From Pleomorphomonas carboxyditropha (lineage in GTDB: Bacteria; Pseudomonadota; Alphaproteobacteria; Rhizobiales; Pleomorphomonadaceae): 64,000 nt of DNA. Location: assembly GCF_002770725.1 (NCBI RefSeq), contig NZ_NQVN01000016.1, positions 1 to 64,000 of the forward strand, written 5' to 3'. Both the position numbers and the translations under genes were made by a program. Below the pieces are notes generated by a model, which did not search any database, was not told the DNA's origin, and was given only the letters and a program-made list of their open reading frames with translations. Every line of letters begins with the position of its first letter. Within the stretch, counting starts at the first letter, position 1. Below, in pieces: positions 1 through 64,000 of the stretch.

Positions 1-2341
1 CCCCCGGCTGATCCTTGATGCCGATGAACCAGAGGACGCCGGCCGTTCCGGCCATCATCAGCGCGAACACCCAGACGGTGACGCGGGCGCCGCCCTGCCG
101 GTCGGCCAGCCAGCCAGTCCCCGAACGAGCGAGTGCACCGACGAGCGGGCCAAGGAAGGCATAGGCCAACGCGTTGACGTCGGGGAACAGCATCTTGGAG
201 AGCAGCGGGAAACCGGCGGAATAGCCGATGAACGAGCCGAAGGTGCCGGTGTAGAGCCAGCACATGATCCAGTTGTGCCGGCGCTCGAAAATCACCGCCT
301 GCTCGGAGAAGGATGCCTTGGCCGACGCAATGTCGTTCATCCCGAACCACGCGGCAAAGGCTGCCAGAACGATGAAGGGCACGAAGAAGAAGCCGGCGTT
401 CTGCAGCCACAGCGGCGCCGGTCCGGACGCGGCGGCAACCATGATCGGCTCGCCACCGAGCTTGCCGAACATCCCCATCGTAATGACCAACGGCACGACG
501 AACTGAACGACCGAGACGCCGAGATTGCCGAGACCGGCGTTGAGCGCCAGCGCGTTGCCCTTCTCCGACCTGGGGAAGAAGAAGGAGATGTTGGCCATGG
601 AGGACGCGAAGTTGCCGCCGCCGAAGCCGCAGCACAACGCTAGGATGAGCAGCGCCACATAGGGCGTCTCAGGGTTCTGGACGGCATAGCCAATGCCCAG
701 CGCCGGGATGACCAGCGACCAGGTGGTCAGCGTCGTCCAGAGACGGCCGCCGAAAACCGGGACCATGAACGAGTAGAAGATACGCAGGGTTGCGCCCGAC
801 AGGCCGGGCAGAGCCGCCAGCCAGAACAGTTCATCGGTGGTGAGATCGAACCCGACCAGAGGCAGCTTGCTGACGACCACCGACCAGACCTGCCAGATTG
901 CGAAGCTGAGCAGGAGCGAGGGAATCGACAGCCAGAGGTTCCGCTGGGCGATGCGACGACCGGTCGCGTTCCAGAAGGTCTTGTCCTCCGGCTGCCAATC
1001 GGTGAGCACGGCCTTGCTGGGGGCGATCGCCGCGACGGGCTTCGGCATGTCCAGCATTTCGGGGAATGGTGGCAGCGCGGCGAGCGCCGGACCGGCGGCG
1101 GCCCGCTCCATCTGGCGAACGGTCACGTGCATCCAGGTCAGCGACACGGCGACGACGACGAACAGCGCCATGAAGCAGGATGTCCAGAGACCCGTCAGGT
1201 CGAGCAGCACGCCGAACAGGACCGGCAGCACGAAGCCGCCGAGCCCGCCGATCATGCCGACAAGGCCGCCGACCGCGCCGACGTGATTGGGGTAGTAGAC
1301 GGGGATGTGCTTGTAGACCGCCGCCTTGCCGAGGGCCATGAAGAAGCCGAGGATGAAGACGGTCACGGTGAAGCCGACGAGCCCCATTCCGAGATGGAAC
1401 CGGATTTCGCCGTGGGCGCCTTGGATGACATAGTCGGCGGTCGGATAGGAGAGGATGAAGGTGGCGACGATCGAGACAAGGAAAGTCCAGTAAAGGACGC
1501 GCCGAGCGCCGTAGGTATCGGAGAGGTGCCCTCCGTAGACACGGAACAGGCTGGCGGGAATCGAGAAGCAGGCCGCAATGATGCCCGCCGTCTCGATATC
1601 GAGATCATAGACGCGAACCAGATACTGCGGCAGCCAGAGGGACAAGGCCACGAAGGCGCCGAAGACGAAGAAATAGTAGAGCGAGAAACGCCAGACCTGA
1701 ACGTTCTTCAGCGGTTCCAGCTCCAGCAGAGCGCTCCTCGGCCGATCGCCGGTCAAGCGACGCTGCCGGATGACCGGGTCATCCTTGGTCGCAACCCAGA
1801 AAAGAACGGCCATCAGAGTCAGCGCCACAGCCCACACCTGGGCTACCGTCTGCCAACCGAAAGCAACGAGAACGAAGGGCGCAAGAAGCTTGGTGACTGC
1901 CGCGCCGACATTGCCCGCCCCAAACACGCCGAGAGCGATACCCTGCCGTTCGGGTGGGAAGAAGCGGGACACGTAGGCGACACCGATCGAGAAGGAGCCA
2001 CCTGCGATGCCGACGCCGAGAGCCGCCAGAAGAACCATCGGGAAGGTGTCGGCGTAGGCGAGCAGGAACGTGGCCGCCGCCGCCGCCAGCATGTTGAGCG
2101 TGAACACCAGCCGACCGCCGTAAAGGTCGGTCCATATTCCGAGCACGATGCGGATCAGCGATCCGGTGAGGATCGGCGTACCGACCAGAAGTCCGAACTG
2201 GGCTTCGGACAGCTGCAAATCCTCGCGCAGCTGGATGCCGATGATGGCGAAGATTGTCCAGACGGCGAAGCACACCGTGAATGCGACGGTGCTCATGCCG
2301 AGCGCGCGTGCCGCACCTTCCTGCCCTGCGACTTTCATCAT
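1..2341 (-). CDS. narK: Fused NarK-type nitrate/nitrite transporter (3' end beyond left edge)
   Basis: Inner-membrane major facilitator that imports nitrate or exchanges it for nitrite. About 780 codons are visible and the frame is still open at base 1. The protein is a head-to-tail fusion of two 12-helix MFS units: the first ends near residue 430, the second starts around residue 440. Both carry the Gly-rich nitrate signature (GIAGGSFSIGVAYVSRFFP in the first, GGGNFASSMANISFFFPRSE in the second), the fusion type known from Paracoccus. Two ATGs are adjacent; the outer one at 2341 follows a GGAGA motif. A DNR-like regulator lies divergently upstream with FNR-like boxes between them, so expression under low oxygen with nitrogen oxides is likely (inference). 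Confidence 0.9.
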   Translation of the reverse strand, partial: MMKVAGQEGAARALGMSTVAFTVCFAVWTIFAIIGIQLREDLQLSEAQFGLLVGTPILTGSLIRIVLGIWTDLYGGRLVFTLNMLAAAAATFLLAYADTFPMVLLAALGVGIAGGSFSIGVAYVSRFFPPERQGIALGVFGAGNVGAAVTKLLAPFVLVAFGWQTVAQVWAVALTLMAVLFWVATKDDPVIRQRRLTGDRPRSALLELEPLKNVQVWRFSLYYFFVFGAFVALSLWLPQYLVRVYDLDIETAGIIAACFSIPASLFRVYGGHLSDTYGARRVLYWTFLVSIVATFILSYPTADYVIQGAHGEIRFHLGMGLVGFTVTVFILGFFMALGKAAVYKHIPVYYPNHVGAVGGLVGMIGGLGGFVLPVLFGVLLDLTGLWTSCFMALFVVVAVSLTWMHVTVRQMERAAAGPALAALPPFPEMLDMPKPVAAIAPSKAVLTDWQPEDKTFWNATGRRIAQRNLWLSIPSLLLSFAIWQVWSVVVSKLPLVGFDLTTDELFWLAALPGLSGATLRIFYSFMVPVFGGRLWTTLTTWSLVIPALGIGYAVQNPETPYVALLILALCCGFGGGNFASSMANISFFFPRSEKGNALALNAGLGNLGVSVVQFVVPLVITMGMFGKLGGEPIMVAAASGPAPLWLQNAGFFFVPFIVLAAFAAWFGMNDIASAKASFSEQAVIFERRHNWIMCWLYTGTFGSFIGYSAGFPLLSKMLFPDVNALAYAFLGPLVGALARSGTGWLADRQGGARVTVWVFALMMAGTAGVLWFIGIKDQPG

Positions 2342-2429
2342 AGTTCTCCGACAACCTAGGCGCTAATACGATAGCGGGAGTGGGGCCTCCATCCCATCAC
2401 GACCTTTGCCGAAGCATCAGCGTCAGACA

Positions 2430-2443
2430 TTGATGCAGAGCAA
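2430..2443. promoter_or_regulatory. FNR/DNR-type box 1
   Basis: TTGAT GCAG AGCAA matches the FNR/DNR consensus TTGAT-N4-ATCAA at 9 of 10 fixed positions. It lies between the divergent nitrate transporter and Crp/Fnr regulator genes, about 90 bases from the transporter start. Confidence 0.55.
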
Positions 2444-2451
2444 CTTCAAGC

Positions 2452-2465
2452 GTGATATACATCAC
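2452..2465. promoter_or_regulatory. FNR/CRP-type box 2
   Basis: GTGAT ATAC ATCAC is a perfect dyad in its arms and matches the FNR consensus at 8 of 10 fixed positions. It sits 46 bases before the regulator start, so it could serve autoregulation or the divergent transporter. Confidence 0.5.
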
Positions 2466-2510
2466 ATATTGGCGTAACCACCGTCAATCTTTGGGATTAG
2501 AGCACAGAGA

Positions 2511-3236
2511 ATGGAAAGTTCGTCGCCTGCCGTGATGACACCCGAGGAACTGCCAATCCTACGCGGCCTCGCCGACGGCCGTCGTCGTCAGATCATGGAA
2601 AACACGTTGCTGCATACGGTTCCGGCCGGCAGCGTGTTGTTCGAGCAGGGTGATACTCCGAACTTCCAGATCGTCGTCATGTCGGGATCGGTTCAGTTGT
2701 TCGGTCGCTCGACCAGCGGGCGTGAGGTGCTTGTCGAAGTTGTGTCGCCGCCCGATCTGATCATACCGGCTGCCGTCGTTACCGGCGCGCCCTACCTGAT
2801 GCGTGCGCGAGTGCCCGAACCGTCCACATTCCTGCTCATTCCCGCGCGCGCCTTCCGCGATTTGGTCGCATCCGATCTGGCACTGGCCAATTCGGTGATC
2901 GGCAGCCTGGCCACCCAGTTTCGTCGCATGGTGAGGCAGATCAAGAGCCTCAAGCTGCGCTCCGCTGCCCAGCGTATCGGCTGCTATTTGCTGACGCTGT
3001 CGGAGCGGCAGGGCACCCCGGAAAAGGCAGTGCTGCCCTACGAGAAGAACCTTATCGCCTCGGAACTCGGCATCACACGCGAGTCTTTCTCACGCGTTCT
3101 GGCGAGCCTTGAGAAGCACGGCATTCGCATCGACGGCCAGACCATCTGGATTGACGACGCGAAACAGTTGGCGAAGGAGTGCGTTCCCGACCCGCTGATC
3201 GACGGCCACGAGTTCGGGCTTATGTCGAGGGACTGA
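2511..3236 (+). CDS. Crp/Fnr-family transcriptional regulator, DNR/NnrR-like
   Basis: DNA-binding regulator of 241 residues with an N-terminal cyclic-nucleotide-binding-like beta-barrel (about 20-140), a dimerisation helix (about 130-155) and a winged HTH (about 175-215). The recognition helix carries E191, S194 and R195 in TRESFSR, the E-x-x-S-R pattern that reads TTGAT half-sites. There is no N-terminal cysteine cluster, so it is not an iron-sulfur FNR; absence of the cluster together with the neighbouring nitrate transporter points to the DNR/NNR branch that senses nitric oxide through haem (inference). It is divergent from narK and both FNR-like boxes lie between them. Confidence 0.85.
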   Translation: MESSSPAVMTPEELPILRGLADGRRRQIMENTLLHTVPAGSVLFEQGDTPNFQIVVMSGSVQLFGRSTSGREVLVEVVSPPDLIIPAAVVTGAPYLMRARVPEPSTFLLIPARAFRDLVASDLALANSVIGSLATQFRRMVRQIKSLKLRSAAQRIGCYLLTLSERQGTPEKAVLPYEKNLIASELGITRESFSRVLASLEKHGIRIDGQTIWIDDAKQLAKECVPDPLIDGHEFGLMSRD

Positions 3237-3733
3237 GCACTCTCCGAGATTGCCAAGGACCTCATGCGTTTGGGCGGTTTTGATACCCTCCGCAACCGGC
3301 TCGGCAACTGAATCTACCATTGGGCACCTATTGGCACCCAGCACGATCCTGTCAGCCGGGCTAAGTACGATGCGCTCAGGAAGAGAGACCATAATCATGC
3401 CCGCACCCTCCGGTCGGTCGCCGACCGCCTCTTCGCTTCCGCATGAGCCATGCCCATGGAGAGGATTGCGTTCAAACCCAAACAGGCGCCGCGACCTTCT
3501 TGGTGAAGGCGGTGAGTCCCCCTCCCCCATTACCGCCGCGACCTACCCCGCGTCACGATTTCCGCAAATGCAGCTCATTGGGTCAGAGGAAATGTAACAT
3601 TCCAACCAGGGCCGTTTATCTGCGACAACCTGTTACAACAAAGTGGCCTCCGCGAGGTTGCGGCGCAACATTTTGACTTTACTGAATAGTTGGCTGGCCC
3701 AAGGGGCTTCGATCTGAAGAAGCGGAGTCGAAA
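3237..3733. other. Intergenic region, no gene seen
   Basis: About 500 bases between the regulator and the SHOCT-protein gene. Short open frames exist on both strands but none has a convincing start or protein-like composition. The last 140 bases are more AT-rich and probably hold the promoter of the following efflux operon; GGAG lies 7 bases before its ATG. Confidence 0.5.
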
Positions 3734-4051
3734 ATGTTCTGCAGGAAACATCTTGTCGTCGCGGCCGTCTTGGCCGGCGCCATGGGCACGGCTGGCGCGG
3801 CCCACGCGTTCGGGCTTGGCCATGGCCCCGCAGGCTATGGGCCCGGCACCTTCTGGCAGCATGGCGGCCCCAGCATCCTATGGATCGTGCTGCTGGCGAT
3901 CGGTATTTTCTGGCTCGTCCAGGCGCGGACCAACCGAGGTCGCCCCTCCGTCCGAGATACGGCTTTGGAGGAATTGCGCCGACAATATGCTAGCGGCAAG
4001 ATTGACCATGAGGACTTCCTGCGGCGCAAGACCAACCTGACCGGCGAGTGA
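3734..4051 (+). CDS. Small membrane protein with C-terminal SHOCT domain
   Basis: A 105-residue protein with a signal peptide (about 1-25, ending AHA), a short Gly/His-rich stretch, one membrane helix (about 46-63, ILWIVLLAIGIFWLV) and a C-terminal SHOCT motif (about 77-101, LEELRRQYASGKIDHEDF). SHOCT domains are short oligomerisation or protein-contact modules found at the ends of many membrane proteins. It precedes an efflux adaptor, permease and ATPase on the same strand with a gap of about 110 bases, so it may be an accessory part of that complex. The exact role is unknown. Confidence 0.75.
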   Translation: MFCRKHLVVAAVLAGAMGTAGAAHAFGLGHGPAGYGPGTFWQHGGPSILWIVLLAIGIFWLVQARTNRGRPSVRDTALEELRRQYASGKIDHEDFLRRKTNLTGE

Positions 4052-4160
4052 GAGGCCTATCGGGCTAAAAATCGCAACCGGGAGCGTCATGGCCAAGCCT
4101 TGCCGCCGCCCGTTCTCCGAGGCAGCAACAGCCCACGAGAAGCCTTCAGGAGTTACCGTC

Positions 4161-5324
4161 ATGCGCCGCAATCGCGTCTTGTTTGGCCTAGCCCTGCTTG
4201 CCCTGGCAGCGGCCCTGGCGGGCGTCGTCTGGACGGCCTTTCTTCGCCCGATCGATGTGACCGTCGTTAGAACCGAGCGAAACGTGCCCATCCAGGTGTT
4301 CGGACTGGGGACGGTAGAGGCGCGGGTGCTGTCTAGGGTCGGCTTTGAGATGCCCGGCACCTTGACCGAGCTTCACGCCGACAGCGGCGATCGGGTTGCC
4401 AAGGGGACACTGCTGGCCCACCTCGACAGTCGCGAGCAAGCGGCCAAGGCGGCCCAGGCAAGAGCGGCCCTCAAGCAGGCGGAGAGTTCCATCCGTCAGT
4501 CTTCCGCGGCCTTGGAACGCGCGGACGCTACGGCCAGGCAAAAGGAACAGATCAACAAGCGCCGGCAACAGCTCGTTGCCAGTGGAGGTGTCTCCACGGA
4601 AGTGGCCGAAGACGCCCAGGCGGCCGTCGATATCGCACAAGCCGATCTGTCGCAGGCCCGGAGCACGGTCGAGGTCGCCCGTGCCAACCGGGAACAGGCC
4701 GAAGCCCTCCTGTTGCTCGAGGAGACGAGGCTATCCAAACATGCGCTTTACGCCCCATATGACGCCATCGTGGTGGCACGCAACCTCGAACTGGGGTCGA
4801 TGCTGACGGCCGGCGAACAGTTGTTCACCCTCGTCGACCCGACCTCCGTCTGGGTTCTCGCCTATGTCGACGAGAGCAAGGCCGGACAGTTGAAGGTCGG
4901 CCAGCCCGCCGAAGTGATGCTGCGCTCGATGGCCGACCAACGCTTTGCCGGCGAGGTCGCCCGGATCGACATCGAAAGCGACCGTGTCAACGAAGAGCGC
5001 CGCGTCTACGTGCGGTGCGTTCGCTGCCCCACCGAGATTCACCTCGGCGAGCAGGCCGAAGTGCTGATCGACGTGGACGCGCTCGCGGAGGCCCGGCTTG
5101 TGCCGCAAGCGGCCGTGCTGGATCGCAAGGGCTCAGAAGGCGTCATCTGGACGGTGGAGGACGGCCGACTTGCCCGGCGGCTGGTTTCGCTGGGCCAGAC
5201 GACTTTGGACGGGCGTATGGTCATCACCGGCGGCCTGACGCCGGAAGCTCGGATCGTTGCGAAGGTGGAAAGTGGCTTCCGGGTCGGGCGACCGGTTTCG
5301 GTGAAGGACGGAGAGGCGCCATGA
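4161..5324 (+). CDS. HlyD/RND-type periplasmic adaptor of an ABC efflux system
   Basis: Membrane-fusion protein of 387 residues linking an inner-membrane transporter to the periplasm or outer membrane. The ATG at 4161 is preceded by AGGAG at 8 bases and gives an N-terminal anchor helix (about 7-26). A lipoyl-like half (GTVEARV...), a long alpha-helical hairpin rich in Ala, Gln and Glu (about 80-185), the second lipoyl half, a beta-barrel (ELGSMLTAGEQLFTLVDPT region) and a membrane-proximal domain follow in the usual order. Its stop overlaps the permease start in ATGA, so the two are translationally coupled. Substrate is not predictable from sequence. Confidence 0.88.
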   Translation: MRRNRVLFGLALLALAAALAGVVWTAFLRPIDVTVVRTERNVPIQVFGLGTVEARVLSRVGFEMPGTLTELHADSGDRVAKGTLLAHLDSREQAAKAAQARAALKQAESSIRQSSAALERADATARQKEQINKRRQQLVASGGVSTEVAEDAQAAVDIAQADLSQARSTVEVARANREQAEALLLLEETRLSKHALYAPYDAIVVARNLELGSMLTAGEQLFTLVDPTSVWVLAYVDESKAGQLKVGQPAEVMLRSMADQRFAGEVARIDIESDRVNEERRVYVRCVRCPTEIHLGEQAEVLIDVDALAEARLVPQAAVLDRKGSEGVIWTVEDGRLARRLVSLGQTTLDGRMVITGGLTPEARIVAKVESGFRVGRPVSVKDGEAP

Positions 5325-6454
5325 ACCTCGCCTTTCGCGATATTCGCCACAAGCTCGGGCGCTTCATCCTCACCTGCCTGGGGCTGAGCCTTCTGCTGGG
5401 CGTCGTGGTGACGATGGCGGGGATCTACCGAGGACAGACGGCGGATGCGCTGGCGCTCAGCCGCGCCATTCAGGCCGACATCTGGGTGGTTCAGGGCGAC
5501 ACCAACGGTCCCTTCGCCGAGGCGTCGCGGATTCCGGGAGACACCCGCGAGATGGTGGCCCGCATGGGCGGCGTCACGGCGGCCGGGTCGCTGACCTTTC
5601 AGACGGTTCAGGTCAAGCAAGGCAGCCGCCGACTGAGGGTGCAGATCATCGGTTTCGAGCCGGGCCGCCCTGGCGAGCCCGCCAACCTGATTGCCGGCCG
5701 GGACATCCATCGCAGCCACTTCGAGGTGATCGCCGACCGCCAGGCCGGCGTCGGGCTCGGGGAAAAACTGACGATGGGCCGCAACGTCTACACGGTGGTC
5801 GGCCTCACTGAGGGCAACGTCACCCTATCGGGCGACTCGGTCCTCTACATGACGCTGCTGGATGCCCAGCAACTGCAGTTCGACGTCACCCCCGCGGAAG
5901 GCCGGAGGGAGGTCTCCCGTGGGGCCTTGCGCGTCAACACCAACATCGTCAACGCCGTCGTGGCGCGGGTCTCGGCCGGTTTCGACGTGCAGGAGGTGGC
6001 CGAAACGGTTCGACGGTGGAAGCACCTTTCCGTTCTGACCGAAGCGCAGCAGGCGGAAATCCTGACCCGTACCGTCATCGAGCGCGCCAGCCGTCAGCTT
6101 GGCTTGTTCATGTCGGTGCTGACGCTGGTCTCGGCGGTGATCATCGCCCTGATCGTCTACACGCTCACCATGGAAAAGCTGAAAGAGATCGCCACGCTGA
6201 AGCTCATCGGTGCGCCCGATCGCACCATCATCGGGCTCATCGTGCAACAAGCCCTGATGATGGGGGTGGTCGGCTTCGGCTTTGGGACAACCCTGGTCGC
6301 GCTGGCCAAGGACAGATTTCCCCGCCGGATCGTGATGGAGTCCGGCGACCTCGTTGGTCTGTTCATTGTCGTCGTCTGCGTCTGCATCCTGGCCAGCGCG
6401 GTCGGCGTGCGTATTGCCGTGCGTGTCGACCCAGCCAAGGCCCTGGTCGGCTGA
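5321..6454 (+). CDS. ABC transporter permease, FtsX/MacB family
   Basis: Inner-membrane permease of 377 residues with the MacB layout: one N-terminal helix (about 13-37), a large periplasmic MacB_PCD-type domain (about 38-255) and three C-terminal helices (about 265-375) forming the FtsX domain. The motif EKLKEIATLKLIGAPDRTI is the conserved cytoplasmic loop of this family that contacts the ATPase. It overlaps the adaptor gene by four bases and is followed after 35 bases by the ATPase gene, so the three form one tripartite-type exporter. Shorter than MacB itself because the ATPase is a separate chain, as in DevBCA-type systems. Confidence 0.88.
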   Translation: MNLAFRDIRHKLGRFILTCLGLSLLLGVVVTMAGIYRGQTADALALSRAIQADIWVVQGDTNGPFAEASRIPGDTREMVARMGGVTAAGSLTFQTVQVKQGSRRLRVQIIGFEPGRPGEPANLIAGRDIHRSHFEVIADRQAGVGLGEKLTMGRNVYTVVGLTEGNVTLSGDSVLYMTLLDAQQLQFDVTPAEGRREVSRGALRVNTNIVNAVVARVSAGFDVQEVAETVRRWKHLSVLTEAQQAEILTRTVIERASRQLGLFMSVLTLVSAVIIALIVYTLTMEKLKEIATLKLIGAPDRTIIGLIVQQALMMGVVGFGFGTTLVALAKDRFPRRIVMESGDLVGLFIVVVCVCILASAVGVRIAVRVDPAKALVG

Positions 6455-6489
6455 TATCCGCCAAGCCTCCTTTCAGGACGAGTGCCCGC

Positions 6490-7215
6490 ATGTCCACCGT
6501 CGATGTCGATATGTCCCCCCAGCCGACGGCACCCGCCGCCGCCTTGGTCGAAATCCGCGGGGTGTCCAAGCACTTCGGCGAAGGAGAGGCACGCGTCGAT
6601 GCCCTGCGCGACGTCGCCTTCCGCGTGCGGGCCGGCGAGGTCGTCGGGTTATTGGGGCCGAGCGGCTCCGGCAAGAGCACGTTGCTCAACGTCATCGGCT
6701 GTATCGTCGAGCCCAACGAAGGATATGTGGCGCTGGACGGCGAGGTTGTCTACGACCACCGTTGGCTCCGCAAGGACCTGCGCCACCTGCGCCTCGAGAA
6801 GATTGGCTTCATCTTTCAAACCCATAATCTTCTGCCGTTCCTGAATTGCATCGACAACGTCGCGCTCGTGCTCCATCTCGCCCGCGTTCCGCGATCGGAA
6901 GCGCGGCAGCGCGCCGTCGAACTGCTGGAGTATCTTCAGGTCGGACACAGAAAGAACGCCATGCCGGCGCAGTTGTCAGGCGGTGAGGCTCAACGCGTGG
7001 CGATTGCCCGGGCGCTCGCCAACCGTCCCCGCATCATTCTCGCCGACGAGCCGACAGCCGCGCTCGACTCCGAGCGCGCCGGCATCGTCATGGACCTGCT
7101 TCACAAGTTGGCCGTCGAGCAGCAGGCCGCCATCATCGCAGTGACGCATGACGAAAAGATCCTGGGGCGCCTTGACCGCGTCGTCCGGTTGCGTGACGGG
7201 AAAATCAGCCTGTAG
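6490..7215 (+). CDS. ABC transporter ATP-binding protein, MacB/LolD-like
   Basis: Cytoplasmic ATPase of 241 residues partnering the FtsX-type permease. It shows Walker A (GPSGSGKST), the Q-loop (FIFQTHNLLPFL), the signature LSGGEAQRVAIARAL, Walker B (IILADEPTAALD) and the switch His (AVTHDEKIL). The ATG at 6490 is taken because longer in-frame starts overlap the permease gene and translate to non-protein-like sequence. It closes the efflux operon; the next gene is convergent, only 8 bases beyond the stop. Confidence 0.92.
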   Translation: MSTVDVDMSPQPTAPAAALVEIRGVSKHFGEGEARVDALRDVAFRVRAGEVVGLLGPSGSGKSTLLNVIGCIVEPNEGYVALDGEVVYDHRWLRKDLRHLRLEKIGFIFQTHNLLPFLNCIDNVALVLHLARVPRSEARQRAVELLEYLQVGHRKNAMPAQLSGGEAQRVAIARALANRPRIILADEPTAALDSERAGIVMDLLHKLAVEQQAAIIAVTHDEKILGRLDRVVRLRDGKISL

Positions 7216-7223
7216 CGCGTTGC

Positions 7224-8441
7224 CTACGCCCAGACAGGAAACGGGTCCGGCAGGTCGCGATAGGCTTGCGACTTGAAGGGGGCGGACGTTTCCGGGATCA
7301 GGCAGCGGTCGAGCATCGAGGTGATCCGCCCTCGTTTCATCTCCTTGAACATGCCGATGAAAACGATCTCCTGGCGGCGGTCGCCGTATACGGGGTCGAA
7401 GGAGGCCCTCGCTCGCGCCACGATCTCCGGATCGCCGGGCCAACGCTCCGGCGGCACGGCGGCCCACCAGATGCCGAGCGGTTTGACGGCCGCCGCCGCT
7501 CCGGCAAGCGAGAACTCGCCGACCCAATCTGGCCGCGTTGCCAGCCAGAAATGTCCCTTGGCCCGGATGACGCCGGGCAGCGGCGTCTCGACGAACTCGG
7601 CGAAACGTTCGGGAACGAGCGGACGGCGCGCCTTCCAGACGAAGCTGGTGACGCCATACTCGGCATCCTCGGGAACGTGCTCGGCATAGCCGTGGAGTTC
7701 CTTGTACCAGCGCGGGTGCCGGTGGGCGCGGTCGAAATCGAACAGGCCGGTGTCGAACAGCTCGCCCGCCGCCACTCTGCCCCAGTCGGTTTCAATCAGC
7801 CGAGCATCCGGGTTGAGGGCGCGGATGATGGCGCGGGCTGCATTGCGTTGCGCCTCGCTGGCGTCCGACACCTTATTCATGACGATGAGGTCGGCAAACT
7901 CGATCTGCTCGACCAGGAGATTGACCAGCGTCCGCTGGTCGTCTTCGCCGACCATCTCGCCGCGATCGGCCAGGAAATCGGTGGAGGAGTAATCCTTGAG
8001 CAGGTGAATGGTGTCGATCACCGTCACCATGGCGTCGAGGCGGGTGAGATCGGACAGGCCGCGGCCGGCCTCGTCGCGGAACTCGAAGGTGGCCGCGACG
8101 GGCAGAGGCTCGGAAACGCCGGTGCTCTCGATCAGCAGGTAGTCGAAACGCCCCTCCTCGGCGACTTGGCGCACCCTCTTCAGCAGATCCTCGCGAAGCG
8201 TACAGCAGATGCAGCCGTTGGTCAGCTCGACGAGCTCTTCCTCGCCGCGGCTCAGCGACGTTTCCCCACGCACCAGATCGGCGTCGATGTTGACCTCGCT
8301 CATGTCGTTCACGATCACGGCGACGCGTCGGCCTTCGCGATTGTTCAGGATGTGATTGAGGAGGGTTGTCTTGCCAGAGCCCAGAAAGCCGGACAGCACG
8401 GTGACGGGGAGGCGATTGTCGGCGCTTTGGTGGTGGGTCAT
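7224..8441 (-). CDS. CobW/COG0523-family GTP-dependent metallochaperone
   Basis: A 405-residue P-loop GTPase of the COG0523 group, which inserts metals into client proteins. Walker A is GFLGSGKTT at residues 18-26 and the hallmark metal-binding motif GCICC is at 76-80; a CobW C-terminal domain fills about 270-370. The start at 8441 (MTHHQ) is preferred over 8501 because the latter would place the promoter palindrome inside the coding region. A Zur-like box 12 bases upstream suggests that zinc limitation switches it on, which argues for a zinc chaperone (ZigA/YciC-like) rather than a cobalamin enzyme. That assignment is inference from the box. Confidence 0.88.
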
Positions 8442-8452
8442 CTCGGCTCGGC

Positions 8453-8470
8453 GTAATAGTATAACATTAC
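8453..8470. promoter_or_regulatory. Zur-like operator
   Basis: GTAATAGTA TAACATTAC is an imperfect 18-bp dyad (GTAAT...ATTAC arms, TA-rich centre) resembling the Zur box of alphaproteobacteria (GTTATAATATAAC core). It ends 12 bases upstream of the metallochaperone ATG, a repressor position. Confidence 0.6.
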
Positions 8471-8597
8471 ACTGGTAGCAACTCCGCTTGCCTGCCGTCA
8501 ATGGTCATGGAGACCTTGCATGGCCCAGGTAGAGCCCTTTTGCCCGTCTCCCTTGTGACCTGAAGCAATTCGGCACCGTCGGAAATCCTGGCGCCGT

Positions 8598-9134
8598 TCA
8601 AGCTCTGAGGCGCCTGCCCGACAGCAGGAGATAGCGGAGCACCAGCAGGATGATTGCCCCCATCGCCAGGATATTCCAGTTCGCCAGACTGAGCCCGAAC
8701 AGCCTGAAGGTCTCCAGGTCACAGGGGATCGTACCCTGCTGGCTCAGTGATTGCATGATGTCTTCCGTCGAAAACCGGGCCTGCATTCCGTCACTCGTGC
8801 AACCATCCGGATAGCCTAGCAACCCCCACTGTGCGCTCGACTGCCACGCACCAATGATCGCGCCGATGAGTGCGATCATCCCGACAATCCCGAGCGCGCC
8901 CGGTCTCAACCGAGCGGCGACGGGAGAGAGACAGGCAAGCCCGATGGCGGTGATCGCCCAGTGCACGTAGCGCTGCCACCAGCACATTGGACAAGGGCGA
9001 ATTCCGAACCCGTTCTCGAGCACGAAAGCGCTCACGGTGAGTATCCCGGCTACCGCCGTGATCGTCGCCAACGGCTTGGAGTTGATGAAACTCCAAACGA
9101 GCCGCGCGTATTCCCGGATAGCGAAGCTTGACAT
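8598..9134 (-). CDS. dsbB: Disulfide bond formation protein B
   Basis: Four-helix inner-membrane quinone reductase (178 residues) that reoxidises periplasmic DsbA. The first periplasmic cysteine pair is C48-P-M-C51 and the second pair is C112 and C138, giving all four cysteines needed for electron relay to quinone. Helices lie at about 22-40, 55-72, 77-97 and 148-170. The ATG at 9134 follows GGAGG at 9 bases. No dsbA is adjacent. The next genes upstream on the same strand encode a two-piece permease and then a CoA-disulfide reductase, so the neighbourhood deals with thiol chemistry. Confidence 0.9.
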   Translation of the reverse strand: MSSFAIREYARLVWSFINSKPLATITAVAGILTVSAFVLENGFGIRPCPMCWWQRYVHWAITAIGLACLSPVAARLRPGALGIVGMIALIGAIIGAWQSSAQWGLLGYPDGCTSDGMQARFSTEDIMQSLSQQGTIPCDLETFRLFGLSLANWNILAMGAIILLVLRYLLLSGRRLRA

Positions 9135-9199
9135 AACGAGGGTCCTCCATTCGTGCTCGCAATTATGAGAGTCCCACCCCACAAGACGAGCCGCCATAT

Positions 9200-9790
9200 T
9201 CATCCGGCGGTCGGGTTGGGCGGGCGATGTGTAGCCGGGGCAGAGTCCCGGGGCCGGCTTGCTGCCATGTCGTTGACGACGAACGTCTTGCCGAAGGCCT
9301 TGTCCATCACGATCGCCATGACAAGGAAGACCGGCACGGCCAGCGCCGCTCGCAGCAGGGTGAACTTGAGCCCCAGAAAACCGACTTCGAAGCCGATCAT
9401 GGGCAGCTTCAGCGTGCTGAACGCCCCGAGATAGATGAAGATGTTGCGGGGGCTGGTGCCCTTCCGCCACATCAGGCCGGCAACGGGAAACGCGCCATAG
9501 AGCGGGCCGACCTGCAGCATCGCAAACAGGATCATCCATAACGACGACTTCCAGCCCGACCCGTCACCGGTGTGCCGGGCCACCACCTCGTTGGGCATCC
9601 AGGCGTCGACCAACCCGATCAGAAGGAAGATGACCGGCAGGACGACGATCATCTCCAGGGCAAAGTCCCTGAAGCTGGCAGCGGCGCGCTGGCCTCCCTC
9701 CCAGCCGAAGACGAAGGACAGGACGAAGACCAGCCCGAACAGGACGATGATCATCAGGTCGATCCGGTGCCTGGCGAGATAGCTGCTCAC
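9200..9790 (-). CDS. Permease, second half of a two-gene DUF318/ArsP_1-like transporter
   Basis: A 196-residue polytopic protein of the permease family (PF03773-like, as judged by motifs such as MLQVGPLYGAFPVAGLMWRK and the hydrophobic pattern). About five helices are visible. It begins at a GTG whose last bases form the stop of the upstream permease half (GTGA), so the two halves are translated as a coupled pair. The C-terminal 20 residues are Pro/Ala-rich and cytosolic. Members of this family have been tied to arsenic, thiol-compound or unknown substrates; the substrate here is not known. Confidence 0.7.
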   Translation of the reverse strand: MSSYLARHRIDLMIIVLFGLVFVLSFVFGWEGGQRAAASFRDFALEMIVVLPVIFLLIGLVDAWMPNEVVARHTGDGSGWKSSLWMILFAMLQVGPLYGAFPVAGLMWRKGTSPRNIFIYLGAFSTLKLPMIGFEVGFLGLKFTLLRAALAVPVFLVMAIVMDKAFGKTFVVNDMAASRPRDSAPATHRPPNPTAG

Positions 9791-10266
9791 AGAAGACTCC
9801 AGACGCTTGCCATGGTCAGTCCGATCACCAGGGCGCCGATCAAGCTCAGCGCATTGCGAGCCACGGCGACCCTCGTTCCGAAGAACCTGCGCTCCAGAGG
9901 CAACGTGACGATCCCCACCATCATCAGCGTGGTGATGAAGACGGCAATCACCGGATAGCCCACGCCGCTGTCGATCAGCATGCCGGCCATGGGATAGGCG
10001 GCCGGTCCGGGGATCAGGGCGACCGAGCCGACAGCGGCGGCGATGACATAGGCGATCGGACCGGACTCCGCGCCCAGCCAGCCCCGAATGGTTTCCGGCC
10101 CGAGCGGCGTCAGCACCGCCGCGACGAGAATGAGGATGGCCAGCAACGACGGCAGCAGGTTGAGGAACATTCTCGTGCCGGCCCGCAGGGCCTTGACGGT
10201 CTTGCCTCGGTCCGCCGCCAGACTGAGCAGGAACAGGGCAAGGGTTGCAACATAAAGCAGGATCAC
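9787..10266 (-). CDS. Permease, first half of a two-gene DUF318-like transporter
   Basis: A 159-residue hydrophobic protein with about four membrane helices and the loop GPAAYPMAGMLIDSGVGYPV, typical of one repeat of the DUF318/ArsP_1 permeases. The GTG at 10266 has AGGAGG 12 bases upstream; a longer form from a TTG at 10356 would add 30 basic residues. Its stop overlaps the start of the second half by four bases. Whether this is a natural two-subunit arrangement or an ancient split of a single gene cannot be decided from sequence alone, but neither half shows decay. Confidence 0.65.
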   Translation of the reverse strand: MILLYVATLALFLLSLAADRGKTVKALRAGTRMFLNLLPSLLAILILVAAVLTPLGPETIRGWLGAESGPIAYVIAAAVGSVALIPGPAAYPMAGMLIDSGVGYPVIAVFITTLMMVGIVTLPLERRFFGTRVAVARNALSLIGALVIGLTMASVWSLL

Positions 10267-10528
10267 GAAGGGCCATTGCCTCCTGGCGTGGCGCGGAGCG
10301 AGTTCGCGCCTGCTGTGCGGTTCATTCCGGAACCGCCGCCGATCGGCTTGTCTCAACCGGCTCGGCGGCGGCTCCGGGCAAAGGGCGGCGGAAGGCGTTG
10401 GCTGTGCCGAACGGGGCCAAGCTTGCCAGCGCCGGCGCCTTGGCGAAGCGCCGTTCCGTTGCCCTTAGGGAGAAGGTCCGGCAGCGTCTGAAGTCGCCAC
10501 CGGACCAATCGGGGTTTTCCGTCCTGCC

Positions 10529-12274
10529 TCAGCCGTGTAACCTGCTTGCGATCTCGGCGGGGTCGAGCTGACGGATGTTCTCGTAGTCGAACAGATCGGG
10601 GTTGGACTGCTTCTCCGTCGCCCAGGCATAGGTCTTGAAGCCGCCGGTCAGGTTGCTGACCTCATCGAACCCGGACTGCTTCAAAATGCGATAGGCGACG
10701 TAGCCGCGAAGACCGACCTGGCAGAAGACGACCAGCGGCTTGCCGCGACCGATTTCGCCCAGCCGTTTCCTCAACTGGTTGAGCTCGATGTTCCGGGCGC
10801 CCGGCAGGCTGGCGATCGCATATTCCTCCGGCGTCCGCACGTCGATCAGCTCGATCGTGTCGGGGGCATCGCGCAGGATGTCCCTGAGTTCGCTCCAGCC
10901 GATGATGTCATGGCTGCCGTCGAGCACGTTGCTCGCCACGTAGCCGGCGACATTCACCGGGTCCTTGGCCGATCCGAACGGCGGCGCATAGGCAAGCTCC
11001 AGATCGGCGAGGTCGTCGACCGTCATGCCGGCCTTGATGGCGGTGGCGATCACGTCGATCCGCTTGTCGGCGCCGTCGATGCCGATCGCCTGCGCCCCGA
11101 ACACCCGCCCGTCGAGGCCGTAGACCAGCTTCAGGCTGATCTGCTGGCTGCCCGGATAATAGGAGGCATGCGAGCCGGAATGGGTGATGCTGGCACGGTA
11201 GGGAATGCCCAGCGCCTGCACCGCGGCTTCGTTGAGGCCAGTGCAGGCGGCGGCGAGATCGAACACCTTGAGAATGGCCGTTCCCATGGCGCCACGGTAT
11301 TTCTTGCAGGCGGAAGGATCGGCGGCCAGCATGTTGTCGGCGACGATGCGCGCCTGCCGGTTGGCCGGGCCGGCCAGCGGGATCAGCGCCGTCTTGCCGG
11401 ACACCTTGTTGACCACCTCGATGGCGTCGCCCACCGCGAAGATGGCGGGATCGGAGGTCCGCAGGTGCTCGTCGACCTTGATACCGCCGATGGCGCCGAG
11501 TTCGAGGCCGGCGTCACGGGCGAGCTTCACCTCCGGCCGCACGCCGATGGACAGGATGATGATATCGGCCTGGATGCGCTTGCCGGATGCCAGGAAGACG
11601 ATGGTGTGGTCGGCGCGGTCCTCGAAATGGTCCACCTTGTCGCCGAGATAGAGCTCGACCTGCTTCTCGCGCATGTGGGCATGGGCGATGGCGGCCATTT
11701 CGTCGTCGAACGGCGGCAGGATGTGCGAGGCGCCTTCCACCACCGTGGTGAACAGCCCGCGATCGTGGAAGTTCTCGGCCACTTCAAGGCCGATGAAGCC
11801 ACCGCCGATCACCACCGCCCGGCGCGGCTTGTTCTCGCCGAGCGAGGCCATGATGCGATCGAGATCGGGGATGTTGCGCAGCGTGAAAATGCGCGGCGAG
11901 CCAATGCCGGGGATCGGCGGCTTCAGGACTTCGGCGCCGGGCGACAGCAGCAGGCGATCATAGCTCTCGACCGTTTCCTCGCCGCTGTCGAGGTTGCGTA
12001 GCGTCACCGTCTTGTGGGCGCGATCGATCGACAGCGCCTCGGTGCGCGAGCGAACGTCGATGGCGTAGCGCGCCGTGAACCCCGCCTCGGTGGTGACTAG
12101 TAGCTTGCCGCGCTCGGCGATCGCACCGGAGATGTGGTAGGGTAGCCCGCAGTTGGCAAAGCTGATATACGGCCCGCGCTCGATGAGGACGATCTCGGCC
12201 TGCTCGTCGCTGCGGCGAAGACGCGCCGCCGCCGTGGCTCCGCCGGCCACGCCGCCGATGATGATGATCTTCAT
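10529..12274 (-). CDS. CoA-disulfide reductase with C-terminal rhodanese domain
   Basis: A 581-residue FAD- and NAD(P)H-dependent pyridine nucleotide-disulfide oxidoreductase. The N-terminal FAD motif is IIIIGGVAGGATAAARLRR (about 3-21); the single active-site cysteine C42 lies in SFANCGLPYHISG, as in CoA-disulfide reductases; the NAD-binding motif is VVIGGGFIGLEVAE (about 150-165). A rhodanese domain occupies about 470-560 with the catalytic loop CQVGLRG. Such fusions reduce CoA-disulfides, polysulfide or CoA-persulfide and are linked to sulfur respiration or detoxification. AAGGAG lies 6 bases before the ATG. The gene is alone on its strand with about 480 bases of upstream DNA. Confidence 0.9.
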   Translation of the reverse strand: MKIIIIGGVAGGATAAARLRRSDEQAEIVLIERGPYISFANCGLPYHISGAIAERGKLLVTTEAGFTARYAIDVRSRTEALSIDRAHKTVTLRNLDSGEETVESYDRLLLSPGAEVLKPPIPGIGSPRIFTLRNIPDLDRIMASLGENKPRRAVVIGGGFIGLEVAENFHDRGLFTTVVEGASHILPPFDDEMAAIAHAHMREKQVELYLGDKVDHFEDRADHTIVFLASGKRIQADIIILSIGVRPEVKLARDAGLELGAIGGIKVDEHLRTSDPAIFAVGDAIEVVNKVSGKTALIPLAGPANRQARIVADNMLAADPSACKKYRGAMGTAILKVFDLAAACTGLNEAAVQALGIPYRASITHSGSHASYYPGSQQISLKLVYGLDGRVFGAQAIGIDGADKRIDVIATAIKAGMTVDDLADLELAYAPPFGSAKDPVNVAGYVASNVLDGSHDIIGWSELRDILRDAPDTIELIDVRTPEEYAIASLPGARNIELNQLRKRLGEIGRGKPLVVFCQVGLRGYVAYRILKQSGFDEVSNLTGGFKTYAWATEKQSNPDLFDYENIRQLDPAEIASRLHG

Positions 12275-12757
12275 GCCCGACTCCTTCTTTTTTATATTCG
12301 TATGTTCTCATGTTAAAATCGAAAGCGGATGTCATCCAAGATCGCATCCGCGCGAATGGATAAGTTCCCGGCTCCCCGCTCCGCGGCCTCGGGCGGTCAA
12401 CGGGGAATGGACAACGGCCTGTCAATGTCGCGTTATGGGTATCCTCCCAAAACGCCGAGAGCAAGATCGGGAAAGCCCTGTTCTTACTTGGTCGATGGCG
12501 GCGCGTTCAGCGCGCGCCACAATGACCTGGAGATAGATGAGGACGACACCGGCCCGACCGTGCCTTTCCGCTCTTGATCGCGGTTCGCGCAATTCCGGCC
12601 TTGGGGGTAGAATGGGGTGTCCGGGCAGAGCTTGGGCGTGTCGGCTGCCCGAGAGAAGGCTGTTTATCACCATAAGGATGGCCCGAGAACCGGACACGAC
12701 ATCGGTCGATGGAAATATCCGCCAGACATGTCCGTGGCGGCTTGGGAGTGAAACGAT
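12275..12757. other. Divergent promoter region between CoA-disulfide reductase and aldose epimerase genes
   Basis: About 480 bases with no credible gene. The part next to the reductase (12285-12325) is AT-rich. One copy of the shared TTATGGG operator is at 12433-12452. Confidence 0.6.
12433..12452. promoter_or_regulatory. TTATGGG operator, copy A
   Basis: TTATGGG TATCCT CCCAAAA: a dyad with a six-base spacer, one of five copies in the window with identical left arm and spacing. It lies about 160 bases upstream of the CoA-disulfide reductase start. Confidence 0.6.
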
Positions 12758-13720
12758 ATGGCTGGCCAGCACAAGCTCGTAACGATCAAGGGCGAGAGCG
12801 GTCTGAGAGCAATTCTCAGTCCGGTCGGGGCAAAGCTCGTGGCTCTTTACGTTCCGACCAGGGATGGCGGCGAGGTCCAGGTGGTCATCGGATCGTCGGC
12901 CCATCCCGACGATGTCGGCGCGGATGCCTCGGGTGGCGCCATCTGCGGTCGTGTCGCCAATCGCATTGCCGGCGGCACGTTCGAGCTCGATGGACAGCGT
13001 TTTGACCTCCCCATCAACAAGGCGCCGAACACCCTGCATGGTGGACCGGTCGGCTTTTCGCGCCGCGAGTGGACGGTGGCCAAGGCCGAGGAGTCCCTTG
13101 TCGAGTTCGGATTGCTCTCGGCGGATGGTGACATGGGATTCCCCGGGAAGCTCGATGTCAGGGCCACCTATGGTATCGAGGGCAGCTCGCTTTATCTCGA
13201 CATGACCGCCGAAACGGATCGGCCGACGCCCATAAACCTCACCAACCACGTTTATCTCAACCTCAGCGGGGCTGGCTCGGCATTGGCCCATCAGGTCGAA
13301 ATCCCGGCGTCGCACTACACGCCTGTCAACGAGGCGCTCATTCCGACGGGGAAAATCGCCGACGTGACCGGAACGCGCTTCGACTTCCGGCGTCCCAGAC
13401 CCGTCGCGGAGGATTACGACATCAACTTCTGCCTGGATGCCGGCCGTGGCCCCTCGCATCTGGCCGCGCGTCTGGTCGAACCGGACACGGGCAGGAGCAT
13501 GACGCTGTCGACCACCGAACCCGGCGTTCAGCTCTATACGGCGACCCATTTTTCCGAAGCGCTGATTTCACCCTTCTCCAAGGTCGTGAAGCACGGCGGC
13601 ATAGCGCTTGAACCTCAGACCTACCCCAATGCCATCAACGAACCGGCTTTCCCGTCTTCAGTATTGCGGCCAAGCGGGCGTTATGCTCATCGGATCGAGT
13701 GGGCGTTCTCGGGTTTCTGA
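12758..13720 (+). CDS. galM: Aldose 1-epimerase (galactose mutarotase)
   Basis: Cytoplasmic enzyme of 320 residues interconverting alpha and beta anomers of hexoses. Features of the family are visible: the GGAICGRVANRIAGG stretch (about 62-77), the sugar-binding NTLHGGPVGF (His in an N-x-L-H-G-G motif, about 93-102), the catalytic-loop His in NLTNHVYLNLSG (about 165) and the Glu-containing GGIALEPQTYPNA (about 280-292). GGGAG lies 9 bases before the ATG. It is not beside the galactoside operon at 34-42 kb but would act on its product galactose. Confidence 0.88.
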   Translation: MAGQHKLVTIKGESGLRAILSPVGAKLVALYVPTRDGGEVQVVIGSSAHPDDVGADASGGAICGRVANRIAGGTFELDGQRFDLPINKAPNTLHGGPVGFSRREWTVAKAEESLVEFGLLSADGDMGFPGKLDVRATYGIEGSSLYLDMTAETDRPTPINLTNHVYLNLSGAGSALAHQVEIPASHYTPVNEALIPTGKIADVTGTRFDFRRPRPVAEDYDINFCLDAGRGPSHLAARLVEPDTGRSMTLSTTEPGVQLYTATHFSEALISPFSKVVKHGGIALEPQTYPNAINEPAFPSSVLRPSGRYAHRIEWAFSGF

Positions 13721-13736
13721 CCTTGGGCCGGGCACT

Positions 13737-13760
13737 GGCCGGGGGGTACCTCCCCCGGCC
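13737..13760. terminator. Strong GC hairpin between convergent genes
   Basis: GGCCGGGGGG TACC TCCCCCGGCC forms a near-perfect 9-10 bp stem with a 4-base loop between the convergent epimerase and thioesterase genes. No T-run follows on either strand, so it is a terminator candidate only. Confidence 0.45.
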
Positions 13761-13818
13761 CAGGCCGGTTTCGCAACTTTGAAAAGGGGTGAGCGCCTCC
13801 CGCGCCTTTCCCTGGCCC

Positions 13819-14298
13819 TTACCGGACAGAGCGACAAAACTTGCCCTTGGCCACGGCAAATCGCGTTCCGCCCCGCGACAGGCTGGCAACCGCCTGAAAG
13901 ACGCCGTGGCGTTCGCCGATCAGCGTTGCGCCGACACAGACGTCGCAATCGACAGGTACCTCGCGCAGGAAGCGCACCGTCATCTCGGCGGTGACGGCCG
14001 TCACGCCCCGGGCGAACAGGCAGTGGACCATTGCCGCGTCGAGCAGCGTCGAGATGACGCCGCCATGCAGGATCCCCGCGTAGCCCTGGTAGCGGCGGGC
14101 CGTCCTGAAGGTGGCAAGGACGCCTCCCGCCGGATCGGGGATGAAGCGGAGCCCGAAGGCCGGCGCGTCCGGCCCGCCCTCGCCGCACACCATGCAGCCG
14201 AGGTGGGCCTTCCTGGTCTCTTCATAGGACTTCACGGCGCAGGGCGCGTCGTCCGGACAGGGCGTCCCGGTGATCGACAGACCCTCGGTGTCATACAT
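13819..14298 (-). CDS. PaaI-type hotdog thioesterase, paralogue 1
   Basis: A 159-residue single-hotdog acyl-CoA thioesterase-like protein. The active-site loop is YAGILHGGVISTLLDAAMVH, with the HGG and Asp of the family, followed by VTAEMTVRFLREVPVD. It has an N-terminal extension with a CMVCG cysteine pair. The start at 14298 is chosen because AAAGG lies 8 bases upstream; an ATG at 14313 would abut the operator copy C directly. It is divergent from the orange-protein operon. A clear paralogue sits at 24020-24415, also at an operator copy, so the pair is probably co-regulated. Substrate unknown. Confidence 0.8.
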   Translation of the reverse strand: MYDTEGLSITGTPCPDDAPCAVKSYEETRKAHLGCMVCGEGGPDAPAFGLRFIPDPAGGVLATFRTARRYQGYAGILHGGVISTLLDAAMVHCLFARGVTAVTAEMTVRFLREVPVDCDVCVGATLIGERHGVFQAVASLSRGGTRFAVAKGKFCRSVR

Positions 14299-14312
14299 TC
14301 TCGCGCCTTTCA

Positions 14313-14332
14313 TTATGGGTGTATGTGCATAA
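14313..14332. promoter_or_regulatory. TTATGGG operator, copy C
   Basis: TTATGGG TGTATG TGCATAA. It lies 14 bases upstream of the thioesterase ATG at 14298 (and touches the alternative ATG at 14313), a typical repressor position. Copy D is exactly 50 bases further on in the same orientation. Confidence 0.65.
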
Positions 14333-14362
14333 ACTGATTGCCTGTCCTCCTGTCAACGCCTA

Positions 14363-14382
14363 TTATGGGTGTATGCTCATAA
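14363..14382. promoter_or_regulatory. TTATGGG operator, copy D
   Basis: TTATGGG TGTATG CTCATAA, the most symmetric copy (outer TTATG/CATAA arms are perfect). It lies 67 bases upstream of the orange-protein-like gene at 14450, which begins the ATPase operon. Confidence 0.7.
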
Positions 14383-14449
14383 TTCATCCGAGCGTCCCAC
14401 GCGGGGCTCATCGGACGAAGGTCACCTTCCATCCAGTCGGAGCGTTCCC

Positions 14450-14788
14450 ATGAAGATCGTATTCACCCTGCAAGGCGATGGCCGCGACGGCCTCGTCGAC
14501 CGCCGCTTCGGGCGCGCCGACACATTCCTGATCTACAACAGCGAGACGGACGAACGGCAGCTCGTCGCCAACGCCGCCGTCGACGCCGCCATGGGCGCCG
14601 GTCTCAAGGCGGCGGAAAACATCGTCGCCCTCGGCGCCGTCGCACTGGTCACCGGGGAATGCGGCGTCAAGGCGCTGCACGCCCTCCATCGGGCCGGCGT
14701 CAAGGTCTACTCCACCGACAGCGCGACGTTTGAAGACGCCCTCGAAGAGTTGCGGCAGGGAAGCCTCCGCGAGGCGCAGCCGGCATGA
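14450..14788 (+). CDS. Orange-protein/NifX-like (dinitrogenase FeMo-cofactor domain) protein 1
   Basis: A 112-residue protein of the NifX/NafY/ORP fold (PF02579), a small domain that binds metal-sulfur clusters. It starts MKIVFTLQGDG, has the conserved RRFGRADTFLIY segment (about 19-30) and ends with a Glu-rich helix. A single cysteine is in TGECGVKAL. GGAG is 8 bases before the ATG. Its stop overlaps the first ATPase start (ATGA), and a DUF134 operator lies upstream. In Desulfovibrio a similar protein (ORP) is co-encoded with ferredoxin-containing MinD ATPases; a matching complex is inferred here. Confidence 0.82.
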   Translation: MKIVFTLQGDGRDGLVDRRFGRADTFLIYNSETDERQLVANAAVDAAMGAGLKAAENIVALGAVALVTGECGVKALHALHRAGVKVYSTDSATFEDALEELRQGSLREAQPA

Positions 14789-15621
14789 GGATCGCCATCG
14801 CCTCGGGTAAGGGCGGTACCGGCAAAACCTCGGTGGCGGTCAATCTGGCGGCCACCGCCGGCCGCTCCGTCACGCTGGTCGACTGCGACGTGGAGGAGCC
14901 CAACGCCCACATCTTCCTGAAGGGTGACGTCGTCGCCACCGAGACGGTTTCAATGAGGGTCCCGGCCATCGACGAGAGCCGCTGCACCGGATGCCGGGCG
15001 TGTGTCGAGTTTTGCGCTTCCAATGCCCTGATCTCCTTCGGCGGGCCACCGCTGTTTTTCGCCGACCTATGCCACGGTTGCGGCGGCTGCCGCCTCGTTT
15101 GCCGTGCCCGGGCCATCAGCGAAATTGCCCGCCCTCTCGGCGAGGTCAGGCGGATCGATGCCGCTCAGTGCACCCTGGTGGAAGGCCGTCTGGAGGTCGG
15201 CGTATCGTCGCCGGTGCCGGTCATCAAGGCGGCCAAGGCCGCCGCCAAGGGCGATTTCGTCATCTACGACGCGCCGCCGGGAACCTCCTGCCCGCTGGTC
15301 GCCACGGTCCGCGGCGCCGACTATGTGCTGCTGGTTACCGAGCCGACCCCTTTCGGCCTGTCCGACCTTCGCCTAACCGTGGAAGTCCTTCGCCAGATGG
15401 GCATGGATTTCGGCGTCGTCATCAATCGCACGGTGAGGTCCGAGAGCCTGATCCACGACTATTGCCATCACGAGGCGATCGACATTCTGGGCGAGATCCC
15501 CGACGACCGGCGGATCGCCGAGGCTTACGCCGCCGGACGGCTGATCGTCGAGGCCCTGCCCGGCTATCGGCCGCTGTTCCGATCGATTTTGGAAGCCTGC
15601 CTGGAGAGGGTGACGGCATGA
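14785..15621 (+). CDS. MinD/Mrp-type P-loop ATPase with inserted 2[4Fe-4S] ferredoxin domain, 1
   Basis: A 278-residue deviant Walker ATPase. Walker A is SGKGGTGKTS (about 7-16); the inserted ferredoxin has CTGCRACVEFC (about 69-79) and CHGCGGCRLVC (about 94-104), enough for two [4Fe-4S] clusters; Walker B-like IYDAPPGTSCP (about 160) follows. These proteins occur almost only in anaerobes and facultative anaerobes beside orange-protein-like and DUF134 genes. The gene overlaps its neighbours by four bases on both sides, so this is a tightly coupled operon. Role proposed for relatives: cluster transfer or positioning; not established here. Confidence 0.87.
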   Translation: MRIAIASGKGGTGKTSVAVNLAATAGRSVTLVDCDVEEPNAHIFLKGDVVATETVSMRVPAIDESRCTGCRACVEFCASNALISFGGPPLFFADLCHGCGGCRLVCRARAISEIARPLGEVRRIDAAQCTLVEGRLEVGVSSPVPVIKAAKAAAKGDFVIYDAPPGTSCPLVATVRGADYVLLVTEPTPFGLSDLRLTVEVLRQMGMDFGVVINRTVRSESLIHDYCHHEAIDILGEIPDDRRIAEAYAAGRLIVEALPGYRPLFRSILEACLERVTA

Positions 15622-16508
15622 AGGAACTGGTTATCCTCTCGGGCAAGGGCGGCACCGGCAAGACCAGCCTGACCGCTTCTTTTGCCTCTCTGGCGCCTGA
15701 CGCCGTACTGGCCGACTGCGACGTCGATGCCGCCAACCTTCACCTTCTGCTCCGCCCGGACGTGCAAAGCCGCGAGGCGTTCCACGCCGGCCGGGAGGCG
15801 CACGTCAAATCCGCAGTCTGTTGTGGCTGCGGGCGATGCGCGGCGGCCTGCCGTTTCGATGCCATGAGCATGACCGGCCCCAACGAGACCGCCGAGGTCG
15901 ACCCGCTCGGTTGCGAAGGCTGCGGCGTCTGCGCCTTCGTCTGCCCGACCGGTGCCATCGGCTTCAGCGATCGCATGGCGGGAGACGTCATGATCTCGGA
16001 CACACGCCGTGGCCCCATGGCCCATGCCCGCCTCGTTCCCGGTTCCGACAATTCCGGCAAGCTGGTCGCCCATGTGCGTCAGGCAGCGCGGCGTCTCGCC
16101 GAACAGCGGGCCTGCACCTTGGTGCTGATCGACGGTCCGCCCGGCCTTGCCTGCCCGACCATGGCGGCACTGACCGGCTGCGCCCATGCGCTGATCGTCA
16201 TCGAGCCTACGATGTCCGGCCTGCACGACCTCGACCGCGTTCTCGCCCTCACCGGCCATTTTTCAGTGCCGACCTCGGTCTGCGTCAACAAATGGGACAT
16301 CGACGCGGCAAAAAGCGTGGCCATTGAGCGGAACGCCCGCGCCGCCGGGGCCTATTTTGCCGGCCGCATCCGCTATGATCGTGGCGTCACCGAGGCCCAG
16401 ATGCGCGCCGAGACGGCGGTCGAGGCCGGCGTCCCCTCCGCCGCGGACATTCGTGCGGTCTGGGGCAGAATGGCCGAGCGTCTGGCGGTCGAATCCGTGA
16501 ACGGCTGA
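15618..16508 (+). CDS. MinD/Mrp-type P-loop ATPase with inserted 2[4Fe-4S] ferredoxin domain, 2
   Basis: A 296-residue paralogue of the preceding ATPase. Walker A is SGKGGTGKTS (about 8-17). The ferredoxin insert shows CCGCGRCAAAC (about 69-79) and CEGCGVCAFVC (about 98-108). Walker B-like LIDGPPGLACP follows near residue 171, and VCVNKWD near 223. The two ATPases probably work as a heterodimer, as in the Desulfovibrio orange-protein complex (known family precedent; inference here). Start at 15618 overlaps the previous stop (ATGA). It ends the operon. Confidence 0.87.
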   Translation: MKELVILSGKGGTGKTSLTASFASLAPDAVLADCDVDAANLHLLLRPDVQSREAFHAGREAHVKSAVCCGCGRCAAACRFDAMSMTGPNETAEVDPLGCEGCGVCAFVCPTGAIGFSDRMAGDVMISDTRRGPMAHARLVPGSDNSGKLVAHVRQAARRLAEQRACTLVLIDGPPGLACPTMAALTGCAHALIVIEPTMSGLHDLDRVLALTGHFSVPTSVCVNKWDIDAAKSVAIERNARAAGAYFAGRIRYDRGVTEAQMRAETAVEAGVPSAADIRAVWGRMAERLAVESVNG

Positions 16509-16860
16509 ACCGTTCCGGCCATTGGCCGGCAGCGAGCGCGGGAGCCGGTCCCGAGCTTGCGTGAATCAAAGGCCAGAACGCCTCCCGCCAGCCCCAACCA
16601 AATGCAATGAGGCCGAATAAGCTTACCTAAGAATACAACAATATTGAAGTATCAGTATTTTAAGTCGAACTTAACAATCAAAAGCATATCCAATACTGGA
16701 GGCTTGAATACGCGCACCTAGGAAGATCATGGAAAAATCCTTGCACTCTTGGTGGCAACCGGGCTGCATGGTGCGTATATTCGGTTTTTTGAATATAAAT
16801 ACAGAGTGCGCAGGTTTGAACTGCGGCTCGCTGGGCGATCCGACGGTTAAGAGGTCCACC
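16509..16860. other. Intergenic, AT-rich promoter region of the chemoreceptor gene
   Basis: About 350 bases. A CCGGCC-ATT-GGCCGG hairpin lies just after the ATPase stop (about 16515-16530). From 16600 the DNA is clearly AT-rich. An ATATTC/GAATAT inverted repeat with an 8-base loop lies near 16777-16798. An in-frame ATG at 16729 with AGGA upstream could give the chemoreceptor a 44-residue N-terminal extension. Confidence 0.5.
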
Positions 16861-18807
16861 ATGAGCAGTATTCGCGCGCGCCTTCTGACGACGATCCTGT
16901 CGCTGGCTCTTCTGGGTGCCCTTTCCATCGTGCTCGGCGCAGGCTGGATGTCCGGCGACCTGACGGGTCTGGCACTCGACCGTGAGGTCAAGAACGCTCA
17001 ATTTCAGCTTCAGGCGGAAATCGAGGCCCACAGCCGCCAGGCGTTGCTGCTGGCCAAGGTGGTCGCCGGACAGACCGACGTGCAGGCCATGCTGGCCGAT
17101 CGGAATCGCGACGGACTAGCCGCCCAGTTCGTTCCCGAGTTCGCCGAACTGAAGAAGGAATATGGAATTCAGCAGTTCCAGTTCCATCTGGCGCCGGCCA
17201 CTGCCTTTTTCCGCGTTCACCAGCCCGCCAAGTTCGACGACGACCTTTCCTCCTTCCGCAAGACCGTGGTGGAAACCAACACCACCTTGAAGCCGGTGGT
17301 CGGGCTTGAGGGCGGCGTCGGTGGCATCGGCATTCGCGGCGTGGTGCCCGTGTTCAACGGCAGCAAGCACGTTGGATCGGTGGAATTCGGCCTTGGCTTC
17401 GAGGAACTGTTCGTCACCGAGTTCTCGCGCAAGACCGGTTACCCCCTCGCCGTCGTATTGCTCCAGCAAGGCAAGGACGGCAAGAAGGGCGTCATCGGAA
17501 ACCGGTTGCCGGCTGGCATGGACCCGGAAGCCGTTCTGACCGAGACCCAGGCGAGCGGCGTCAACTCGGCCGACGGTCGCTACTTCCTATCGCAAACCAT
17601 GGTGCCCGACTATTCCGGCAAGCCCATTGCCACGGCGGTCATCGCCGTCGACCGCAGCATGTACCAGGCGATCGCCGACAAGGCGCGCAATGTCGGCCTG
17701 GCGATCGGCCTCCTCTTGCTGGTGATCGCCGGCGGCGCCCTCTTCTACGTCAATCGCGGCCTTCTGCGCCCGCTGCGCTGCGCCACGCAACACATCGCCC
17801 GCCTTGCCGGCGGCGAAACCGACTTCGAGGTGCGCAACGCCGACCGGTCCGACGAGATTGGCGGCATTCTGCGGGCGCTCCTGGTGTTCCGCGACAATCG
17901 CATCGAACAGGAACAACTGAAGTCGCAGCAACAGGCCGAGAGCGAGGAAAAGCTGCTGCGGCAACAGCGCGTCGATCGCCTGATCGGCGCGTTCCACGGC
18001 ATTGCCGGCAATCTGCTGGCCACCATGGACCGCGAGCACACGACGCTGATGGCCGCCGCCCATTCCATGGAGCGGATCGCCGGCGCCAGTCTGGAGCAGG
18101 CGGAATCGGTGATCGAAGCCTCACGCCAGACGTCGAACGGCATCGCCTCGGTGGCCAGCAGTTCGGAGGAACTGTCGTCTTCCATCGAAGAGATCAGCTC
18201 CCAGGCTGTCCGGGCGACCGAGGTCGTCACCAGGGCGACGCACGATACGGAGCGCAGCAACAGCCAGATCGCCGCGCTGGCCGAGGCCGCCAACAAGATC
18301 GGTCAGGTCGTCACCCTCATCCAGACCATCGCCTCCCAGACCAATCTGCTTGCCCTCAATGCGACCATCGAGGCGGCGCGGGCCGGCGAGGCCGGCAAGG
18401 GCTTTGCGGTCGTTGCTACCGAAGTGAAGCAACTGGCCGACCAGACCTCCAAGGCCACCGAGGAAATCGCCGCTCACGTTCAGGCCATCCAGATGTCGAC
18501 TGGCGAAGCCGTGGAAGCCATTTCGGCGATCGCGACGACAATGGGCGAAGCCAACCAGTATACCGAGGCCATTGCCTCGGCGGTGACCGAGCAGGGTGCC
18601 GCCACCGCCGAAATAAGCTCCAACATCCAGACCGTCGCCACCAAGACCGGATCCATGGTCGACAGCATCGGCCGTCTGGAACAGTCGGTCAACGCCACCA
18701 ACAGCTCGGCGACCTCGGTGCTGGTCGCCACGACCGAGGCGCTGCGCAGCAGCTCCAGCCTCAAGGAGGAAATCGAGCGCTTCCTCAGCGAGGTCGCTGC
18801 CGCCTGA
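16861..18807 (+). CDS. Methyl-accepting chemotaxis protein with large periplasmic sensor
   Basis: A 648-residue transmembrane chemoreceptor. Helix 1 is about 7-30; a long periplasmic domain (about 31-275) resembles the double-CACHE-like sensory modules; helix 2 is about 278-300; HAMP about 302-355; the cytoplasmic signalling hairpin includes [20 protein letters not shown] near residue 490. The receptor would signal to CheA/CheW encoded elsewhere. AGAGG is 6 bases before the ATG at 16861, and this start puts the first helix at the N-terminus as usual. The adjacent octaheme cytochrome suggests that the ligand may be a respiratory sulfur compound, but that is guesswork. Confidence 0.88.
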
Positions 18808-18924
18808 CGTCCGCCAGACCGGTCGTCGGACAACAATTGTCAATGACGGGTCGGGCGCGGCTCGCCATGCTGGGAAACATCTGGAACCGCCGCCATCGCG
18901 GCGGCAAGATGCGGCGGCATCGTC

Positions 18925-20493
18925 ATGTTCCCAAGAGCGCTTTGGCGGGTTGTCGCGTTCCTCGTTGTCCATTCGGCGATCGCCGCCTCGGCCGGCACTG
19001 CCGATCACTCGAAATTCGACGTCCTCAAGGGGCCGTTCACGACGGCCGAGGACGTCACCGAGGCTTGCTCGACCTGCCACACCGAGGCGGCCGGCGAGGT
19101 CAAGAAAACGATCCACTGGACCTGGGACGGGACGAACTCTTTCACCGGCCAGCGGCTCGGCAAGCCGCGCATCATGAACAGCTTCTGCGGCTCGCCGATT
19201 TCCAACGAACCTCGTTGCACCTCCTGTCATGCCGGCTACGGCTGGACCGATCTGCGCAAGACGCCGGAGGAAAACGGCGCGACCGTCGACTGTCTGGCCT
19301 GTCATGACGGCTCCGGCACCTACAAGAAGACGGCGACGGACGCCGGTCATCCGCTCTATTCGCCGCGCGTCATCGGCGGCGTCACAGTCGAGCCCCCCGA
19401 TCTCGCCAAGGCGGCGATGAGCGTCGGCCCGTCGCAACGGGAAAACTGCGGCGCATGTCATTTCAACGGCGGCGGAGGTGATGGAGTCAAACATGGCGAC
19501 CTCGACAGCTCGCTGACCGACCCGCCGCGCGATCTCGACGTCCACATGGCCGTCGACGGCGCCAACATGACCTGTTCGACCTGCCACACCTTCAACGCCC
19601 ACATTCCCTCCGGTTCGCGCTACATGACGACGGCGGTCGACCCGCACGGCCTCGACCTGCCGCACGACGACAAAAACCGCGCTACCTGCGAGTCCTGCCA
19701 CGGCGCAGCGCCGCATGCCGAGGCCAAGATCAACGATCACACCGACCGCGTCGCCTGTCAGAGCTGCCACATTCCCGAATTTGCGCGCGGTGGCGTTGCC
19801 ACCAAGACGCTGTGGGACTGGTCGACCGCCGGCCGCAAGGACGCCGACGGCAAGCCCGTCTACATCAAGGACGAGCATGGCCACCTGATCTACTCGGCCG
19901 AGAAGGGCGACTTCGCCTATGGCGAGAACGTCCGCCCAACTTACCTTTGGTACAATGGCACGATCGAACAGACGGCGATCACCGACAAGCTTGACGATAA
20001 GATCAAGGACGACGTCCTGACGCTCAATCGCATCAGCGGCGGTCCGGCAGATGGCAAGTCTCGCATCTGGCCGTTCAAGGAGATGAAGGGCAAGCAGCCC
20101 TACGATCCGGAACTCAACACGCTGGTCGTCAACCACGTGTTCGGCAAGGACGACAGCGCCTTCTGGACCAATTTCGACTATCCCAAGGCGATCGCCTTCG
20201 GCATGAATTACGCCGGCCTGCCGTGGAGCGGCAAGATCGGCTTCATCGAGACGCGCATGTACTGGCCGATCACCCACATGGTCGCGCCCAAGGAGAAGGC
20301 CGTTCCCTGCTCGGACTGCCACACGCGCGACGTCGACGGACGCCTCGCGGGACTTGGCGGCTTCTACATGCCCGGCCGCGACGGATCGCGCCTGCTCGAC
20401 GCCCTCGGCTATCTCGCCCTGTTCGGCGCCCTGTTCGGCGTCGTCATCCACGGCGCCCTCAGGATCGTCTTGCGCGGAGGACACCGGCCATGA
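18925..20493 (+). CDS. otr: Octaheme c-type cytochrome, tetrathionate reductase (OTR) family
   Basis: A 522-residue periplasmic multihaem protein with a signal peptide (about 1-22) and a C-terminal membrane helix (about 492-515). Eight CxxCH motifs are present in order: CSTCH, CTSCH, CLACH, CGACH, CSTCH, CESCH, CQSCH, CSDCH. Spacing and length match the octaheme tetrathionate reductase family known from Shewanella, whose members reduce tetrathionate, and in vitro nitrite or hydroxylamine. The C-terminal anchor and the following cytochrome b gene (4-base overlap) suggest a membrane quinol-linked reductase. The physiological substrate is uncertain. Confidence 0.87.
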   Translation: MFPRALWRVVAFLVVHSAIAASAGTADHSKFDVLKGPFTTAEDVTEACSTCHTEAAGEVKKTIHWTWDGTNSFTGQRLGKPRIMNSFCGSPISNEPRCTSCHAGYGWTDLRKTPEENGATVDCLACHDGSGTYKKTATDAGHPLYSPRVIGGVTVEPPDLAKAAMSVGPSQRENCGACHFNGGGGDGVKHGDLDSSLTDPPRDLDVHMAVDGANMTCSTCHTFNAHIPSGSRYMTTAVDPHGLDLPHDDKNRATCESCHGAAPHAEAKINDHTDRVACQSCHIPEFARGGVATKTLWDWSTAGRKDADGKPVYIKDEHGHLIYSAEKGDFAYGENVRPTYLWYNGTIEQTAITDKLDDKIKDDVLTLNRISGGPADGKSRIWPFKEMKGKQPYDPELNTLVVNHVFGKDDSAFWTNFDYPKAIAFGMNYAGLPWSGKIGFIETRMYWPITHMVAPKEKAVPCSDCHTRDVDGRLAGLGGFYMPGRDGSRLLDALGYLALFGALFGVVIHGALRIVLRGGHRP

Positions 20494-21143
20494 GCCACAA
20501 ACGCGACGTGATGATCTACAGCCGCTACGAGCGCTTCTGGCACTGGTCGCAGGCGTTTCTCATCTTCACCCTGTTCTTCACCGGGCTTGCCATTCATGGC
20601 ACCCACCATCTTGTTCCCTTCGGCCTCGCGGTCAAGATCCACACCAACGCCGCGCTGGCACTGATCGCGCTCTGGGTGTTCACGACCTTCTGGAACTTCA
20701 CCACCGGACAGTGGCGCCAGTATCTTTTCAAGAAGGGGGTGTTCAAGGTCATCCGCTTCTATGCCTGGGGAATCCTCTTCGGCGAACCGCACCCTTACAA
20801 GAAATCCCTGCAACGCAAGCAGAATGCCCTGCAGTCGCTGGCCTACATGACCTTCATGACGCTGATCGGCCCTGCCCTGTGGTCGACCGGCATTGCCTAC
20901 CTGCTCTACAATTCCTGGAGTCACTACGCTTGGTCCACCACCGGGCTTTGGATCGTGGCGCTGCTGCACACGGCTGCCGCCTTCGCGATGGGCGCCTTCG
21001 TCGTCATCCACGTCTACATGACGACCACCGGCAAGACGCCGCTGCATTACGTCAGGACGATGATCACCGGCTACGACAGCATCGAGCTGAGCGAAGTCGA
21101 GGAAGCCTATATCGAGGAGACCAAGTCGGCGGAGATGCGGTGA
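20490..21143 (+). CDS. Cytochrome b561-type membrane subunit (quinol:octaheme cytochrome electron carrier)
   Basis: A 217-residue di-haem cytochrome b of the formate dehydrogenase gamma/thiosulfate reductase type. Four helices are visible (about 15-40, 48-70, 115-140, 150-175). Likely haem ligands are His18 in FWHWSQAFL, His in AIHGTHHL, and His in LLHTAAAF and VIHVYM. The start at 20490 overlaps the octaheme cytochrome stop (ATGA). It should pass electrons from quinol to the octaheme protein. The acidic C-terminus is cytoplasmic. Confidence 0.85.
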   Translation: MSHKRDVMIYSRYERFWHWSQAFLIFTLFFTGLAIHGTHHLVPFGLAVKIHTNAALALIALWVFTTFWNFTTGQWRQYLFKKGVFKVIRFYAWGILFGEPHPYKKSLQRKQNALQSLAYMTFMTLIGPALWSTGIAYLLYNSWSHYAWSTTGLWIVALLHTAAAFAMGAFVVIHVYMTTTGKTPLHYVRTMITGYDSIELSEVEEAYIEETKSAEMR

Positions 21144-21147
21144 TCGA

Positions 21148-21864
21148 TCAGTCGCCGCCGGCCGCCAGGCGGCTCAACTGGGCGAGGTTGCAACGGCAGC
21201 GTCCGGCCGTGACGTCAGATATCGCCCCGTTCCGGCGGAAATCGGTCACCACGCGGCTTGCGTGCTCCGGCGTCATCGCCAGCATGGCGCCGAGGTTCTC
21301 GCGTGAGAAAAGAGGGGCCACGCCGTTGGCGTCGACGAGGCGGCGGAGAAGTCGGGCAAAGCGCTGCGGCGCCTTGCCGGTGGAAAGCTCGGTCAGCCAG
21401 ACGTCGGCCTCTTCGAGGGCGATTTGCCAACGTCGCATCAGCTGATCGTGCAGCGCGGGGGTCGTTCGCCGCAACCCGTCTATGGCGGTTGTGGGGATCA
21501 TGCACACCACTGCCCGCTCCAGAACGACGGCGGCGTGGCCGTAAGTGTCGCCCACCAGAGCTTCGAGACCGAAGGTGCAGGATGGCTTCACGAGGCGGAC
21601 AATCCGCTGCTGGCCGTCCGGCAGGAAGCGGAGAAGTTTGACGTAGCCCGACCGCAGCGTGAAGACGGTGGAACGGCGTTCGCCGGTCGTGTAGATCGAC
21701 ACGCCTGCGGCGTATTCGACCTCGTCCACCTGACGAAGGATGCCATCGAGACGATCGGCAGACAAGACGCCGAACAGGGAGCGTTGGCGCACTGGACAGG
21801 CCTCGCAGCGACTGTCACTCCGGGATGTCGTCGGCATGTCGCGTCTGTTCGGTGTCTCCAGCAT
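21148..21864 (-). CDS. Crp/Fnr-family transcriptional regulator
   Basis: A 238-residue regulator with an N-terminal CEACPVR motif (about 20-26), a cNMP-like barrel (about 30-145) and a winged HTH (about 175-215; SRENLGAMLAMTPEHASRVV, with E-x-x-S-R for TTGAT-like half-sites). The N-terminal cysteines and a later CRC near the C-terminus could bind an iron-sulfur cluster, but the full four-cysteine FNR pattern is not obvious. It ends 4 bases from, and is convergent with, the cytochrome b gene, so it is a candidate controller of the octaheme module. Confidence 0.82.
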   Translation of the reverse strand: MLETPNRRDMPTTSRSDSRCEACPVRQRSLFGVLSADRLDGILRQVDEVEYAAGVSIYTTGERRSTVFTLRSGYVKLLRFLPDGQQRIVRLVKPSCTFGLEALVGDTYGHAAVVLERAVVCMIPTTAIDGLRRTTPALHDQLMRRWQIALEEADVWLTELSTGKAPQRFARLLRRLVDANGVAPLFSRENLGAMLAMTPEHASRVVTDFRRNGAISDVTAGRCRCNLAQLSRLAAGGD

Positions 21865-21940
21865 CGTCGATCCCAGGTTGACGCCGCCGGCAGGCCTCCG
21901 TCATCGGGTGCAAGCTACATTCTCATTCCGAGGACGCCTA

Positions 21941-22915
21941 TCAGGTAATTCGATGCGGCGCCTCGGCGTCCCGGGCGCCTATGGCCCGAAGGCCCCGGCT
22001 GTCGTTGCCCTTCTGACCGGCGACCCAGCGCCGGATCAGGTCGGCGACCGCCCGGAACCCGGCGGCGCGCGGCGACTGCCGCCGCCAGACAAGGCCAATG
22101 GTCCGCCTGTTGACGCCGTCGGCCAACCGGACGGCCGCCACCTTGTGGTCGGACAAGAGGCCGCCGAGCACCGCGAGTTCCGGCAACAAGGTCGAGCCCA
22201 GGCCCTCGCCGACCATGGCTGTCAGCATATGCAGGCTGGTCGCCGAATAGGCGGCGTCGGCCAGCGTGGGCCAGGTGGCGAACACCGGCAGGGCATGCCG
22301 GTGCAGGCAATTCTCGCGCTCCATGAACATCATCTCCTCGCCGACCAGTTGGCGGGGCTCGACCGCGTCGAGAGAAGCGAGCGGATGATCGACCGGGCAA
22401 ACGAAGCGGAACGGGTCGTCGAACAGCATTTCGGTTTCAAAGGGACCGATGTCATAGGGAAAGGCCATCAGAACCAGATCGAGACGCCCGTCGGCAAGGC
22501 GCTCGATCAGCGCCGGCGTCTTGTCCTCCCGGAGGCCGAACACCAGGTCGGGAAGGTGTTGGCGGACAAACGGCAAGAACCGCGGCAGCAGAAACGGGCC
22601 CACGGAAGGAATGCAGCCCAGTTCGATCCTGCCGCTCAACGGATTGCCGGCCGCTTCGCCGAGTCCGAGCAGCTGTTCGGTCTCGTGCAGCACGCGGCGC
22701 GCCTGCTCGACGATGCGCAGGCCGTCCGGCGTCACCATCACCGAGCGCCGGTCTCTTTCCGCTATGCGCACGCCCAGAAGGGATTCCAGCTCGGCGATGC
22801 CGGCGCTGAGCGTCGACTGCGAAACGTTGCAGACTTCTGCAGCCTTTCGGAAATGCCGCTGCTCGGCGAGCGCGACCAGAAAGGCGAGATGGCGGATATT
22901 GGGATAGGACAGCAT
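21941..22915 (-). CDS. LysR-family regulator, OxyR-like, paralogue 1
   Basis: A 324-residue LysR-type regulator: HTH about 1-60 (HFRKAAEVCNVSQSTLSAGI) and a substrate/redox domain about 90-300. The segment MERENCLHRHALPVF aligns by eye with the peroxidatic-cysteine loop of OxyR, but the partner cysteine about nine residues on is absent (V/F there). Divergent from the SLAC1 channel gene at 23009. A related regulator with the same feature lies at 25173-26123. It may sense peroxide or persulfide by a one-cysteine mechanism (inference). Confidence 0.83.
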   Translation of the reverse strand: MLSYPNIRHLAFLVALAEQRHFRKAAEVCNVSQSTLSAGIAELESLLGVRIAERDRRSVMVTPDGLRIVEQARRVLHETEQLLGLGEAAGNPLSGRIELGCIPSVGPFLLPRFLPFVRQHLPDLVFGLREDKTPALIERLADGRLDLVLMAFPYDIGPFETEMLFDDPFRFVCPVDHPLASLDAVEPRQLVGEEMMFMERENCLHRHALPVFATWPTLADAAYSATSLHMLTAMVGEGLGSTLLPELAVLGGLLSDHKVAAVRLADGVNRRTIGLVWRRQSPRAAGFRAVADLIRRWVAGQKGNDSRGLRAIGARDAEAPHRIT

Positions 22916-23008
22916 GGCTTCTGATCGGATTTTACGATTACCGTGTCCACTTTAATTTGCTTTTCAGACTACAGGCAATGCCCTATTCGGAAAAACACGA
23001 AGATCAAC

Positions 23009-24004
23009 ATGGGTGGTAAGGCAATGACGGCAGTTTCCCTCGCGACAGATCGGACCGACCGGCTTGCGCATTTTCCCGTTTCTTTCTTCTCCGTTGTCAT
23101 GGGCCTTGCCGGCCTTGCCATCGCCACGCACAAGCTCGAAGGGGCAGCCGGCCTGGGTGGAACCGCCGGCTCCGTCCTGTTCTGGACGGCGGGCGCCGTC
23201 TACGCGGCGATCGTTTGCGTCTATCTCGTCAAGATGCTGCTGAAGCCGGCCGCCGTGGCCGCCGAATGGCGGCATCCGGTCCGCATCGCCTTCTTTCCGG
23301 CCAGTTCCATCGGGCTCATTCTGCTGTCGATCGCCGCCCTTGGCGTGGCGCCCGGGCTGTCCTTCTGGCTATGGCTTGCCGGCTCCGCTCTGCATTTCGC
23401 GTTCACCATCATGGTGATCACGGCCTGGATCGATCACTCGCGCTACGAGGTGATCCACCTCAACCCTGCCTGGTTCATCCCGGTCGTCGGCAACATCCTG
23501 GTCCCGATCGCCGGCATCCGGCATGCGCCCGCCGACGTTTCATGGCTGTTCTTCTCGGTGGGGCTGCTGTTCTGGCTGGTGCTGCTCACCGTGGTCGTCA
23601 ACCGCCTGATTTTCCACAGCCCGCTGCCGGCGCGACTGATGCCGACGCTGTTCATCCTGATTGCCCCTCCGGCCGTGGGTTTCATTTCCTGGACGGCGCT
23701 GAGCGGCGGCATCGATTCCTTCGGCCGCATCCTATTCTTCTCGGCGATCTTCTTCTTCCTGATGATGCTGCCGCAGCTTGGCAAGTTCGCCCGCCTGCCC
23801 TTCACCCTGTCCTGGTGGGCTTATTCCTTCCCGCTGGCCGCGCTCACCATCGCCCAGTTCGCCATGGCGGAAAAAGGCGGTGTGGCATTCTACCGCTGGA
23901 TCGGCTTCGGCCTTTACGGCCTGCTGGCCGTGCTGATCGCCGCGCTCGCCGTCCGCACCGTCGTCGCCATGGTGCGCGGCGAAATCTGCGTGCCCGAGCA
24001 CTGA
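23009..24004 (+). CDS. SLAC1/TehA-family anion channel or transporter
   Basis: A 331-residue polytopic protein with about ten membrane helices, typical of the TDT/SLAC1 family, including an HFPVSFFSVVMGLAGLA start and the aromatic gate region (FSAIFFFLMMLPQLGKFAR). Family members move tellurite, sulfite, C4-dicarboxylates or anions. Starts at 22943, 23009 and 23024 are possible; 23009 is chosen because it keeps the LysR-target spacing and follows GAAGA. It is divergent from an OxyR-like LysR gene. In this sulfur-rich setting, sulfite or another sulfur anion is a reasonable guess for cargo. Confidence 0.8.
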   Translation: MGGKAMTAVSLATDRTDRLAHFPVSFFSVVMGLAGLAIATHKLEGAAGLGGTAGSVLFWTAGAVYAAIVCVYLVKMLLKPAAVAAEWRHPVRIAFFPASSIGLILLSIAALGVAPGLSFWLWLAGSALHFAFTIMVITAWIDHSRYEVIHLNPAWFIPVVGNILVPIAGIRHAPADVSWLFFSVGLLFWLVLLTVVVNRLIFHSPLPARLMPTLFILIAPPAVGFISWTALSGGIDSFGRILFFSAIFFFLMMLPQLGKFARLPFTLSWWAYSFPLAALTIAQFAMAEKGGVAFYRWIGFGLYGLLAVLIAALAVRTVVAMVRGEICVPEH

Positions 24005-24019
24005 CCGGCCACCCACTGG

Positions 24020-24415
24020 TCAGGCGCGGCGGCGAAACTTGCCGGTCGCCCTGGCCAACGGCCTGTCATCCAGGGACAGGCCGGCCGACAGCAGGAAAAG
24101 GCCGTGGCGCGCCGAAACCAGCACTGCCCGGAGATCGACCGTCCTGTCGAGTGGGACTGGTCGCAGGAAGCGCACCGTCATCTCCGCCGTCACGGCCAAG
24201 ATCCCCTTGGAGAACAGGCACTCTCCCATCGCCGCGTCGAGAAGCGCCGAGATCATGCCACCGTGCAGGGTCCCTTCGTAGCCCTGGAATCGGGCCGAGG
24301 TTTCAAAGCTGGACCTCACGCCATCCGGTCCGTCGAGCGTGAAGACGAGGGCGAGCAAGGCTGATACGAAATCCGCCTGCTCGCACCCCTCCGGATTATT
24401 CGTGTTCTTGAGCAT
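24020..24415 (-). CDS. PaaI-type hotdog thioesterase, paralogue 2
   Basis: A 131-residue single-hotdog thioesterase-like protein. The active loop YEGTLHGGMISALLDAAMGE and the following VTAEMTVRFLRPVPLD closely repeat those of the protein at 13819-14298. It lacks that protein's N-terminal cysteine-containing extension. Its ATG at 24415 lies inside operator copy E, so bound regulator would block initiation directly. Convergent with the SLAC1 gene. Substrate unknown; probably an acyl-CoA or related thioester. Confidence 0.78.
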   Translation of the reverse strand: MLKNTNNPEGCEQADFVSALLALVFTLDGPDGVRSSFETSARFQGYEGTLHGGMISALLDAAMGECLFSKGILAVTAEMTVRFLRPVPLDRTVDLRAVLVSARHGLFLLSAGLSLDDRPLARATGKFRRRA

Positions 24416-24425
24416 ATGCCCATAA
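24406..24425. promoter_or_regulatory. TTATGGG operator, copy E (minus orientation)
   Basis: On the minus strand TTATGGG CATATG CTCAAGA. The thioesterase ATG sits in the spacer, as does an opposite ATG; the methyltransferase gene begins 159 bases away on the plus strand. Confidence 0.6.
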
Positions 24426-24583
24426 ACAGGCCGCCTGGGCCGGGAGCAACACCGATTTGGCACTCCCCCCACAATTCGGGGAGCCGGCCCGGCCAGCATT
24501 TCGGCGGCTGCCGATGGACAGCCGGCGCGTTGATCGGCATGTTGTGCGCCGATCGCTGGGCGTTATCGCAAGGACAGACCGTC

Positions 24584-25183
24584 ATGCCGTCATGGGACGA
24601 GGAATTCTCCAAACCGGGTTACCGCTACGGCACGGAGCCAAACAGTTTTCTCGTCGAGATGGCCGGGCGTCTGCCAGCGGGCGCGCGGGTGATCGCCGCC
24701 GGCGATGGCGAGGGGCGCAACGGTGTGTGGCTGGCGACCGAGGGGCACCACGTTCTGGCGCTCGACGCCTCGGCGGTCGGCCTTGCCAAGGCGCTGGCGC
24801 TGGCCGATGAGCGCGGCGTGACCATCGAGACCGCCGTCGTCGACCTTTCGACCTACCAGCCCGAGGTGGCCAGTGCCGACGCGGTGGTGCTGATCTACGT
24901 CCACATGCCTCCGGCGGTTCGGCGCGCTGCCCACCGCAATCTGGTGCGCACCCTGAAGCCCGGCGGACTGATCATCCTCGAGGCCTTTCATCGCGATCAG
25001 TTCGGCCGCACGAGCGGCGGCCCGAAGGATGTCGCCATGCTGTTCGACCTAGCGCATCTCGCCGAGGATTTCGGACCGGACATTCGCGCCGTCCATAGCT
25101 TCGAAGGCGATATCGACCTCGACGAGGGGCGCGGCCATATCGGCCGCAGCGCGATCGTTCGCTTCGTCGGCGTCAGGATCTGA
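24584..25183 (+). CDS. SAM-dependent methyltransferase (TehB-like class I)
   Basis: A 199-residue class I methyltransferase. Motif I is VIAAGDGEGRNGVWLA (about 36-51), the acidic motif II is LALDAS (about 59-64), and motif IV-VI includes VLIYVHMP and LKPGGLIILEAFH. Members of this small group include TehB-like and thiopurine/chalcogen methyltransferases that detoxify metalloids or thiols. AAGGA is 8 bases before the ATG at 24584. Its end overlaps the end of the convergent LysR gene by 11 bases. Co-regulation with the thioesterase across the operator is possible. Confidence 0.8.
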   Translation: MPSWDEEFSKPGYRYGTEPNSFLVEMAGRLPAGARVIAAGDGEGRNGVWLATEGHHVLALDASAVGLAKALALADERGVTIETAVVDLSTYQPEVASADAVVLIYVHMPPAVRRAAHRNLVRTLKPGGLIILEAFHRDQFGRTSGGPKDVAMLFDLAHLAEDFGPDIRAVHSFEGDIDLDEGRGHIGRSAIVRFVGVRI

Positions 25184-26123
25184 CTTCGCCGTTGCTGCGC
25201 CACGGCTGTATTTCGGCCTTGGCCCAGCTGTGCAGAAAATCGCCGATGTCCATGAAGGTCTGCGCCCGTCCCGACTGGCGCCGCCAGGCAAGGCCGACGC
25301 TACGCCTGTTGGCTTCCCCCGAGATCGGGCGGATGGCGATGTCGCTTCCGCCGGCCATGCCGCCGGTGATCGCCAGATCGGGCAACAGCGTCGCCCCCAT
25401 ACCTTCGGCCACCATGGCGATCAGCGTTGGCAGACTCGTCGCCGAAAAGGCCGCTTCGGCAACCGCTGCCGCTTCGAGCAGCGGCAGCGCGTGGCTGTGC
25501 AGGCAGTGGTCGCGTTCGAGCAGCATCAGCGGCTCGCCGATGAGCTGGTCCAGTCCGATGCGTGGCGCCCTGGCGAGAGGATGGCTGGCGGCACAGGCGA
25601 AGCGATAGGCGTCGTCGAACAGCATCATGGTCTCGAGCCCCTCCGTCTCATAGGGAAAGGCGATCAGCACCAGGTCGAGCCGGCCATGGGCGAGCCGATC
25701 GAGCAGCGCACCGGTTTTGTCCTCGCGCAGGGCAAAGCGCAGTTCGGGAAAGCGCTTGCGCAGTGCCGGAATGATCCGTGGCAGTAGGTAGGGGCCGATG
25801 GTCGGGATCGTGCCGAGCGCGATGGTGCCCGAAAAAGGTGCGGCCGCTTCGGTGGCGATATCGAGCATGTCATCGACGGAGCGCAGCAGCGCCTGCGCCT
25901 TCTCAGCCAGAACATGGCCGATCGGCGTCAGGATCACCGAGCGCTTGGTCCGCTCCGCCACCTGTATGCCGAGCATCGTCTCGAGTTCCCGGATGCCGGC
26001 GCTGAGCGTCGACTGGGTGACCGCCGATGCCTCGGCCGCCTTGCCGAAATGCCGATGTTCGGCAAGCGCGACGAGATAGGCGAGATGTCTGAGGTTGGGG
26101 TAGGCGCGCATCGTAATTGCCAT
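25173..26123 (-). CDS. LysR-family regulator, OxyR-like, paralogue 2
   Basis: A 316-residue LysR regulator clearly related to the one at 21941-22915 (shared RHFxKAAE HTH, DGRLDLVLMAFPY-like segments, CLHxHALP). The loop LERDHCLHSHALPLL has the OxyR-type peroxidatic cysteine but, as in paralogue 1, no second cysteine at the resolving position. An in-frame ATG at 26111 aligns better with paralogue 1. It is divergent from the persulfide dioxygenase-peroxiredoxin-TauE set, which it most likely controls. About 90 AT-rich bases separate them. Confidence 0.83.
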   Translation of the reverse strand: MAITMRAYPNLRHLAYLVALAEHRHFGKAAEASAVTQSTLSAGIRELETMLGIQVAERTKRSVILTPIGHVLAEKAQALLRSVDDMLDIATEAAAPFSGTIALGTIPTIGPYLLPRIIPALRKRFPELRFALREDKTGALLDRLAHGRLDLVLIAFPYETEGLETMMLFDDAYRFACAASHPLARAPRIGLDQLIGEPLMLLERDHCLHSHALPLLEAAAVAEAAFSATSLPTLIAMVAEGMGATLLPDLAITGGMAGGSDIAIRPISGEANRRSVGLAWRRQSGRAQTFMDIGDFLHSWAKAEIQPWRSNGEVRS

Positions 26124-26216
26124 CTTCGATCATAGTGACAAGTTTTATTCGTTTCCATGTGATTTAGAGATTGCTTATGTAAAGAGCAACGAAAAACACA
26201 ACCGGGGTTGAAAGCC

Positions 26217-27104
26217 ATGAGCGAGGCAGCCAGCAACCCGATCGGCCGGCCCGACGTGACCGCCTTTCCCGATCTGGATACCAACACCATCAGCTACGTG
26301 GTCGCCGACACGGCGACGGGGGCGGCGGCCATCGTCGATGCCGTGCTCGACATCGACTATGCTGCCGGCCGCCTCGGCTACCACTCCGCCGACGCGATCA
26401 TCGATTTCGTCCGGACGCGTGGCCTGTCCGTCGAGTGGCTGATTGAAACGCACGTCCATGCCGACCACCTGTCGGCCGCGCCCTATATCCAGCAGGCGCT
26501 CGGCGGCAAGATTGGCATCGGCGACAAGATCACCGTCGTTCAGGATACCTTCGGCAAAGTGTTCAACGAGGGCACCGAATTTGCCCGCGACGGCAGCCAG
26601 TTCGACCGGCTGTTTGCCGATGGCGACCGGTATGCCATCGGCATGCTTCAGGCGGTGGCGCTCTCGACGCCCGGCCACACGCCGGCCTGCATGACGCATG
26701 TGGTCGGCGATGCCGCCTTCGTCGGCGACACCCTGTTCATGCCCGACGCCGGAACGGCCCGCGCCGACTTTCCCGGCGGCGACGCCCGCGCCCTGTATCG
26801 CTCGGCCCGACGCATTCTCGCGTTGCCGCCCGAGACGCGGCTGTTCATGTGCCACGACTATGGCACCGAAGAGCGCGGCATGGCCTGGGAAACGACGGTT
26901 GCCGACGAGCGGGCCAACAACACCCATGTCGGCGACGGCATCGACGAGGACAGCTTCGTCGCTCGCCGCACGGCCCGCGACGCCACGCTCGACATGCCGC
27001 GCCTGATCCTGCCGTCGCTGCAGGTCAACATGAAAGCCGGACGGCTGCCCGAACCGGACGACACCGGCAAACGCTTTCTCAAGGTGCCGATCGACGGCCT
27101 TTGA
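26217..27104 (+). CDS. Metallo-beta-lactamase-fold hydrolase, persulfide dioxygenase (ETHE1/Blh)-like
   Basis: A 295-residue MBL-fold protein with metal ligands in THVHADH (about 79-85), LSTPGHTPACMTHV (about 152) and DTLF...D (about 169-178), plus the late HDYG loop. The sequence resembles the bacterial Blh/ETHE1-type persulfide dioxygenases that oxidise glutathione persulfide to sulfite; mono-iron use is typical of that group. The ATG at 26217 is taken; a TTG at 26208 is an alternative. A peroxiredoxin and a TauE-type exporter follow, giving a plausible route: persulfide to sulfite, then sulfite export (inference). Confidence 0.83.
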   Translation: MSEAASNPIGRPDVTAFPDLDTNTISYVVADTATGAAAIVDAVLDIDYAAGRLGYHSADAIIDFVRTRGLSVEWLIETHVHADHLSAAPYIQQALGGKIGIGDKITVVQDTFGKVFNEGTEFARDGSQFDRLFADGDRYAIGMLQAVALSTPGHTPACMTHVVGDAAFVGDTLFMPDAGTARADFPGGDARALYRSARRILALPPETRLFMCHDYGTEERGMAWETTVADERANNTHVGDGIDEDSFVARRTARDATLDMPRLILPSLQVNMKAGRLPEPDDTGKRFLKVPIDGL

Positions 27105-27143
27105 GGTTTTTGTGTCCACCCCCAACCCCAACGAGGATAAATC

Positions 27144-27872
27144 ATGAGCTGCACCGAATCCGCCCCCAAGACCGTCGAAGCGCCGGCCGTCGTCGTCGCT
27201 CCCCTGCCGGTGGCCGCCGCGGCGGCACCGATCGCCCCGGTCGTCAGCCTGCCGCGCATCAACGAACAGGCGCCGGCCTTTGCCGCCAAGACGACCTTCG
27301 GCCCCCGCTCGCTTGCCGACTACAAGGGCAAGTGGCTGGTGCTGTTCTCCCACCCGGCCGACTTCACGCCGGTCTGCACCACCGAGTTCATCGCCTTCGC
27401 CAAGGCGGCCGATGAGTTCAAGTCGATCGGCACCGAGCTGCTCGGCCTGTCCATCGACAGCATCTTCTCGCATATCGCCTGGGTGCGGAACATCGAAGAG
27501 AAGTTCGGCGTCGCCATCCCCTTCCCGATCATCGAAGACCTCAAGATGGATGTCGCCAAGGCTTATGGCATGATCCATCCGGGGGCCGGCGATACCTCGG
27601 CGGTGCGCGCCACCTTCATCATCGATCCCGAGGGAATCCTCAGGGCCATGGTCTACTATCCGATGACCAACGGCCGTTCGGTCGCCGAGATCATGCGCCT
27701 CGTCAAGGGCTTGCAGACCAGCCTGAAGAACGGCGTCGCCACCCCCGAGGGCTGGCAGCCGGGCGACAAGGTTCTGGTCGGCGCGCCGGTCACCGTCGAG
27801 GACGTCAAGACCCGCCTCGCTGCCGGCCTCGAGACCACCGACTGGTACTTCTCGAAGAAGAAGCTGGCCTGA
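27144..27872 (+). CDS. Peroxiredoxin (AhpC/Prx6-like, 1-Cys type)
   Basis: A 242-residue thiol peroxidase. The peroxidatic site is PADFTPVCTTEF (Cys about 78), and VRATFIIDPEG and the C-terminal TPEGWQPGD tail fit the Prx6/archaeal-AhpC class. No C-terminal resolving cysteine is present; the only other cysteine is Cys3. The first 35 residues are an Ala/Pro/Val-rich tail that precedes the usual start of the fold. It follows the persulfide dioxygenase gene by 39 bases with a good initiation region, so the two are probably co-transcribed. Confidence 0.87.
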   Translation: MSCTESAPKTVEAPAVVVAPLPVAAAAAPIAPVVSLPRINEQAPAFAAKTTFGPRSLADYKGKWLVLFSHPADFTPVCTTEFIAFAKAADEFKSIGTELLGLSIDSIFSHIAWVRNIEEKFGVAIPFPIIEDLKMDVAKAYGMIHPGAGDTSAVRATFIIDPEGILRAMVYYPMTNGRSVAEIMRLVKGLQTSLKNGVATPEGWQPGDKVLVGAPVTVEDVKTRLAAGLETTDWYFSKKKLA

Positions 27873-27898
27873 TAAGGCGCGCCCCGCCCGAAGCAATT

Positions 27899-27926
27899 GC
27901 CGAGCCGGCGGAAACGCCGGCTCGGC
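27899..27926. terminator. GC hairpin with GAAA tetraloop
   Basis: A perfect 12-bp stem (GCCGAGCCGGCG / CGCCGGCTCGGC) closed by a GAAA loop between the peroxiredoxin and TauE genes. It lacks a following T-run, so it may be a partial terminator or an mRNA-stabilising structure. Confidence 0.5.
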
Positions 27927-27968
27927 GAAGACGCTCCGGACAGGCCGTGACGCGAGCAAACCGACGGA

Positions 27969-28760
27969 GTGAACGACGTGCTGTTTGAAGCCTTTGCCGC
28001 CGTATTGTCCGGCGCGTTGTCCGGTTTCGTGCTCGGCCTGATCGGCGGCGGCGGCTCGGTGCTGGCGACACCGCTTCTACTCTACTTCGTCGGCGTTGCT
28101 TCGCCGCATATTGCGCTGGGCACCGGCGCACTCGCCGTCTCGCTCAACGCTTTTGCCAATCTCGCTGGGCATGCCCGCAAGGGCCACGTGCTCTGGCGCT
28201 GCGCCATCGTGTTCTCCGCCTTCGGCATGGCCGGCGCCTTTCTGGGGTCGACGCTCGGCAAGCTGATCGACGGCGACATGCTGCTGTTCCTGTTCGGCCT
28301 CGCCATGGTCGCCGTTGGTCTGTCCATGCTGCGCCCTCGCCGGCTGCAGCCGGGCGAGCGGCCGGCGATCACCCGCAAAAGCTGCGTCCGCGCCGCCGGC
28401 ATGGCGGTGCTGACCGGCGCCGCTTCCGGATTCTTCGGCATCGGTGGCGGCTTTCTCATCGTGCCCGCCCTGATCCTGGCCACCGGCATGGCCACCATCA
28501 ATGCGGTGGGCAGCTCGCTGATGGCGGTTGGCGTCTTCGGCCTGACGACGGCGATCAACTACGCCGCCTCCGACCTGATCGACTGGGTGGTCGCCGCCGA
28601 GTTCCTGGCTGGAGGTCTTTTGGGCGGTCTCGTCGGGCTTGGCCTCGCGAGCCGCCTTTCGGCAAACAAGGACGCCCTCAACCGCGTTTTCGCGGCAGTC
28701 GTCTTCATCGTCGCCACTTATGTCCTCTACCGTGCAGGCAGCACACTCTTCACGAGATGA
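27969..28760 (+). CDS. TauE/SafE-family sulfite/anion exporter
   Basis: A 263-residue membrane protein with eight predicted helices in two repeats, each opening with the Gly-rich family motif (GLIGGGGSVLATPLLLY near 24-40 and GFFGIGGGFLIVPALI near 155-170). TauE/SafE proteins export sulfite, sulfoacetate or other sulfur anions. It begins with GTG at 27969, 42 bases after the hairpin that follows the peroxiredoxin gene. Context suggests disposal of sulfite made by the persulfide dioxygenase. Confidence 0.85.
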   Translation: MNDVLFEAFAAVLSGALSGFVLGLIGGGGSVLATPLLLYFVGVASPHIALGTGALAVSLNAFANLAGHARKGHVLWRCAIVFSAFGMAGAFLGSTLGKLIDGDMLLFLFGLAMVAVGLSMLRPRRLQPGERPAITRKSCVRAAGMAVLTGAASGFFGIGGGFLIVPALILATGMATINAVGSSLMAVGVFGLTTAINYAASDLIDWVVAAEFLAGGLLGGLVGLGLASRLSANKDALNRVFAAVVFIVATYVLYRAGSTLFTR

Positions 28761-28941
28761 GCCTTAGCTCCCAGCGCCAACGGTCGATCCTTCGCCCGGT
28801 TTTGTTCGCCATTGGAGCACCGCGCCGTTCCTGCATCTCCCCTTGGCAATTTGTTCTTCCGCCAGGCCTGCAATTCACGCCTCCACCGGTTTCGGGTATA
28901 CGTGCATCACCGACTATCGGCTCGATCCCGTTCGGATCATG

Positions 28942-28961
28942 TTATGGGTGCATTCCCAAAA
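28942..28961. promoter_or_regulatory. TTATGGG operator, copy B
   Basis: TTATGGG TGCATT CCCAAAA ends 10 bases before the ATG of the DUF134 gene, so the site overlaps its ribosome-binding region and probably its promoter. This suggests autoregulation by the DUF134 protein. Confidence 0.65.
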
Positions 28962-28971
28962 TGGAGATGGG

Positions 28972-29352
28972 ATGGCGAGACCGAGAAAGCCACGCTTCGT
29001 GTCCGACGACGCGCCAGTCAGCTATTTCAAGCCTCAAGGCATTCCGCTTGTATCGCTGAGCGAGGTGATCCTGACGCTCGATGGCTGCGAGGCGCTTCGC
29101 CTGGTCGACGTCGAGAGCCTCGACCAGCAGGAAGCGGCAGGCCGTATGGGCGTTTCCCGTTCGACACTGTCGCGGATTCTTGCCGAGGCGCGCCGGACTG
29201 TGGCGATAGCCATTACGCGCGGACTGGCGCTCCGTATCGAAGGTGGTTCGGTAACGCGCCCGCGCGGCGCCGACTGCGGACAGCGTCCGAAAGCCACCGA
29301 AAGGATCGGTGCGGAAGGGAATGCGTCAGGCAAAAAGACCGAAGGATCATAG
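28972..29352 (+). CDS. DUF134-family DNA-binding protein
   Basis: A 126-residue protein matching the DUF134 (UPF0251) family: N-terminal ARPRKPR basic stretch, YFKPQGIPL, then a sigma-region-4-like HTH with LTLDGCEALRLVDVESLDQQ and EAAGRMGVSRSTLSRILAEAR (about 55-80). Such genes repeatedly neighbour orange-protein/NifX-like genes, as here (5-base gap to the next gene). GGAG is 6 bases before the ATG. The operator just upstream, present four more times near functionally linked genes, makes this protein the best candidate for the regulator that binds TTATGGG sites. Confidence 0.85.
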   Translation: MARPRKPRFVSDDAPVSYFKPQGIPLVSLSEVILTLDGCEALRLVDVESLDQQEAAGRMGVSRSTLSRILAEARRTVAIAITRGLALRIEGGSVTRPRGADCGQRPKATERIGAEGNASGKKTEGS

Positions 29353-29357
29353 CAACC

Positions 29358-29756
29358 ATGACTATCCTGTTCGCCGTTCCCTCCGACGCGCCCGGCGGCG
29401 TCGATGCCGATATCTCCGGACACTTCGGCCACTGCGATGCCTTCTCGCTGTTCCGCATCGACAATGGCCGCGTCGTCGAGACAACGATCATCCCGGCCGA
29501 GCCGCATGATAACTGTCTGGCACCGGTGCGTCTGCTGGCCTTGCGCGGCGTGACCGCCATCGCCGCCTATGGAATGGGCGCCCGGCCTCTCGACGGCTTC
29601 GTCGCATCCGGAATTCAGCCCTATCATGCTGGCGAGCTGCGTAGGGTCGGCGATGTGGTCGACGCGTTCGTCACCGGCCGGCTTGCCGCCTTCTCGTCCG
29701 ATCACACCTGTGCCCATCACGCCGAGGACGCGGCCGGCTGCGGCCACGACCACTGA
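29358..29756 (+). CDS. Orange-protein/NifX-like protein 2 with His-rich tail
   Basis: A 132-residue PF02579-type protein. The conserved HFGHCDAFSLFRI segment (about 24-36) and CLAPVRLLALRGVTAI core fit the family. The last 17 residues are rich in His and Cys (HTCAHHAEDAAGCGHDH), a probable metal-binding tail that protein 1 lacks. It lies 5 bases after the DUF134 gene and so shares its operator. It may be the partner that receives or stores a metal-sulfur cluster handled by the MinD-type ATPases (inference). Confidence 0.82.
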   Translation: MTILFAVPSDAPGGVDADISGHFGHCDAFSLFRIDNGRVVETTIIPAEPHDNCLAPVRLLALRGVTAIAAYGMGARPLDGFVASGIQPYHAGELRRVGDVVDAFVTGRLAAFSSDHTCAHHAEDAAGCGHDH

Positions 29757-30270
29757 CCTGACCAGCAGCCCCCGCGCCAAGTTGTAACCGCTTGTACCAG
29801 CAGTCGACACGCGGTTACAACCAATGGGTACGTGTCGGCTGACTACAATCTCCATCTTCGGCTGACCCGGTCGACCAGACGGCCGGCATTGAGTGATGCT
29901 GGGATGATGGCGTATGAAAGACACTTCCTCATGTCTTTCTCCGGCACATTCAGGATTACACCGAACTCCGGTTCATCAGAAATGCACCCCGCGCCTGATG
30001 ATGTCGCTTCGACGCTGCCGGGAGAGCGGCCTTTTCCTGCGGGGAGCGATGGTCGACGGTGTGCCGGGAAGTGTCGCCAGCGCGATGAACTGGACCGCCG
30101 AGGGTCGCCAATGGGTTCGAGGCAACCAGTAGCGGAAAGCCGGTGTTCGTCGAGCGCCTGAGGACGCTCAACGTGGCGGCCTGCGACTGAGCACAACATA
30201 CTCCGCCGCTCCACCGAACAACCCAACAAGATCCGCCGGGATCTCACCGAAGCAGCGTAGCCTCACGCAG
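29757..30270. other. Intergenic, no recognised gene
   Basis: About 510 bases. It begins with the 11-bp inverted repeat at 29781-29821. Short frames on both strands show no recognisable domain; the region from 29880 to 30250 could be a decayed gene or insertion-sequence remnant, but I cannot identify it. Confidence 0.45.
29781..29821. repeat. Perfect 11-bp inverted repeat, 19-base loop
   Basis: GTTGTAACCGC at 29781-29791 and GCGGTTACAAC at 29811-29821. It lies 25 bases after the orange-protein 2 stop. There is no T-run, so it is either a weak terminator or a protein-binding or recombination site. Confidence 0.5.
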
Positions 30271-31218
30271 CTAGAACCGCGGAAAAGCAGCGACGATGCC
30301 GGCAAAGACGATCAGCGATGCTAGCGTGTGGATCGTCAGTACCTGCAAGATCAGCGGCCTCTCGGCAGTCGCGCCGGCATCATTCGGCATGAAGAGCGGC
30401 ACGATAAATGGTGGTGGCAGTATCATCAGGGTGAAGAGCGCGACTTGGAAGCGAAGGTCGAAGCCGAGCATGGCGCCAAGTACCAGGAAGGACACCAGTA
30501 CGGTGAGAGGGAGCTGAACCAGCAGACGCAGGCCGATCACCTTAGCAATCTTGCCGACGTCGGCCGTTTCGAAGCGCAGACCATGCCCAACGACGATGAG
30601 CACGGCTGGCACGATCATTGATGAAAAGTGATGCAGCGTCGTTATCACCGCGTCGATACCTCGAATGGCATCGAGCGATGCGGTTCTAAGACCCAAGATA
30701 TTGCCAAGCAAACCTAGAAAGATGGCTGCCGTCACTGGGTTTTTCACGAAGCCAAGGAGCAAATCGGCCGGCCTTGCCGAGCCGTCGCGAGCGGCGATCA
30801 GCAGCGCGAAGAACACGAACCAGATGAAGAGTTCATGGCCCAGCGCGACGACAGCGATCGACGATAGCGCTCCGGCGCCATAGGCGCCAACGAACAGGCT
30901 GACGCCAAGCATGCCAAATTCGTACCCGCCCATCATGAACGGAGTGAAGCGGTCGGCGGGATAGGCCCGCCTCAGCAACGGCCAGCCGATCGCCAAACCG
31001 GCAGTGCAAGCGACAAACACTATCGCCACCAGCGGCAGGTAACTCGGCGAGAGGTTCATATCCAGGAAGGAAAGAAATAGCACTGACGGTAGCACCATAC
31101 GGACCACGATCTGCCGCAGTCCGTCCATGGCGGCATCGCTGAGCCAGCCAAAGCGTTGGCTGGCAAAGCCGATAGCAATGAGCAGAAAGATAGGCGCAAC
31201 CTGGCTAGACAACGACAT
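30271..31218 (-). CDS. AEC-family (auxin efflux carrier-like) transporter
   Basis: A 315-residue membrane protein with about ten helices in two five-helix halves, typical of AEC/MdcF transporters for small carboxylates or amino-acid derivatives. The start at 31218 (MSLSSQVAPIFLLIAIGF) places the first helix at the N-terminus. The motif FSSMIVPAVLIVVGHGLRFE and the C-terminal PPFIVPLF loop fit the family. No operon partners; the neighbour on each side lies more than 300 bases away. Substrate unknown. Confidence 0.8.
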   Translation of the reverse strand: MSLSSQVAPIFLLIAIGFASQRFGWLSDAAMDGLRQIVVRMVLPSVLFLSFLDMNLSPSYLPLVAIVFVACTAGLAIGWPLLRRAYPADRFTPFMMGGYEFGMLGVSLFVGAYGAGALSSIAVVALGHELFIWFVFFALLIAARDGSARPADLLLGFVKNPVTAAIFLGLLGNILGLRTASLDAIRGIDAVITTLHHFSSMIVPAVLIVVGHGLRFETADVGKIAKVIGLRLLVQLPLTVLVSFLVLGAMLGFDLRFQVALFTLMILPPPFIVPLFMPNDAGATAERPLILQVLTIHTLASLIVFAGIVAAFPRF

Positions 31219-31583
31219 GATAATGGTCCGGAGGTCACCGGTTCGGCGCCGGCAACATATGATCAGATCGACGCGGCGGAAAATAGTCAGATAAATGGCA
31301 GATGCCGGTCGCGAAGATGAGAGCCGGGACAACTGGAATCCCTCGCCGATGCCGAAGAACCAACCCCGGAAGCGAGCTCAGAACTGGATAGTGGGGGCAA
31401 CGTCACGCCTGACGATGTCCATGTCTTATGGTTTAGCGTTGTTCAGCGCGCAAACCTTGCGGTGCCCCCAAACTCAAAACTCTCGTCTCCAAAGCTAATG
31501 AGAGAGCCATCGAAGCGACATGGAGAGGAACCGGCCCGTTACTCGAGAAGCTCAATTCCGACAAATGCGCAGCCGGATGTGAG
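31219..31583. other. Intergenic, nothing recognised
   Basis: About 365 bases between the AEC transporter start and the DUF4143 ATPase stop. Only short, non-protein-like frames are present. Confidence 0.4.
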
Positions 31584-32840
31584 TTACACCTGCCACAGGT
31601 AAGATACTGGCGCAGCGAACAAATTCTCGCCAAATGGAATTGCCCTATCGCTGTCGTGCAGGACGAGGCCACAGGCAAATCGCTCGCCGAGCGCCTCTTT
31701 CATTTGTCGCAATCCTCTGAAATCGGATTGTGTCACGGTGGCGGAGGCCTTGACCTCGATGCCGACGATGCGTCCCCGCCGGTCCTCAAGGACGAGATCC
31801 ACCTCGTCCTGATCCTTCGTTCGATAATGATAAAAGGCTGGCCGGATAGCCGACCATGTCGAGAGCTTCATGACCTCGGACACCACGAAACTCTCAAGCA
31901 AAGCGCCGAAGCGCGTCCGGTCACGCGCAACGCTGTCGGGGCTCATCCCTCGGAGCATGGCCAGAAGCCCGCTATCCAGGAAGTGGATTTTCGGCGTCTT
32001 GACCAGTCTGCTTAGGTGATTGCCGGACCAGGGCTGCAAGGTGGTGACGAGAAACAATCGCTCCAGGATACCGACATATTTTCTGGCTGTGACGTCCGAG
32101 AGTCCGAGCGCGGAGCCGTAGCTCGAATGGTTGGTGAGCTGCCCCGCCTGCTCGGCAAGAACGGCAAGAAGTCTCGGCAAGCGCTCGAGTTGGTCGATCG
32201 CGGCGATGTCGCGGGCATCGCGGTCAAGGATCAGCCGCGCATAGTCCTCGAGCCATTTCTGGCGCCGCCCTGTGGACTTGCGGCGAAGCGCCTCGGCATA
32301 GCCGCCAGCGAGCACTCTTTCGATGAGTTCGCCGTCGATGACGGGGTGGATCGCCTGAAGAGGAATGTCGCCAGCAAAGGCGCGCTCGATGAACCGCCCC
32401 GCCCTTCCCTCGATTTCCGCTTGGGACAGCGGAAGCAAGGTAATTACCTCCATGCGTCCAGCCAGGGAATCGGCGACCATTGGCAAGGTGGAGAGGTTGG
32501 CTGAACCGGTCAGCAGAAAGCGACCGGGTGTCTGGTCTCTGTCGACGCTTTCCTTGATTGCCAGGATCAGATCCGGCGCGCGTTGAATCTCGTCGATGAT
32601 CGCAAAGCCGAGCCCCCGCACGAAGCCGACCGGGTCGGCGCGCACCGCTGCGAGTGTGGTCAAGTCATCCAAGGTGAAATAGGACCGATCATTGCCGGCC
32701 AGTTGACGAACCAAAGTGGTTTTGCCGGCCTGACGGGGCCCCGCGACAAGGACAACTCGCGTGTCGTCAAGCGCTTCACGCACCGCTGGCGCGATGGCAC
32801 GGGGAATGAGGGCGGGGGGCGGCGAAAGAGGCGATTCCAT
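31584..32840 (-). CDS. AAA ATPase with C-terminal DUF4143 nuclease-like domain
   Basis: A 418-residue protein. Walker A is VAGPRQAGKTTLV (about 33-45), Walker B is FAIIDEIQRAP (about 79-89), and a sensor motif FLLTGSANL follows. The C-terminal half (about 210-400) is DUF4143 with the PD-(D/E)xK-like YYRTKDQDEVDLVLE-type region and GIEVKAS. The function of this widespread family is unknown; it is common on mobile elements. It stands alone with no toxin or partner gene beside it. Confidence 0.85.
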   Translation of the reverse strand: MESPLSPPPALIPRAIAPAVREALDDTRVVLVAGPRQAGKTTLVRQLAGNDRSYFTLDDLTTLAAVRADPVGFVRGLGFAIIDEIQRAPDLILAIKESVDRDQTPGRFLLTGSANLSTLPMVADSLAGRMEVITLLPLSQAEIEGRAGRFIERAFAGDIPLQAIHPVIDGELIERVLAGGYAEALRRKSTGRRQKWLEDYARLILDRDARDIAAIDQLERLPRLLAVLAEQAGQLTNHSSYGSALGLSDVTARKYVGILERLFLVTTLQPWSGNHLSRLVKTPKIHFLDSGLLAMLRGMSPDSVARDRTRFGALLESFVVSEVMKLSTWSAIRPAFYHYRTKDQDEVDLVLEDRRGRIVGIEVKASATVTQSDFRGLRQMKEALGERFACGLVLHDSDRAIPFGENLFAAPVSYLWQV

Positions 32841-33004
32841 GCGTCCGAACTTAAATCAAGTTCCGTCCAAATCAAAATGATAATCCGTCCAATCCGAATC
32901 CATGAATGACATCGGCTGGTCGCGCTAACAAGTCTCGCCCACTCAGGTGATGATTGTCGAACATGGCTCCTGTGTTTATAACCCTCTCAGGGCAGTACGC
33001 GCTG

Positions 33005-33196
33005 CCCCGGGGTGTGGAAACCCCTCTCTACCGATGGGTGCCTAACGTGAGGGCACCGAGATCCTCTGGCCAGTGGCCGGGGGCCTGTGACGTATGTCCA
33101 GGTACCTCGGTGCTAAAGGTCTCAGGACCGTTGTAGAGACGGTTTCCAACCCCCGGCTTGGGTTCAGGATGACGTCTGCGGGGGCGTACCGCAGAC
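33005..33196 (+). ncRNA. Candidate structured RNA (unassigned)
   Basis: A non-coding stretch in the 374-base gap before traM with nested complementary segments. A long imperfect outer stem pairs about 33007-33031 with 33133-33156 (TCTCTAC/GTAGAGA and GGAAACC/GGTTTCC plus a GC-rich base). Inside, GCACCGAG (33053-33060) pairs perfectly with CTCGGTGC (33106-33113), an alternative hairpin GGTGCC/GGCACC exists at 33037-33057, and GGCC AGT GGCC forms a small loop. A separate 8-bp hairpin GTCTGCGG/CCGCAGAC lies at 33174-33196. The strand is not certain. It could be a cis-regulatory leader, a small RNA, or a fragment of a group II intron. Upstream bases 32841-33004 hold nothing recognised. Confidence 0.45.
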
Positions 33197-33214
33197 CCTA
33201 TCCTTGGCGGAACA

Positions 33215-33532
33215 ATGTCCTTTTCTGATGGTTGTTCGAATTCTGAGGCAAAATTGGTACTTCGGCCGATTGTCAGTCTGACCGAGACGCTGCCGAAAAA
33301 GGTGCTTGAACCGATCGTCATGGAAGCGATGCTGCGTCATCGCTTCCTTCGTGACGTTGCAGAACTCCGCCTGACAGAAGTCCACGACGAGTTGCCCAGC
33401 TGTGAAGCGGTTGGTTCCGCGCGCCTCGCCTTCATCAGGGCGATGATCGAATGTCATACCCAACAGGCATGCCTTTCCACGCTGCTCGACGTGCTTGGCT
33501 ATGTGCCTGATATGCCTGCGGAGCCGGAATAG
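33215..33532 (+). CDS. traM: TraM-like antiactivator of quorum-sensing regulator TraR
   Basis: A 105-residue protein resembling Agrobacterium TraM, which binds TraR and blocks conjugation gene activation below quorum. Matching features: LRPIVSLTETLP near the N-terminus, AMLRHRFLRDVAEL, and the C-terminal IRAMIECHTQQACLSTLLDV with LGYVPDMP. It is tail-to-tail with a 5'-truncated traR, separated by 3 bases. The complete gene here contrasts with a traM scrap at 47042-47152. The last 111 bases lie in a 489-bp direct repeat shared with that locus. Confidence 0.78.
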   Translation: MSFSDGCSNSEAKLVLRPIVSLTETLPKKVLEPIVMEAMLRHRFLRDVAELRLTEVHDELPSCEAVGSARLAFIRAMIECHTQQACLSTLLDVLGYVPDMPAEPE

Positions 33533-33910
33533 ATTTCAGATGAGCCCAAGCCTGGTGGCAATGGCGGTCGCCTGAGCCAGACTGCCGGCGTCGAGTGCCT
33601 TGCGCGCATTGTTCAGGTGAAAATTCACCGTCGCGAACGACATGTCTTCGAGGACTGCGATATCCCGCATTGTTTTGCCCTCCGCCGACCATTTCGGGCA
33701 AAGTGCCTGCTTTGGGGTGAGTTCGCAAATGTTACCCCTAACAACACCGCTGTTTTGTTGCTCAATCTTTGCATGGAGATATCCCACCGCCGTAGCAGCG
33801 GCGACCTGATCGATATCTGCTTCCAGGTCGAGGGAAGGCTTGTCGGAGGCGAGCGTCAGCATCGAGATGTGCTGAAAAGCTGTCCTTACAGGAATGCTGA
33901 TGCCGGACCT
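33422..33910 (+). repeat. 489-bp direct repeat, copy 1 (traM 3' end plus traR 3' part)
   Basis: Collinear with 47042-47530 and in the same orientation, with roughly 90 percent identity by eye and no indels at the coding level. It contains the 3' end of traM and the C-terminal half of traR. Confidence 0.75.
33536..33910 (-). pseudogene. traR: traR, 5'-truncated (LuxR-family C-terminal half)
   Basis: Homology to the intact traR at 47156-47860 covers only its last 124 or so residues: the end of the autoinducer-binding domain (GISIPVRTAF), then the LuxR HTH (LTPKQALCPKWSAEGKTMRD and MSFATVNFHLNNARKALDAG). An ATG at 33862 would give a 108-residue product. Upstream of 33910 the similarity stops abruptly and unrelated sequence follows to 34154 with no recognised gene. 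Without most of the AHL-binding domain it could not respond to signal; a short HTH-only product could compete for DNA or bind TraM (inference). Confidence 0.8.
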
Positions 33911-34154
33911 TGTCGCGTAAAAAATTGCCCTATCACCCCCATCGATTTCGATCCGCCGAACCGCTTGGCGGAAATCACTTGTTTTCCGTCACAACCGAAA
34001 ATCCCTTAGCGGGTAGTATTTCAGAGATTCCCACGGAGCCCCAAGTTCGGCGACCCGGCCAAGCTGATCCGGGCGGGGGCCTGAGCGTCCCTTCCAGCAG
34101 ATGGCGGAATGTCCTTGAAGACCGAGGCGATCATCGGCCTCGGCCCGGCCTTCG

Positions 34155-35180
34155 TCATGGCAGGTTGTCGCGCATGTAGATGTCGAGCTGGACCGGCGGC
34201 GGCAAGGCAGTAACGTCACTGTCGACGTAGGCCTTGAGCGCCTGGATCGCGTAATCGACCTCGATCTTGTAGTTCTGGTTGATCACCGCATCGAACGTGC
34301 CGGACACCAGCGCCCGGCGCGCATGGCGCGTCAGTTCGTGCACCACCACCGCGATATCGTCCTTGCGCTGGCTTTCCTCCAGCGCCTCGATGACGCCTCG
34401 ATTGCCGGCGCCGATATTGTAGAGGCCGATGAGATCGCTGTGCTCGCGCAGCAGCTTGCGCACCACCTCGATGGTGACCGTGCTGTCGTCGCGCCCATCG
34501 ATAACGGGCAATATCTTCAGGTAGCCGTATTCGCGGGAGATCACCTGCTCGAAACCGAGGCGGCGGTCGGCCTGATCGCGCAACGTCATGGAGCCGATCA
34601 GTCCGATCGACCCAGGCTGACGCCGGGCGAACTTGCCGACCAGCGAACCGGCCAGCCGGCCCGCGCCCACGTTGTTGGGGCCGACGCTGTGGAAGCGCCT
34701 CGACGGCGTGACATCGGACACCAGCGTCACCACCCCGACGCCCTTCTGTACCAGGCTGTCGATGGCTTCGCGGACGGGCACCGAGTCGATCGCCACCACG
34801 GCGACGCCCATGCAGCTCTCCGGGTTGATGGCCGCCAGGACGTCCGTCAGTTCCTTCTCGTCGAGTTCGCCGTAGTCCGAAACGGACAGCAGGGTGCCCT
34901 GCGCCGCCATGTTGCCGCCGAGCATCTCGACGTAGTTACGCATCTCCACCATGAAGGTGTTCTTGGGACCACGCGGTATGATGAAGGACAGGCGGTATTC
35001 CCGCTCGCCGGCCGCACTGGCTTCCACCGTCTGGCTCTTGAAGCGCAGTACCTCCATGGCCTTGCGCACCCGGGCCTCGGCGTCCTCGCTGACGCCGGAA
35101 CGCCCGTTCAGGACGCGGTCAACCGTGGCCAGGGAGACCTGTGCCTCGGCGGCGATGTCACGCAAAGTTACCCGCTTCAC
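34155..35180 (-). CDS. LacI-family transcriptional regulator of the galactoside operon
   Basis: A 341-residue regulator. The GTG at 35180 has GGAG 8 bases upstream and begins KRVTLRDIAAEAQVSLATVD, the classic LacI HTH (about 1-22), followed by the hinge helix VSEDAEARVRKAMEVL and a periplasmic-binding-protein-like sugar domain (about 60-330). It lies last in the operon, after the permease gene. The ligand is probably the sugar imported by the adjacent ABC system. Confidence 0.87.
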   Translation of the reverse strand: MKRVTLRDIAAEAQVSLATVDRVLNGRSGVSEDAEARVRKAMEVLRFKSQTVEASAAGEREYRLSFIIPRGPKNTFMVEMRNYVEMLGGNMAAQGTLLSVSDYGELDEKELTDVLAAINPESCMGVAVVAIDSVPVREAIDSLVQKGVGVVTLVSDVTPSRRFHSVGPNNVGAGRLAGSLVGKFARRQPGSIGLIGSMTLRDQADRRLGFEQVISREYGYLKILPVIDGRDDSTVTIEVVRKLLREHSDLIGLYNIGAGNRGVIEALEESQRKDDIAVVVHELTRHARRALVSGTFDAVINQNYKIEVDYAIQALKAYVDSDVTALPPPVQLDIYMRDNLP

Positions 35181-35342
35181 CCGACCACACTCCTCGTTGC
35201 CGGCCACAAAGGGCGCTCCCGGCAATCTTCTTGATGTCGCGTCGGCAAGTGATCCACAAGGCAGCAAATCGTGCCATTTGGAATCCCTACCTCTGGCTGT
35301 AATTGGCCCTCGGCGCCTTATCAGGTACCGACGGCCTTCTCG

Positions 35343-36321
35343 TCAACGGCGTGGGCTGCGCTGGCTGAGGGCCACGGCCAGGATGATGATGCCGCCGCGG
35401 GCGATCAATTGCTGACTGTAGTCGAGGCCGAACAGGACGAGGCCGTTGTTGATAAGCCCGATCATCAGCGCACCAACGATGGAGCCGATGATGGTGCCCG
35501 TGCCGCCCATCAGGCTGGTGCCGCCGAGCACCGCCGCTGCGATCACCGACATCTCGTCGCCTTCGCCGAACTGATAACGCCCTGATTGAAGGCGCCCGGC
35601 ATACAGCATGCCGGCCAGTGCCGCCATGGTCGACGACATGAGCAGCACGCTGAGCTTGATCTTGAGGGTATCGACGCCGCTGTAATGGGCAGCCGTTTCA
35701 TTACCGCCGGTGGCAAGGACGCGGCGACCGAACGAGCATTTCTTGAGACCGATATGACCGGCGACCCCAATGACCAGCACCCAGACGAACAGGACGGGAA
35801 TCGGGCCGATGTTGCCGCCTCCGAAGATGAACGAATAGGCGCGGTTGAGGATCGGGATGGCGGCGGTCTGCGAGATCCACATGGCGGTTCCCGTGGCCAC
35901 ACCCATGGTGGCGAGCGTCGTCAGGAAGGATGGGATGCCGATACGCGTCGTCAGCAGACCGTTGACGAGACCGATCAACACGCCTGAGGCCAGCCCGGCC
36001 AGCATGCCTCCGAGAAACCCATAGTCGTGAATGACGATGGCGGTGACGACCGAAGCGAGACCGGCGACGGCACCGACGGAAAGATCGATTTCGCCCGCTG
36101 CCAGCACGAAGGTCATGGCCACGGCCATGAGCGCGATCATCGCCGTCTGACGGATGATGTTGAGCAGGTTGTCCGGATCGAGGAAACCCTGATCCGATAG
36201 AGTGACCGAGAAGACGATGAAGATGGCCACGAAGCCGATATAGATGATGCCGCGCCGCCAGGACCGAAGCAGATAAGTCGTCATGGGCACCGAGGGCTTC
36301 GATTTCGAGGGGGAGGAAAGC

Positions 36322-36335
<14 letters not shown>
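35343..36335 (-). CDS. Sugar ABC transporter permease (RbsC family)
   Basis: A 330-residue inner-membrane permease of carbohydrate uptake transporter class 2. About nine helices are visible, with the conserved FVLAAGEIDLSVGAVAGLAS and NGLLTTRIGIPSFLTTLATM segments and the EAA-like cytoplasmic loop SGVDTLKIKL. Its start overlaps the end of the ATPase gene by 14 bases, so the two are coupled. It works with the ATPase (36322-37923) and binding protein (38037-39161) to import a sugar, probably a galactoside judging from the beta-galactosidase in the operon. Confidence 0.9.
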
Positions 36336-37923
<1,588 letters not shown>

Positions 37924-38036
37924 GATGAGCTGAACTCCGCGTATCGAACGTAAGGGTCATGGGTGATCCCGCGCCGACCGGGGGGAGCCAACCGGCGCGG
38001 GACTGAACACGGGCCAGGAGGTAGCCCGCGATCCAA

Positions 38037-39161
38037 TTACTCCATGACGCCCTTGACGTCGTCGGGCAGCGGCTTGTGGTAGACCTGCTGCCAGGCCTCC
38101 TCCAGGTTGGCCTTCGACACCGGCAGCGCCGACCAGGCGACGTAGTTCGGCGCGGCCTTGCCGATGAGGCCGTAACCGGCCAGCAGCGCTTCCGTCACGC
38201 CCTGATCGAACGGCCGCTGGGCGCCGAGGCCCTTGACGTAGGAGTTCTGGGCCATGTTGATGGCAACGTTCTCGCCAAGATCGCAAGTAGCAATGACGAT
38301 CTTGTCGGCTCCCACCGAGCGAATAGCAGAAACCACGCCCTCGGCCGGCACGTCCCACACTGCCCAGATGCCGTTGAGCTTGCGGTTGGCGGCGATCATG
38401 GCGCCGGCCACCCGCTCGGCGTCGCCGGAGAAGTTCGGGCCGCCAATACCCTGCTCGGCGACGATCTTGATGTCCGGGAAGTTCTCGGTGAGCGTCTTCT
38501 TGAAACCATCATAGCGCTGCTTGGTCACGAAGAAGTCGGCGGCGTGATAGACGACGCCAACATTGCCCTTGCCATTGAGCGCCTTGGCGAGCAGCAGGGC
38601 CGAGGCGACGCCGTTGCCGTAGTTATCGGCCGAAACCACCGATATGTAGTCTTTGCCGGCTTCGAGGCCCGTCGGAACATTGTCCATGAACACGAGCTTG
38701 ACGCCCTGGGCTGCGGCCTTCTTGTAGGCGCCGGCGGTGGCGATGGGATCGGTAGGAAGGGAGACGATGATATCGGGCTTCTTGGCCAGCATGGTCTCGA
38801 TGTCGGCCACCTGCTTTTCAGGCTTGAAGCCGGCGTCGGTCACGCCCAGCACCTCGATGCCCATCGTCGCGAACTGGGTCTTGAGGCCGTCGATCTGTGC
38901 GCGCGAAAAGTCATTGCCCGCGTAGTGCATGACGATGGCAGCGGTTGCGTGCTTGGCCTTGACCTGAGCCAGTTCCTCGTCCGACAAGGAGACGCTGCTG
39001 GCCGGCTGCGGCTGCTCGCCGTTCGGACCGAGACTCAGCACCTTGACGGCCAAGTCGGCAAGCAGGGCATCGGCGTCGGCGGCGAATGCCGGCAACGCAG
39101 CGGTCGACGAGAGCAGGGCGGCAAAGGCCGCCGTCATTACGGTTCTGCGGTTCAAAAACAT
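38037..39161 (-). CDS. Periplasmic sugar-binding protein (RbsB-like) of ABC transporter
   Basis: A 374-residue periplasmic binding protein with a signal peptide (about 1-28, ending AFAA) and a type I fold. Typical elements: IVMHYAGNDFSRAQIDGLK, KPDIIVSLPTDPIATAGAYK and the hinge-side GIWAVWDVPAEGVVSAI. The start at 39161 follows GGAGG. It is longer than RbsB (about 300), with an N-terminal linker rich in Ala and Ser. It precedes the ATPase and permease genes on the same strand. Confidence 0.9.
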   Translation of the reverse strand: MFLNRRTVMTAAFAALLSSTAALPAFAADADALLADLAVKVLSLGPNGEQPQPASSVSLSDEELAQVKAKHATAAIVMHYAGNDFSRAQIDGLKTQFATMGIEVLGVTDAGFKPEKQVADIETMLAKKPDIIVSLPTDPIATAGAYKKAAAQGVKLVFMDNVPTGLEAGKDYISVVSADNYGNGVASALLLAKALNGKGNVGVVYHAADFFVTKQRYDGFKKTLTENFPDIKIVAEQGIGGPNFSGDAERVAGAMIAANRKLNGIWAVWDVPAEGVVSAIRSVGADKIVIATCDLGENVAINMAQNSYVKGLGAQRPFDQGVTEALLAGYGLIGKAAPNYVAWSALPVSKANLEEAWQQVYHKPLPDDVKGVME

Positions 39162-39260
39162 GGCATGTTCCTCCACTGCCATTGGTGATTGATTGCTTCT
39201 CCCCCCCGGGGCCGTCGCGGTCCCGGACGGTTATTGTGAAAGGCCAAACACCGCTTGGGC

Positions 39261-40073
39261 TTACGCCAGTTTAATCACCGCGGCGAGCGATGCCGGCAGC
39301 GGCTTGGCGATCAGGGCATCGGTGCGGCGCAACTCGGCAAGAGCCTTGGGCTTGTCGATCGCCTTCAGGAAGCGTTCGGCGCCGACCCTGTCGCTGTAAA
39401 GCCCCAGCGACACGGCTCCGTACTGCTTGCCGACCCATTCGGTGACCTCGGCGACCACCGCCTCGCGGCTCCCGACGGCCTTGAGTTCGGTCGGGTCGAC
39501 GGTGGTGACCACGTCGATCTTGCGGGCGGCATCGAAGTGCAGCACCAGCGTCGTCCAGAGCGTATCGCCCTCGAAGACGCCGAACACCACCGAGGTTTCC
39601 GGCTTGGCGAAGATCTGGACCGCCGCCTCGACTTCGGCATAGCTCGCCCCGAGGCGCCACTGCAGGCCGAGCCGATAGTTGGCCGGTCCCGGGAAGACGA
39701 CGATGCCGTCGTGGTACTGCCCCATCAGCGTGAAGGCGCGATGGACGTAGACGTCGATATCGTCGGCGGGCGTCCACGCGTCCTGGACCGCCTTGAAGTA
39801 GGCGTCCGAGGCGGAACGCTCGATCACCACCACCATGTCCGTGGTAGCGACATTGGCGTCGTAGATGGCCTCGGCATCCTTGTGGGCGTCCGTCACCTCG
39901 GAGATCGGACGGACGATGGCCGCCTTCGCCGAGTGGGCGAACTTCAGGATCTTGCCTCTCTCGTGGATGACGATGATGCGACGCTTCTCTTTGGCCGACT
40001 CGAGGAGGAGGGACTGCAGGTTGCGCCAGTGGTCGACGTCGATGTCGGCCATCAATGGGTTTTCATGAAGCAT
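39261..40073 (-). CDS. Conserved-looking protein of unknown function in galactoside operon
   Basis: A 270-residue soluble protein with no motif I recognise. No signal peptide or membrane helix is visible. The composition is balanced with many beta-prone segments (IIVIHERGKILKFAH, TDMVVVIERS, DGIVVFPGPANYRLG), so it is certainly a real protein. GGAGG is 9 bases before the ATG. It is 16 bases downstream of the beta-galactosidase and 99 bases upstream of the binding-protein gene. The position inside a sugar operon suggests a carbohydrate role, possibly a partner or modifier of the glycosidase. Confidence 0.75.
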   Translation of the reverse strand: MLHENPLMADIDVDHWRNLQSLLLESAKEKRRIIVIHERGKILKFAHSAKAAIVRPISEVTDAHKDAEAIYDANVATTDMVVVIERSASDAYFKAVQDAWTPADDIDVYVHRAFTLMGQYHDGIVVFPGPANYRLGLQWRLGASYAEVEAAVQIFAKPETSVVFGVFEGDTLWTTLVLHFDAARKIDVVTTVDPTELKAVGSREAVVAEVTEWVGKQYGAVSLGLYSDRVGAERFLKAIDKPKALAELRRTDALIAKPLPASLAAVIKLA

Positions 40074-40089
40074 GATGTCGTCCTCCCGT

Positions 40090-42204
40090 TCAGGCTTCGA
40101 CGAAGTAGGTTTTGATGGTGTAGGGCGCGAAATCGTCTTTCCAGCCTGTTTCGGTGACGACGACCGGCTTGGCGTCCCAGACCTCGCTCACCTTTGAAAC
40201 CGGCGCCCCGATGCCGATGTCGGCGGCGATCGGCTGGGCGGTCGGGTTGGCGACAAAGACGACGGCCTTGCCATTCACGGCCGGATCGCGGTGGATGGTG
40301 ACGTCGAGCTTGGGGTGGTTCTTCCGCACCGGCACGATACCAGTGCCGGCGAGAGCGACGCCGAGGACGGCCTCCACATCGGCGATGTCATGCACCACGA
40401 CCAGCGCTCCCTTGCCGACCGCGTAACGCGTCGCCGCCTTGCGGTTCACGACGCTGACCGCCGACGACTTGGCCGCATTGGCCGCATCGAGAAGCGTCGT
40501 GTCGGAGGCGAACCGCTCGTTGAGGCTGGGCAGTTTCGGCCCGACGACCACGGTACCGCCCGCCTCGACGTAATCGAGGAGCTTTTTCTGCACCGCCGCG
40601 CCGAGGAACTCGAAGGACGACAGCAGCACCGCCTTGTATCGCGGAAGGCGCTCGGCGGGCAGAGCCGTGTCGGACAGCAGGAACGTCTGCCCTCCCTTCG
40701 ACAACGACTCGTAGAAAGCGGCAAACCAGTCGTTCTTGACCGCCTGTACCGGCTCTTCGAAGCCGAAGGTCTCTTCCGAGGTGGTCATGAAGTTCGGATA
40801 CTCGGAAAGACTGATCTGCGACTCGAGGAAGTCGCCTGGGTAGGAGATCAGCACGCTCGCGGCCTCGAGGCGATCATAATCGCGATTGGCAAGGAGCAGC
40901 ACGTCGGCCTGGCGGCGCAGCGACTTGAAGTCGAGTTCCTTCAGCACCTTGTTGGTGGACGAGAACACCGCGGCGTTTTCCGGACGGACGCGGCCGTCGC
41001 GACGGATTGGCGAGGCAAGCCATCGATCGCGCTCGACCAGCATGTAGCGACTGAAGCCCTTGATGCCGTGCATCATGGCCGCCCGGGTCACGAAGGCCTC
41101 GTCCTTGTCGTCGCCCGGATGCAGATACCAGGGCCAGACACCGGCGATGAACTCCGGGATGTAGGGGAAGCGGCTCGAGCCGACGACATAGGACGTCACC
41201 GTCTTGACGTGCTCGTAGAGCTCCTTGCGCGAGTAGATGTCGAAACCGACGAAATCGAGGACCTCCTCGAGCCCCATGAGGTTGTAGGGCGCCGTGATGC
41301 CGCTGGCCGCGCCACCCGGCCCGAGCGGATGCGGATAGTTGTGGAACAGCGGGATGCGGTCGAGACCGCGTGCGCGCATCATGTCGGCAAGCCGCTTCAT
41401 GCTGTCGATCAGGTAGCGCTCGCGATACTCGATCCAGTCGACGTAGGCCGGCAGGTCGGTGCGGGCGGTCGCCGAGAAGGAACGCGGCGCATCGACGTCG
41501 GCAAAGCTCGCGTATTTCTTGCCGTAGACGACGTTGAGGCCGGCGATCGAGCCGTACTTGCCCTCAAGGAAAGCGCGGAAGCGCTTGATCGACGCGGGGC
41601 AGAAATCCGAGGCGTAGGCGTTGATGTTGAAGAAGAACGCCATCTCGTTGTCGACCTGCGCCGAGATGAGGCCGCCGGCCGGATACTGATGCCGGCTGAG
41701 GATTGGCATGATGGCGTCATACCAGAGCGCCGTCTCGTCGAAGAATTTGTCGACGGCATAGCTGACGGCCGGAATGGGCCGCGGCACCTGGGTCAGAACC
41801 GTGCGTCCGCCCTGGGCGTTCTGGGCTTGCAGCTCCGGATCGGCCAGGATGCGCAGCGGATAGCCGAACCAGGTCAGCTCCGAGTTGATCTGCGGCCCCG
41901 GTCGGGCAACGATCTTGAGGCCCTTGGACTCGGCGAGCGTCAGGAAGGCATCGAGATCCTTGCGCGGATCGATGCTGCCGAAATCGAACTTGCCGCGCTC
42001 GATCTCGTGGATTTCCCACGGCATGTAGATGGAGATGGCGGTGAAGCCCAGGGAGCGGACCTTATCGAGAATGTCGCTCCATTTGTCGCGTTCCAGCCGC
42101 CAATAGTGCACGGCACCGGCATAGAGCTCCTCGACCTTGCCTCCGATGCGGAACTGGTGATCTCCCGCGACGATGCGCTCGTCGCTTCGCGCATTTTTAG
42201 TCAC
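40090..42204 (-). CDS. Beta-galactosidase-like glycoside hydrolase (GH35/GH42-type barrel)
   Basis: A 704-residue cytoplasmic enzyme. The N-terminal barrel opens with YAGAVHYWRLERDKW and has the NE pair of clan A hydrolases in ISAQVDNEMAF (acid/base Glu about residue 185). YIPEFIAGVWPWYL probably holds the nucleophile Glu. A second domain (about 440-610) resembles the trimerisation/amidotransferase-like domain of GH42 enzymes, followed by beta-rich C-terminal parts. The GTG at 42204 is preceded by AGGAGG at 5 bases. It heads the operon and would split imported galactosides; galactose could then go to the mutarotase at 12.8 kb. Confidence 0.82.
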   Translation of the reverse strand: MTKNARSDERIVAGDHQFRIGGKVEELYAGAVHYWRLERDKWSDILDKVRSLGFTAISIYMPWEIHEIERGKFDFGSIDPRKDLDAFLTLAESKGLKIVARPGPQINSELTWFGYPLRILADPELQAQNAQGGRTVLTQVPRPIPAVSYAVDKFFDETALWYDAIMPILSRHQYPAGGLISAQVDNEMAFFFNINAYASDFCPASIKRFRAFLEGKYGSIAGLNVVYGKKYASFADVDAPRSFSATARTDLPAYVDWIEYRERYLIDSMKRLADMMRARGLDRIPLFHNYPHPLGPGGAASGITAPYNLMGLEEVLDFVGFDIYSRKELYEHVKTVTSYVVGSSRFPYIPEFIAGVWPWYLHPGDDKDEAFVTRAAMMHGIKGFSRYMLVERDRWLASPIRRDGRVRPENAAVFSSTNKVLKELDFKSLRRQADVLLLANRDYDRLEAASVLISYPGDFLESQISLSEYPNFMTTSEETFGFEEPVQAVKNDWFAAFYESLSKGGQTFLLSDTALPAERLPRYKAVLLSSFEFLGAAVQKKLLDYVEAGGTVVVGPKLPSLNERFASDTTLLDAANAAKSSAVSVVNRKAATRYAVGKGALVVVHDIADVEAVLGVALAGTGIVPVRKNHPKLDVTIHRDPAVNGKAVVFVANPTAQPIAADIGIGAPVSKVSEVWDAKPVVVTETGWKDDFAPYTIKTYFVEA

Positions 42205-42647
42205 TGCATCCTCCTGCGACCGTTCTCGGTCGTCATATCTGCGTGGCACCAACATCACGGCGGCCGTCCGTGCATAAGGAGGCGTATCACCGCACCGCAA
42301 AAAGCGCAACAAAAAACGTCAGTCTTAGAACTCAATAAATATCAGATAGTACGTCATCATGCCTGCTTAATCCATCATATTGCACATCAGGACGGCTATT
42401 GACGTGGAATCAGGGCGCAAGAAACGGCGAGGCGGCCAAAGAAGAGCCCCTAGAAAGACCGAGATTTCTGCATTTTTCGATGAAGCTTCGACCGAAACCG
42501 TTGGTGCAAGCGGCCTCAGAGGAGGCACGCCACGCACGCAGCCTTTACTCACCTCAACATGCATCACAAAAAACATCAAACCACTTCAATGAGGTCATGC
42601 GGCATGTCGATTGAGATAAGGCATCGCCAGATTGCTGGCCGGATGTT
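42205..42647. other. Promoter region of galactoside operon up to the transposon
   Basis: About 440 bases with no credible gene. The part at 42295-42380 is AT-rich and probably carries the operon promoter. The segment 42400-42647 shows no recognisable coding sequence; the transposon boundary is at 42648. Confidence 0.45.
42217..42232 (-). promoter_or_regulatory. Stem-loop just upstream of the beta-galactosidase ribosome-binding site
   Basis: CGACCG TTCT CGGTCG is a perfect 6-bp dyad. It lies directly upstream of the AGGAGG element (plus-strand bases 42209-42214). It may be a LacI-type operator or an mRNA hairpin affecting translation. Confidence 0.4.
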
Positions 42648-42685
42648 GGGGTCGTCTCAGAAAACGGAAAATAAAGCACGCTAAG
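42648..42685 (+). repeat. Left 38-bp terminal inverted repeat
   Basis: Starts GGGGTCGTCTCAGAAAACGG and ends with CACGCTAAG, the Tn21/Tn501 subgroup pattern. The tnpA stop lies inside it, as is usual for this family. Confidence 0.9.
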
Positions 42686-43403
42686 CCGGTTGCAGGGGTC
42701 GTAGCGGCCTGGACTTGCCCGCGCCGATCTTGGCGCTGCTGCGCCAGAGGTAATCGTCGGTCAGGTTGATGTGCTCCCAGCCGAGCGGCGACAGGTACTG
42801 CAACAGCGCGTTATCAACGGCATGGCCATTGCTGCGCAGTCCGTGTGCCGCCCGTTCCAGATAGACCGTGTTCCACAGCACGATGGCCGCCGTCACCAGA
42901 TTGAGGCCGCTGGCCCGGTAGCGCTGCTGCTCAAAACTGCGGTCGCGGATTTCGCCCAGGCGGTTGAAGAACACGGCACGGGCCAGCGCGTTGCGCGCCT
43001 CCCCCTTGTTCAACCCGGCATGTACGCGGCGGCGCAGCTCGACGCTTTGCAGCCAGTCAAGGATGAACAGCGTGCGTTCGATGCGGCCCAGCTCGCGCAG
43101 CGCCACGGCCAGGCCGTTCTGGCGTGGGTAGCTGCCGAGCTTCCTGAGCATGAGGGATGCAGTCACCGTACCCTGCTTGATCGACGTGGCCAGCCGCAGG
43201 ATTTCGTCCCAATGGGCGCGGACATGCTTGATGTTGAGCGTGCCGCCGATCATTGGTTTCAATGCCTCGTAGGCAGCATCGCCCTTCGGGATGTAGAGCT
43301 TGGTGTCGCCCAGGTCGCGGATGCGCGGCGCGAAGCGGAAGCCCAAGAGGTGCATCAGTGCGAAGACGTGATCGGTGATTCCGCACAGCTCTATGAAGAT
43401 CAG
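42681..43403 (-). pseudogene. tnpA: tnpA, Tn3-family transposase, 3' fragment
   Basis: About 240 C-terminal residues of a transposase that is normally near 990. The visible segment runs from [19 protein letters not shown] through [16 protein letters not shown] to [20 protein letters not shown] and the C-terminal [17 protein letters not shown]. It retains the last catalytic Glu region (YLERA) but has lost both catalytic Asp residues. The sequence breaks at about 43403, where it meets a resolvase fragment on the other strand with some 12 bases of overlap. Inactive. Confidence 0.88.
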
Positions 43404-43904
43404 GCATCCGGCAAGCGAGAGGACCGCCCAGGCTTGGCAAATTGCCTGAAGGCGCTACGGCCAGGTGATACGCTGATCGTATGGAAACTCGACCGTCTTG
43501 GACGCTACCTGCGTCATCTCATCAACACAGTGCATGATCTGACCGGGCGCAACATCGGCCTCAAGGTGTTAACGGGCCACGGCGCAGCCATTGATACGAC
43601 GACTGCTGCCGGGAAGCTAGTCTTTGGCATCTTCGCTGCACTGGCCGAGTTCGAGCGAGAGCTAATCGCCGAACGCACCGTGGCGGGCCTGGCTTCAGCA
43701 CGGGCACGCGGTCGAAAGGGTGGCCGACCGTTCAAGATGACGCCCGCCAAGTTGCGCTTGGCAATGGCGGCAATGGGGCAGCCAGAAACCAAGGTCGGCG
43801 ATTTGTGTGCCGAACTCGGTATTACACGTCAGACCTTGTATCGATGCATTTCACCAAAAGGCGAGCTACGTCCAGATGGAATCAAGCTTCTCAATCAGGT
43901 TTGA
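43392..43904 (+). pseudogene. tnpR: tnpR, serine resolvase, 5'-truncated
   Basis: Resolvase homology starts at [15 protein letters not shown] and continues through [31 protein letters not shown], the [11 protein letters not shown] linker and the C-terminal HTH ([17 protein letters not shown]). The first 45 or so residues, including the catalytic serine, are missing. The reading frame is open far upstream, but that part is antisense to tnpA and not resolvase. The fragment cannot resolve cointegrates. Confidence 0.85.
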
Positions 43905-43954
43905 TGACTGCGTCGGTATGCCAATTCAATTACTCTCAACGAAAGGAAAGTGCC

Positions 43955-44449
43955 ATGAAAGAAAAGAAAGTCAAATCAATGCCTATGAATACTGGGATTT
44001 CGGAGGCTGACCGGAAGAAAATTTCCGACGGATTGTCCGCGATGCTGGCCGATAGTTACACGCTGTACTTGATGACGCACAACTTCCATTGGAATGTCAC
44101 CGGTCCGCAGTTCAACAGTCTGCACATGATGTTCATGGATCAGTACACCGAACAATGAGATGCGTTGGACGTCATCGCCGAGCGCATTCGTGCCTTGGGT
44201 TTTCCGGCTCCGGGCACCTACAAGGAATTCGTCAAGCTCGCCTCAATCCAGGAGGTCGAGGGGGTACCCAAAGCCAACGAGATGATCGCCCATCTGGTCG
44301 CAGCGCAAGAAGCTACCGCCAGAACTGCCCGCAAACTCTTCCCGGTAGTTGATGAAGCCAACGACCAATCTACGGCAGATGTGCTGACCCAGCGCATCGA
44401 TGTTCATGAAAAAACGGCTTGGATGCTGCGTAGCTTGCTCGAAGACTGA
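43955..44449 (+). pseudogene. dps: dps, ferritin-like DNA-protection protein, interrupted by an in-frame TGA
   Basis: Reads in one frame as a Dps protein of about 164 residues: [20 protein letters not shown] (ferroxidase His and partners), MFMDQYTEQ, then TGA at 44156-44158, then DALDVIAERIRALGFPAPG and a normal C-terminus. The relatives have Trp at this place, so the change looks like TGG to TGA. No frameshift is present. ATG at 43955 has GAAAGG upstream. Two possible products: a 67-residue N-terminal piece, or the full protein if the stop is suppressed. It sits upstream of katG as an oxidative-stress cargo pair. Confidence 0.8.
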
Positions 44450-44513
44450 CGCAAGTCGCCAGTCAGCCTGGATTGGGCCAACGATTTCTGATCACAACGC
44501 AACATAGGAGTGA

Positions 44514-46697
<2,184 letters not shown>

Positions 46698-46732
46698 GTT
46701 GGATGGCAGGACAACCTGCTAAACACTCTTCG

Positions 46733-46771
46733 GAGAGACCGAAAAGCAATTGTTTTTCGGTCTCTCTTTTT
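46733..46771 (+). terminator. Rho-independent terminator of katG
   Basis: GAGAGACCGAAAA, loop GCAATTG, TTTTTCGGTCTCTC, then TTTTT. A strong stem followed by a T-run, 35 bases after the katG stop. Confidence 0.9.
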
Positions 46772-46821
46772 GTATCCGTGGTACTTGGGGCAGCGAATGA
46801 TGTACTGAAACTCGTAACTTT

Positions 46822-46859
46822 CTTAGCGTGCTTTATTTTCCCTTTTCTGAGACGACCCC
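46822..46859 (-). repeat. Right 38-bp terminal inverted repeat
   Basis: Read on the minus strand it begins GGGGTCGTCTCAGAAAAGGG and ends CACGCTAAG, differing from the left repeat at one position (G for C at base 18). Confidence 0.9.
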
Positions 46860-47041
46860 TTGATGCGACCACCGCGATGAACGACGGTAACGGCCATCAG
46901 CGGCCAACGGGCGACGGCTTCCTTGACCACGCGGCCGATCTCCGCCTCGGCCATGCCGGAATAATATTCCAGCTCCAGCGCGGCCAGCCGGCCGTCCTCG
47001 TCGCGGCCATAGACGACGAAACTGGTTACCGCGCCGACGGC
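46860..47041 (-). pseudogene. moaE: moaE fragment (molybdopterin synthase large subunit)
   Basis: About 60 codons resembling the middle of MoaE: AVGAV, GRDEDGRLAALELEYYSGMA, EIGRVVKEAVARWPLMAVTV and VHRGGRIK. Both ends are cut: one by the transposon's right repeat, the other at the junction with the traM scrap at about 47041. The protein would lack its active-site lysine region, so it is non-functional. It shows that a chromosomal-type gene was carried into this junction by rearrangement. Confidence 0.75.
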
Positions 47042-47152
47042 CGACTCGCTTACATTCGGACAATGATCGACTGCCACGCACAGCAGGCGTGTCTGTCCGC
47101 ATTGCTCGACGTGCTTGGCTATGTCCCTGATATGCCAACCGAGCAGGAGTAG
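47042..47152 (+). pseudogene. traM: traM, 3' scrap
   Basis: Encodes only the last 36 or so residues of a TraM-like protein (RLAYIRTMIDCHAQQACLSA and LGYVPDMP), nearly identical to the end of the intact traM at 33215-33532. The 5' part is replaced by the moaE fragment. Tail-to-tail with an intact traR, 3 bases apart, exactly as in copy 1. Confidence 0.8.
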
Positions 47153-47530
47153 GCTTCAGATGAGCCGCAGTCTGGTGGCAATGGCGGTCGCCTGTGCCAG
47201 ACTGCCGGCGTCGAGTGCCTTGCGTGCATTGTTCAGGTGGAAATTCACCGTCGCGAACGACATGTCTTCGAGGACAGCGATATCCCGCATTGTTTTGCCC
47301 TCTGCAGACCATTTCAGGCAAAGTGCCTGCTTCGGCGTGAGTTCGCAAACGCCGCTCCTGACAACGCCCCTATCCTGTTGCTCAATCTTGGCATGAAGAT
47401 AGCCGACCGCCGTGACAGCGGCGGTTTGGTCGATGTCACTCTCTAACCTCAGCATGGACTTGTCGGAAGCGAGCGTTAGCATCGACACATACTGAAAGGC
47501 GGTTCTCACGGGAATGCTGATTCCGGATCT
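47042..47530 (+). repeat. 489-bp direct repeat, copy 2 (traM 3' end plus traR 3' part)
   Basis: Collinear with 33422-33910, same orientation and length. Together the two copies bracket 13.6 kb. Confidence 0.75.
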
Positions 47531-47860
47531 GATCCCAAAATCGTTGGCTTCTTCATAGAAATTTCTGATTTCCTGGTTTTCAGCGGATCGAGGATTTCCG
47601 GTGACCCAGTTGAAAGGTCGCATTCGCGACCTGGCGATTTTCACGATGGGGTCGATCGCGGGATAGTTGCCATCAAGGTAGCGCTCCTGCCACTCCTCTG
47701 GATAGTTCGACACGGCAATGGTACGTGCCGGTTCAACATGCAGGAAGGCGAAACCACCGAAGCCGAGATCCTGGACGAGGTCCGCGACCGCCTTCCGGAG
47801 TGTTTCTTCTGTCTGCGTCACCGCGAGGGTGTCCACCAATCGCTGAAACCATGTTCTCAA
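47156..47860 (-). CDS. traR: TraR-like LuxR-family quorum-sensing regulator
   Basis: A 234-residue protein with the autoinducer-binding domain (about 1-160; EEWQERYLDGNYPAIDP contains the Trp, Tyr and Asp that contact the AHL in TraR) and a LuxR-type HTH (about 172-230; LTPKQALCLKWSAEGKTMRD, MSFATVNFHLNNARKAL). It should bind the AHL made by TraI (57934-58569) and activate the traI-trb operon. Its 3' part lies in the 489-bp repeat. This is the only intact traR in the window. Confidence 0.88.
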   Translation of the reverse strand: MRTWFQRLVDTLAVTQTEETLRKAVADLVQDLGFGGFAFLHVEPARTIAVSNYPEEWQERYLDGNYPAIDPIVKIARSRMRPFNWVTGNPRSAENQEIRNFYEEANDFGIRSGISIPVRTAFQYVSMLTLASDKSMLRLESDIDQTAAVTAVGYLHAKIEQQDRGVVRSGVCELTPKQALCLKWSAEGKTMRDIAVLEDMSFATVNFHLNNARKALDAGSLAQATAIATRLRLI

Positions 47861-48190
47861 TGCACGACCTCTCTATCACGCGACTTGCGCGGGCACATCG
47901 GACACTGAATCTTCTTCGGGGATGAAGGTGCGGGTCCCGTGTCGTCTCGCTCGCTATGCTGCTGCTGCAGTCTCCTCCCTCAAGTGGCGGCCACGGCGAA
48001 ACTGCTACCAGTGATAGAACGTGTCAAAATATGTCAAAAATATGAATACCCGAAGGTACTGAAATTCATTTTACCAATCGGTAAAGGATAGAAATCTTCT
48101 AATAAGCTTTCTTGTCTACAAAATTGCTAGGCGTTCTCGCCGGTTAGGGCGTACGGAATAAGAATGACGGGTCAGTATAGTTCGGAAAAT
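47861..48190. other. Intergenic between traR and trbI
   Basis: About 330 bases, with the second half AT-rich (48000-48180). It holds traR's promoter, a TGTCAAAATA repeat at about 48027-48048, and the palindrome at 48070-48085. No gene seen. Confidence 0.5.
48070..48085. promoter_or_regulatory. TTTACC-AATC-GGTAAA palindrome
   Basis: A perfect 6-bp-arm dyad in AT-rich DNA, 209 bases upstream of traR and 105 bases past the trbI stop. It could be an operator for traR or for a regulator such as TetR/LuxR type; identity unknown. Confidence 0.4.
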
Positions 48191-49528
48191 TCAATGTTTA
48201 TCCCTGTAATCTGATGGAAACACCATATCTTGATCGACAAGAACATTGAACTGGTAACCGGGTCGGATTTCCAGCATCGGCTGGACATCGAGATTCTTGG
48301 TGATCGTCCGCTCCGCGACGCGGCCAAAGGTCTCGGCAAAGTTGCGCCGGGCTGCGTCCGAAGCAGTGGTCTGATTTGCCAGCGTCGAGTTCTCCGGGAT
48401 GGCCATATCCATGCCGGTGCCGATCAGCGCCAGAAGGACCGCCGATCCAAACGTCTTGAAGTAATGGTTGTCGACCTGATCGTTGAAGCCGCCATAGCCT
48501 TCGGCGTCGGTTCCGGCCATGCCACCGATCTGCAGGGTTGAACCGTTCGGAAAGATGATGTCGGTCCAGACGACGAGGACGCGCGATTGGCCGAAAGCGA
48601 CTTTGCTGTCATAGCGGCCCATTAGTCGGGTGCCCTGCGGGATGAGTAGCCGATAGCCGGTCGCACTGTCGTAGACATTCTGGCTGACCTGGGCCGTGAT
48701 CCTTCCTGGCAGATCGGAGTTGATGCCGGTGATGAGCGTTGCAGGGATGACTGATCCCCGCTTGAGCTCATAAGGTGATTGCTGGGCTACCACCTGGTTC
48801 GGCAGATAGCCGAGTTTCGCCAGATCGGAGTTGAAGAAGGCTTCCTTCTTGCTCTGCCCGTTCGGATCCGCATTCTGGCCGTTGAAGCCGGCTTGAAGGG
48901 CGGCGCTGTAAAGGTCGGCGGCGGGCGAAGCCGCTGTTCTCCCGGAAAGAGCGGCCTGACCGCCTGCGTTGGTCTGCCCTGGATCCGTGACTGCAGCCTT
49001 CAGCTTGTCGGTTCTGACGGCAAGCGGGGAGTCGAGCGCCACATTGGCGGCCTGGAGACGGGCCATTCGTTGGCGCTGCTGCTCGCGGAAGACCTGTTCC
49101 TGCTGCTCCCGCATAAGCCGCGCCCGCCAAGCTGCCTCGGATTCCATCTCGTTCTGCCGGGTTGGGTCTTCTGTCCGCTTTGTCTCGGAATTGAACGGGT
49201 TCGGCCTTGCTTCATGCGAATCATTGGCGGGAGCAGCGACAATGACCGCCGGCGGCTGAGGCTCGCCGATGATCCCGTCGGTGACACCACGCTTCATCTG
49301 GTCGGCAAAGGTTGACGCGGGCAGGCCTCCGCTCGCGTTTTGGTCGCTACGATCACGGAAGACGAGGCCGCGCGACGTCAGACCGAAAAGGATCACAGCG
49401 AAGAAGGCGACGGCGAGCGCGATCGCGATGATGACGGGCAGACGGTTGAGCCGGCGGATGCCGGCGCCGGGCTTCTGATTGCCGGCGTGCCCTTGTCCAG
49501 AGCCGCCAAGCTTCAGCGATTGAACCAT
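48191..49528 (-). CDS. trbI: TrbI, VirB10-like conjugal transfer protein
   Basis: A 445-residue inner-membrane-anchored protein that spans the periplasm and gates the outer-membrane pore of the mating apparatus. One membrane helix (about 31-52) is followed by a Pro/Ala/Gln-rich linker (about 60-200) and a VirB10-type C-terminal domain (about 240-440) with IPATLITGINSDLPGRITAQ and the antenna-like MFPNGSTLQIGGMAG region. It is the last gene of the traI-trb operon, 12 bases after trbH. Confidence 0.92.
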   Translation of the reverse strand: MVQSLKLGGSGQGHAGNQKPGAGIRRLNRLPVIIAIALAVAFFAVILFGLTSRGLVFRDRSDQNASGGLPASTFADQMKRGVTDGIIGEPQPPAVIVAAPANDSHEARPNPFNSETKRTEDPTRQNEMESEAAWRARLMREQQEQVFREQQRQRMARLQAANVALDSPLAVRTDKLKAAVTDPGQTNAGGQAALSGRTAASPAADLYSAALQAGFNGQNADPNGQSKKEAFFNSDLAKLGYLPNQVVAQQSPYELKRGSVIPATLITGINSDLPGRITAQVSQNVYDSATGYRLLIPQGTRLMGRYDSKVAFGQSRVLVVWTDIIFPNGSTLQIGGMAGTDAEGYGGFNDQVDNHYFKTFGSAVLLALIGTGMDMAIPENSTLANQTTASDAARRNFAETFGRVAERTITKNLDVQPMLEIRPGYQFNVLVDQDMVFPSDYRDKH

Positions 49529-49540
49529 GGATACCCTCTC

Positions 49541-50020
49541 CTACCCGCGCTGCATGACAGAGACGGGACTGGCCGGGAGCGCCCCCGTGCCCGAGGTGGT
49601 GTAGATCCGGCCGATTTCCAGCGAGCCCGTCGTGAGACGAGCAAGGATCTGGCCGTCAACAGGTGCCAGCACATAGGCGAGGCGGATCGCGTTCTGATCC
49701 TTCACCTCGCTGTCCGTGGTGACGGCAAATCCCCAGGTGCGCAGCGCGGCCTCGAGCGCGGCGCCGAAGGCTGAGCTGTCTGGCTTCAGGACGATGGTGG
49801 CTTTGCCCTGTCCGAGCTGTTCGGCAAGGCGCGGCACGAGATCGCCTGCGACAGCGGATGCCGCCAATGTCGTCATCTCGGTCGGAGCCGTGCTGGCAAC
49901 AAGGCCGCTGGTTCCAAACCCGTCGAGCCCGAGCCCGGCGCAGCCCGAGACAAGCGTCACGACCATAACGACCATGGCCGTCCTGGCGAGCATGGGGTGG
50001 ACGAGGATAGATTTCGTCAT
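49541..50020 (-). CDS. trbH: TrbH, conjugal transfer lipoprotein
   Basis: A 159-residue predicted lipoprotein. The signal peptide ends in a lipobox (VTLVSGCAG, Cys about 26). The mature part is Ala/Thr-rich. GGAGG lies 9 bases before the ATG at 50020. Position between trbG and trbI and size match TrbH of Ti-type trb operons. Its role in the T4SS is not well defined; VirB7-like is a common guess. Confidence 0.8.
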   Translation of the reverse strand: MTKSILVHPMLARTAMVVMVVTLVSGCAGLGLDGFGTSGLVASTAPTEMTTLAASAVAGDLVPRLAEQLGQGKATIVLKPDSSAFGAALEAALRTWGFAVTTDSEVKDQNAIRLAYVLAPVDGQILARLTTGSLEIGRIYTTSGTGALPASPVSVMQRG

Positions 50021-50024
50021 CTGA

Positions 50025-50870
50025 TCACCCTCCCCTCTTGATGGTGATCTTTTCCTGGCTCCAGCCAACGCCGGAGATCAGGATCGCTTTGTCGACCGCG
50101 AAATCGACGATCATCATGTTGCTCTTCATGCGATAGTTGACGATGCGGTTCTGTCCTCCCGAGACGACGAAGAGGACTGGGGCCTCACGGGCGGCGACGG
50201 ACTCGGGGAACTGGATGTAGGTCTTGGTGCCGTCGGTGTAGACGCGTGTCGGACGGAAGCGGGCGCTGCCTGAAATCGAGTAGCCGAAGTTCAGCTGATC
50301 GGCGGGAATGCCGGCGCCGGGAATAGTGCTCGCCTCAATGCGGGCGTTGATGTCTGCCATCCGCGTCGAGACGTCTTCCGGGTAGTCGAAGCCGCTGCGG
50401 GCCATGTATTGGGTCGGATGGGATTTGAGCTGGATATGATAGGTGCGGCGCGAGGTCGTCACCACCATGGAGGTGACGAGGCCCGGCTCGGTCGGCTTGA
50501 CGATCAGGTGGATGGCCTGTCCGCCTGGCGCACCAGAGGTTGCTGGCTCAACCTTCCAGCGCACGGTATCGCCGACCAGCACGTCGCGGACGATTTCTCC
50601 ACCCTGGAGCTCGATGTCGCAGACCTGGAGCGGCGAACAGATAACCGAGGGCTGAACCTCGCCATAGAGAAAGATGACCTTGCCGTCCGGACCTTTGGTG
50701 ACCAGTCCGGTCTGGCCGCGCCATTGTCCGGAGATCTCCACGCCCTTTGTCTCCTTGAGGGTCATCGATTGCGCATCGGCGCGCGATTGAAAGAGGAACG
50801 GGTAGACGAGCGTGAGAGCCAGCAAGGAGCGCATCCGCACCGCGCTGGATATGGGGGAATTCGGCTTCAT
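50025..50870 (-). CDS. trbG: TrbG, VirB9-like outer-membrane complex protein
   Basis: A 281-residue periplasmic protein with a signal peptide (about 1-33). The N-terminal VirB9 domain (about 55-150) and the C-terminal domain (about 180-275, with [18 protein letters not shown] and the short ILISGVGW end) match the family that forms the outer ring with TrbH and TrbI. Starts 14 bases after trbF. Confidence 0.92.
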
Positions 50871-50884
50871 GGGAGCGCGGCCTT

Positions 50885-51544
50885 TCAGATCTGGGCGGTC
50901 CAGTCAAAGTCCTTGAGGTACAGACCGATTGGGTTGAGGCGGATGACGCTTTCATCCTGGGGCGGGATCAGCACGACATTGGCGATGCCGCGAAAGCGGC
51001 GCGTGGCGACCTCCTTGCCCTTGCGATCGCGCTCATACTCGGTCCAGTCGATCTGGAACGACTGACCGGAGAGTGGGACCACATTGTTGACTTCGATGGC
51101 GACCGTCGCGGTCTTTGCCTTGTCGAAGGGGGAGGATGAGCGGAACCAGTTGTTGACCTTTTCGGTCGCCGGATCCGAGGTGCGCAAGAGAGCGTAGGTG
51201 CGGTCGATATATTGCTTCTGGACGACCGCATCAGGTGTGACCGACCGGAAGTTCGTCACAAAGGCAGCCAGGCTTGCCCGCACGACGCGTGGATCGGCAT
51301 ATTCGATTTGCGCGGGAAACCCGGCATTGACGGCGGAGCCGAGCTTGTCGACCTCGACGATGTAGGGAACGAGCTTGACCTCGGTGCTCTGGTAGAGAGC
51401 ATAGCCGGTGCTGAGGGTCGCCAGTGACAGGCTCACGATGCCAACGAGGCGCCAGGCAGAGGCGGCGCGAACATAGGAGCCATAGCGTTCGGTCCATTCC
51501 TGCCGGGCGGCGAGATAGGGATTGTCGGGAGTATGCTCGGCCAC
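50885..51544 (-). CDS. trbF: TrbF, VirB8-like inner-membrane protein
   Basis: A 219-residue bitopic protein: cytoplasmic N-terminus beginning [20 protein letters not shown], helix about 29-50, then the VirB8 periplasmic domain with YIVEVDKLG and the conserved W in FDWTAQI at the C-terminus. It nucleates the inner-membrane part of the secretion system. It lies 20 bases after trbL. Confidence 0.92.
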
Positions 51545-51564
51545 GGCGGGGCTCCTTCATGAAG

Positions 51565-52767
51565 TCAATCTTGATGCTTTGGTGGCGGCGGTGGCGAAGT
51601 CGGACGCCCCTGCCCGGCCGATTGCCCCTGATCCAGCTTGGCATTGGCCAGCCCGAGGAGGGAACCGGAATAGGCGCCCGGCGAGCCAATGGCTTTGTCC
51701 CTCGCGGCTGAGGCCATGGCACCGCCGGTGGAAGCCGCCCCCCTCAATCCGGAAAGGGCGGCGCTGCCGAAGGAAGAGCCGCCTGCGCGCGCCGATGTGT
51801 AGGCGGACGCTCCCGCCTTCGCCCCGCCCCAGGCAAGCGCGGCTCCGCCTGCCGCGAAACTCGCGGCTTGACCGCCATGGCGGATCGACTCCATGCCGCC
51901 GGTGACGGACACGCCTTGCACAACGCCCTGGATGATGGTCGGCACGTACATGGCGATGACGAAGACGACGACGGCGATGCCGGCGATCGCCAGCGCGGTC
52001 TGATACTGGTCTCCGATGGTCGCATCACTCGCCAGCCCGATCAGCACGTCCGAGCCGATCTTGGCGATCATAACCAGCGCCATCAGCTTCATGCCGACCG
52101 AGAAGGCATAGATGAGATAGCGGATCGCGAAGTCCTTTGTGTAGGACGAGCCGCCGAGGCCGAGCAGGATCATGGCCGCGAGGAGCCCGACATACATTTC
52201 AACGAGGACCGAGAGGAAGATCGCAGCAACGAGCGAAAAGGCGATCACGCTGACGATCATGGCGAGCGAGGCCGACAGTGCCAGCGCATTGTCCTGGAAC
52301 ACGCCGAAGGAGATTTTCTCCGACATCTTCGCGGCGACGGTGAGCCCGGCATTGAAGACATTGGCGGGTGAGGCTGATCCTCCCCCGGCGCCGATCTGGA
52401 ACAGACTGTCGACGATTGCCTTGGCCAGCGCCGGCCCCCGATCGAGGACGAAGGCGAAGAAGCCGACGAACATGATGCGGCGGACGAGTTCGGCGAACCA
52501 GGCCTCGAGCGAAGCAGCCTGAAGGGCGAGCCAGACGGCGGCAACCCCGATCTCGATCCCGGCGAGGATCCAGAACAGCGACCGCGCCGCATCCATGATG
52601 GTGGTCTCCCAACCCTTGGCCGCTGTCACTACCTGGTTTTCCAGGGTGGTGAGCACGCTGCCGTCGGCGGCAAGGGCGGGGGAAGAAGCGATGAGAATGG
52701 CAACGGCGGCACAGGCCGCCGCAGCGAAAGCCGGGTTCAGGGCCGCGGGCCTATTGACTGCTACCAT
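51565..52767 (-). CDS. trbL: TrbL, VirB6-like polytopic membrane protein
   Basis: A 400-residue protein with a signal-like N-terminus and about six helices (about 60-320), then a Gly/Ala/Ser-rich cytosolic or periplasmic tail ending in PPPPPK. VirB6 homologues form the inner-membrane translocation channel. The ATG at 52767 is preceded by GAGG at 6 bases and lies just inside the end of trbK (7-base overlap). Segments FAIRYLIYAFSVGMKLMAL and IAMYVPTIIQGVVQG are typical of TrbL. Confidence 0.92.
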   Translation of the reverse strand: MVAVNRPAALNPAFAAAACAAVAILIASSPALAADGSVLTTLENQVVTAAKGWETTIMDAARSLFWILAGIEIGVAAVWLALQAASLEAWFAELVRRIMFVGFFAFVLDRGPALAKAIVDSLFQIGAGGGSASPANVFNAGLTVAAKMSEKISFGVFQDNALALSASLAMIVSVIAFSLVAAIFLSVLVEMYVGLLAAMILLGLGGSSYTKDFAIRYLIYAFSVGMKLMALVMIAKIGSDVLIGLASDATIGDQYQTALAIAGIAVVVFVIAMYVPTIIQGVVQGVSVTGGMESIRHGGQAASFAAGGAALAWGGAKAGASAYTSARAGGSSFGSAALSGLRGAASTGGAMASAARDKAIGSPGAYSGSLLGLANAKLDQGQSAGQGRPTSPPPPPKHQD

Positions 52768-52979
52768 CGTGGCCTCATTTCCTGGCCACCGGTAAGGGGT
52801 GGGGCCGTCGATTTGAAGAAGTCGCTTTGCCGCTTGTCGGTCGATGCCGTTGGTTGCGCCGGAGCGTTGCCCGCGATGCAGGTCCGCGAACTTGCAATCT
52901 GCCAACTGATCGCCCCGGCGATCGCGGCCGAGATCAAGCTCGCGATCACGGCGGCGAAGAGGAGAGTGCGGTTCACCAT
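52761..52979 (-). CDS. trbK: TrbK, entry-exclusion protein
   Basis: A 72-residue small protein with one membrane helix or signal (about 4-26, RTLLFAAVIASLISAAIAGA) and a short periplasmic part. The position between trbJ and trbL matches TrbK, which blocks entry of a like plasmid. The start at 52979 overlaps the trbJ stop, and the end overlaps the trbL start. Its last 20 residues, FFKSTAPPLTGGQEMRPRW, closely resemble the end of TrbJ, an odd shared tail. Confidence 0.75.
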   Translation of the reverse strand: MVNRTLLFAAVIASLISAAIAGAISWQIASSRTCIAGNAPAQPTASTDKRQSDFFKSTAPPLTGGQEMRPRW

Positions 52980-53785
52980 CTCGGGCGCATCTCCTGTCCA
53001 CCGGAGATCGATGGCGCGGCCGACTTGAAGAACTCCTCGCGGCGAGCCTGAGACAGGTCCTTTTCGGACTGCTCGGATTGGTACCAAGTCGCCATCATGG
53101 TCATCTGCTGGGAGACAAGACCCCGCAGCTTCTGCATCTGCGCGACCTCTTGGGCGGCGATGTCATGGCCAACCTGCAGCGCCTTCATCTGGCCGTCGGC
53201 GCCTTCCGACATCGAGCGCAACTGCGACATGGTCGCCTCCTCACTGCCGAACTGATCGGCGGTGAGGTTTGCGGCCTTCAGGGTTCCAGAGATCGTGTCG
53301 CGATTGGTGGCCGACCAGGTCTGATAGGATGACGAGAAACTCGACCCGCTTGGCAGGTTGGTCTTGAAGTCGGCGTAGCTCTGGAATCGTGATTTGAGGA
53401 CATCATCGACATTGCCCATGGAGAAGGCGATGCCCTGCCCCTGATTGACGATCGAGCGCAACTGGTTGAGGTCGCCCTGGACCTCGCCCCACACGTGGGC
53501 CGGCTGCTGCGCGGTGTTCTGCAGCATGTTCTGGTAGATGTGAAGTTGGTTCTGGATCTGCTCGGCGAGCTGCGAGATCTGGGTGATCTGATTGTTGATC
53601 TGCTGCGAGGATTGGCCGACGAGGTGGACGAGTTCGCCGTTGTTGAGGATCTGTGTCCATTCTGTCGCTCCGCCGGTGAGCCCACCGCCAGCGTGGCCCT
53701 GCGCGCAGGATATCGACAAGATGAGCGCGGCCGAAAGGATGCGGTGGCTCGCCATCGAGCGCGGAACCTCATGGGGTCTCTTCAT
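52973..53785 (-). CDS. trbJ: TrbJ, VirB5-like minor pilus protein
   Basis: A 270-residue periplasmic protein with a signal peptide (about 1-32, ending GHA) and a long helical middle rich in Gln and Leu (NNQITQISQLAEQIQNQLHI, about 67-86). VirB5 proteins tip the conjugation pilus. It ends FFKSAAPSISGGQEMRPRW, nearly the same as TrbK's end. The start overlaps the trbE stop by four bases. Confidence 0.88.
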   Translation of the reverse strand: MKRPHEVPRSMASHRILSAALILSISCAQGHAGGGLTGGATEWTQILNNGELVHLVGQSSQQINNQITQISQLAEQIQNQLHIYQNMLQNTAQQPAHVWGEVQGDLNQLRSIVNQGQGIAFSMGNVDDVLKSRFQSYADFKTNLPSGSSFSSSYQTWSATNRDTISGTLKAANLTADQFGSEEATMSQLRSMSEGADGQMKALQVGHDIAAQEVAQMQKLRGLVSQQMTMMATWYQSEQSEKDLSQARREEFFKSAAPSISGGQEMRPRW

Positions 53786-56280
53786 CGTGCCCTCTGCGCG
53801 TTTGGTTCGATCAACTTGGCCTCAAGCAGCTGATGCGCATGGGCAATGCCTCGCGCTTCGAGCCAGTGCGCCGGCCAGTCGGCGCCGTGGGCTGCCTTGA
53901 GTTCTAGGATGCGTTTGAGATGGTCGCGGCCTGAGGCGCCGACAAAGGCGAGCGCTACGGGACCGAGCGCCATATCGAACAGGCGACGGCCGTCGGTAGA
54001 GGAAATGTAGTAGTCCTGCTTCGGAATGGCTGAGGCGATGATCTCGATCTGCCGCTCGTTGAAGCCGAGCTTCTCGTAGAACTCGCGGGTGCCGGGTTCG
54101 CGCGCCGAGCCATTTGGCAGACAAATCTTGGTCGGGCAGGATTCCTTCAGGACATCGATGATGCCGGAACGGTCCGCGTCGGAGATCGACTGGGTGGCGA
54201 GTACGACGGCACAGTTGGCCTTGCGCAGCACCTTCAGCCACTCGCGGATCTTGTCGCGGAACAGCGGATGGCCAAGCATAAGCCAGGCCTCGTCGAGCAG
54301 GATCAGGCTCGGCGCACCGGTCAGGCGCTTCTCAATCCGCCGGAAGAGATAGGTGAGCACGGCGACGAGGTGGCGTGTCCCCATGTTCATCAATTCTTCG
54401 ATCTCGAAGGTTTGGAGGGACTGAAGCGTCAACCCGTCCTGTTCGGCATCCATAAGATGGCCCATGGGCCCATCGACGGTGTAGGCGTGGAGTGCCTCCT
54501 TGATCTCGCGCATTTGCACCCCTGACACGAAATCGGAGAGCGAGCGGCCCGGCGCGTTGGCCATTAGGTCGACCTGGCGGGCAATGGCGTTGCGATGATC
54601 CGGTGTGATGGTGACACCCTGCAGGGCAACCAGCATCTCCAGCCAGTCCGTCGCCCAGGCTTTGTCGCCATCGGTTGAAAGCTCGCCGAGTGGGCAGAAC
54701 GAGAGTGAAGCTCTCAGTTCGCCGTCGCTGTCTCCTCCGATTTGATAGTGATCGCCGCCCGCGGCGAGCGTCAGCGGCATGAGCGAGCGGCCCTTATCGA
54801 AGGCAAATATCTGCGCGTCGTCATAGCGACGGAATTGCGCTGCGATCAGCGCCAACAGGGTTGATTTGCCCGAGCCCGTTGGCCCGAAGATCAGCGTGTG
54901 GCCGACGTCATCGACGTGAAGATTCAGCCGGAATGGGGTCGAGCCGGAGGCGACTTGGCAGAGTGGCGGCGAGCCCGGCGGATAGAACGGGCATGGTGCT
55001 ACAGGGCTCCCCGACCAGACGGAGTTGAGCGGTAGGAGATCCGAGAGATTGCGGGTGTTGATCAGCGGTTCGCGGATATTGGCGTACCAGTTGCCGGGGA
55101 GGCTGCCGAGAAAGGCCTCGGTGGCGTTCAGCGTCTCGACGCGTGCCCCGAACCCCTCGGCCTGGACAATGCGGCGGATGCTTTCACAGTTCTCTCGCAA
55201 GCGCTCGGCATCACTGTCATGCAGCACGATGACCGGGGTGTAATAGCCATAAGCCACCAACTGGGAGGCAGCTTCCGCGATCGCGTCCTCTGTCTCCGCG
55301 ACCATGGCCATGGCGTCCTGGTCGACGGAGCGCGATTGGGTTTGAAATAGCTGGTCGAAGAAAGGCCGGACCTTCTGCTGCCATTTCTTGCGTGTGCGCT
55401 CGAGCCGGTCGCGTGCCTCCAACGCATCGAGGAACATGAAGCGGCTCGACCAACGATAGGTGAGCGGCATCCGATCGAGGCTGTTGAGAATGCCCGGCCA
55501 ACTCTCGGCCGGCAGGCCGTCGATGGCGACGATGCCGACAAAGCGACCCTCGACCATGGGCGTCAGGCCATGCTGATATTCCGCCGTCACCAGCCAGTCG
55601 AGATACATGGGTACCTCCGGCAGGCGCACCGGGTGGTTCTCGGCAGTGACGCAATATCGGATGAACTGGAAGAGATCGTCGAACCGGGCAATGCGGGAAC
55701 GGCCCTCCCCTTCCCGCTGGTGGATCTCCCGCGTGCGCATGCGCTCAATGGAAATGACATTTGCGAGATATTGCTCGACCTCGCGGACCGAGGTCTCGAA
55801 GGACTGCAGCGCGGTTTCGGCAAAGGTAGCCGTCCGGCTCGCTTCGTCTGAATAGACATAACGGGCAAGACCGGACCTGCGCCGCTCCGGCGGGCGCCAA
55901 GTCAGAATCAGGGCGTGCCGGCTTTCAAAATGCCCCCGCTCCCGCTCGAAGTGCGCCCGCCGTTCCGAGTCAATCGCGCGGGTAACGGCATCGGGGAAAT
56001 GGCCGACGTCTTCTGACGGATAATCGGTTGCCGGAATGCGCAGCGCCTCGACCTGGATCATCCAGCCGGAGCCGAGGCGTGCGAGGATCGCATTGATCTG
56101 GCGCGAGACCTCATTGCGCTCGACGTCGGTGGAACTCTCCGAATCCGGCCCCGCGAAATACCAGCCTGCCATCAGCGAGCCGTCCTTCAGGAGAATAACG
56201 CCATTTGCGACGAGCCCGGCATAGGGCACGAGATCCGAGAAGGAAGGATCGCGGTGGCGGAAGGGGGAAAGCGCGGCCAT
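53782..56280 (-). CDS. trbE: TrbE, VirB4-like secretion ATPase
   Basis: An 832-residue ATPase that powers assembly and substrate movement. The N-terminal CagE/TrbE domain covers about 1-400; Walker A is FGPTGSGKST near residue 463; Walker B is LILLDEAWLML near 660; and ATQSISDADRSG follows. Length is normal for VirB4. The start lies 10 bases after the trbD stop. Confidence 0.95.
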   Translation of the reverse strand: MAALSPFRHRDPSFSDLVPYAGLVANGVILLKDGSLMAGWYFAGPDSESSTDVERNEVSRQINAILARLGSGWMIQVEALRIPATDYPSEDVGHFPDAVTRAIDSERRAHFERERGHFESRHALILTWRPPERRRSGLARYVYSDEASRTATFAETALQSFETSVREVEQYLANVISIERMRTREIHQREGEGRSRIARFDDLFQFIRYCVTAENHPVRLPEVPMYLDWLVTAEYQHGLTPMVEGRFVGIVAIDGLPAESWPGILNSLDRMPLTYRWSSRFMFLDALEARDRLERTRKKWQQKVRPFFDQLFQTQSRSVDQDAMAMVAETEDAIAEAASQLVAYGYYTPVIVLHDSDAERLRENCESIRRIVQAEGFGARVETLNATEAFLGSLPGNWYANIREPLINTRNLSDLLPLNSVWSGSPVAPCPFYPPGSPPLCQVASGSTPFRLNLHVDDVGHTLIFGPTGSGKSTLLALIAAQFRRYDDAQIFAFDKGRSLMPLTLAAGGDHYQIGGDSDGELRASLSFCPLGELSTDGDKAWATDWLEMLVALQGVTITPDHRNAIARQVDLMANAPGRSLSDFVSGVQMREIKEALHAYTVDGPMGHLMDAEQDGLTLQSLQTFEIEELMNMGTRHLVAVLTYLFRRIEKRLTGAPSLILLDEAWLMLGHPLFRDKIREWLKVLRKANCAVVLATQSISDADRSGIIDVLKESCPTKICLPNGSAREPGTREFYEKLGFNERQIEIIASAIPKQDYYISSTDGRRLFDMALGPVALAFVGASGRDHLKRILELKAAHGADWPAHWLEARGIAHAHQLLEAKLIEPNAQRAR

Positions 56281-56290
56281 GACGGATCCC

Positions 56291-56590
56291 TCAAGCGCGC
56301 CGCCAGGGCGACGATGTCGTGCGATAGTGCGAGCGGTAGGTGATGTGGCGCAGATAGACGCGCCGCATCAGCGGATCTGCCTTGGCCATCATGCGCAGAA
56401 GGCCGACGATCACCGTCCAGACGGCGAGACCGAAGAGAGCCGAGATCCAGGTCAGCACGACGAAGATCAGGATGATCGAGGCAAGACCCGTGACGAGCAC
56501 CAGTTCGCGGTCGGCCCCCATCAGGAGATTTGGCCGCGACAGGGCTCGATGGATGCGGGTGCGTTGGAGGGATGAGCCAAGGTCAGCCAT
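56291..56590 (-). CDS. trbD: TrbD, VirB3-like protein
   Basis: A 99-residue small membrane protein with two closely spaced helices (about 33-75) and the family's RTRIHRALSRPNLLMGADRE N-terminal stretch. VirB3 works with VirB4. Its ATG overlaps the last base of the trbC stop, so it is coupled to trbC. Confidence 0.92.
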   Translation of the reverse strand: MADLGSSLQRTRIHRALSRPNLLMGADRELVLVTGLASIILIFVVLTWISALFGLAVWTVIVGLLRMMAKADPLMRRVYLRHITYRSHYRTTSSPWRRA

Positions 56591-56961
56591 CAGCGCTCAA
56601 CCCCTGCCCTGTCGGACGCCGGCGTGCTCTCGTCCCCTGCGATGCCGATCGAGGCTCCCGTGGCACCGAACAGCGCGACGATCTGGGTGGCACCGAGCAG
56701 GATGCCGGCGACAAGCACGACATACATGAGCCGTCGCGCGAAATCGTTGAGTTCGCCGCCGAAGATAAGCATGCCGCCAGCGACCGCGACAGCGGCGAGC
56801 GCAATGAAGCCGGCGACTGGTCCGGTGATCGATTGCTGGATCTGCTGGAGCGGTCCCTCCCAAGGTAGACTGCCGCCAGACGAGGCGAAGGCCGGGTGGC
56901 TGAGTGCTGCCCCGACGACGGAAGCAAGGACCATGCGGGCAAGGAGGGCTTTACGCGACAT
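56590..56961 (-). CDS. trbC: TrbC, VirB2-like pilin
   Basis: A 123-residue pilin precursor: signal peptide (about 1-26, ending AFA), [20 protein letters not shown] at the mature start and two hydrophobic helices (about 48-68 and 79-100) with a short loop. In Ti-type systems this peptide is trimmed and cyclised or assembled into the conjugative pilus. It overlaps trbB by 11 bases. Confidence 0.92.
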
Positions 56962-57919
56962 GGGCGCGGTCCTTTTGTGCGTAGGATTCGATCTGGTAGC
57001 GGCCGCTGGAGAAACTCTCGACGTGAAGGACGTCCCTGACGATGCGGCCCTTCGGCGTTCGCTCGATGGAGACGATCAGGTCGACGGCTTCGCCAATGAC
57101 GTCCTGCATTGGCTGCTGGCTTGCTTCGGCCGTCAGCTGTTCGAGCCGGCGTAGTGCTGATTCCGCTGAGTTGGCATGGATAGTGGCGACACCGCCCGGG
57201 TGTCCGGTGTTCCAGGCCTTGAGGAGGGTGAGTGCCGCGCCGTCGCGGACTTCACCGACGATGATCCGGTCGGGTCTCAATCGCATGGTGCTTTTGAGGA
57301 GGCGCGCCATGTCCACGGTGTCCGAGGTGTGCAGCGCCACAACATTGTCGCCGCCGCACTGGATCTCGGCGGTGTCCTCAAGGACAAGCAGGCGATCTTC
57401 GGGTGCTGTGTCCGCGATCTCGGCGATCACGGCATTGGCCAGCGTCGTCTTGCCTGATCCCGTCCCCCCGGAGATGACGATGTTGAGTTTCGATGCCACC
57501 GCATTGCGGATAATGTCGGCCTGAGCGGCGGTCATTACTCTGCCGCTCACATAATCGGCGAGCGGTATCAGCCTTGATGCCCTGCGACGGATGGTGAAGG
57601 TTGGCCCACCCACGACGGGCGGCAATAGTCCTTCAAATCGATGACCGCCGATTGGCAACTCGCCCGAGATGATCGGCTGCTCGTCATCTGCCTCCGAGTT
57701 CAGAGCGTGGGCAACACTGCCGATGACGATTTCGGCGGTGGCCGCCGTCATCTCGCCGGCTGGAGCAATGCCGTGGCCGAGCCGTTCGATGAAGAGCTTA
57801 CCATCGGGGTTGAGCATAATTTCGACGACGGTCGGATCGTCGAGAGCGATACAGAGCTGGTCGCCGAGCGCGTCCTGGAGCTTGCGCACCAGACGGGGGT
57901 GGGAGCGGAGCTGGGTCAT
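56951..57919 (-). CDS. trbB: TrbB, VirB11-like hexameric ATPase
   Basis: A 322-residue cytoplasmic traffic ATPase. The N-terminal domain is about 1-130; Walker A is [15 protein letters not shown] near 149-163; the Asp box [13 protein letters not shown] near 180, Walker B ([16 protein letters not shown], about 225) and the His box ([15 protein letters not shown], about 247) follow. It lies 14 bases after traI and begins the trb part of the operon. Confidence 0.95.
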
Positions 57920-57933
57920 GGACTCTGTCCCGT

Positions 57934-58569
57934 TTAAGCTGCTTGCCGCGCCGGCCGGACGATCGGCGAATAGTCCGCTGGCCTAACGACCGCAAAGCTA
58001 GTCCTGTCGGTCGGCAGCAAGCCCACCACGGCCTTTGTATTGCCGATGGGTTTGGGTTCGCCAATCCGCGCCATCGGCCAACCGGCCCGCCGCAGGATCC
58101 GCTCGATCCGAAGGTCCGTCGCCGTGATCAGCTCGCCGTAGCCATTGGCCATCGACCATTCGATGATGGCGGCAAACAGGGTCCAGGTCGCGCTGTGCAA
58201 TGCTTGGCCCTGCTCGCCAGGCTCGTATGCAGTGGTGACCGAGGTGTCGACGCAAAAGCGCGAACTCTCGATCATGCCGGCATGCGGCCGGAACAGTCCC
58301 TGCCCTCTCAACTCCGGGAAGAGCACGGACAGGAGCGTCGGTCCCGTCGCTGGCAGGAGACGAACTGTACCAACCACCGTTTCCCGCGCATCGACGACAA
58401 GAATGTAGGTCGGCTGGCAGAGGTCGAACTCGTCGTGCTCGCGCCCGTCGCGAACCTTCACGTCCCAGTTCAGGCGGTCATGAAAGACCCGTGCTCGCAA
58501 CTGATGCATCCGGTCGAGAATGGCCGCCTGGGACCGATAATGCTCAGGAGAAATCGCGATCGCTCGCAT
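57934..58569 (-). CDS. traI: TraI, acyl-homoserine lactone synthase (LuxI family)
   Basis: A 211-residue cytoplasmic enzyme making an AHL signal from acyl-ACP and SAM. The conserved N-terminal residues are visible: RARVFHDRLNWDVKVRDG, REHDEFD, GTVRLLP and ESSRFCVD. The start at 58569 (MRAIAISPEHY) matches TraI of Ti plasmids; GGAG is 8 bases upstream. It is first in the traI-trb operon and divergent from repA, the usual layout. The signal would be read by TraR at 47156-47860. Confidence 0.92.
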   Translation of the reverse strand: MRAIAISPEHYRSQAAILDRMHQLRARVFHDRLNWDVKVRDGREHDEFDLCQPTYILVVDARETVVGTVRLLPATGPTLLSVLFPELRGQGLFRPHAGMIESSRFCVDTSVTTAYEPGEQGQALHSATWTLFAAIIEWSMANGYGELITATDLRIERILRRAGWPMARIGEPKPIGNTKAVVGLLPTDRTSFAVVRPADYSPIVRPARQAA

Positions 58570-58883
58570 GTTTCTGGCTCCGAATCTAGCAATTGAGGAG
58601 CGCAAGAAGCCATGTCTGGGGTGGCGTGACGACTAATGAAAGTATGAGTGCTTGGGGGCTTGGCTGTGGACTAGACTAGGTCCCGAGTCGGAGATACGGG
58701 GCGGCTGCGGGCCATGAGCCAGCAGGGAAAGCCATTATGCACACTCGGTTCTGAGAGGCTGATGCCATCCAAGGGGTCATTAGGATTTCGTTAACCCAAT
58801 ATTCCTTTACGGAATCGGGGAATCGTGTTCATTCTGACGGCAATGAAGCGCTTGAGGGCGTAAATACCGTTGGAGGCCACGGA
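58570..58883. other. Divergent traI / repABC control region
   Basis: About 310 bases. Candidate sites: the imperfect dyad GGACTAGACTAGGTCC at 58668-58683, which might be a tra-box-like element, and ATTCC-TTTAC-GGAAT at 58801-58815, 69 bases before repA, which might be a RepA operator. Neither matches a published consensus well enough for a firm call. Confidence 0.4.
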
Positions 58884-60095
58884 ATGGCGTCGAAAGCCGC
58901 CCCGCTCCCCACTTCGAATGAAGTGCCCCAGCAAATGGGTTTCGACCGCCTTGCCGAGGTGCTTTCGTCACGCATCTCCAAGATGCGGCAGAAGATTTAT
59001 GCGCCCGATGCGCGGAAGCAGCTTCGCAAATTCAGTTCCGGTGAGGCTTCGAAGCTTCTGGGGATCAGCGACTCTCATCTCAGGCAGCTTAGCATAGATG
59101 GCATTGGTCCCCAGCCAGAGCTTGGTGCTGGCGGCAAGAGGCTGTACTCGCTTGCGGATATAAACGTTCTTCGGCAGCATTTCGCTGGAACGCGTCCTAA
59201 GAACGCGCTTCAGGTGTTCCCACGTCGCCGGCCGGGAGAGAAGTTGCAGGTGATCGCCTGCGCCTCGTTTAAGGGCGGTTCCGGCAAAACGACGACGAGT
59301 GCGACGGCGGCGCATTACTTGGCGCTGCGCGGCTACCGGGTGCTGGCTATCGACCTCGACCCGCAAGGATCCATGACGGCCATTTTCGGCATTCAGCCCG
59401 AGACAGATCTTGGTGACAACGAGAGCCTCTACGGCGCGATCCGTTACGATGACGATCGCCGCGATATCCGAGACGTAATCCGCGAGACCTATTTCGAAGG
59501 CATTGATCTCATTCCGGGTGCCATTGAGCTCCAGGAGTGGGAGCATGAAGTTCCCGTTGCCATGCAGCAGCGCGGAACGTCTCCGTTTTTCCGCCGGATC
59601 GCCGAAGTGCTAGCCGAGGTCGAGGACGACTACGACGTCGTCGTGCTCGATTGCCCTCCTCAGCTCGGCTTTCTGACGCTCTCCGCTTTGACGGCCGCCA
59701 CGGGGGTTCTGATCCCGGTATTCCCCCACATGCTGGACGTAATGAGTTTGTCGGCCTTCCTTCTAATGGCTTCGGACCTGCTCAACGTTGTAGAGAAGCG
59801 CGGAGGTGCGTTCCAACGCGATTGGATCAACTTCCTGATCACCAGGCACAACCCGAATGACGCAACGGAGGTCGATATTGTCTCCTTGCTCCGTTCGCTC
59901 TTCAAGCAGCAAGTACTGACGCGCCCGGCCGTCCAGTCGGCAGCCATTTCGAGCGCTGGTCTCTTTCGTCGGACGATCTATGAAATCGATCGCGGCGATG
60001 TCGGCCGTGGCACCTACGACCGCGCCCTAGAGTCGATGAACGGAGTTTGCGAGGAAATCGAGAGCCTGCTCACTAAGTCCTGGGGTCGCACATGA
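58884..60095 (+). CDS. repA: RepA, ParA-type partitioning ATPase of repABC replicon
   Basis: A 403-residue partition ATPase and autoregulator. An N-terminal HTH-like domain (about 50-100; SGEASKLLGISDSHLRQLSI) precedes the ParA fold: Walker A FKGGSGKTTTSA near 129-140, DLDPQGS near 163, Walker B-like VVLDCPPQLGFLTLSAL near 252. GGAGG lies 7 bases before the ATG. It ends in an ATGA overlap with repB. Confidence 0.95.
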   Translation: MASKAAPLPTSNEVPQQMGFDRLAEVLSSRISKMRQKIYAPDARKQLRKFSSGEASKLLGISDSHLRQLSIDGIGPQPELGAGGKRLYSLADINVLRQHFAGTRPKNALQVFPRRRPGEKLQVIACASFKGGSGKTTTSATAAHYLALRGYRVLAIDLDPQGSMTAIFGIQPETDLGDNESLYGAIRYDDDRRDIRDVIRETYFEGIDLIPGAIELQEWEHEVPVAMQQRGTSPFFRRIAEVLAEVEDDYDVVVLDCPPQLGFLTLSALTAATGVLIPVFPHMLDVMSLSAFLLMASDLLNVVEKRGGAFQRDWINFLITRHNPNDATEVDIVSLLRSLFKQQVLTRPAVQSAAISSAGLFRRTIYEIDRGDVGRGTYDRALESMNGVCEEIESLLTKSWGRT

Positions 60096-61180
60096 GCAAG
60101 CAGCGTGATCGCAGCCGGGGGATTCTCGGGCTGATTGACGACGATGAAGATGTCTCTGGTGCCCCCTCGCCGGCCGATAAGGCCGACGCATCAACGCGGG
60201 CGCTAAAGCACATGCCCTCCGGCAGCATCAAAACGCTGGAGAGTACGCTGACGAGGGCTGAACGCGAAGCCGAAGAGCTTCGCAGGCTGGTCGCGTCCGG
60301 TGCGCAGGTCATCGAGCTCGATGTGAGCCTCGTGCAGCCTTCTCCCCATGCTGACCGCATGGAAGATGACAGTGCCGAGGCGTTCGACACACTAAAGGCG
60401 TCGATTGCCGAGAATGGGCAACAGGTACCGATCCTGGTTCGACCCCACCCGACTGATCCGGACCGCTACGAAGCTGCCTACGGCCATCGGCGGCTTCGAG
60501 CTGCGGCTGATCTCGGGCTAACGGTTCGTGCCGTTGTTAAGCCCCTGACAGACGAACAACTGGTACTCGCCCAGGGCATCGAAAACTCGGCTCGGCAGGA
60601 CCTTTCCTGGATCGAGCAAGCTGTCTTTGCGTTGAAGCTGGGTGAGCGTGGTTTCCCGCAGCGGGCAATTGCAGCGGCTCTTTCCATTCAGCGTCAGAAC
60701 GCGAACCAAATGATCTCGGCGGCGCGGAAGATCCCGGCTGACATCATTCACGCTATCGGGCGTGCGCCCAAGGTCGGCCGACCGAGATGGCTGGAACTGG
60801 CTGACCGGCTGGCGAATGGTGTTTCGCCCTCTGTTCGCTCTGTCCTCTCCGCTCCGGCTTTTTCCTCGCTCCCTTCGGACGAGCGCTTCGAGGCCCTCCT
60901 GATGGCCGCCACGCCAGATACCGAGGTATCCCGGCCGGCGCATGTGCCGCGGTTGTCCGCAGCCACGCTGTCCCTACCGGGCGGCCGTACGGTGGGGTCG
61001 TTCGTTCGCGGCGCTAAGGCGGCGACGCTAAAACTTGAGGACGTGGATTTCGGAACTTGGCTTGCCGAGCGCGTACCCGCGCTACATGCCGAGTTCTCAG
61101 CTCAAACCGGGGCCCCAACGTGGAACCCAGAATCAGCTAGTGTTTCCGGCACATCGGTCGGCAATACCCCAGAGGAGTGA
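60092..61180 (+). CDS. repB: RepB, ParB-type partitioning protein
   Basis: A 362-residue ParB-family DNA-binding protein. The nuclease-like N-terminal box (GQQVPILVRPHP, then YEAAYGHRRLRAAADLGL, about 110-150) is followed by an HTH (FPQRAIAAALSIQRQNANQM, about 190-210) and a C-terminal dimer domain. It would bind parS sites on the replicon; I found no clear GTTNNCNGCNGNNAAC sequence in the window. Overlaps repA by four bases. Confidence 0.94.
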   Translation: MSKQRDRSRGILGLIDDDEDVSGAPSPADKADASTRALKHMPSGSIKTLESTLTRAEREAEELRRLVASGAQVIELDVSLVQPSPHADRMEDDSAEAFDTLKASIAENGQQVPILVRPHPTDPDRYEAAYGHRRLRAAADLGLTVRAVVKPLTDEQLVLAQGIENSARQDLSWIEQAVFALKLGERGFPQRAIAAALSIQRQNANQMISAARKIPADIIHAIGRAPKVGRPRWLELADRLANGVSPSVRSVLSAPAFSSLPSDERFEALLMAATPDTEVSRPAHVPRLSAATLSLPGGRTVGSFVRGAKAATLKLEDVDFGTWLAERVPALHAEFSAQTGAPTWNPESASVSGTSVGNTPEE

Positions 61181-61185
61181 TACGG

Positions 61186-61244
61186 ACAAAGGAAAAGGGG
61201 CCACCAACGTTTCCGCCGGAAGCCCCGTCTCTGATGTGTAGCAA
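61186..61244 (-). ncRNA. Antisense counter-transcribed RNA of repABC (incompatibility RNA)
   Basis: On the minus strand a sigma-70-type promoter is visible: -35 TTGACG (61274-61279), 17-base spacer, -10 TTATCT (61251-61256). Transcription would start near 61244 and end at a hairpin GGGGC...GCCCC (61197-61226) followed by TTTT. This matches size and place of the ctRNA that limits RepC synthesis. The end points are estimated. Confidence 0.78.
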
Positions 61245-61343
61245 CGACAGAGATAACTGCTCCCGGACATAGTCGTCAAGACCTCGGAACGCCCAAATGG
61301 GTGATCCCTCTAACTTTGTCTTCGCACGAGAGGACAAGGAACG

Positions 61344-62564
61344 GTGAATCATATCTCTAGCGCCCCCTTCGGGGGACGCCTGACGGTCGCGCAAGCGGTC
61401 GTACAGGCAACGGCTGTGGCGTGTCCGCAAGAAGCGAAAGCCTCAAAATGGGCCGTCCTGCGGTCGATTTCCGATGCCCGCACGCGGCTAGGTGTCTCTG
61501 ACCGTGCTGTGGCGGTGCTTCATGCCATGCTGTCATTTGTTCAAGGCGATGAGCTCAAGGTTGGAGAGGTCGTGTTCCCATCGAATGCCACGCTTTCTGC
61601 CCGTGCGCATGGGATGGCCGCGCCGACGCTCCGGAGGCATATCGCCCAGCTCGTCGAGAGAGGGCTCATCATCCGGCGCGACAGTCCAAACGGGAAGCGG
61701 TATGCCCGAAAGGGTGATGACGGCACGATTGCCCTCGCCTTCGGGTTTGAACTCACGCCGCTTGTCGTCAGAGCGACCGAACTCGAGCGCATGGCTGCCG
61801 AAATGGCCCGTGACCGCAGGCTTCTCAAGGAGACGAGAGAAAAGGTTACGTTGCTGCGGAGAGATATTGTTGGGACGATCGAGTGCCTTGTCAACGAGGG
61901 CGCTGCGGTGACCCTGCAGCCTGTTCCTTCCGCCCCCTCACGAACGGCCTCACTCGCGGAGCTTGAAGATTTGGCCTTCGATCTCGGCATGTTGAAGGCG
62001 GAAGCTGATAAGGCACTGGCCGTTCTTGTTAATTCCAAGAATCCGAGCGGCAATGAGACTCATAGTGAGCGTCACATACAGGATTCAAATCCACAATTTC
62101 TTGAATCTGAACTGCCCCAGGAAAAGGTGCAGGCGACTGGGCCAGAGACCAAGCCTGAGATGAATGAGCCTTCGCTCACCGCAGGGCAAAGCTCGCATCC
62201 CAACGCACCGCCGAGGATCGATCTTCCCGCCGTGCTTGCGGCATGTCCGAATTTGCGTGATTGGACCACAGGCAAGGTTCGGTCGTGGGAAGACTTGGTG
62301 CGAGCGGCCGAAGCCGTCCGCCCTGCCCTCGGCATCTCGCCGGATGCCTGGGAGGAAGCAGTCGGAAGCATGGGCGAAAGCGGAGCGGCCGTGACGGTGG
62401 TGACCATTCTGCAGCGGGCGGAATCCATCGCTTCGCCGGGTGGCTACTTGCGAAGCCTTTCATCAAAGGCTCGAAGTGGGCAGTTCTCGCCTGGCCCTAT
62501 CGTGGTGTCACTGCTACGGCAGAGGGCGAAAGCGCAGATGGCGTATGACGGGTATCATGCGTAA
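61344..62564 (+). CDS. repC: RepC, replication initiator of repABC plasmid
   Basis: A 406-residue initiator. It starts with GTG at 61344 behind AAGGA. The N-terminal winged-helix part (about 60-130, VFPSNATLSARAHGMAAPTL and RRHIAQLVERGLIIRR) and the C-terminal domain (about 300-400, WTTGKVRSWEDLVRAAEAVRPALG) fit RepC. An AT-rich stretch inside the gene probably is the origin. The ctRNA overlaps the upstream leader. Confidence 0.95.
   Translation: MNHISSAPFGGRLTVAQAVVQATAVACPQEAKASKWAVLRSISDARTRLGVSDRAVAVLHAMLSFVQGDELKVGEVVFPSNATLSARAHGMAAPTLRRHIAQLVERGLIIRRDSPNGKRYARKGDDGTIALAFGFELTPLVVRATELERMAAEMARDRRLLKETREKVTLLRRDIVGTIECLVNEGAAVTLQPVPSAPSRTASLAELEDLAFDLGMLKAEADKALAVLVNSKNPSGNETHSERHIQDSNPQFLESELPQEKVQATGPETKPEMNEPSLTAGQSSHPNAPPRIDLPAVLAACPNLRDWTTGKVRSWEDLVRAAEAVRPALGISPDAWEEAVGSMGESGAAVTVVTILQRAESIASPGGYLRSLSSKARSGQFSPGPIVVSLLRQRAKAQMAYDGYHA
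62024..62115. other. Probable oriV (AT-rich segment inside repC)
   Basis: A roughly 90-base AT-rich run within otherwise GC-rich repC, where repABC origins are known to lie. Assigned by position and composition only. Confidence 0.4.
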
Positions 62565-62580
62565 ATGGTTCCGCTTCCGG

Positions 62581-62600
62581 GGTGTCTCAGTTGAGACACC
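62581..62600. promoter_or_regulatory. GGTGTCTCA-GT-TGAGACACC palindrome, copy 1
   Basis: A 9-bp-arm perfect dyad 16 bases after the repC stop. Its arms recur at 62642-62660. Confidence 0.6.
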
Positions 62601-62641
62601 TAACTCGGTGTCGGGCTAAACAAGGCAGCATCTCTGCAAGA

Positions 62642-62661
62642 GGTGTCTCAACTGAGACACT
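62642..62661. promoter_or_regulatory. GGTGTCTCA-AC-TGAGACACT palindrome, copy 2
   Basis: Same 8-9 bp arms as copy 1, centre 61 bases away, about six helical turns. A degenerate third copy (TGTCTCA GGA TGAG) begins at 62690. Confidence 0.6.
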
Positions 62662-63075
62662 AATTCATTCAAACGGCGCTGGACTTCGGCTGTCTCAGGA
62701 TGAGTAGGGCGTTCGGAAAGGCAGGCTTCTGTTGCGGACTGGCGCCAACGGCAGCAGGTCGGACGAGCGGCGTGTCGCCGCCGGACTTCAAGTTTATTCC
62801 GCCAGTGAGATGATGCTGGCAAGCGCCAGCTTGTTTCCAGTTCAGTTCTTGTTGTCTTGCTGTTCAAGGAGCGTCCTGCGAGACCCGCCCAATCCCGCTC
62901 TTCATGCGATGGCGTCCTGAACTGATCCGGATCTTCTCCGATCAACCCGCTTCGGGGTCGGCTACGCCAGCGTGCCGTCGCTGCCGCTTTGCTTTCGCGA
63001 TGACCGCGACCGATCTCAGTTCTTTCGGGGAGCCATCGAGCGGGAATTGGCCCGCTCCCGGTGGAGCCCTTCAAA

Positions 63076-63261
63076 ATGTCACACGACCTCGCTGTTGCTC
63101 AACAACACGCCTTTCAGCTCGCCCGCATCTTGATGGTCCCGGTCACACTGTTCAAGTCAGGCTCGGAATACGGTGTTCTGCCGTCCACCGAACTCGATGC
63201 CGATGACGACTTGGATGTCATCAATGAGTTCGATCCGCACATGTTCCGGCCGGCTCATTGA
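63076..63261 (+). CDS. Small acidic protein of unknown function
   Basis: A 61-residue protein starting MSHDLAVAQQHAFQLAR, with a helical first half and an acidic C-terminal half (ELDADDDLDVINEFDPH). GGAG lies 9 bases before the ATG. A GTG at 63061 would add five residues. Nothing recognisable in it; its composition and the initiation signal make it a likely gene. It lies between repC and the DUF3991-type gene and could be driven from the palindrome region. Confidence 0.55.
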   Translation: MSHDLAVAQQHAFQLARILMVPVTLFKSGSEYGVLPSTELDADDDLDVINEFDPHMFRPAH

Positions 63262-63467
63262 GCCGGCATTGGTCTGCCTGGTGCCGCTTGCGGGCGGCGC
63301 TGGCCAAGGGAGGCTGCCGCCGCGCGCGATTTCACTCCCTATTTCGTTAGTTGCATCACTCGCGCCCTTGGCAAGGCTCGCCCTTCGCGGACTGACGGCC
63401 GTGTCGCGCGAAACGCGCGAAGATCCATGAACTCGAAAAGGGCAGGCGGGGTGCGTCTGGGAAGACC

Positions 63468-64000
63468 ATGGAAGCAGGAGAAATCGAGGATCTCAAGGGG
63501 AGGGTGGAATGCTCTGCCGTGCTGGAGAAAGCAGGCTTTGCCATCGACATCAGGGAGAGCACCCTCCGGGCGATCAAGTTCCGCCGAGGCGACGACATCA
63601 TCATCGTCATCCATGATGGCAAAGGTTGGTTTGACCCGTTATCGGACGCCAAGGGCGATGTGCTCTCCCTGATCCAGCATCTTGCAGGTATTTCGTTCAA
63701 AGGCGCGCTCGCCCTAGCCGCCGATCTTGTCGGGTTTACACCTCAGGAGCCGCGATGGGCGCGGCCGTTACGGTCGCGGGAAAACACGATGTCCTTGGCG
63801 GAGCGATGGCGGGTGCGTCGGCCGCCCTGGCGCGGCTCGGCGACATGGAGCTACCTCCGGGACATCAGGGGAATCTCCGAGCAAGTTCTCCGTGTGGCGA
63901 TGGATCAGAATGTGCTGCGAGAGGGGCCACACGGCAGCATGTGGGCGGCCCATGTCGACGAGAAAGGGACCGTGACCGGCTGGGAGGAGCGCGGACCGGA
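63468..64000 (+). CDS. DUF3991/Toprim-type plasmid protein, N-terminal part (cut by right edge)
   Basis: About 177 codons are present and the frame is open at the window end. The translation begins MEAGEIEDLKGRVECSAVLE and contains GWFDPLSDAKGDVLSLIQHL and WSYLRDIRGISEQVLRVA, then REGPHGSMWAAHVDEKGTVT GWEERG, resembling the DUF3991 domain that precedes a Toprim domain in primase-like proteins of alphaproteobacterial plasmids. The start at 63468 is the first ATG before the conserved part; the true start could differ. Role in plasmid replication or transfer is inferred. Confidence 0.75.
   Translation, partial: MEAGEIEDLKGRVECSAVLEKAGFAIDIRESTLRAIKFRRGDDIIIVIHDGKGWFDPLSDAKGDVLSLIQHLAGISFKGALALAADLVGFTPQEPRWARPLRSRENTMSLAERWRVRRPPWRGSATWSYLRDIRGISEQVLRVAMDQNVLREGPHGSMWAAHVDEKGTVTGWEERGP

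Follow-up and report, generated by a model that had tools for sequence, protein, structure and literature searches.

DUF134 (UPF0251) proteins as predicted binders of a 20-bp inverted repeat ahead of their own gene and of orange-protein, thioesterase and CoA-disulfide reductase genes

Introduction

The first 64,000 nucleotides of contig NZ_NQVN01000016.1 of Pleomorphomonas carboxyditropha (the whole stretch analysed here, hereafter the window) carry several copies of a 20-bp sequence at genes for orange proteins, ATPases, thioesterases and a flavoprotein, which raises the question of which protein binds these copies and with what effect. One candidate is a small protein of the DUF134 (UPF0251) family, which we take to be the same as COG1342, as one copy ends just before its start codon. 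Relatives of this protein are already named "predicted DNA-binding protein (UPF0251 family)" in some sources. The available parts of CC-licensed PMC papers yielded neither an operator nor a regulon or function of the DUF134 family, and searching the same material for the operator sequences as literal strings gave nothing relevant.

Results

Genes and sites of the window

The features on which the analysis rests are the following.

10529..12274, minus strand: CoA-disulfide reductase-like flavoprotein with rhodanese domain (Pyr_redox_2, Rhodanese)
12433..12452, plus strand: site A, TTATGGGTATCCTCCCAAAA, 158 bp ahead of the CoA-disulfide reductase/rhodanese gene (minus strand)
13819..14313, minus strand: thioesterase 1 (hotdog 4HBT; PF03061, 40.1 bits), second possible ATG at 14298
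14313..14332, plus strand: site C, TTATGGGTGTATGTGCATAA, distal dyad in the divergent thioesterase 1/orange protein 1 promoter region
14338..14366, plus strand: promoter-like TTGCCT-N17-TATTAT, a consensus match and not proof; its -10 runs into site D
14363..14382, plus strand: site D, TTATGGGTGTATGCTCATAA, perfect dyad (0 mismatches), proximal site of the orange protein 1/ATPase operon
14450..14788, plus strand: orange protein 1 (Nitro_FeMo-Co domain; PF02579, 71.1 bits)
14785..15621, plus strand: MinD/NBP35-like ATPase 1 with ferredoxin motif (CbiA, ParA/NUBPL, Fer4)
15618..16508, plus strand: MinD/NBP35-like ATPase 2 with ferredoxin motifs (CbiA and Fer4 families)
21148-21864: Crp/Fnr gene (Crp/Fnr domains)
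24020..24418, minus strand: thioesterase 2 (hotdog 4HBT; PF03061, 45.1 bits), start uncertain
24406..24425, minus strand: site E, TTATGGGCATATGCTCAAGA, covering the presumed thioesterase 2 ATG (24418)
28890..28909, plus strand: site B', TTTCGGGTATACGTGCATCA, degenerate, weaker distal dyad, the sixth copy
28942..28961, plus strand: site B, TTATGGGTGCATTCCCAAAA, proximal putative operator of DUF134, ending 10 bp before the ATG at 28972
28972..29352, plus strand: DUF134 (UPF0251) protein, 126 aa (PF02001, 77.9 bits, cut-off 27)
29358..29756, plus strand: orange protein 2 (Nitro_FeMo-Co domain; PF02579, 59.8 bits), 5 bp after DUF134

The DUF134 protein matches PF02001 over nearly its full length (profile positions 5-96 of 98) and thus belongs to that Pfam family, and in an AlphaFold2 model its helix-turn-helix has a recognition helix at residues 63-83, which includes S64 and R68. 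The Nitro_FeMo-Co proteins and the two MinD/NBP35-like ATPases with ferredoxin motifs make up an orange-protein (ORP) module. "CoA-disulfide reductase" is presumably the right name for the flavoprotein gene at 10529..12274. Two LysR genes also lie within the window.

A preliminary description of this DNA had listed sites A-E, with the shared left arm TTATGGG, a six-base spacer and a related right arm. The five sites are real, and all are present at the positions and on the strands given above. Their common consensus, TTATGRG-N6-CYCATAA, is an inverted repeat of 20 bp (the dyad). The inverted-repeat nature, the sixth copy B' and its pairing with B in the manner of C and D were absent from that description; B' and B are spaced 52 bp start to start and C and D 50 bp, in a like layout.

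The window contains seven copies of TTATGGG where 2.4 would be expected, and 0 of 100 shuffles reached seven; the two copies beyond the five sites are at 6821 and 13229 on the minus strand. A scan of the whole genome (5.88 Mb), which had been proposed as a check, returned only A, B and D at up to 1 mismatch to the dyad. At up to 2 mismatches it returned 8 places, five of which are sites A-E, the best matches genome-wide; given the density elsewhere in the genome, 16.5 kb would be expected to hold 0.008 such sites. The other three places (C7:73283, C21:24191 and C44:33631) lie within or next to long open frames and were not taken as targets. At up to 3 mismatches the dyad count in this genome was not above control (86 vs 90).

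Occurrence of the dyad with DUF134

The proposed scan of related genomes found the dyad before DUF134 in the family and also far outside the genus. Among 20 genomes of the family DUF134 was found in 13, and the dyad (up to 1 mismatch) stands directly before it, as an operator-like site at its own promoter, in all 13. Six of the 7 genomes lacking DUF134 also lack a dyad match, and the seventh (G003) has one elsewhere; single matches of this type are at control level, with the reversed pattern matching 4 of the 20 genomes once each. The co-occurrence gives a Fisher p of 1.3e-5; treating the G003 match as a site raises this to 1.8e-4. Left out of these counts were five lower-scoring PF02001 matches (G007, G009, G011, G012, G017), the match at G000:C4:105828 and most weak matches at the order and phylum level, all of which are partial and near or below the cut-off. 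The 52-bp pair was present in 13/13 DUF134 promoters of the genus, and the 50-bp C-D pair recurs at loci L049, L051 and L053.

Outside the genus, 77 loci were scanned with a matrix built from the five sites of the window alone. In 49 of them (1.35 expected), including an archaeal one, the best site of the whole locus lay in the 200 bp before the DUF134 gene. Against Markov shuffles, 61/77 of the loci had an operator-like site upstream of DUF134 at p<=0.05, and against GC-matched windows of the same loci the numbers were 54/73 at p<=0.05 and 45/73 at p<=0.01. A significant upstream site (p<=0.05) was also present in 24 of 39 new loci, each time as the best of its roughly 3-kb locus. No significant upstream site was found in 16 of the 77 out-of-genus loci and 15 of the 39 new ones; four of the 16 (L084, L097, L116, L134) have a strong site elsewhere in the cluster and the rest are unexplained. 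Because the site is about 1 kb from DUF134, and not at it, in 5/8 gammaproteobacterial-side loci, autoregulation is not universal. A consensus scan of 12 genomes gave no match at 2 mismatches in four.

These controls bear on whether the motif could be a chance or promoter-composition effect, an AT-rich -10-like sequence with its mirror. Such an effect would suit the overlap of the dyad with -10 elements, and a few AT-rich matches elsewhere do score 14-18. However, it is contradicted by the Markov and GC-matched controls and the genome-wide count as well as by the phyletic agreement and the hold-out covariation presented below, and we give it a negligible probability.

Of 60 out-of-genus loci, 18 carried a second dyad in tandem (null 1.1), and in 13 of these the spacing was 47-58 bp (null 0.1); a spacing of 50 or 52 bp corresponds to about five helical turns. 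Divergent promoters alone do not suffice to explain the 50-52-bp pairs, because the distal dyad is kept ahead of DUF134 even if the longest frame upstream runs in the same direction, as in L058 and L059, a reading weakened by long spurious frames.

Targets of the candidate regulon

Eight of the 11 strong sites outside the genus that are not at DUF134 precede homologues of the window's targets, and the site is found there before orange-protein, NBP35-type ATPase, thioesterase and CoA-disulfide-reductase genes. Three of the targets proposed earlier, that is, the CoA-disulfide reductase (A), thioesterase 1 (C) and orange protein 1 with the ATPases (D), thus recur outside the genus, and the counterpart of site A lies about 160 bp before the orthologous reductase gene in G013, G014 and G016 (loci L183-L185). 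Site E itself is present, over the presumed thioesterase 2 ATG, but no counterpart was seen in the relatives' loci that were read. The methyltransferase, once suggested as a further target of E, was dropped: in three relatives (L049, L051, L053) its homologue is located past the 3' end of the CoA-disulfide reductase gene, with no site within several hundred bp ahead of it.

Recognition-helix residues and half-site bases

Two residues of the recognition helix covary with the half-site, residue 64 with bases 6-7 and residue 68 with base 5, so that the putative DNA specificity of DUF134 follows its recognition helix. Among 67 variable columns residue 64 ranked first (z 18.7, second-best 11.0), and it kept this rank among 68 columns after thinning to below 70% identity (z 9.9, second-best 4.7). 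Between proteins of 40-60% identity, the sharing of bases 6-7 was 0.75-0.79 if residue 64 was the same and 0.34-0.45 if not, whereas the remaining positions differed little (0.72-0.75 vs 0.69-0.72); in the 80-100% identity bin, the 2 pairs that differ at residue 64 share bases 6-7 (1.00 vs 0.92). The covariation held in a hold-out test on new loci (p=0.0012, n=23), and such p values are optimistic because related sequences, and both half-sites of each site, entered the counts. At residue 68, Arg goes with G5 in 102/122 training and 32/38 new half-sites, and Asn or Leu with T5 in 6/6 and 10/10, respectively. As the letters of the site change with two DUF134 residues across many phyla, DUF134 is likely the switch that binds it.

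The dyad could instead belong to another regulator, the Crp/Fnr of the window, an ArsR/SmtB or a LysR protein, with DUF134 as a mere target. Crp/Fnr and LysR genes are indeed at hand in the window, and autoregulation is a habit of the ArsR/SmtB family. According to the available part of the source, ArsR/SmtB operators are 12-2-12 inverted repeats that overlap promoter elements in one or two copies per promoter, similar in look to the dyad (PMC8790569). A related palindrome is at the start of an ArsR gene in L140, and the strong matches TTATGCGCATATGCGCATAA in G310 include one before an ArsR gene. However, a close relative of the Crp/Fnr protein (80% identity) was present only in G013, G016 and the organism's own genome, 3/13 of the genomes with site and DUF134, and this phyletic pattern led us to reject it. 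For ArsR, tblastn with one ArsR protein found no relatives in the window and some in only 2/80 loci (L140, L068), which disfavours it as the binder, with the limit that a distant ArsR could be missed with a single query. ArsR/SmtB is also a different protein family, and the bases of the dyad follow the recognition helix of DUF134, the only predictor of them in a covariation test that covered DUF134 proteins. Ownership by another regulator is thus very improbable.

Overlap with promoter elements

The left arm of site D overlaps the -10 of the promoter-like match, and L049 and L053 have TTGTGC-N17-TATTAT at the corresponding position (read by eye). In other taxa, the distance from the start of a TTGAC to the site downstream is 8 bp in 10/55 and 21 bp in 7/55 loci, and 26 bp in 6/24 new loci. 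From this overlap with TTGAC and -10 elements, DUF134 is predicted to repress its target promoters. Neither a sigma70-like promoter nor a -35-like element was found at site B, and therefore the evidence for repression through overlap with the -10 is limited to D and to other taxa.

The same result at site B would suit a DUF134 that binds the dyad yet activates, or acts as a local roadblock or architectural protein, as its sigma-region-4-like helix-turn-helix could help to recruit RNA polymerase. The DeoR/SorC DNA-binding domain and sigma factor region 4 are the best structural and sequence neighbours of this helix-turn-helix (7bhy: E 4.4e-5; Foldseek ranks 1, 3 and 5), a likeness that is local only, with no Foldseek match to DUF134 at E <= 0.001. 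The distal dyad is also often just upstream of TTGAC (read by eye). Against activation, the proximal dyad lies over the -10 or between -35 and -10 in many taxa, which fits occlusion, and in the archaeal locus (L078) the frame starts next to the end of the site. We consider activation or a roadblock unlikely.

Discussion

It is highly probable that DUF134 binds the dyad before its own gene and before the orange-protein/ATPase, thioesterase and CoA-disulfide-reductase genes, and it would act there as a repressor by covering the -10. The preliminary description had taken DUF134 as binder and autoregulator from its neighbourhood, and this now has strong computed evidence in the co-occurrence across 20 genomes, the out-of-genus dyad and the two-residue covariation, which make both roles likely. 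A DUF134 dimer would sit on the 20-bp dyad with residues 64 and 68 in direct contact with the half-site bases, two tandem dyads may cooperate, and the bound protein would cover the -10 region and turn down the target promoters, including its own.

In Desulfovibrio vulgaris, as far as the available text goes, the ORP complex includes an orange protein of one domain and two ATPases that carry ferredoxin motifs, a gene content common to it and the window's ORP module (PMC6345978). As in the arrangement proposed here for DUF134, the regulator DVU2106 recognises palindromes and overlaps the sigma70 promoter of its own gene (PMC3897727, in the part available). Activation there, by the same partial account, involves a sigma54 enhancer-binding protein with IHF, in contrast to the small DUF134 candidate and sigma70-like promoters of the window. 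Sulfane-sulfur repressors of the SqrR/BigR, sHdrR/SoxR and CsoR type have a like target field, sulfur and persulfide chemistry, in the portions of the literature available, but are of other protein families.

A single reading frame joins DUF134 and an orange-protein domain in 17/80 loci, and in 10/10 of those scanned both domains were over the Pfam cut-off. Because many relatives join the two, DUF134 could take its input from the metal-sulfur cluster state of the orange protein. Our guess is that this state is the signal of DUF134 and that orange protein 2, here a separate partner, would pass it on. At least one Cys was counted in the presumed tail (by a rough rule) of 56/80 DUF134 proteins and at least two in 40/80, but joined orange-protein domains, truncated at 200 residues, are part of these numbers, which therefore give no basis for reading conserved cysteines as the sensor. 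A broader picture is offered tentatively, with our judgement leaning somewhat against it: DUF134 as an ancient bacterial and archaeal repressor family with a two-residue recognition code, for which an orange protein, joined or separate, would be the sensor reporting metal-sulfur cluster state and so setting the making of orange-protein, NBP35-type ATPase and CoA-persulfide chemistry.

For the widespread domain DUF134, an operator, a regulon and candidate contacts are now proposed, and the residue-to-base code could make DUF134 sites predictable in other genomes. The joined frames suggest the nature of the signal. The shared switch would link the poorly understood orange proteins and ATPases to thioesterases and a CoA-disulfide reductase, a sign that these proteins may work together in the handling of sulfur, redox state or metal clusters.

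Candidate operator sites in the genome and genus

The preliminary description held that five related 20-bp sites probably mark the regulon of a DUF134 protein, and all five were present as it described them, forming the inverted repeat TTATGRG-N6-CYCATAA, of which site D is a perfect copy. A matrix scan added the weak site B'.

12433, site A, before the CoA-disulfide reductase
14313, site C, before thioesterase 1
14363, site D, before orange protein 1 and the ATPases
24406, minus strand, site E, before thioesterase 2
28890-28909, site B', a weak sixth site whose start precedes that of B by 52 bp
28942, site B, before DUF134 and orange protein 2
28972-29352, plus strand, DUF134 (UPF0251, PF02001), the candidate regulator

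In a motif scan of the whole genome (5.88 Mb), only A, B and D were found with at most one mismatch and five of the eight matches with at most two were A-E, the expectation from the rate elsewhere being 0.008 such sites per 16.5 kb. At three mismatches there was no excess (86 matches vs 90 for the reversed control). Upstream of DUF134, at 26217-28760, lie genes for a metallo-beta-lactamase-fold protein, a 1-Cys peroxiredoxin-like protein and a TauE-like transporter, none of which had its own dyad when scanned at threshold 8. The gene at 12758-13720, between thioesterase 1 and site A, which we take from a first reading to be aldose epimerase-like, is missing between these neighbours in three related loci (L049, L051, L053).

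Among 20 genomes of the family, 14 of them in the genus of the window, DUF134 was detected in 13, all in that genus, and was lacking in G010 and six genomes of other genera. In 13/13 of the genomes with DUF134, a dyad with no more than one mismatch lies immediately upstream of it, with a second dyad 52 bp upstream in all 13. Six of the seven genomes without DUF134 had no match and G003 had one elsewhere; G015 had one match besides its DUF134 site, and the reversed pattern matched once in each of 4/20 genomes. The orange-protein promoter carries a dyad pair 50 bp apart in four genomes (the window, L049, L051, L053) and in a fifth, G008 (L055), the proximal dyad only, ahead of a broken ATPase frame; ATPase and CoA-disulfide reductase frames alike look fragmented in G008 (L055, L056). 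The shared sites do not reflect one local duplication, because DUF134 and the orange-protein/CoA-disulfide-reductase cluster are on different contigs in G013, G014 and G016. Site A precedes the cluster CoA-disulfide reductase in these three genomes and in the window's own, G000, and no site was found upstream of the G010 copy (L194) or of longer paralogues about 82% alike (0/9 loci; L186, L187, L189-L191, L202-L205). G000 itself holds a second, longer CoA-disulfide reductase/rhodanese paralogue (G000:C64:81770-83500; 81% identity, open frame of 840 aa) without a site.

The dyad outside the genus

A search that used 25 aligned DUF134 proteins as the query yielded the 80 best loci, 77 of them outside the genus and mostly from metagenome bins, and a symmetric matrix made from the five window sites alone was run over each whole locus. 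The top-scoring position lay within 200 bp upstream of DUF134 in 49/77 loci, against 1.35 expected. The best upstream score reached p<=0.05 against Markov shuffles in 61/77 and not in 16/77; with GC-matched windows from each locus as the control, p<=0.05 was reached by 54 of the 73 testable regions and p<=0.01 by 45. Typical forms are TTATGAGCATATGCTCATAA and TTATGAACATATGTTCATAA, and the loci include ones recorded as Desulfobacterota, Acidobacteria, Verrucomicrobia, Nitrospirae, Planctomycetes, Bacteroidetes and a Hermodarchaeota MAG (L078, with TTATGAATATAAATTCATAA). Twelve loci have two DUF134 genes (L073, L074, L076, L082, L083, L086, L090, L107, L108, L110, L129, L138), with an orange protein often joined to one of them or lying after it.

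As a held-out set, 40 more loci were taken from searches at order and phylum level, one of which supplied loci for 30 of 43 above-cut-off matches (n=39 after removal of the duplicate L243). Within 300 bp upstream, a dyad with p<=0.05 was present in 24/39, each the top of its locus, and a significant one was missing in 15/39. Five of eight loci from other classes of the window's phylum (L212-L219) have no upstream site; their strong site is found some 1 kb past the start of DUF134. L215, L216 and L218 were checked: a Nitro_FeMo-Co gene follows the site in all three, and L215 also has a 4HBT thioesterase gene divergent from DUF134, so that the three partners known from the window recur.

With a family matrix, 11 sites scored at least 20 when those preceding DUF134 were set aside, and 8/11 precede homologues of window targets.

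Genes behind predicted sites elsewhere
Orange protein 1 homologues, score at least 20: L071, L103, L116
ATPase homologues, score at least 20: L097, L134
Thioesterase homologues, score at least 20: L089, L095, Pseudovibrio
CoA-disulfide reductase homologue, score at least 20: L123
Frame read as orange protein, score at least 20: site L084:10848
Gene with no Pfam match that directly precedes DUF134, score at least 20: site L084:6879
ArsR gene, score at least 20: site L140:935

A consensus scan of twelve of these genomes (at most two mismatches) gave 13 sites, spread over 8 genomes, against none for the reversed pattern. Seven precede DUF134, one a CoA-disulfide reductase, one an ATPase and one a gene preceding DUF134; three are the perfect palindrome TTATGCGCATATGCGCATAA, whose three copies are in one Verrucomicrobia bin (G310; L140:935, L179, L180, L181), one before the ArsR gene, and perhaps belong to another regulator with a like operator.

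Covariation of protein and site

The recognition helix of DUF134 reads [VI]-S-R-X-T-F-G-R, X being S64 in the window, and the upstream site was picked independently of X. Half-site positions 6-7 are AA or AG with Pro, AG with Ala, AG or GG with Gln, and GG (the genus) or CA with Ser, and position 6 is C with His or Arg. Among 39 proteins below 70% identity, mutual information of X with positions 6 and 7 was 0.56 and 0.61 (null 0.17 and 0.16; p 0.0002) and with the remaining eight positions weak or nil. Residue 64 ranked first of 67 variable columns against positions 6-7, at z 18.7 against 11.0 for the runner-up, and kept this rank among 68 columns after thinning (z 9.9, runner-up 4.7). At 40-60% identity, bases 6-7 were shared at 0.75-0.79 in equal-X pairs vs 0.34-0.45 in unequal-X pairs, with no separation at other positions (0.72-0.75 vs 0.69-0.72); at 60-70% the values were 0.70 and 0.48, and at 80-100% both unequal-X pairs (n=2) fully shared these bases. 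The residue-64 rule from the first set gained 17.5 bits on the new set, against -20.2 (sd 10.5) when permuted (p 0.0012, n=23).

Residue 68 is a second predicted DNA contact besides residue 64: where it is Arg, position 5 is G in 102/122 half-sites of the first set and 32/38 of the new, and where it is Asn or Leu, position 5 is T in 6/6 and 10/10. For both residues, half-sites and genomes of relatives do not count as independent observations. An AlphaFold2 model (mean pLDDT 73.9; blocks over residues 31-90 at 87-96) places both residues in the initial turns of helix 63-83.

Possible sensor and mode of action

No function for DUF134 (PF02001, COG1342, UPF0251) appeared in titles or abstract openings of the CC-licensed PMC literature, and earlier work elsewhere is possible. 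The DUF134 frame continues into an orange-protein domain in 17 of the best 80 loci (16 labelled by tblastn, and L119). Ten of these were scanned (L069, L072, L082, L103, L108, L116, L119, L127, L129, L138) and all had PF02001 and PF02579 over the cut-offs; the remaining seven are L075, L080, L083, L085, L101, L110 and L121. By eye, most joined frames show an internal Met ahead of the second domain, which would also allow the orange-protein domain to be translated separately. In the window, DUF134 and orange protein 2 are neighbouring genes with 5 bp between them. A Mo-Cu sulfide cluster or Fe-S clusters have been reported in orange proteins of like kind (PMC6345978). Because of the joined frames, this adjacency and the reported clusters, the orange protein is our leading guess for the sensor, and not a result.

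The motif TTGAC begins 8 bp upstream of the site in 10/55 cases and 21 bp upstream in 7/55; among the new loci the distance is 26 bp in 6/24 and 8 bp in 3/24. With a spacer of 16-18 bp from TTGAC, the -10 element would fall within one dyad arm, a geometry of occlusion. In the window, a promoter-like TTGCCT-N17-TATTAT terminates inside site D, and a comparable one was not found at site B. A second dyad was found in 18/60 promoters outside the genus (null 1.1), with a separation of 47-58 bp in 13 of these (null 0.1), and this spacing of about five turns suggests two dimers on one face of the DNA. It seems that DUF134 would bind the dyad as a dimer, that paired dyads may cooperate, and that the bound protein would cover the -10 element and so repress the promoter.
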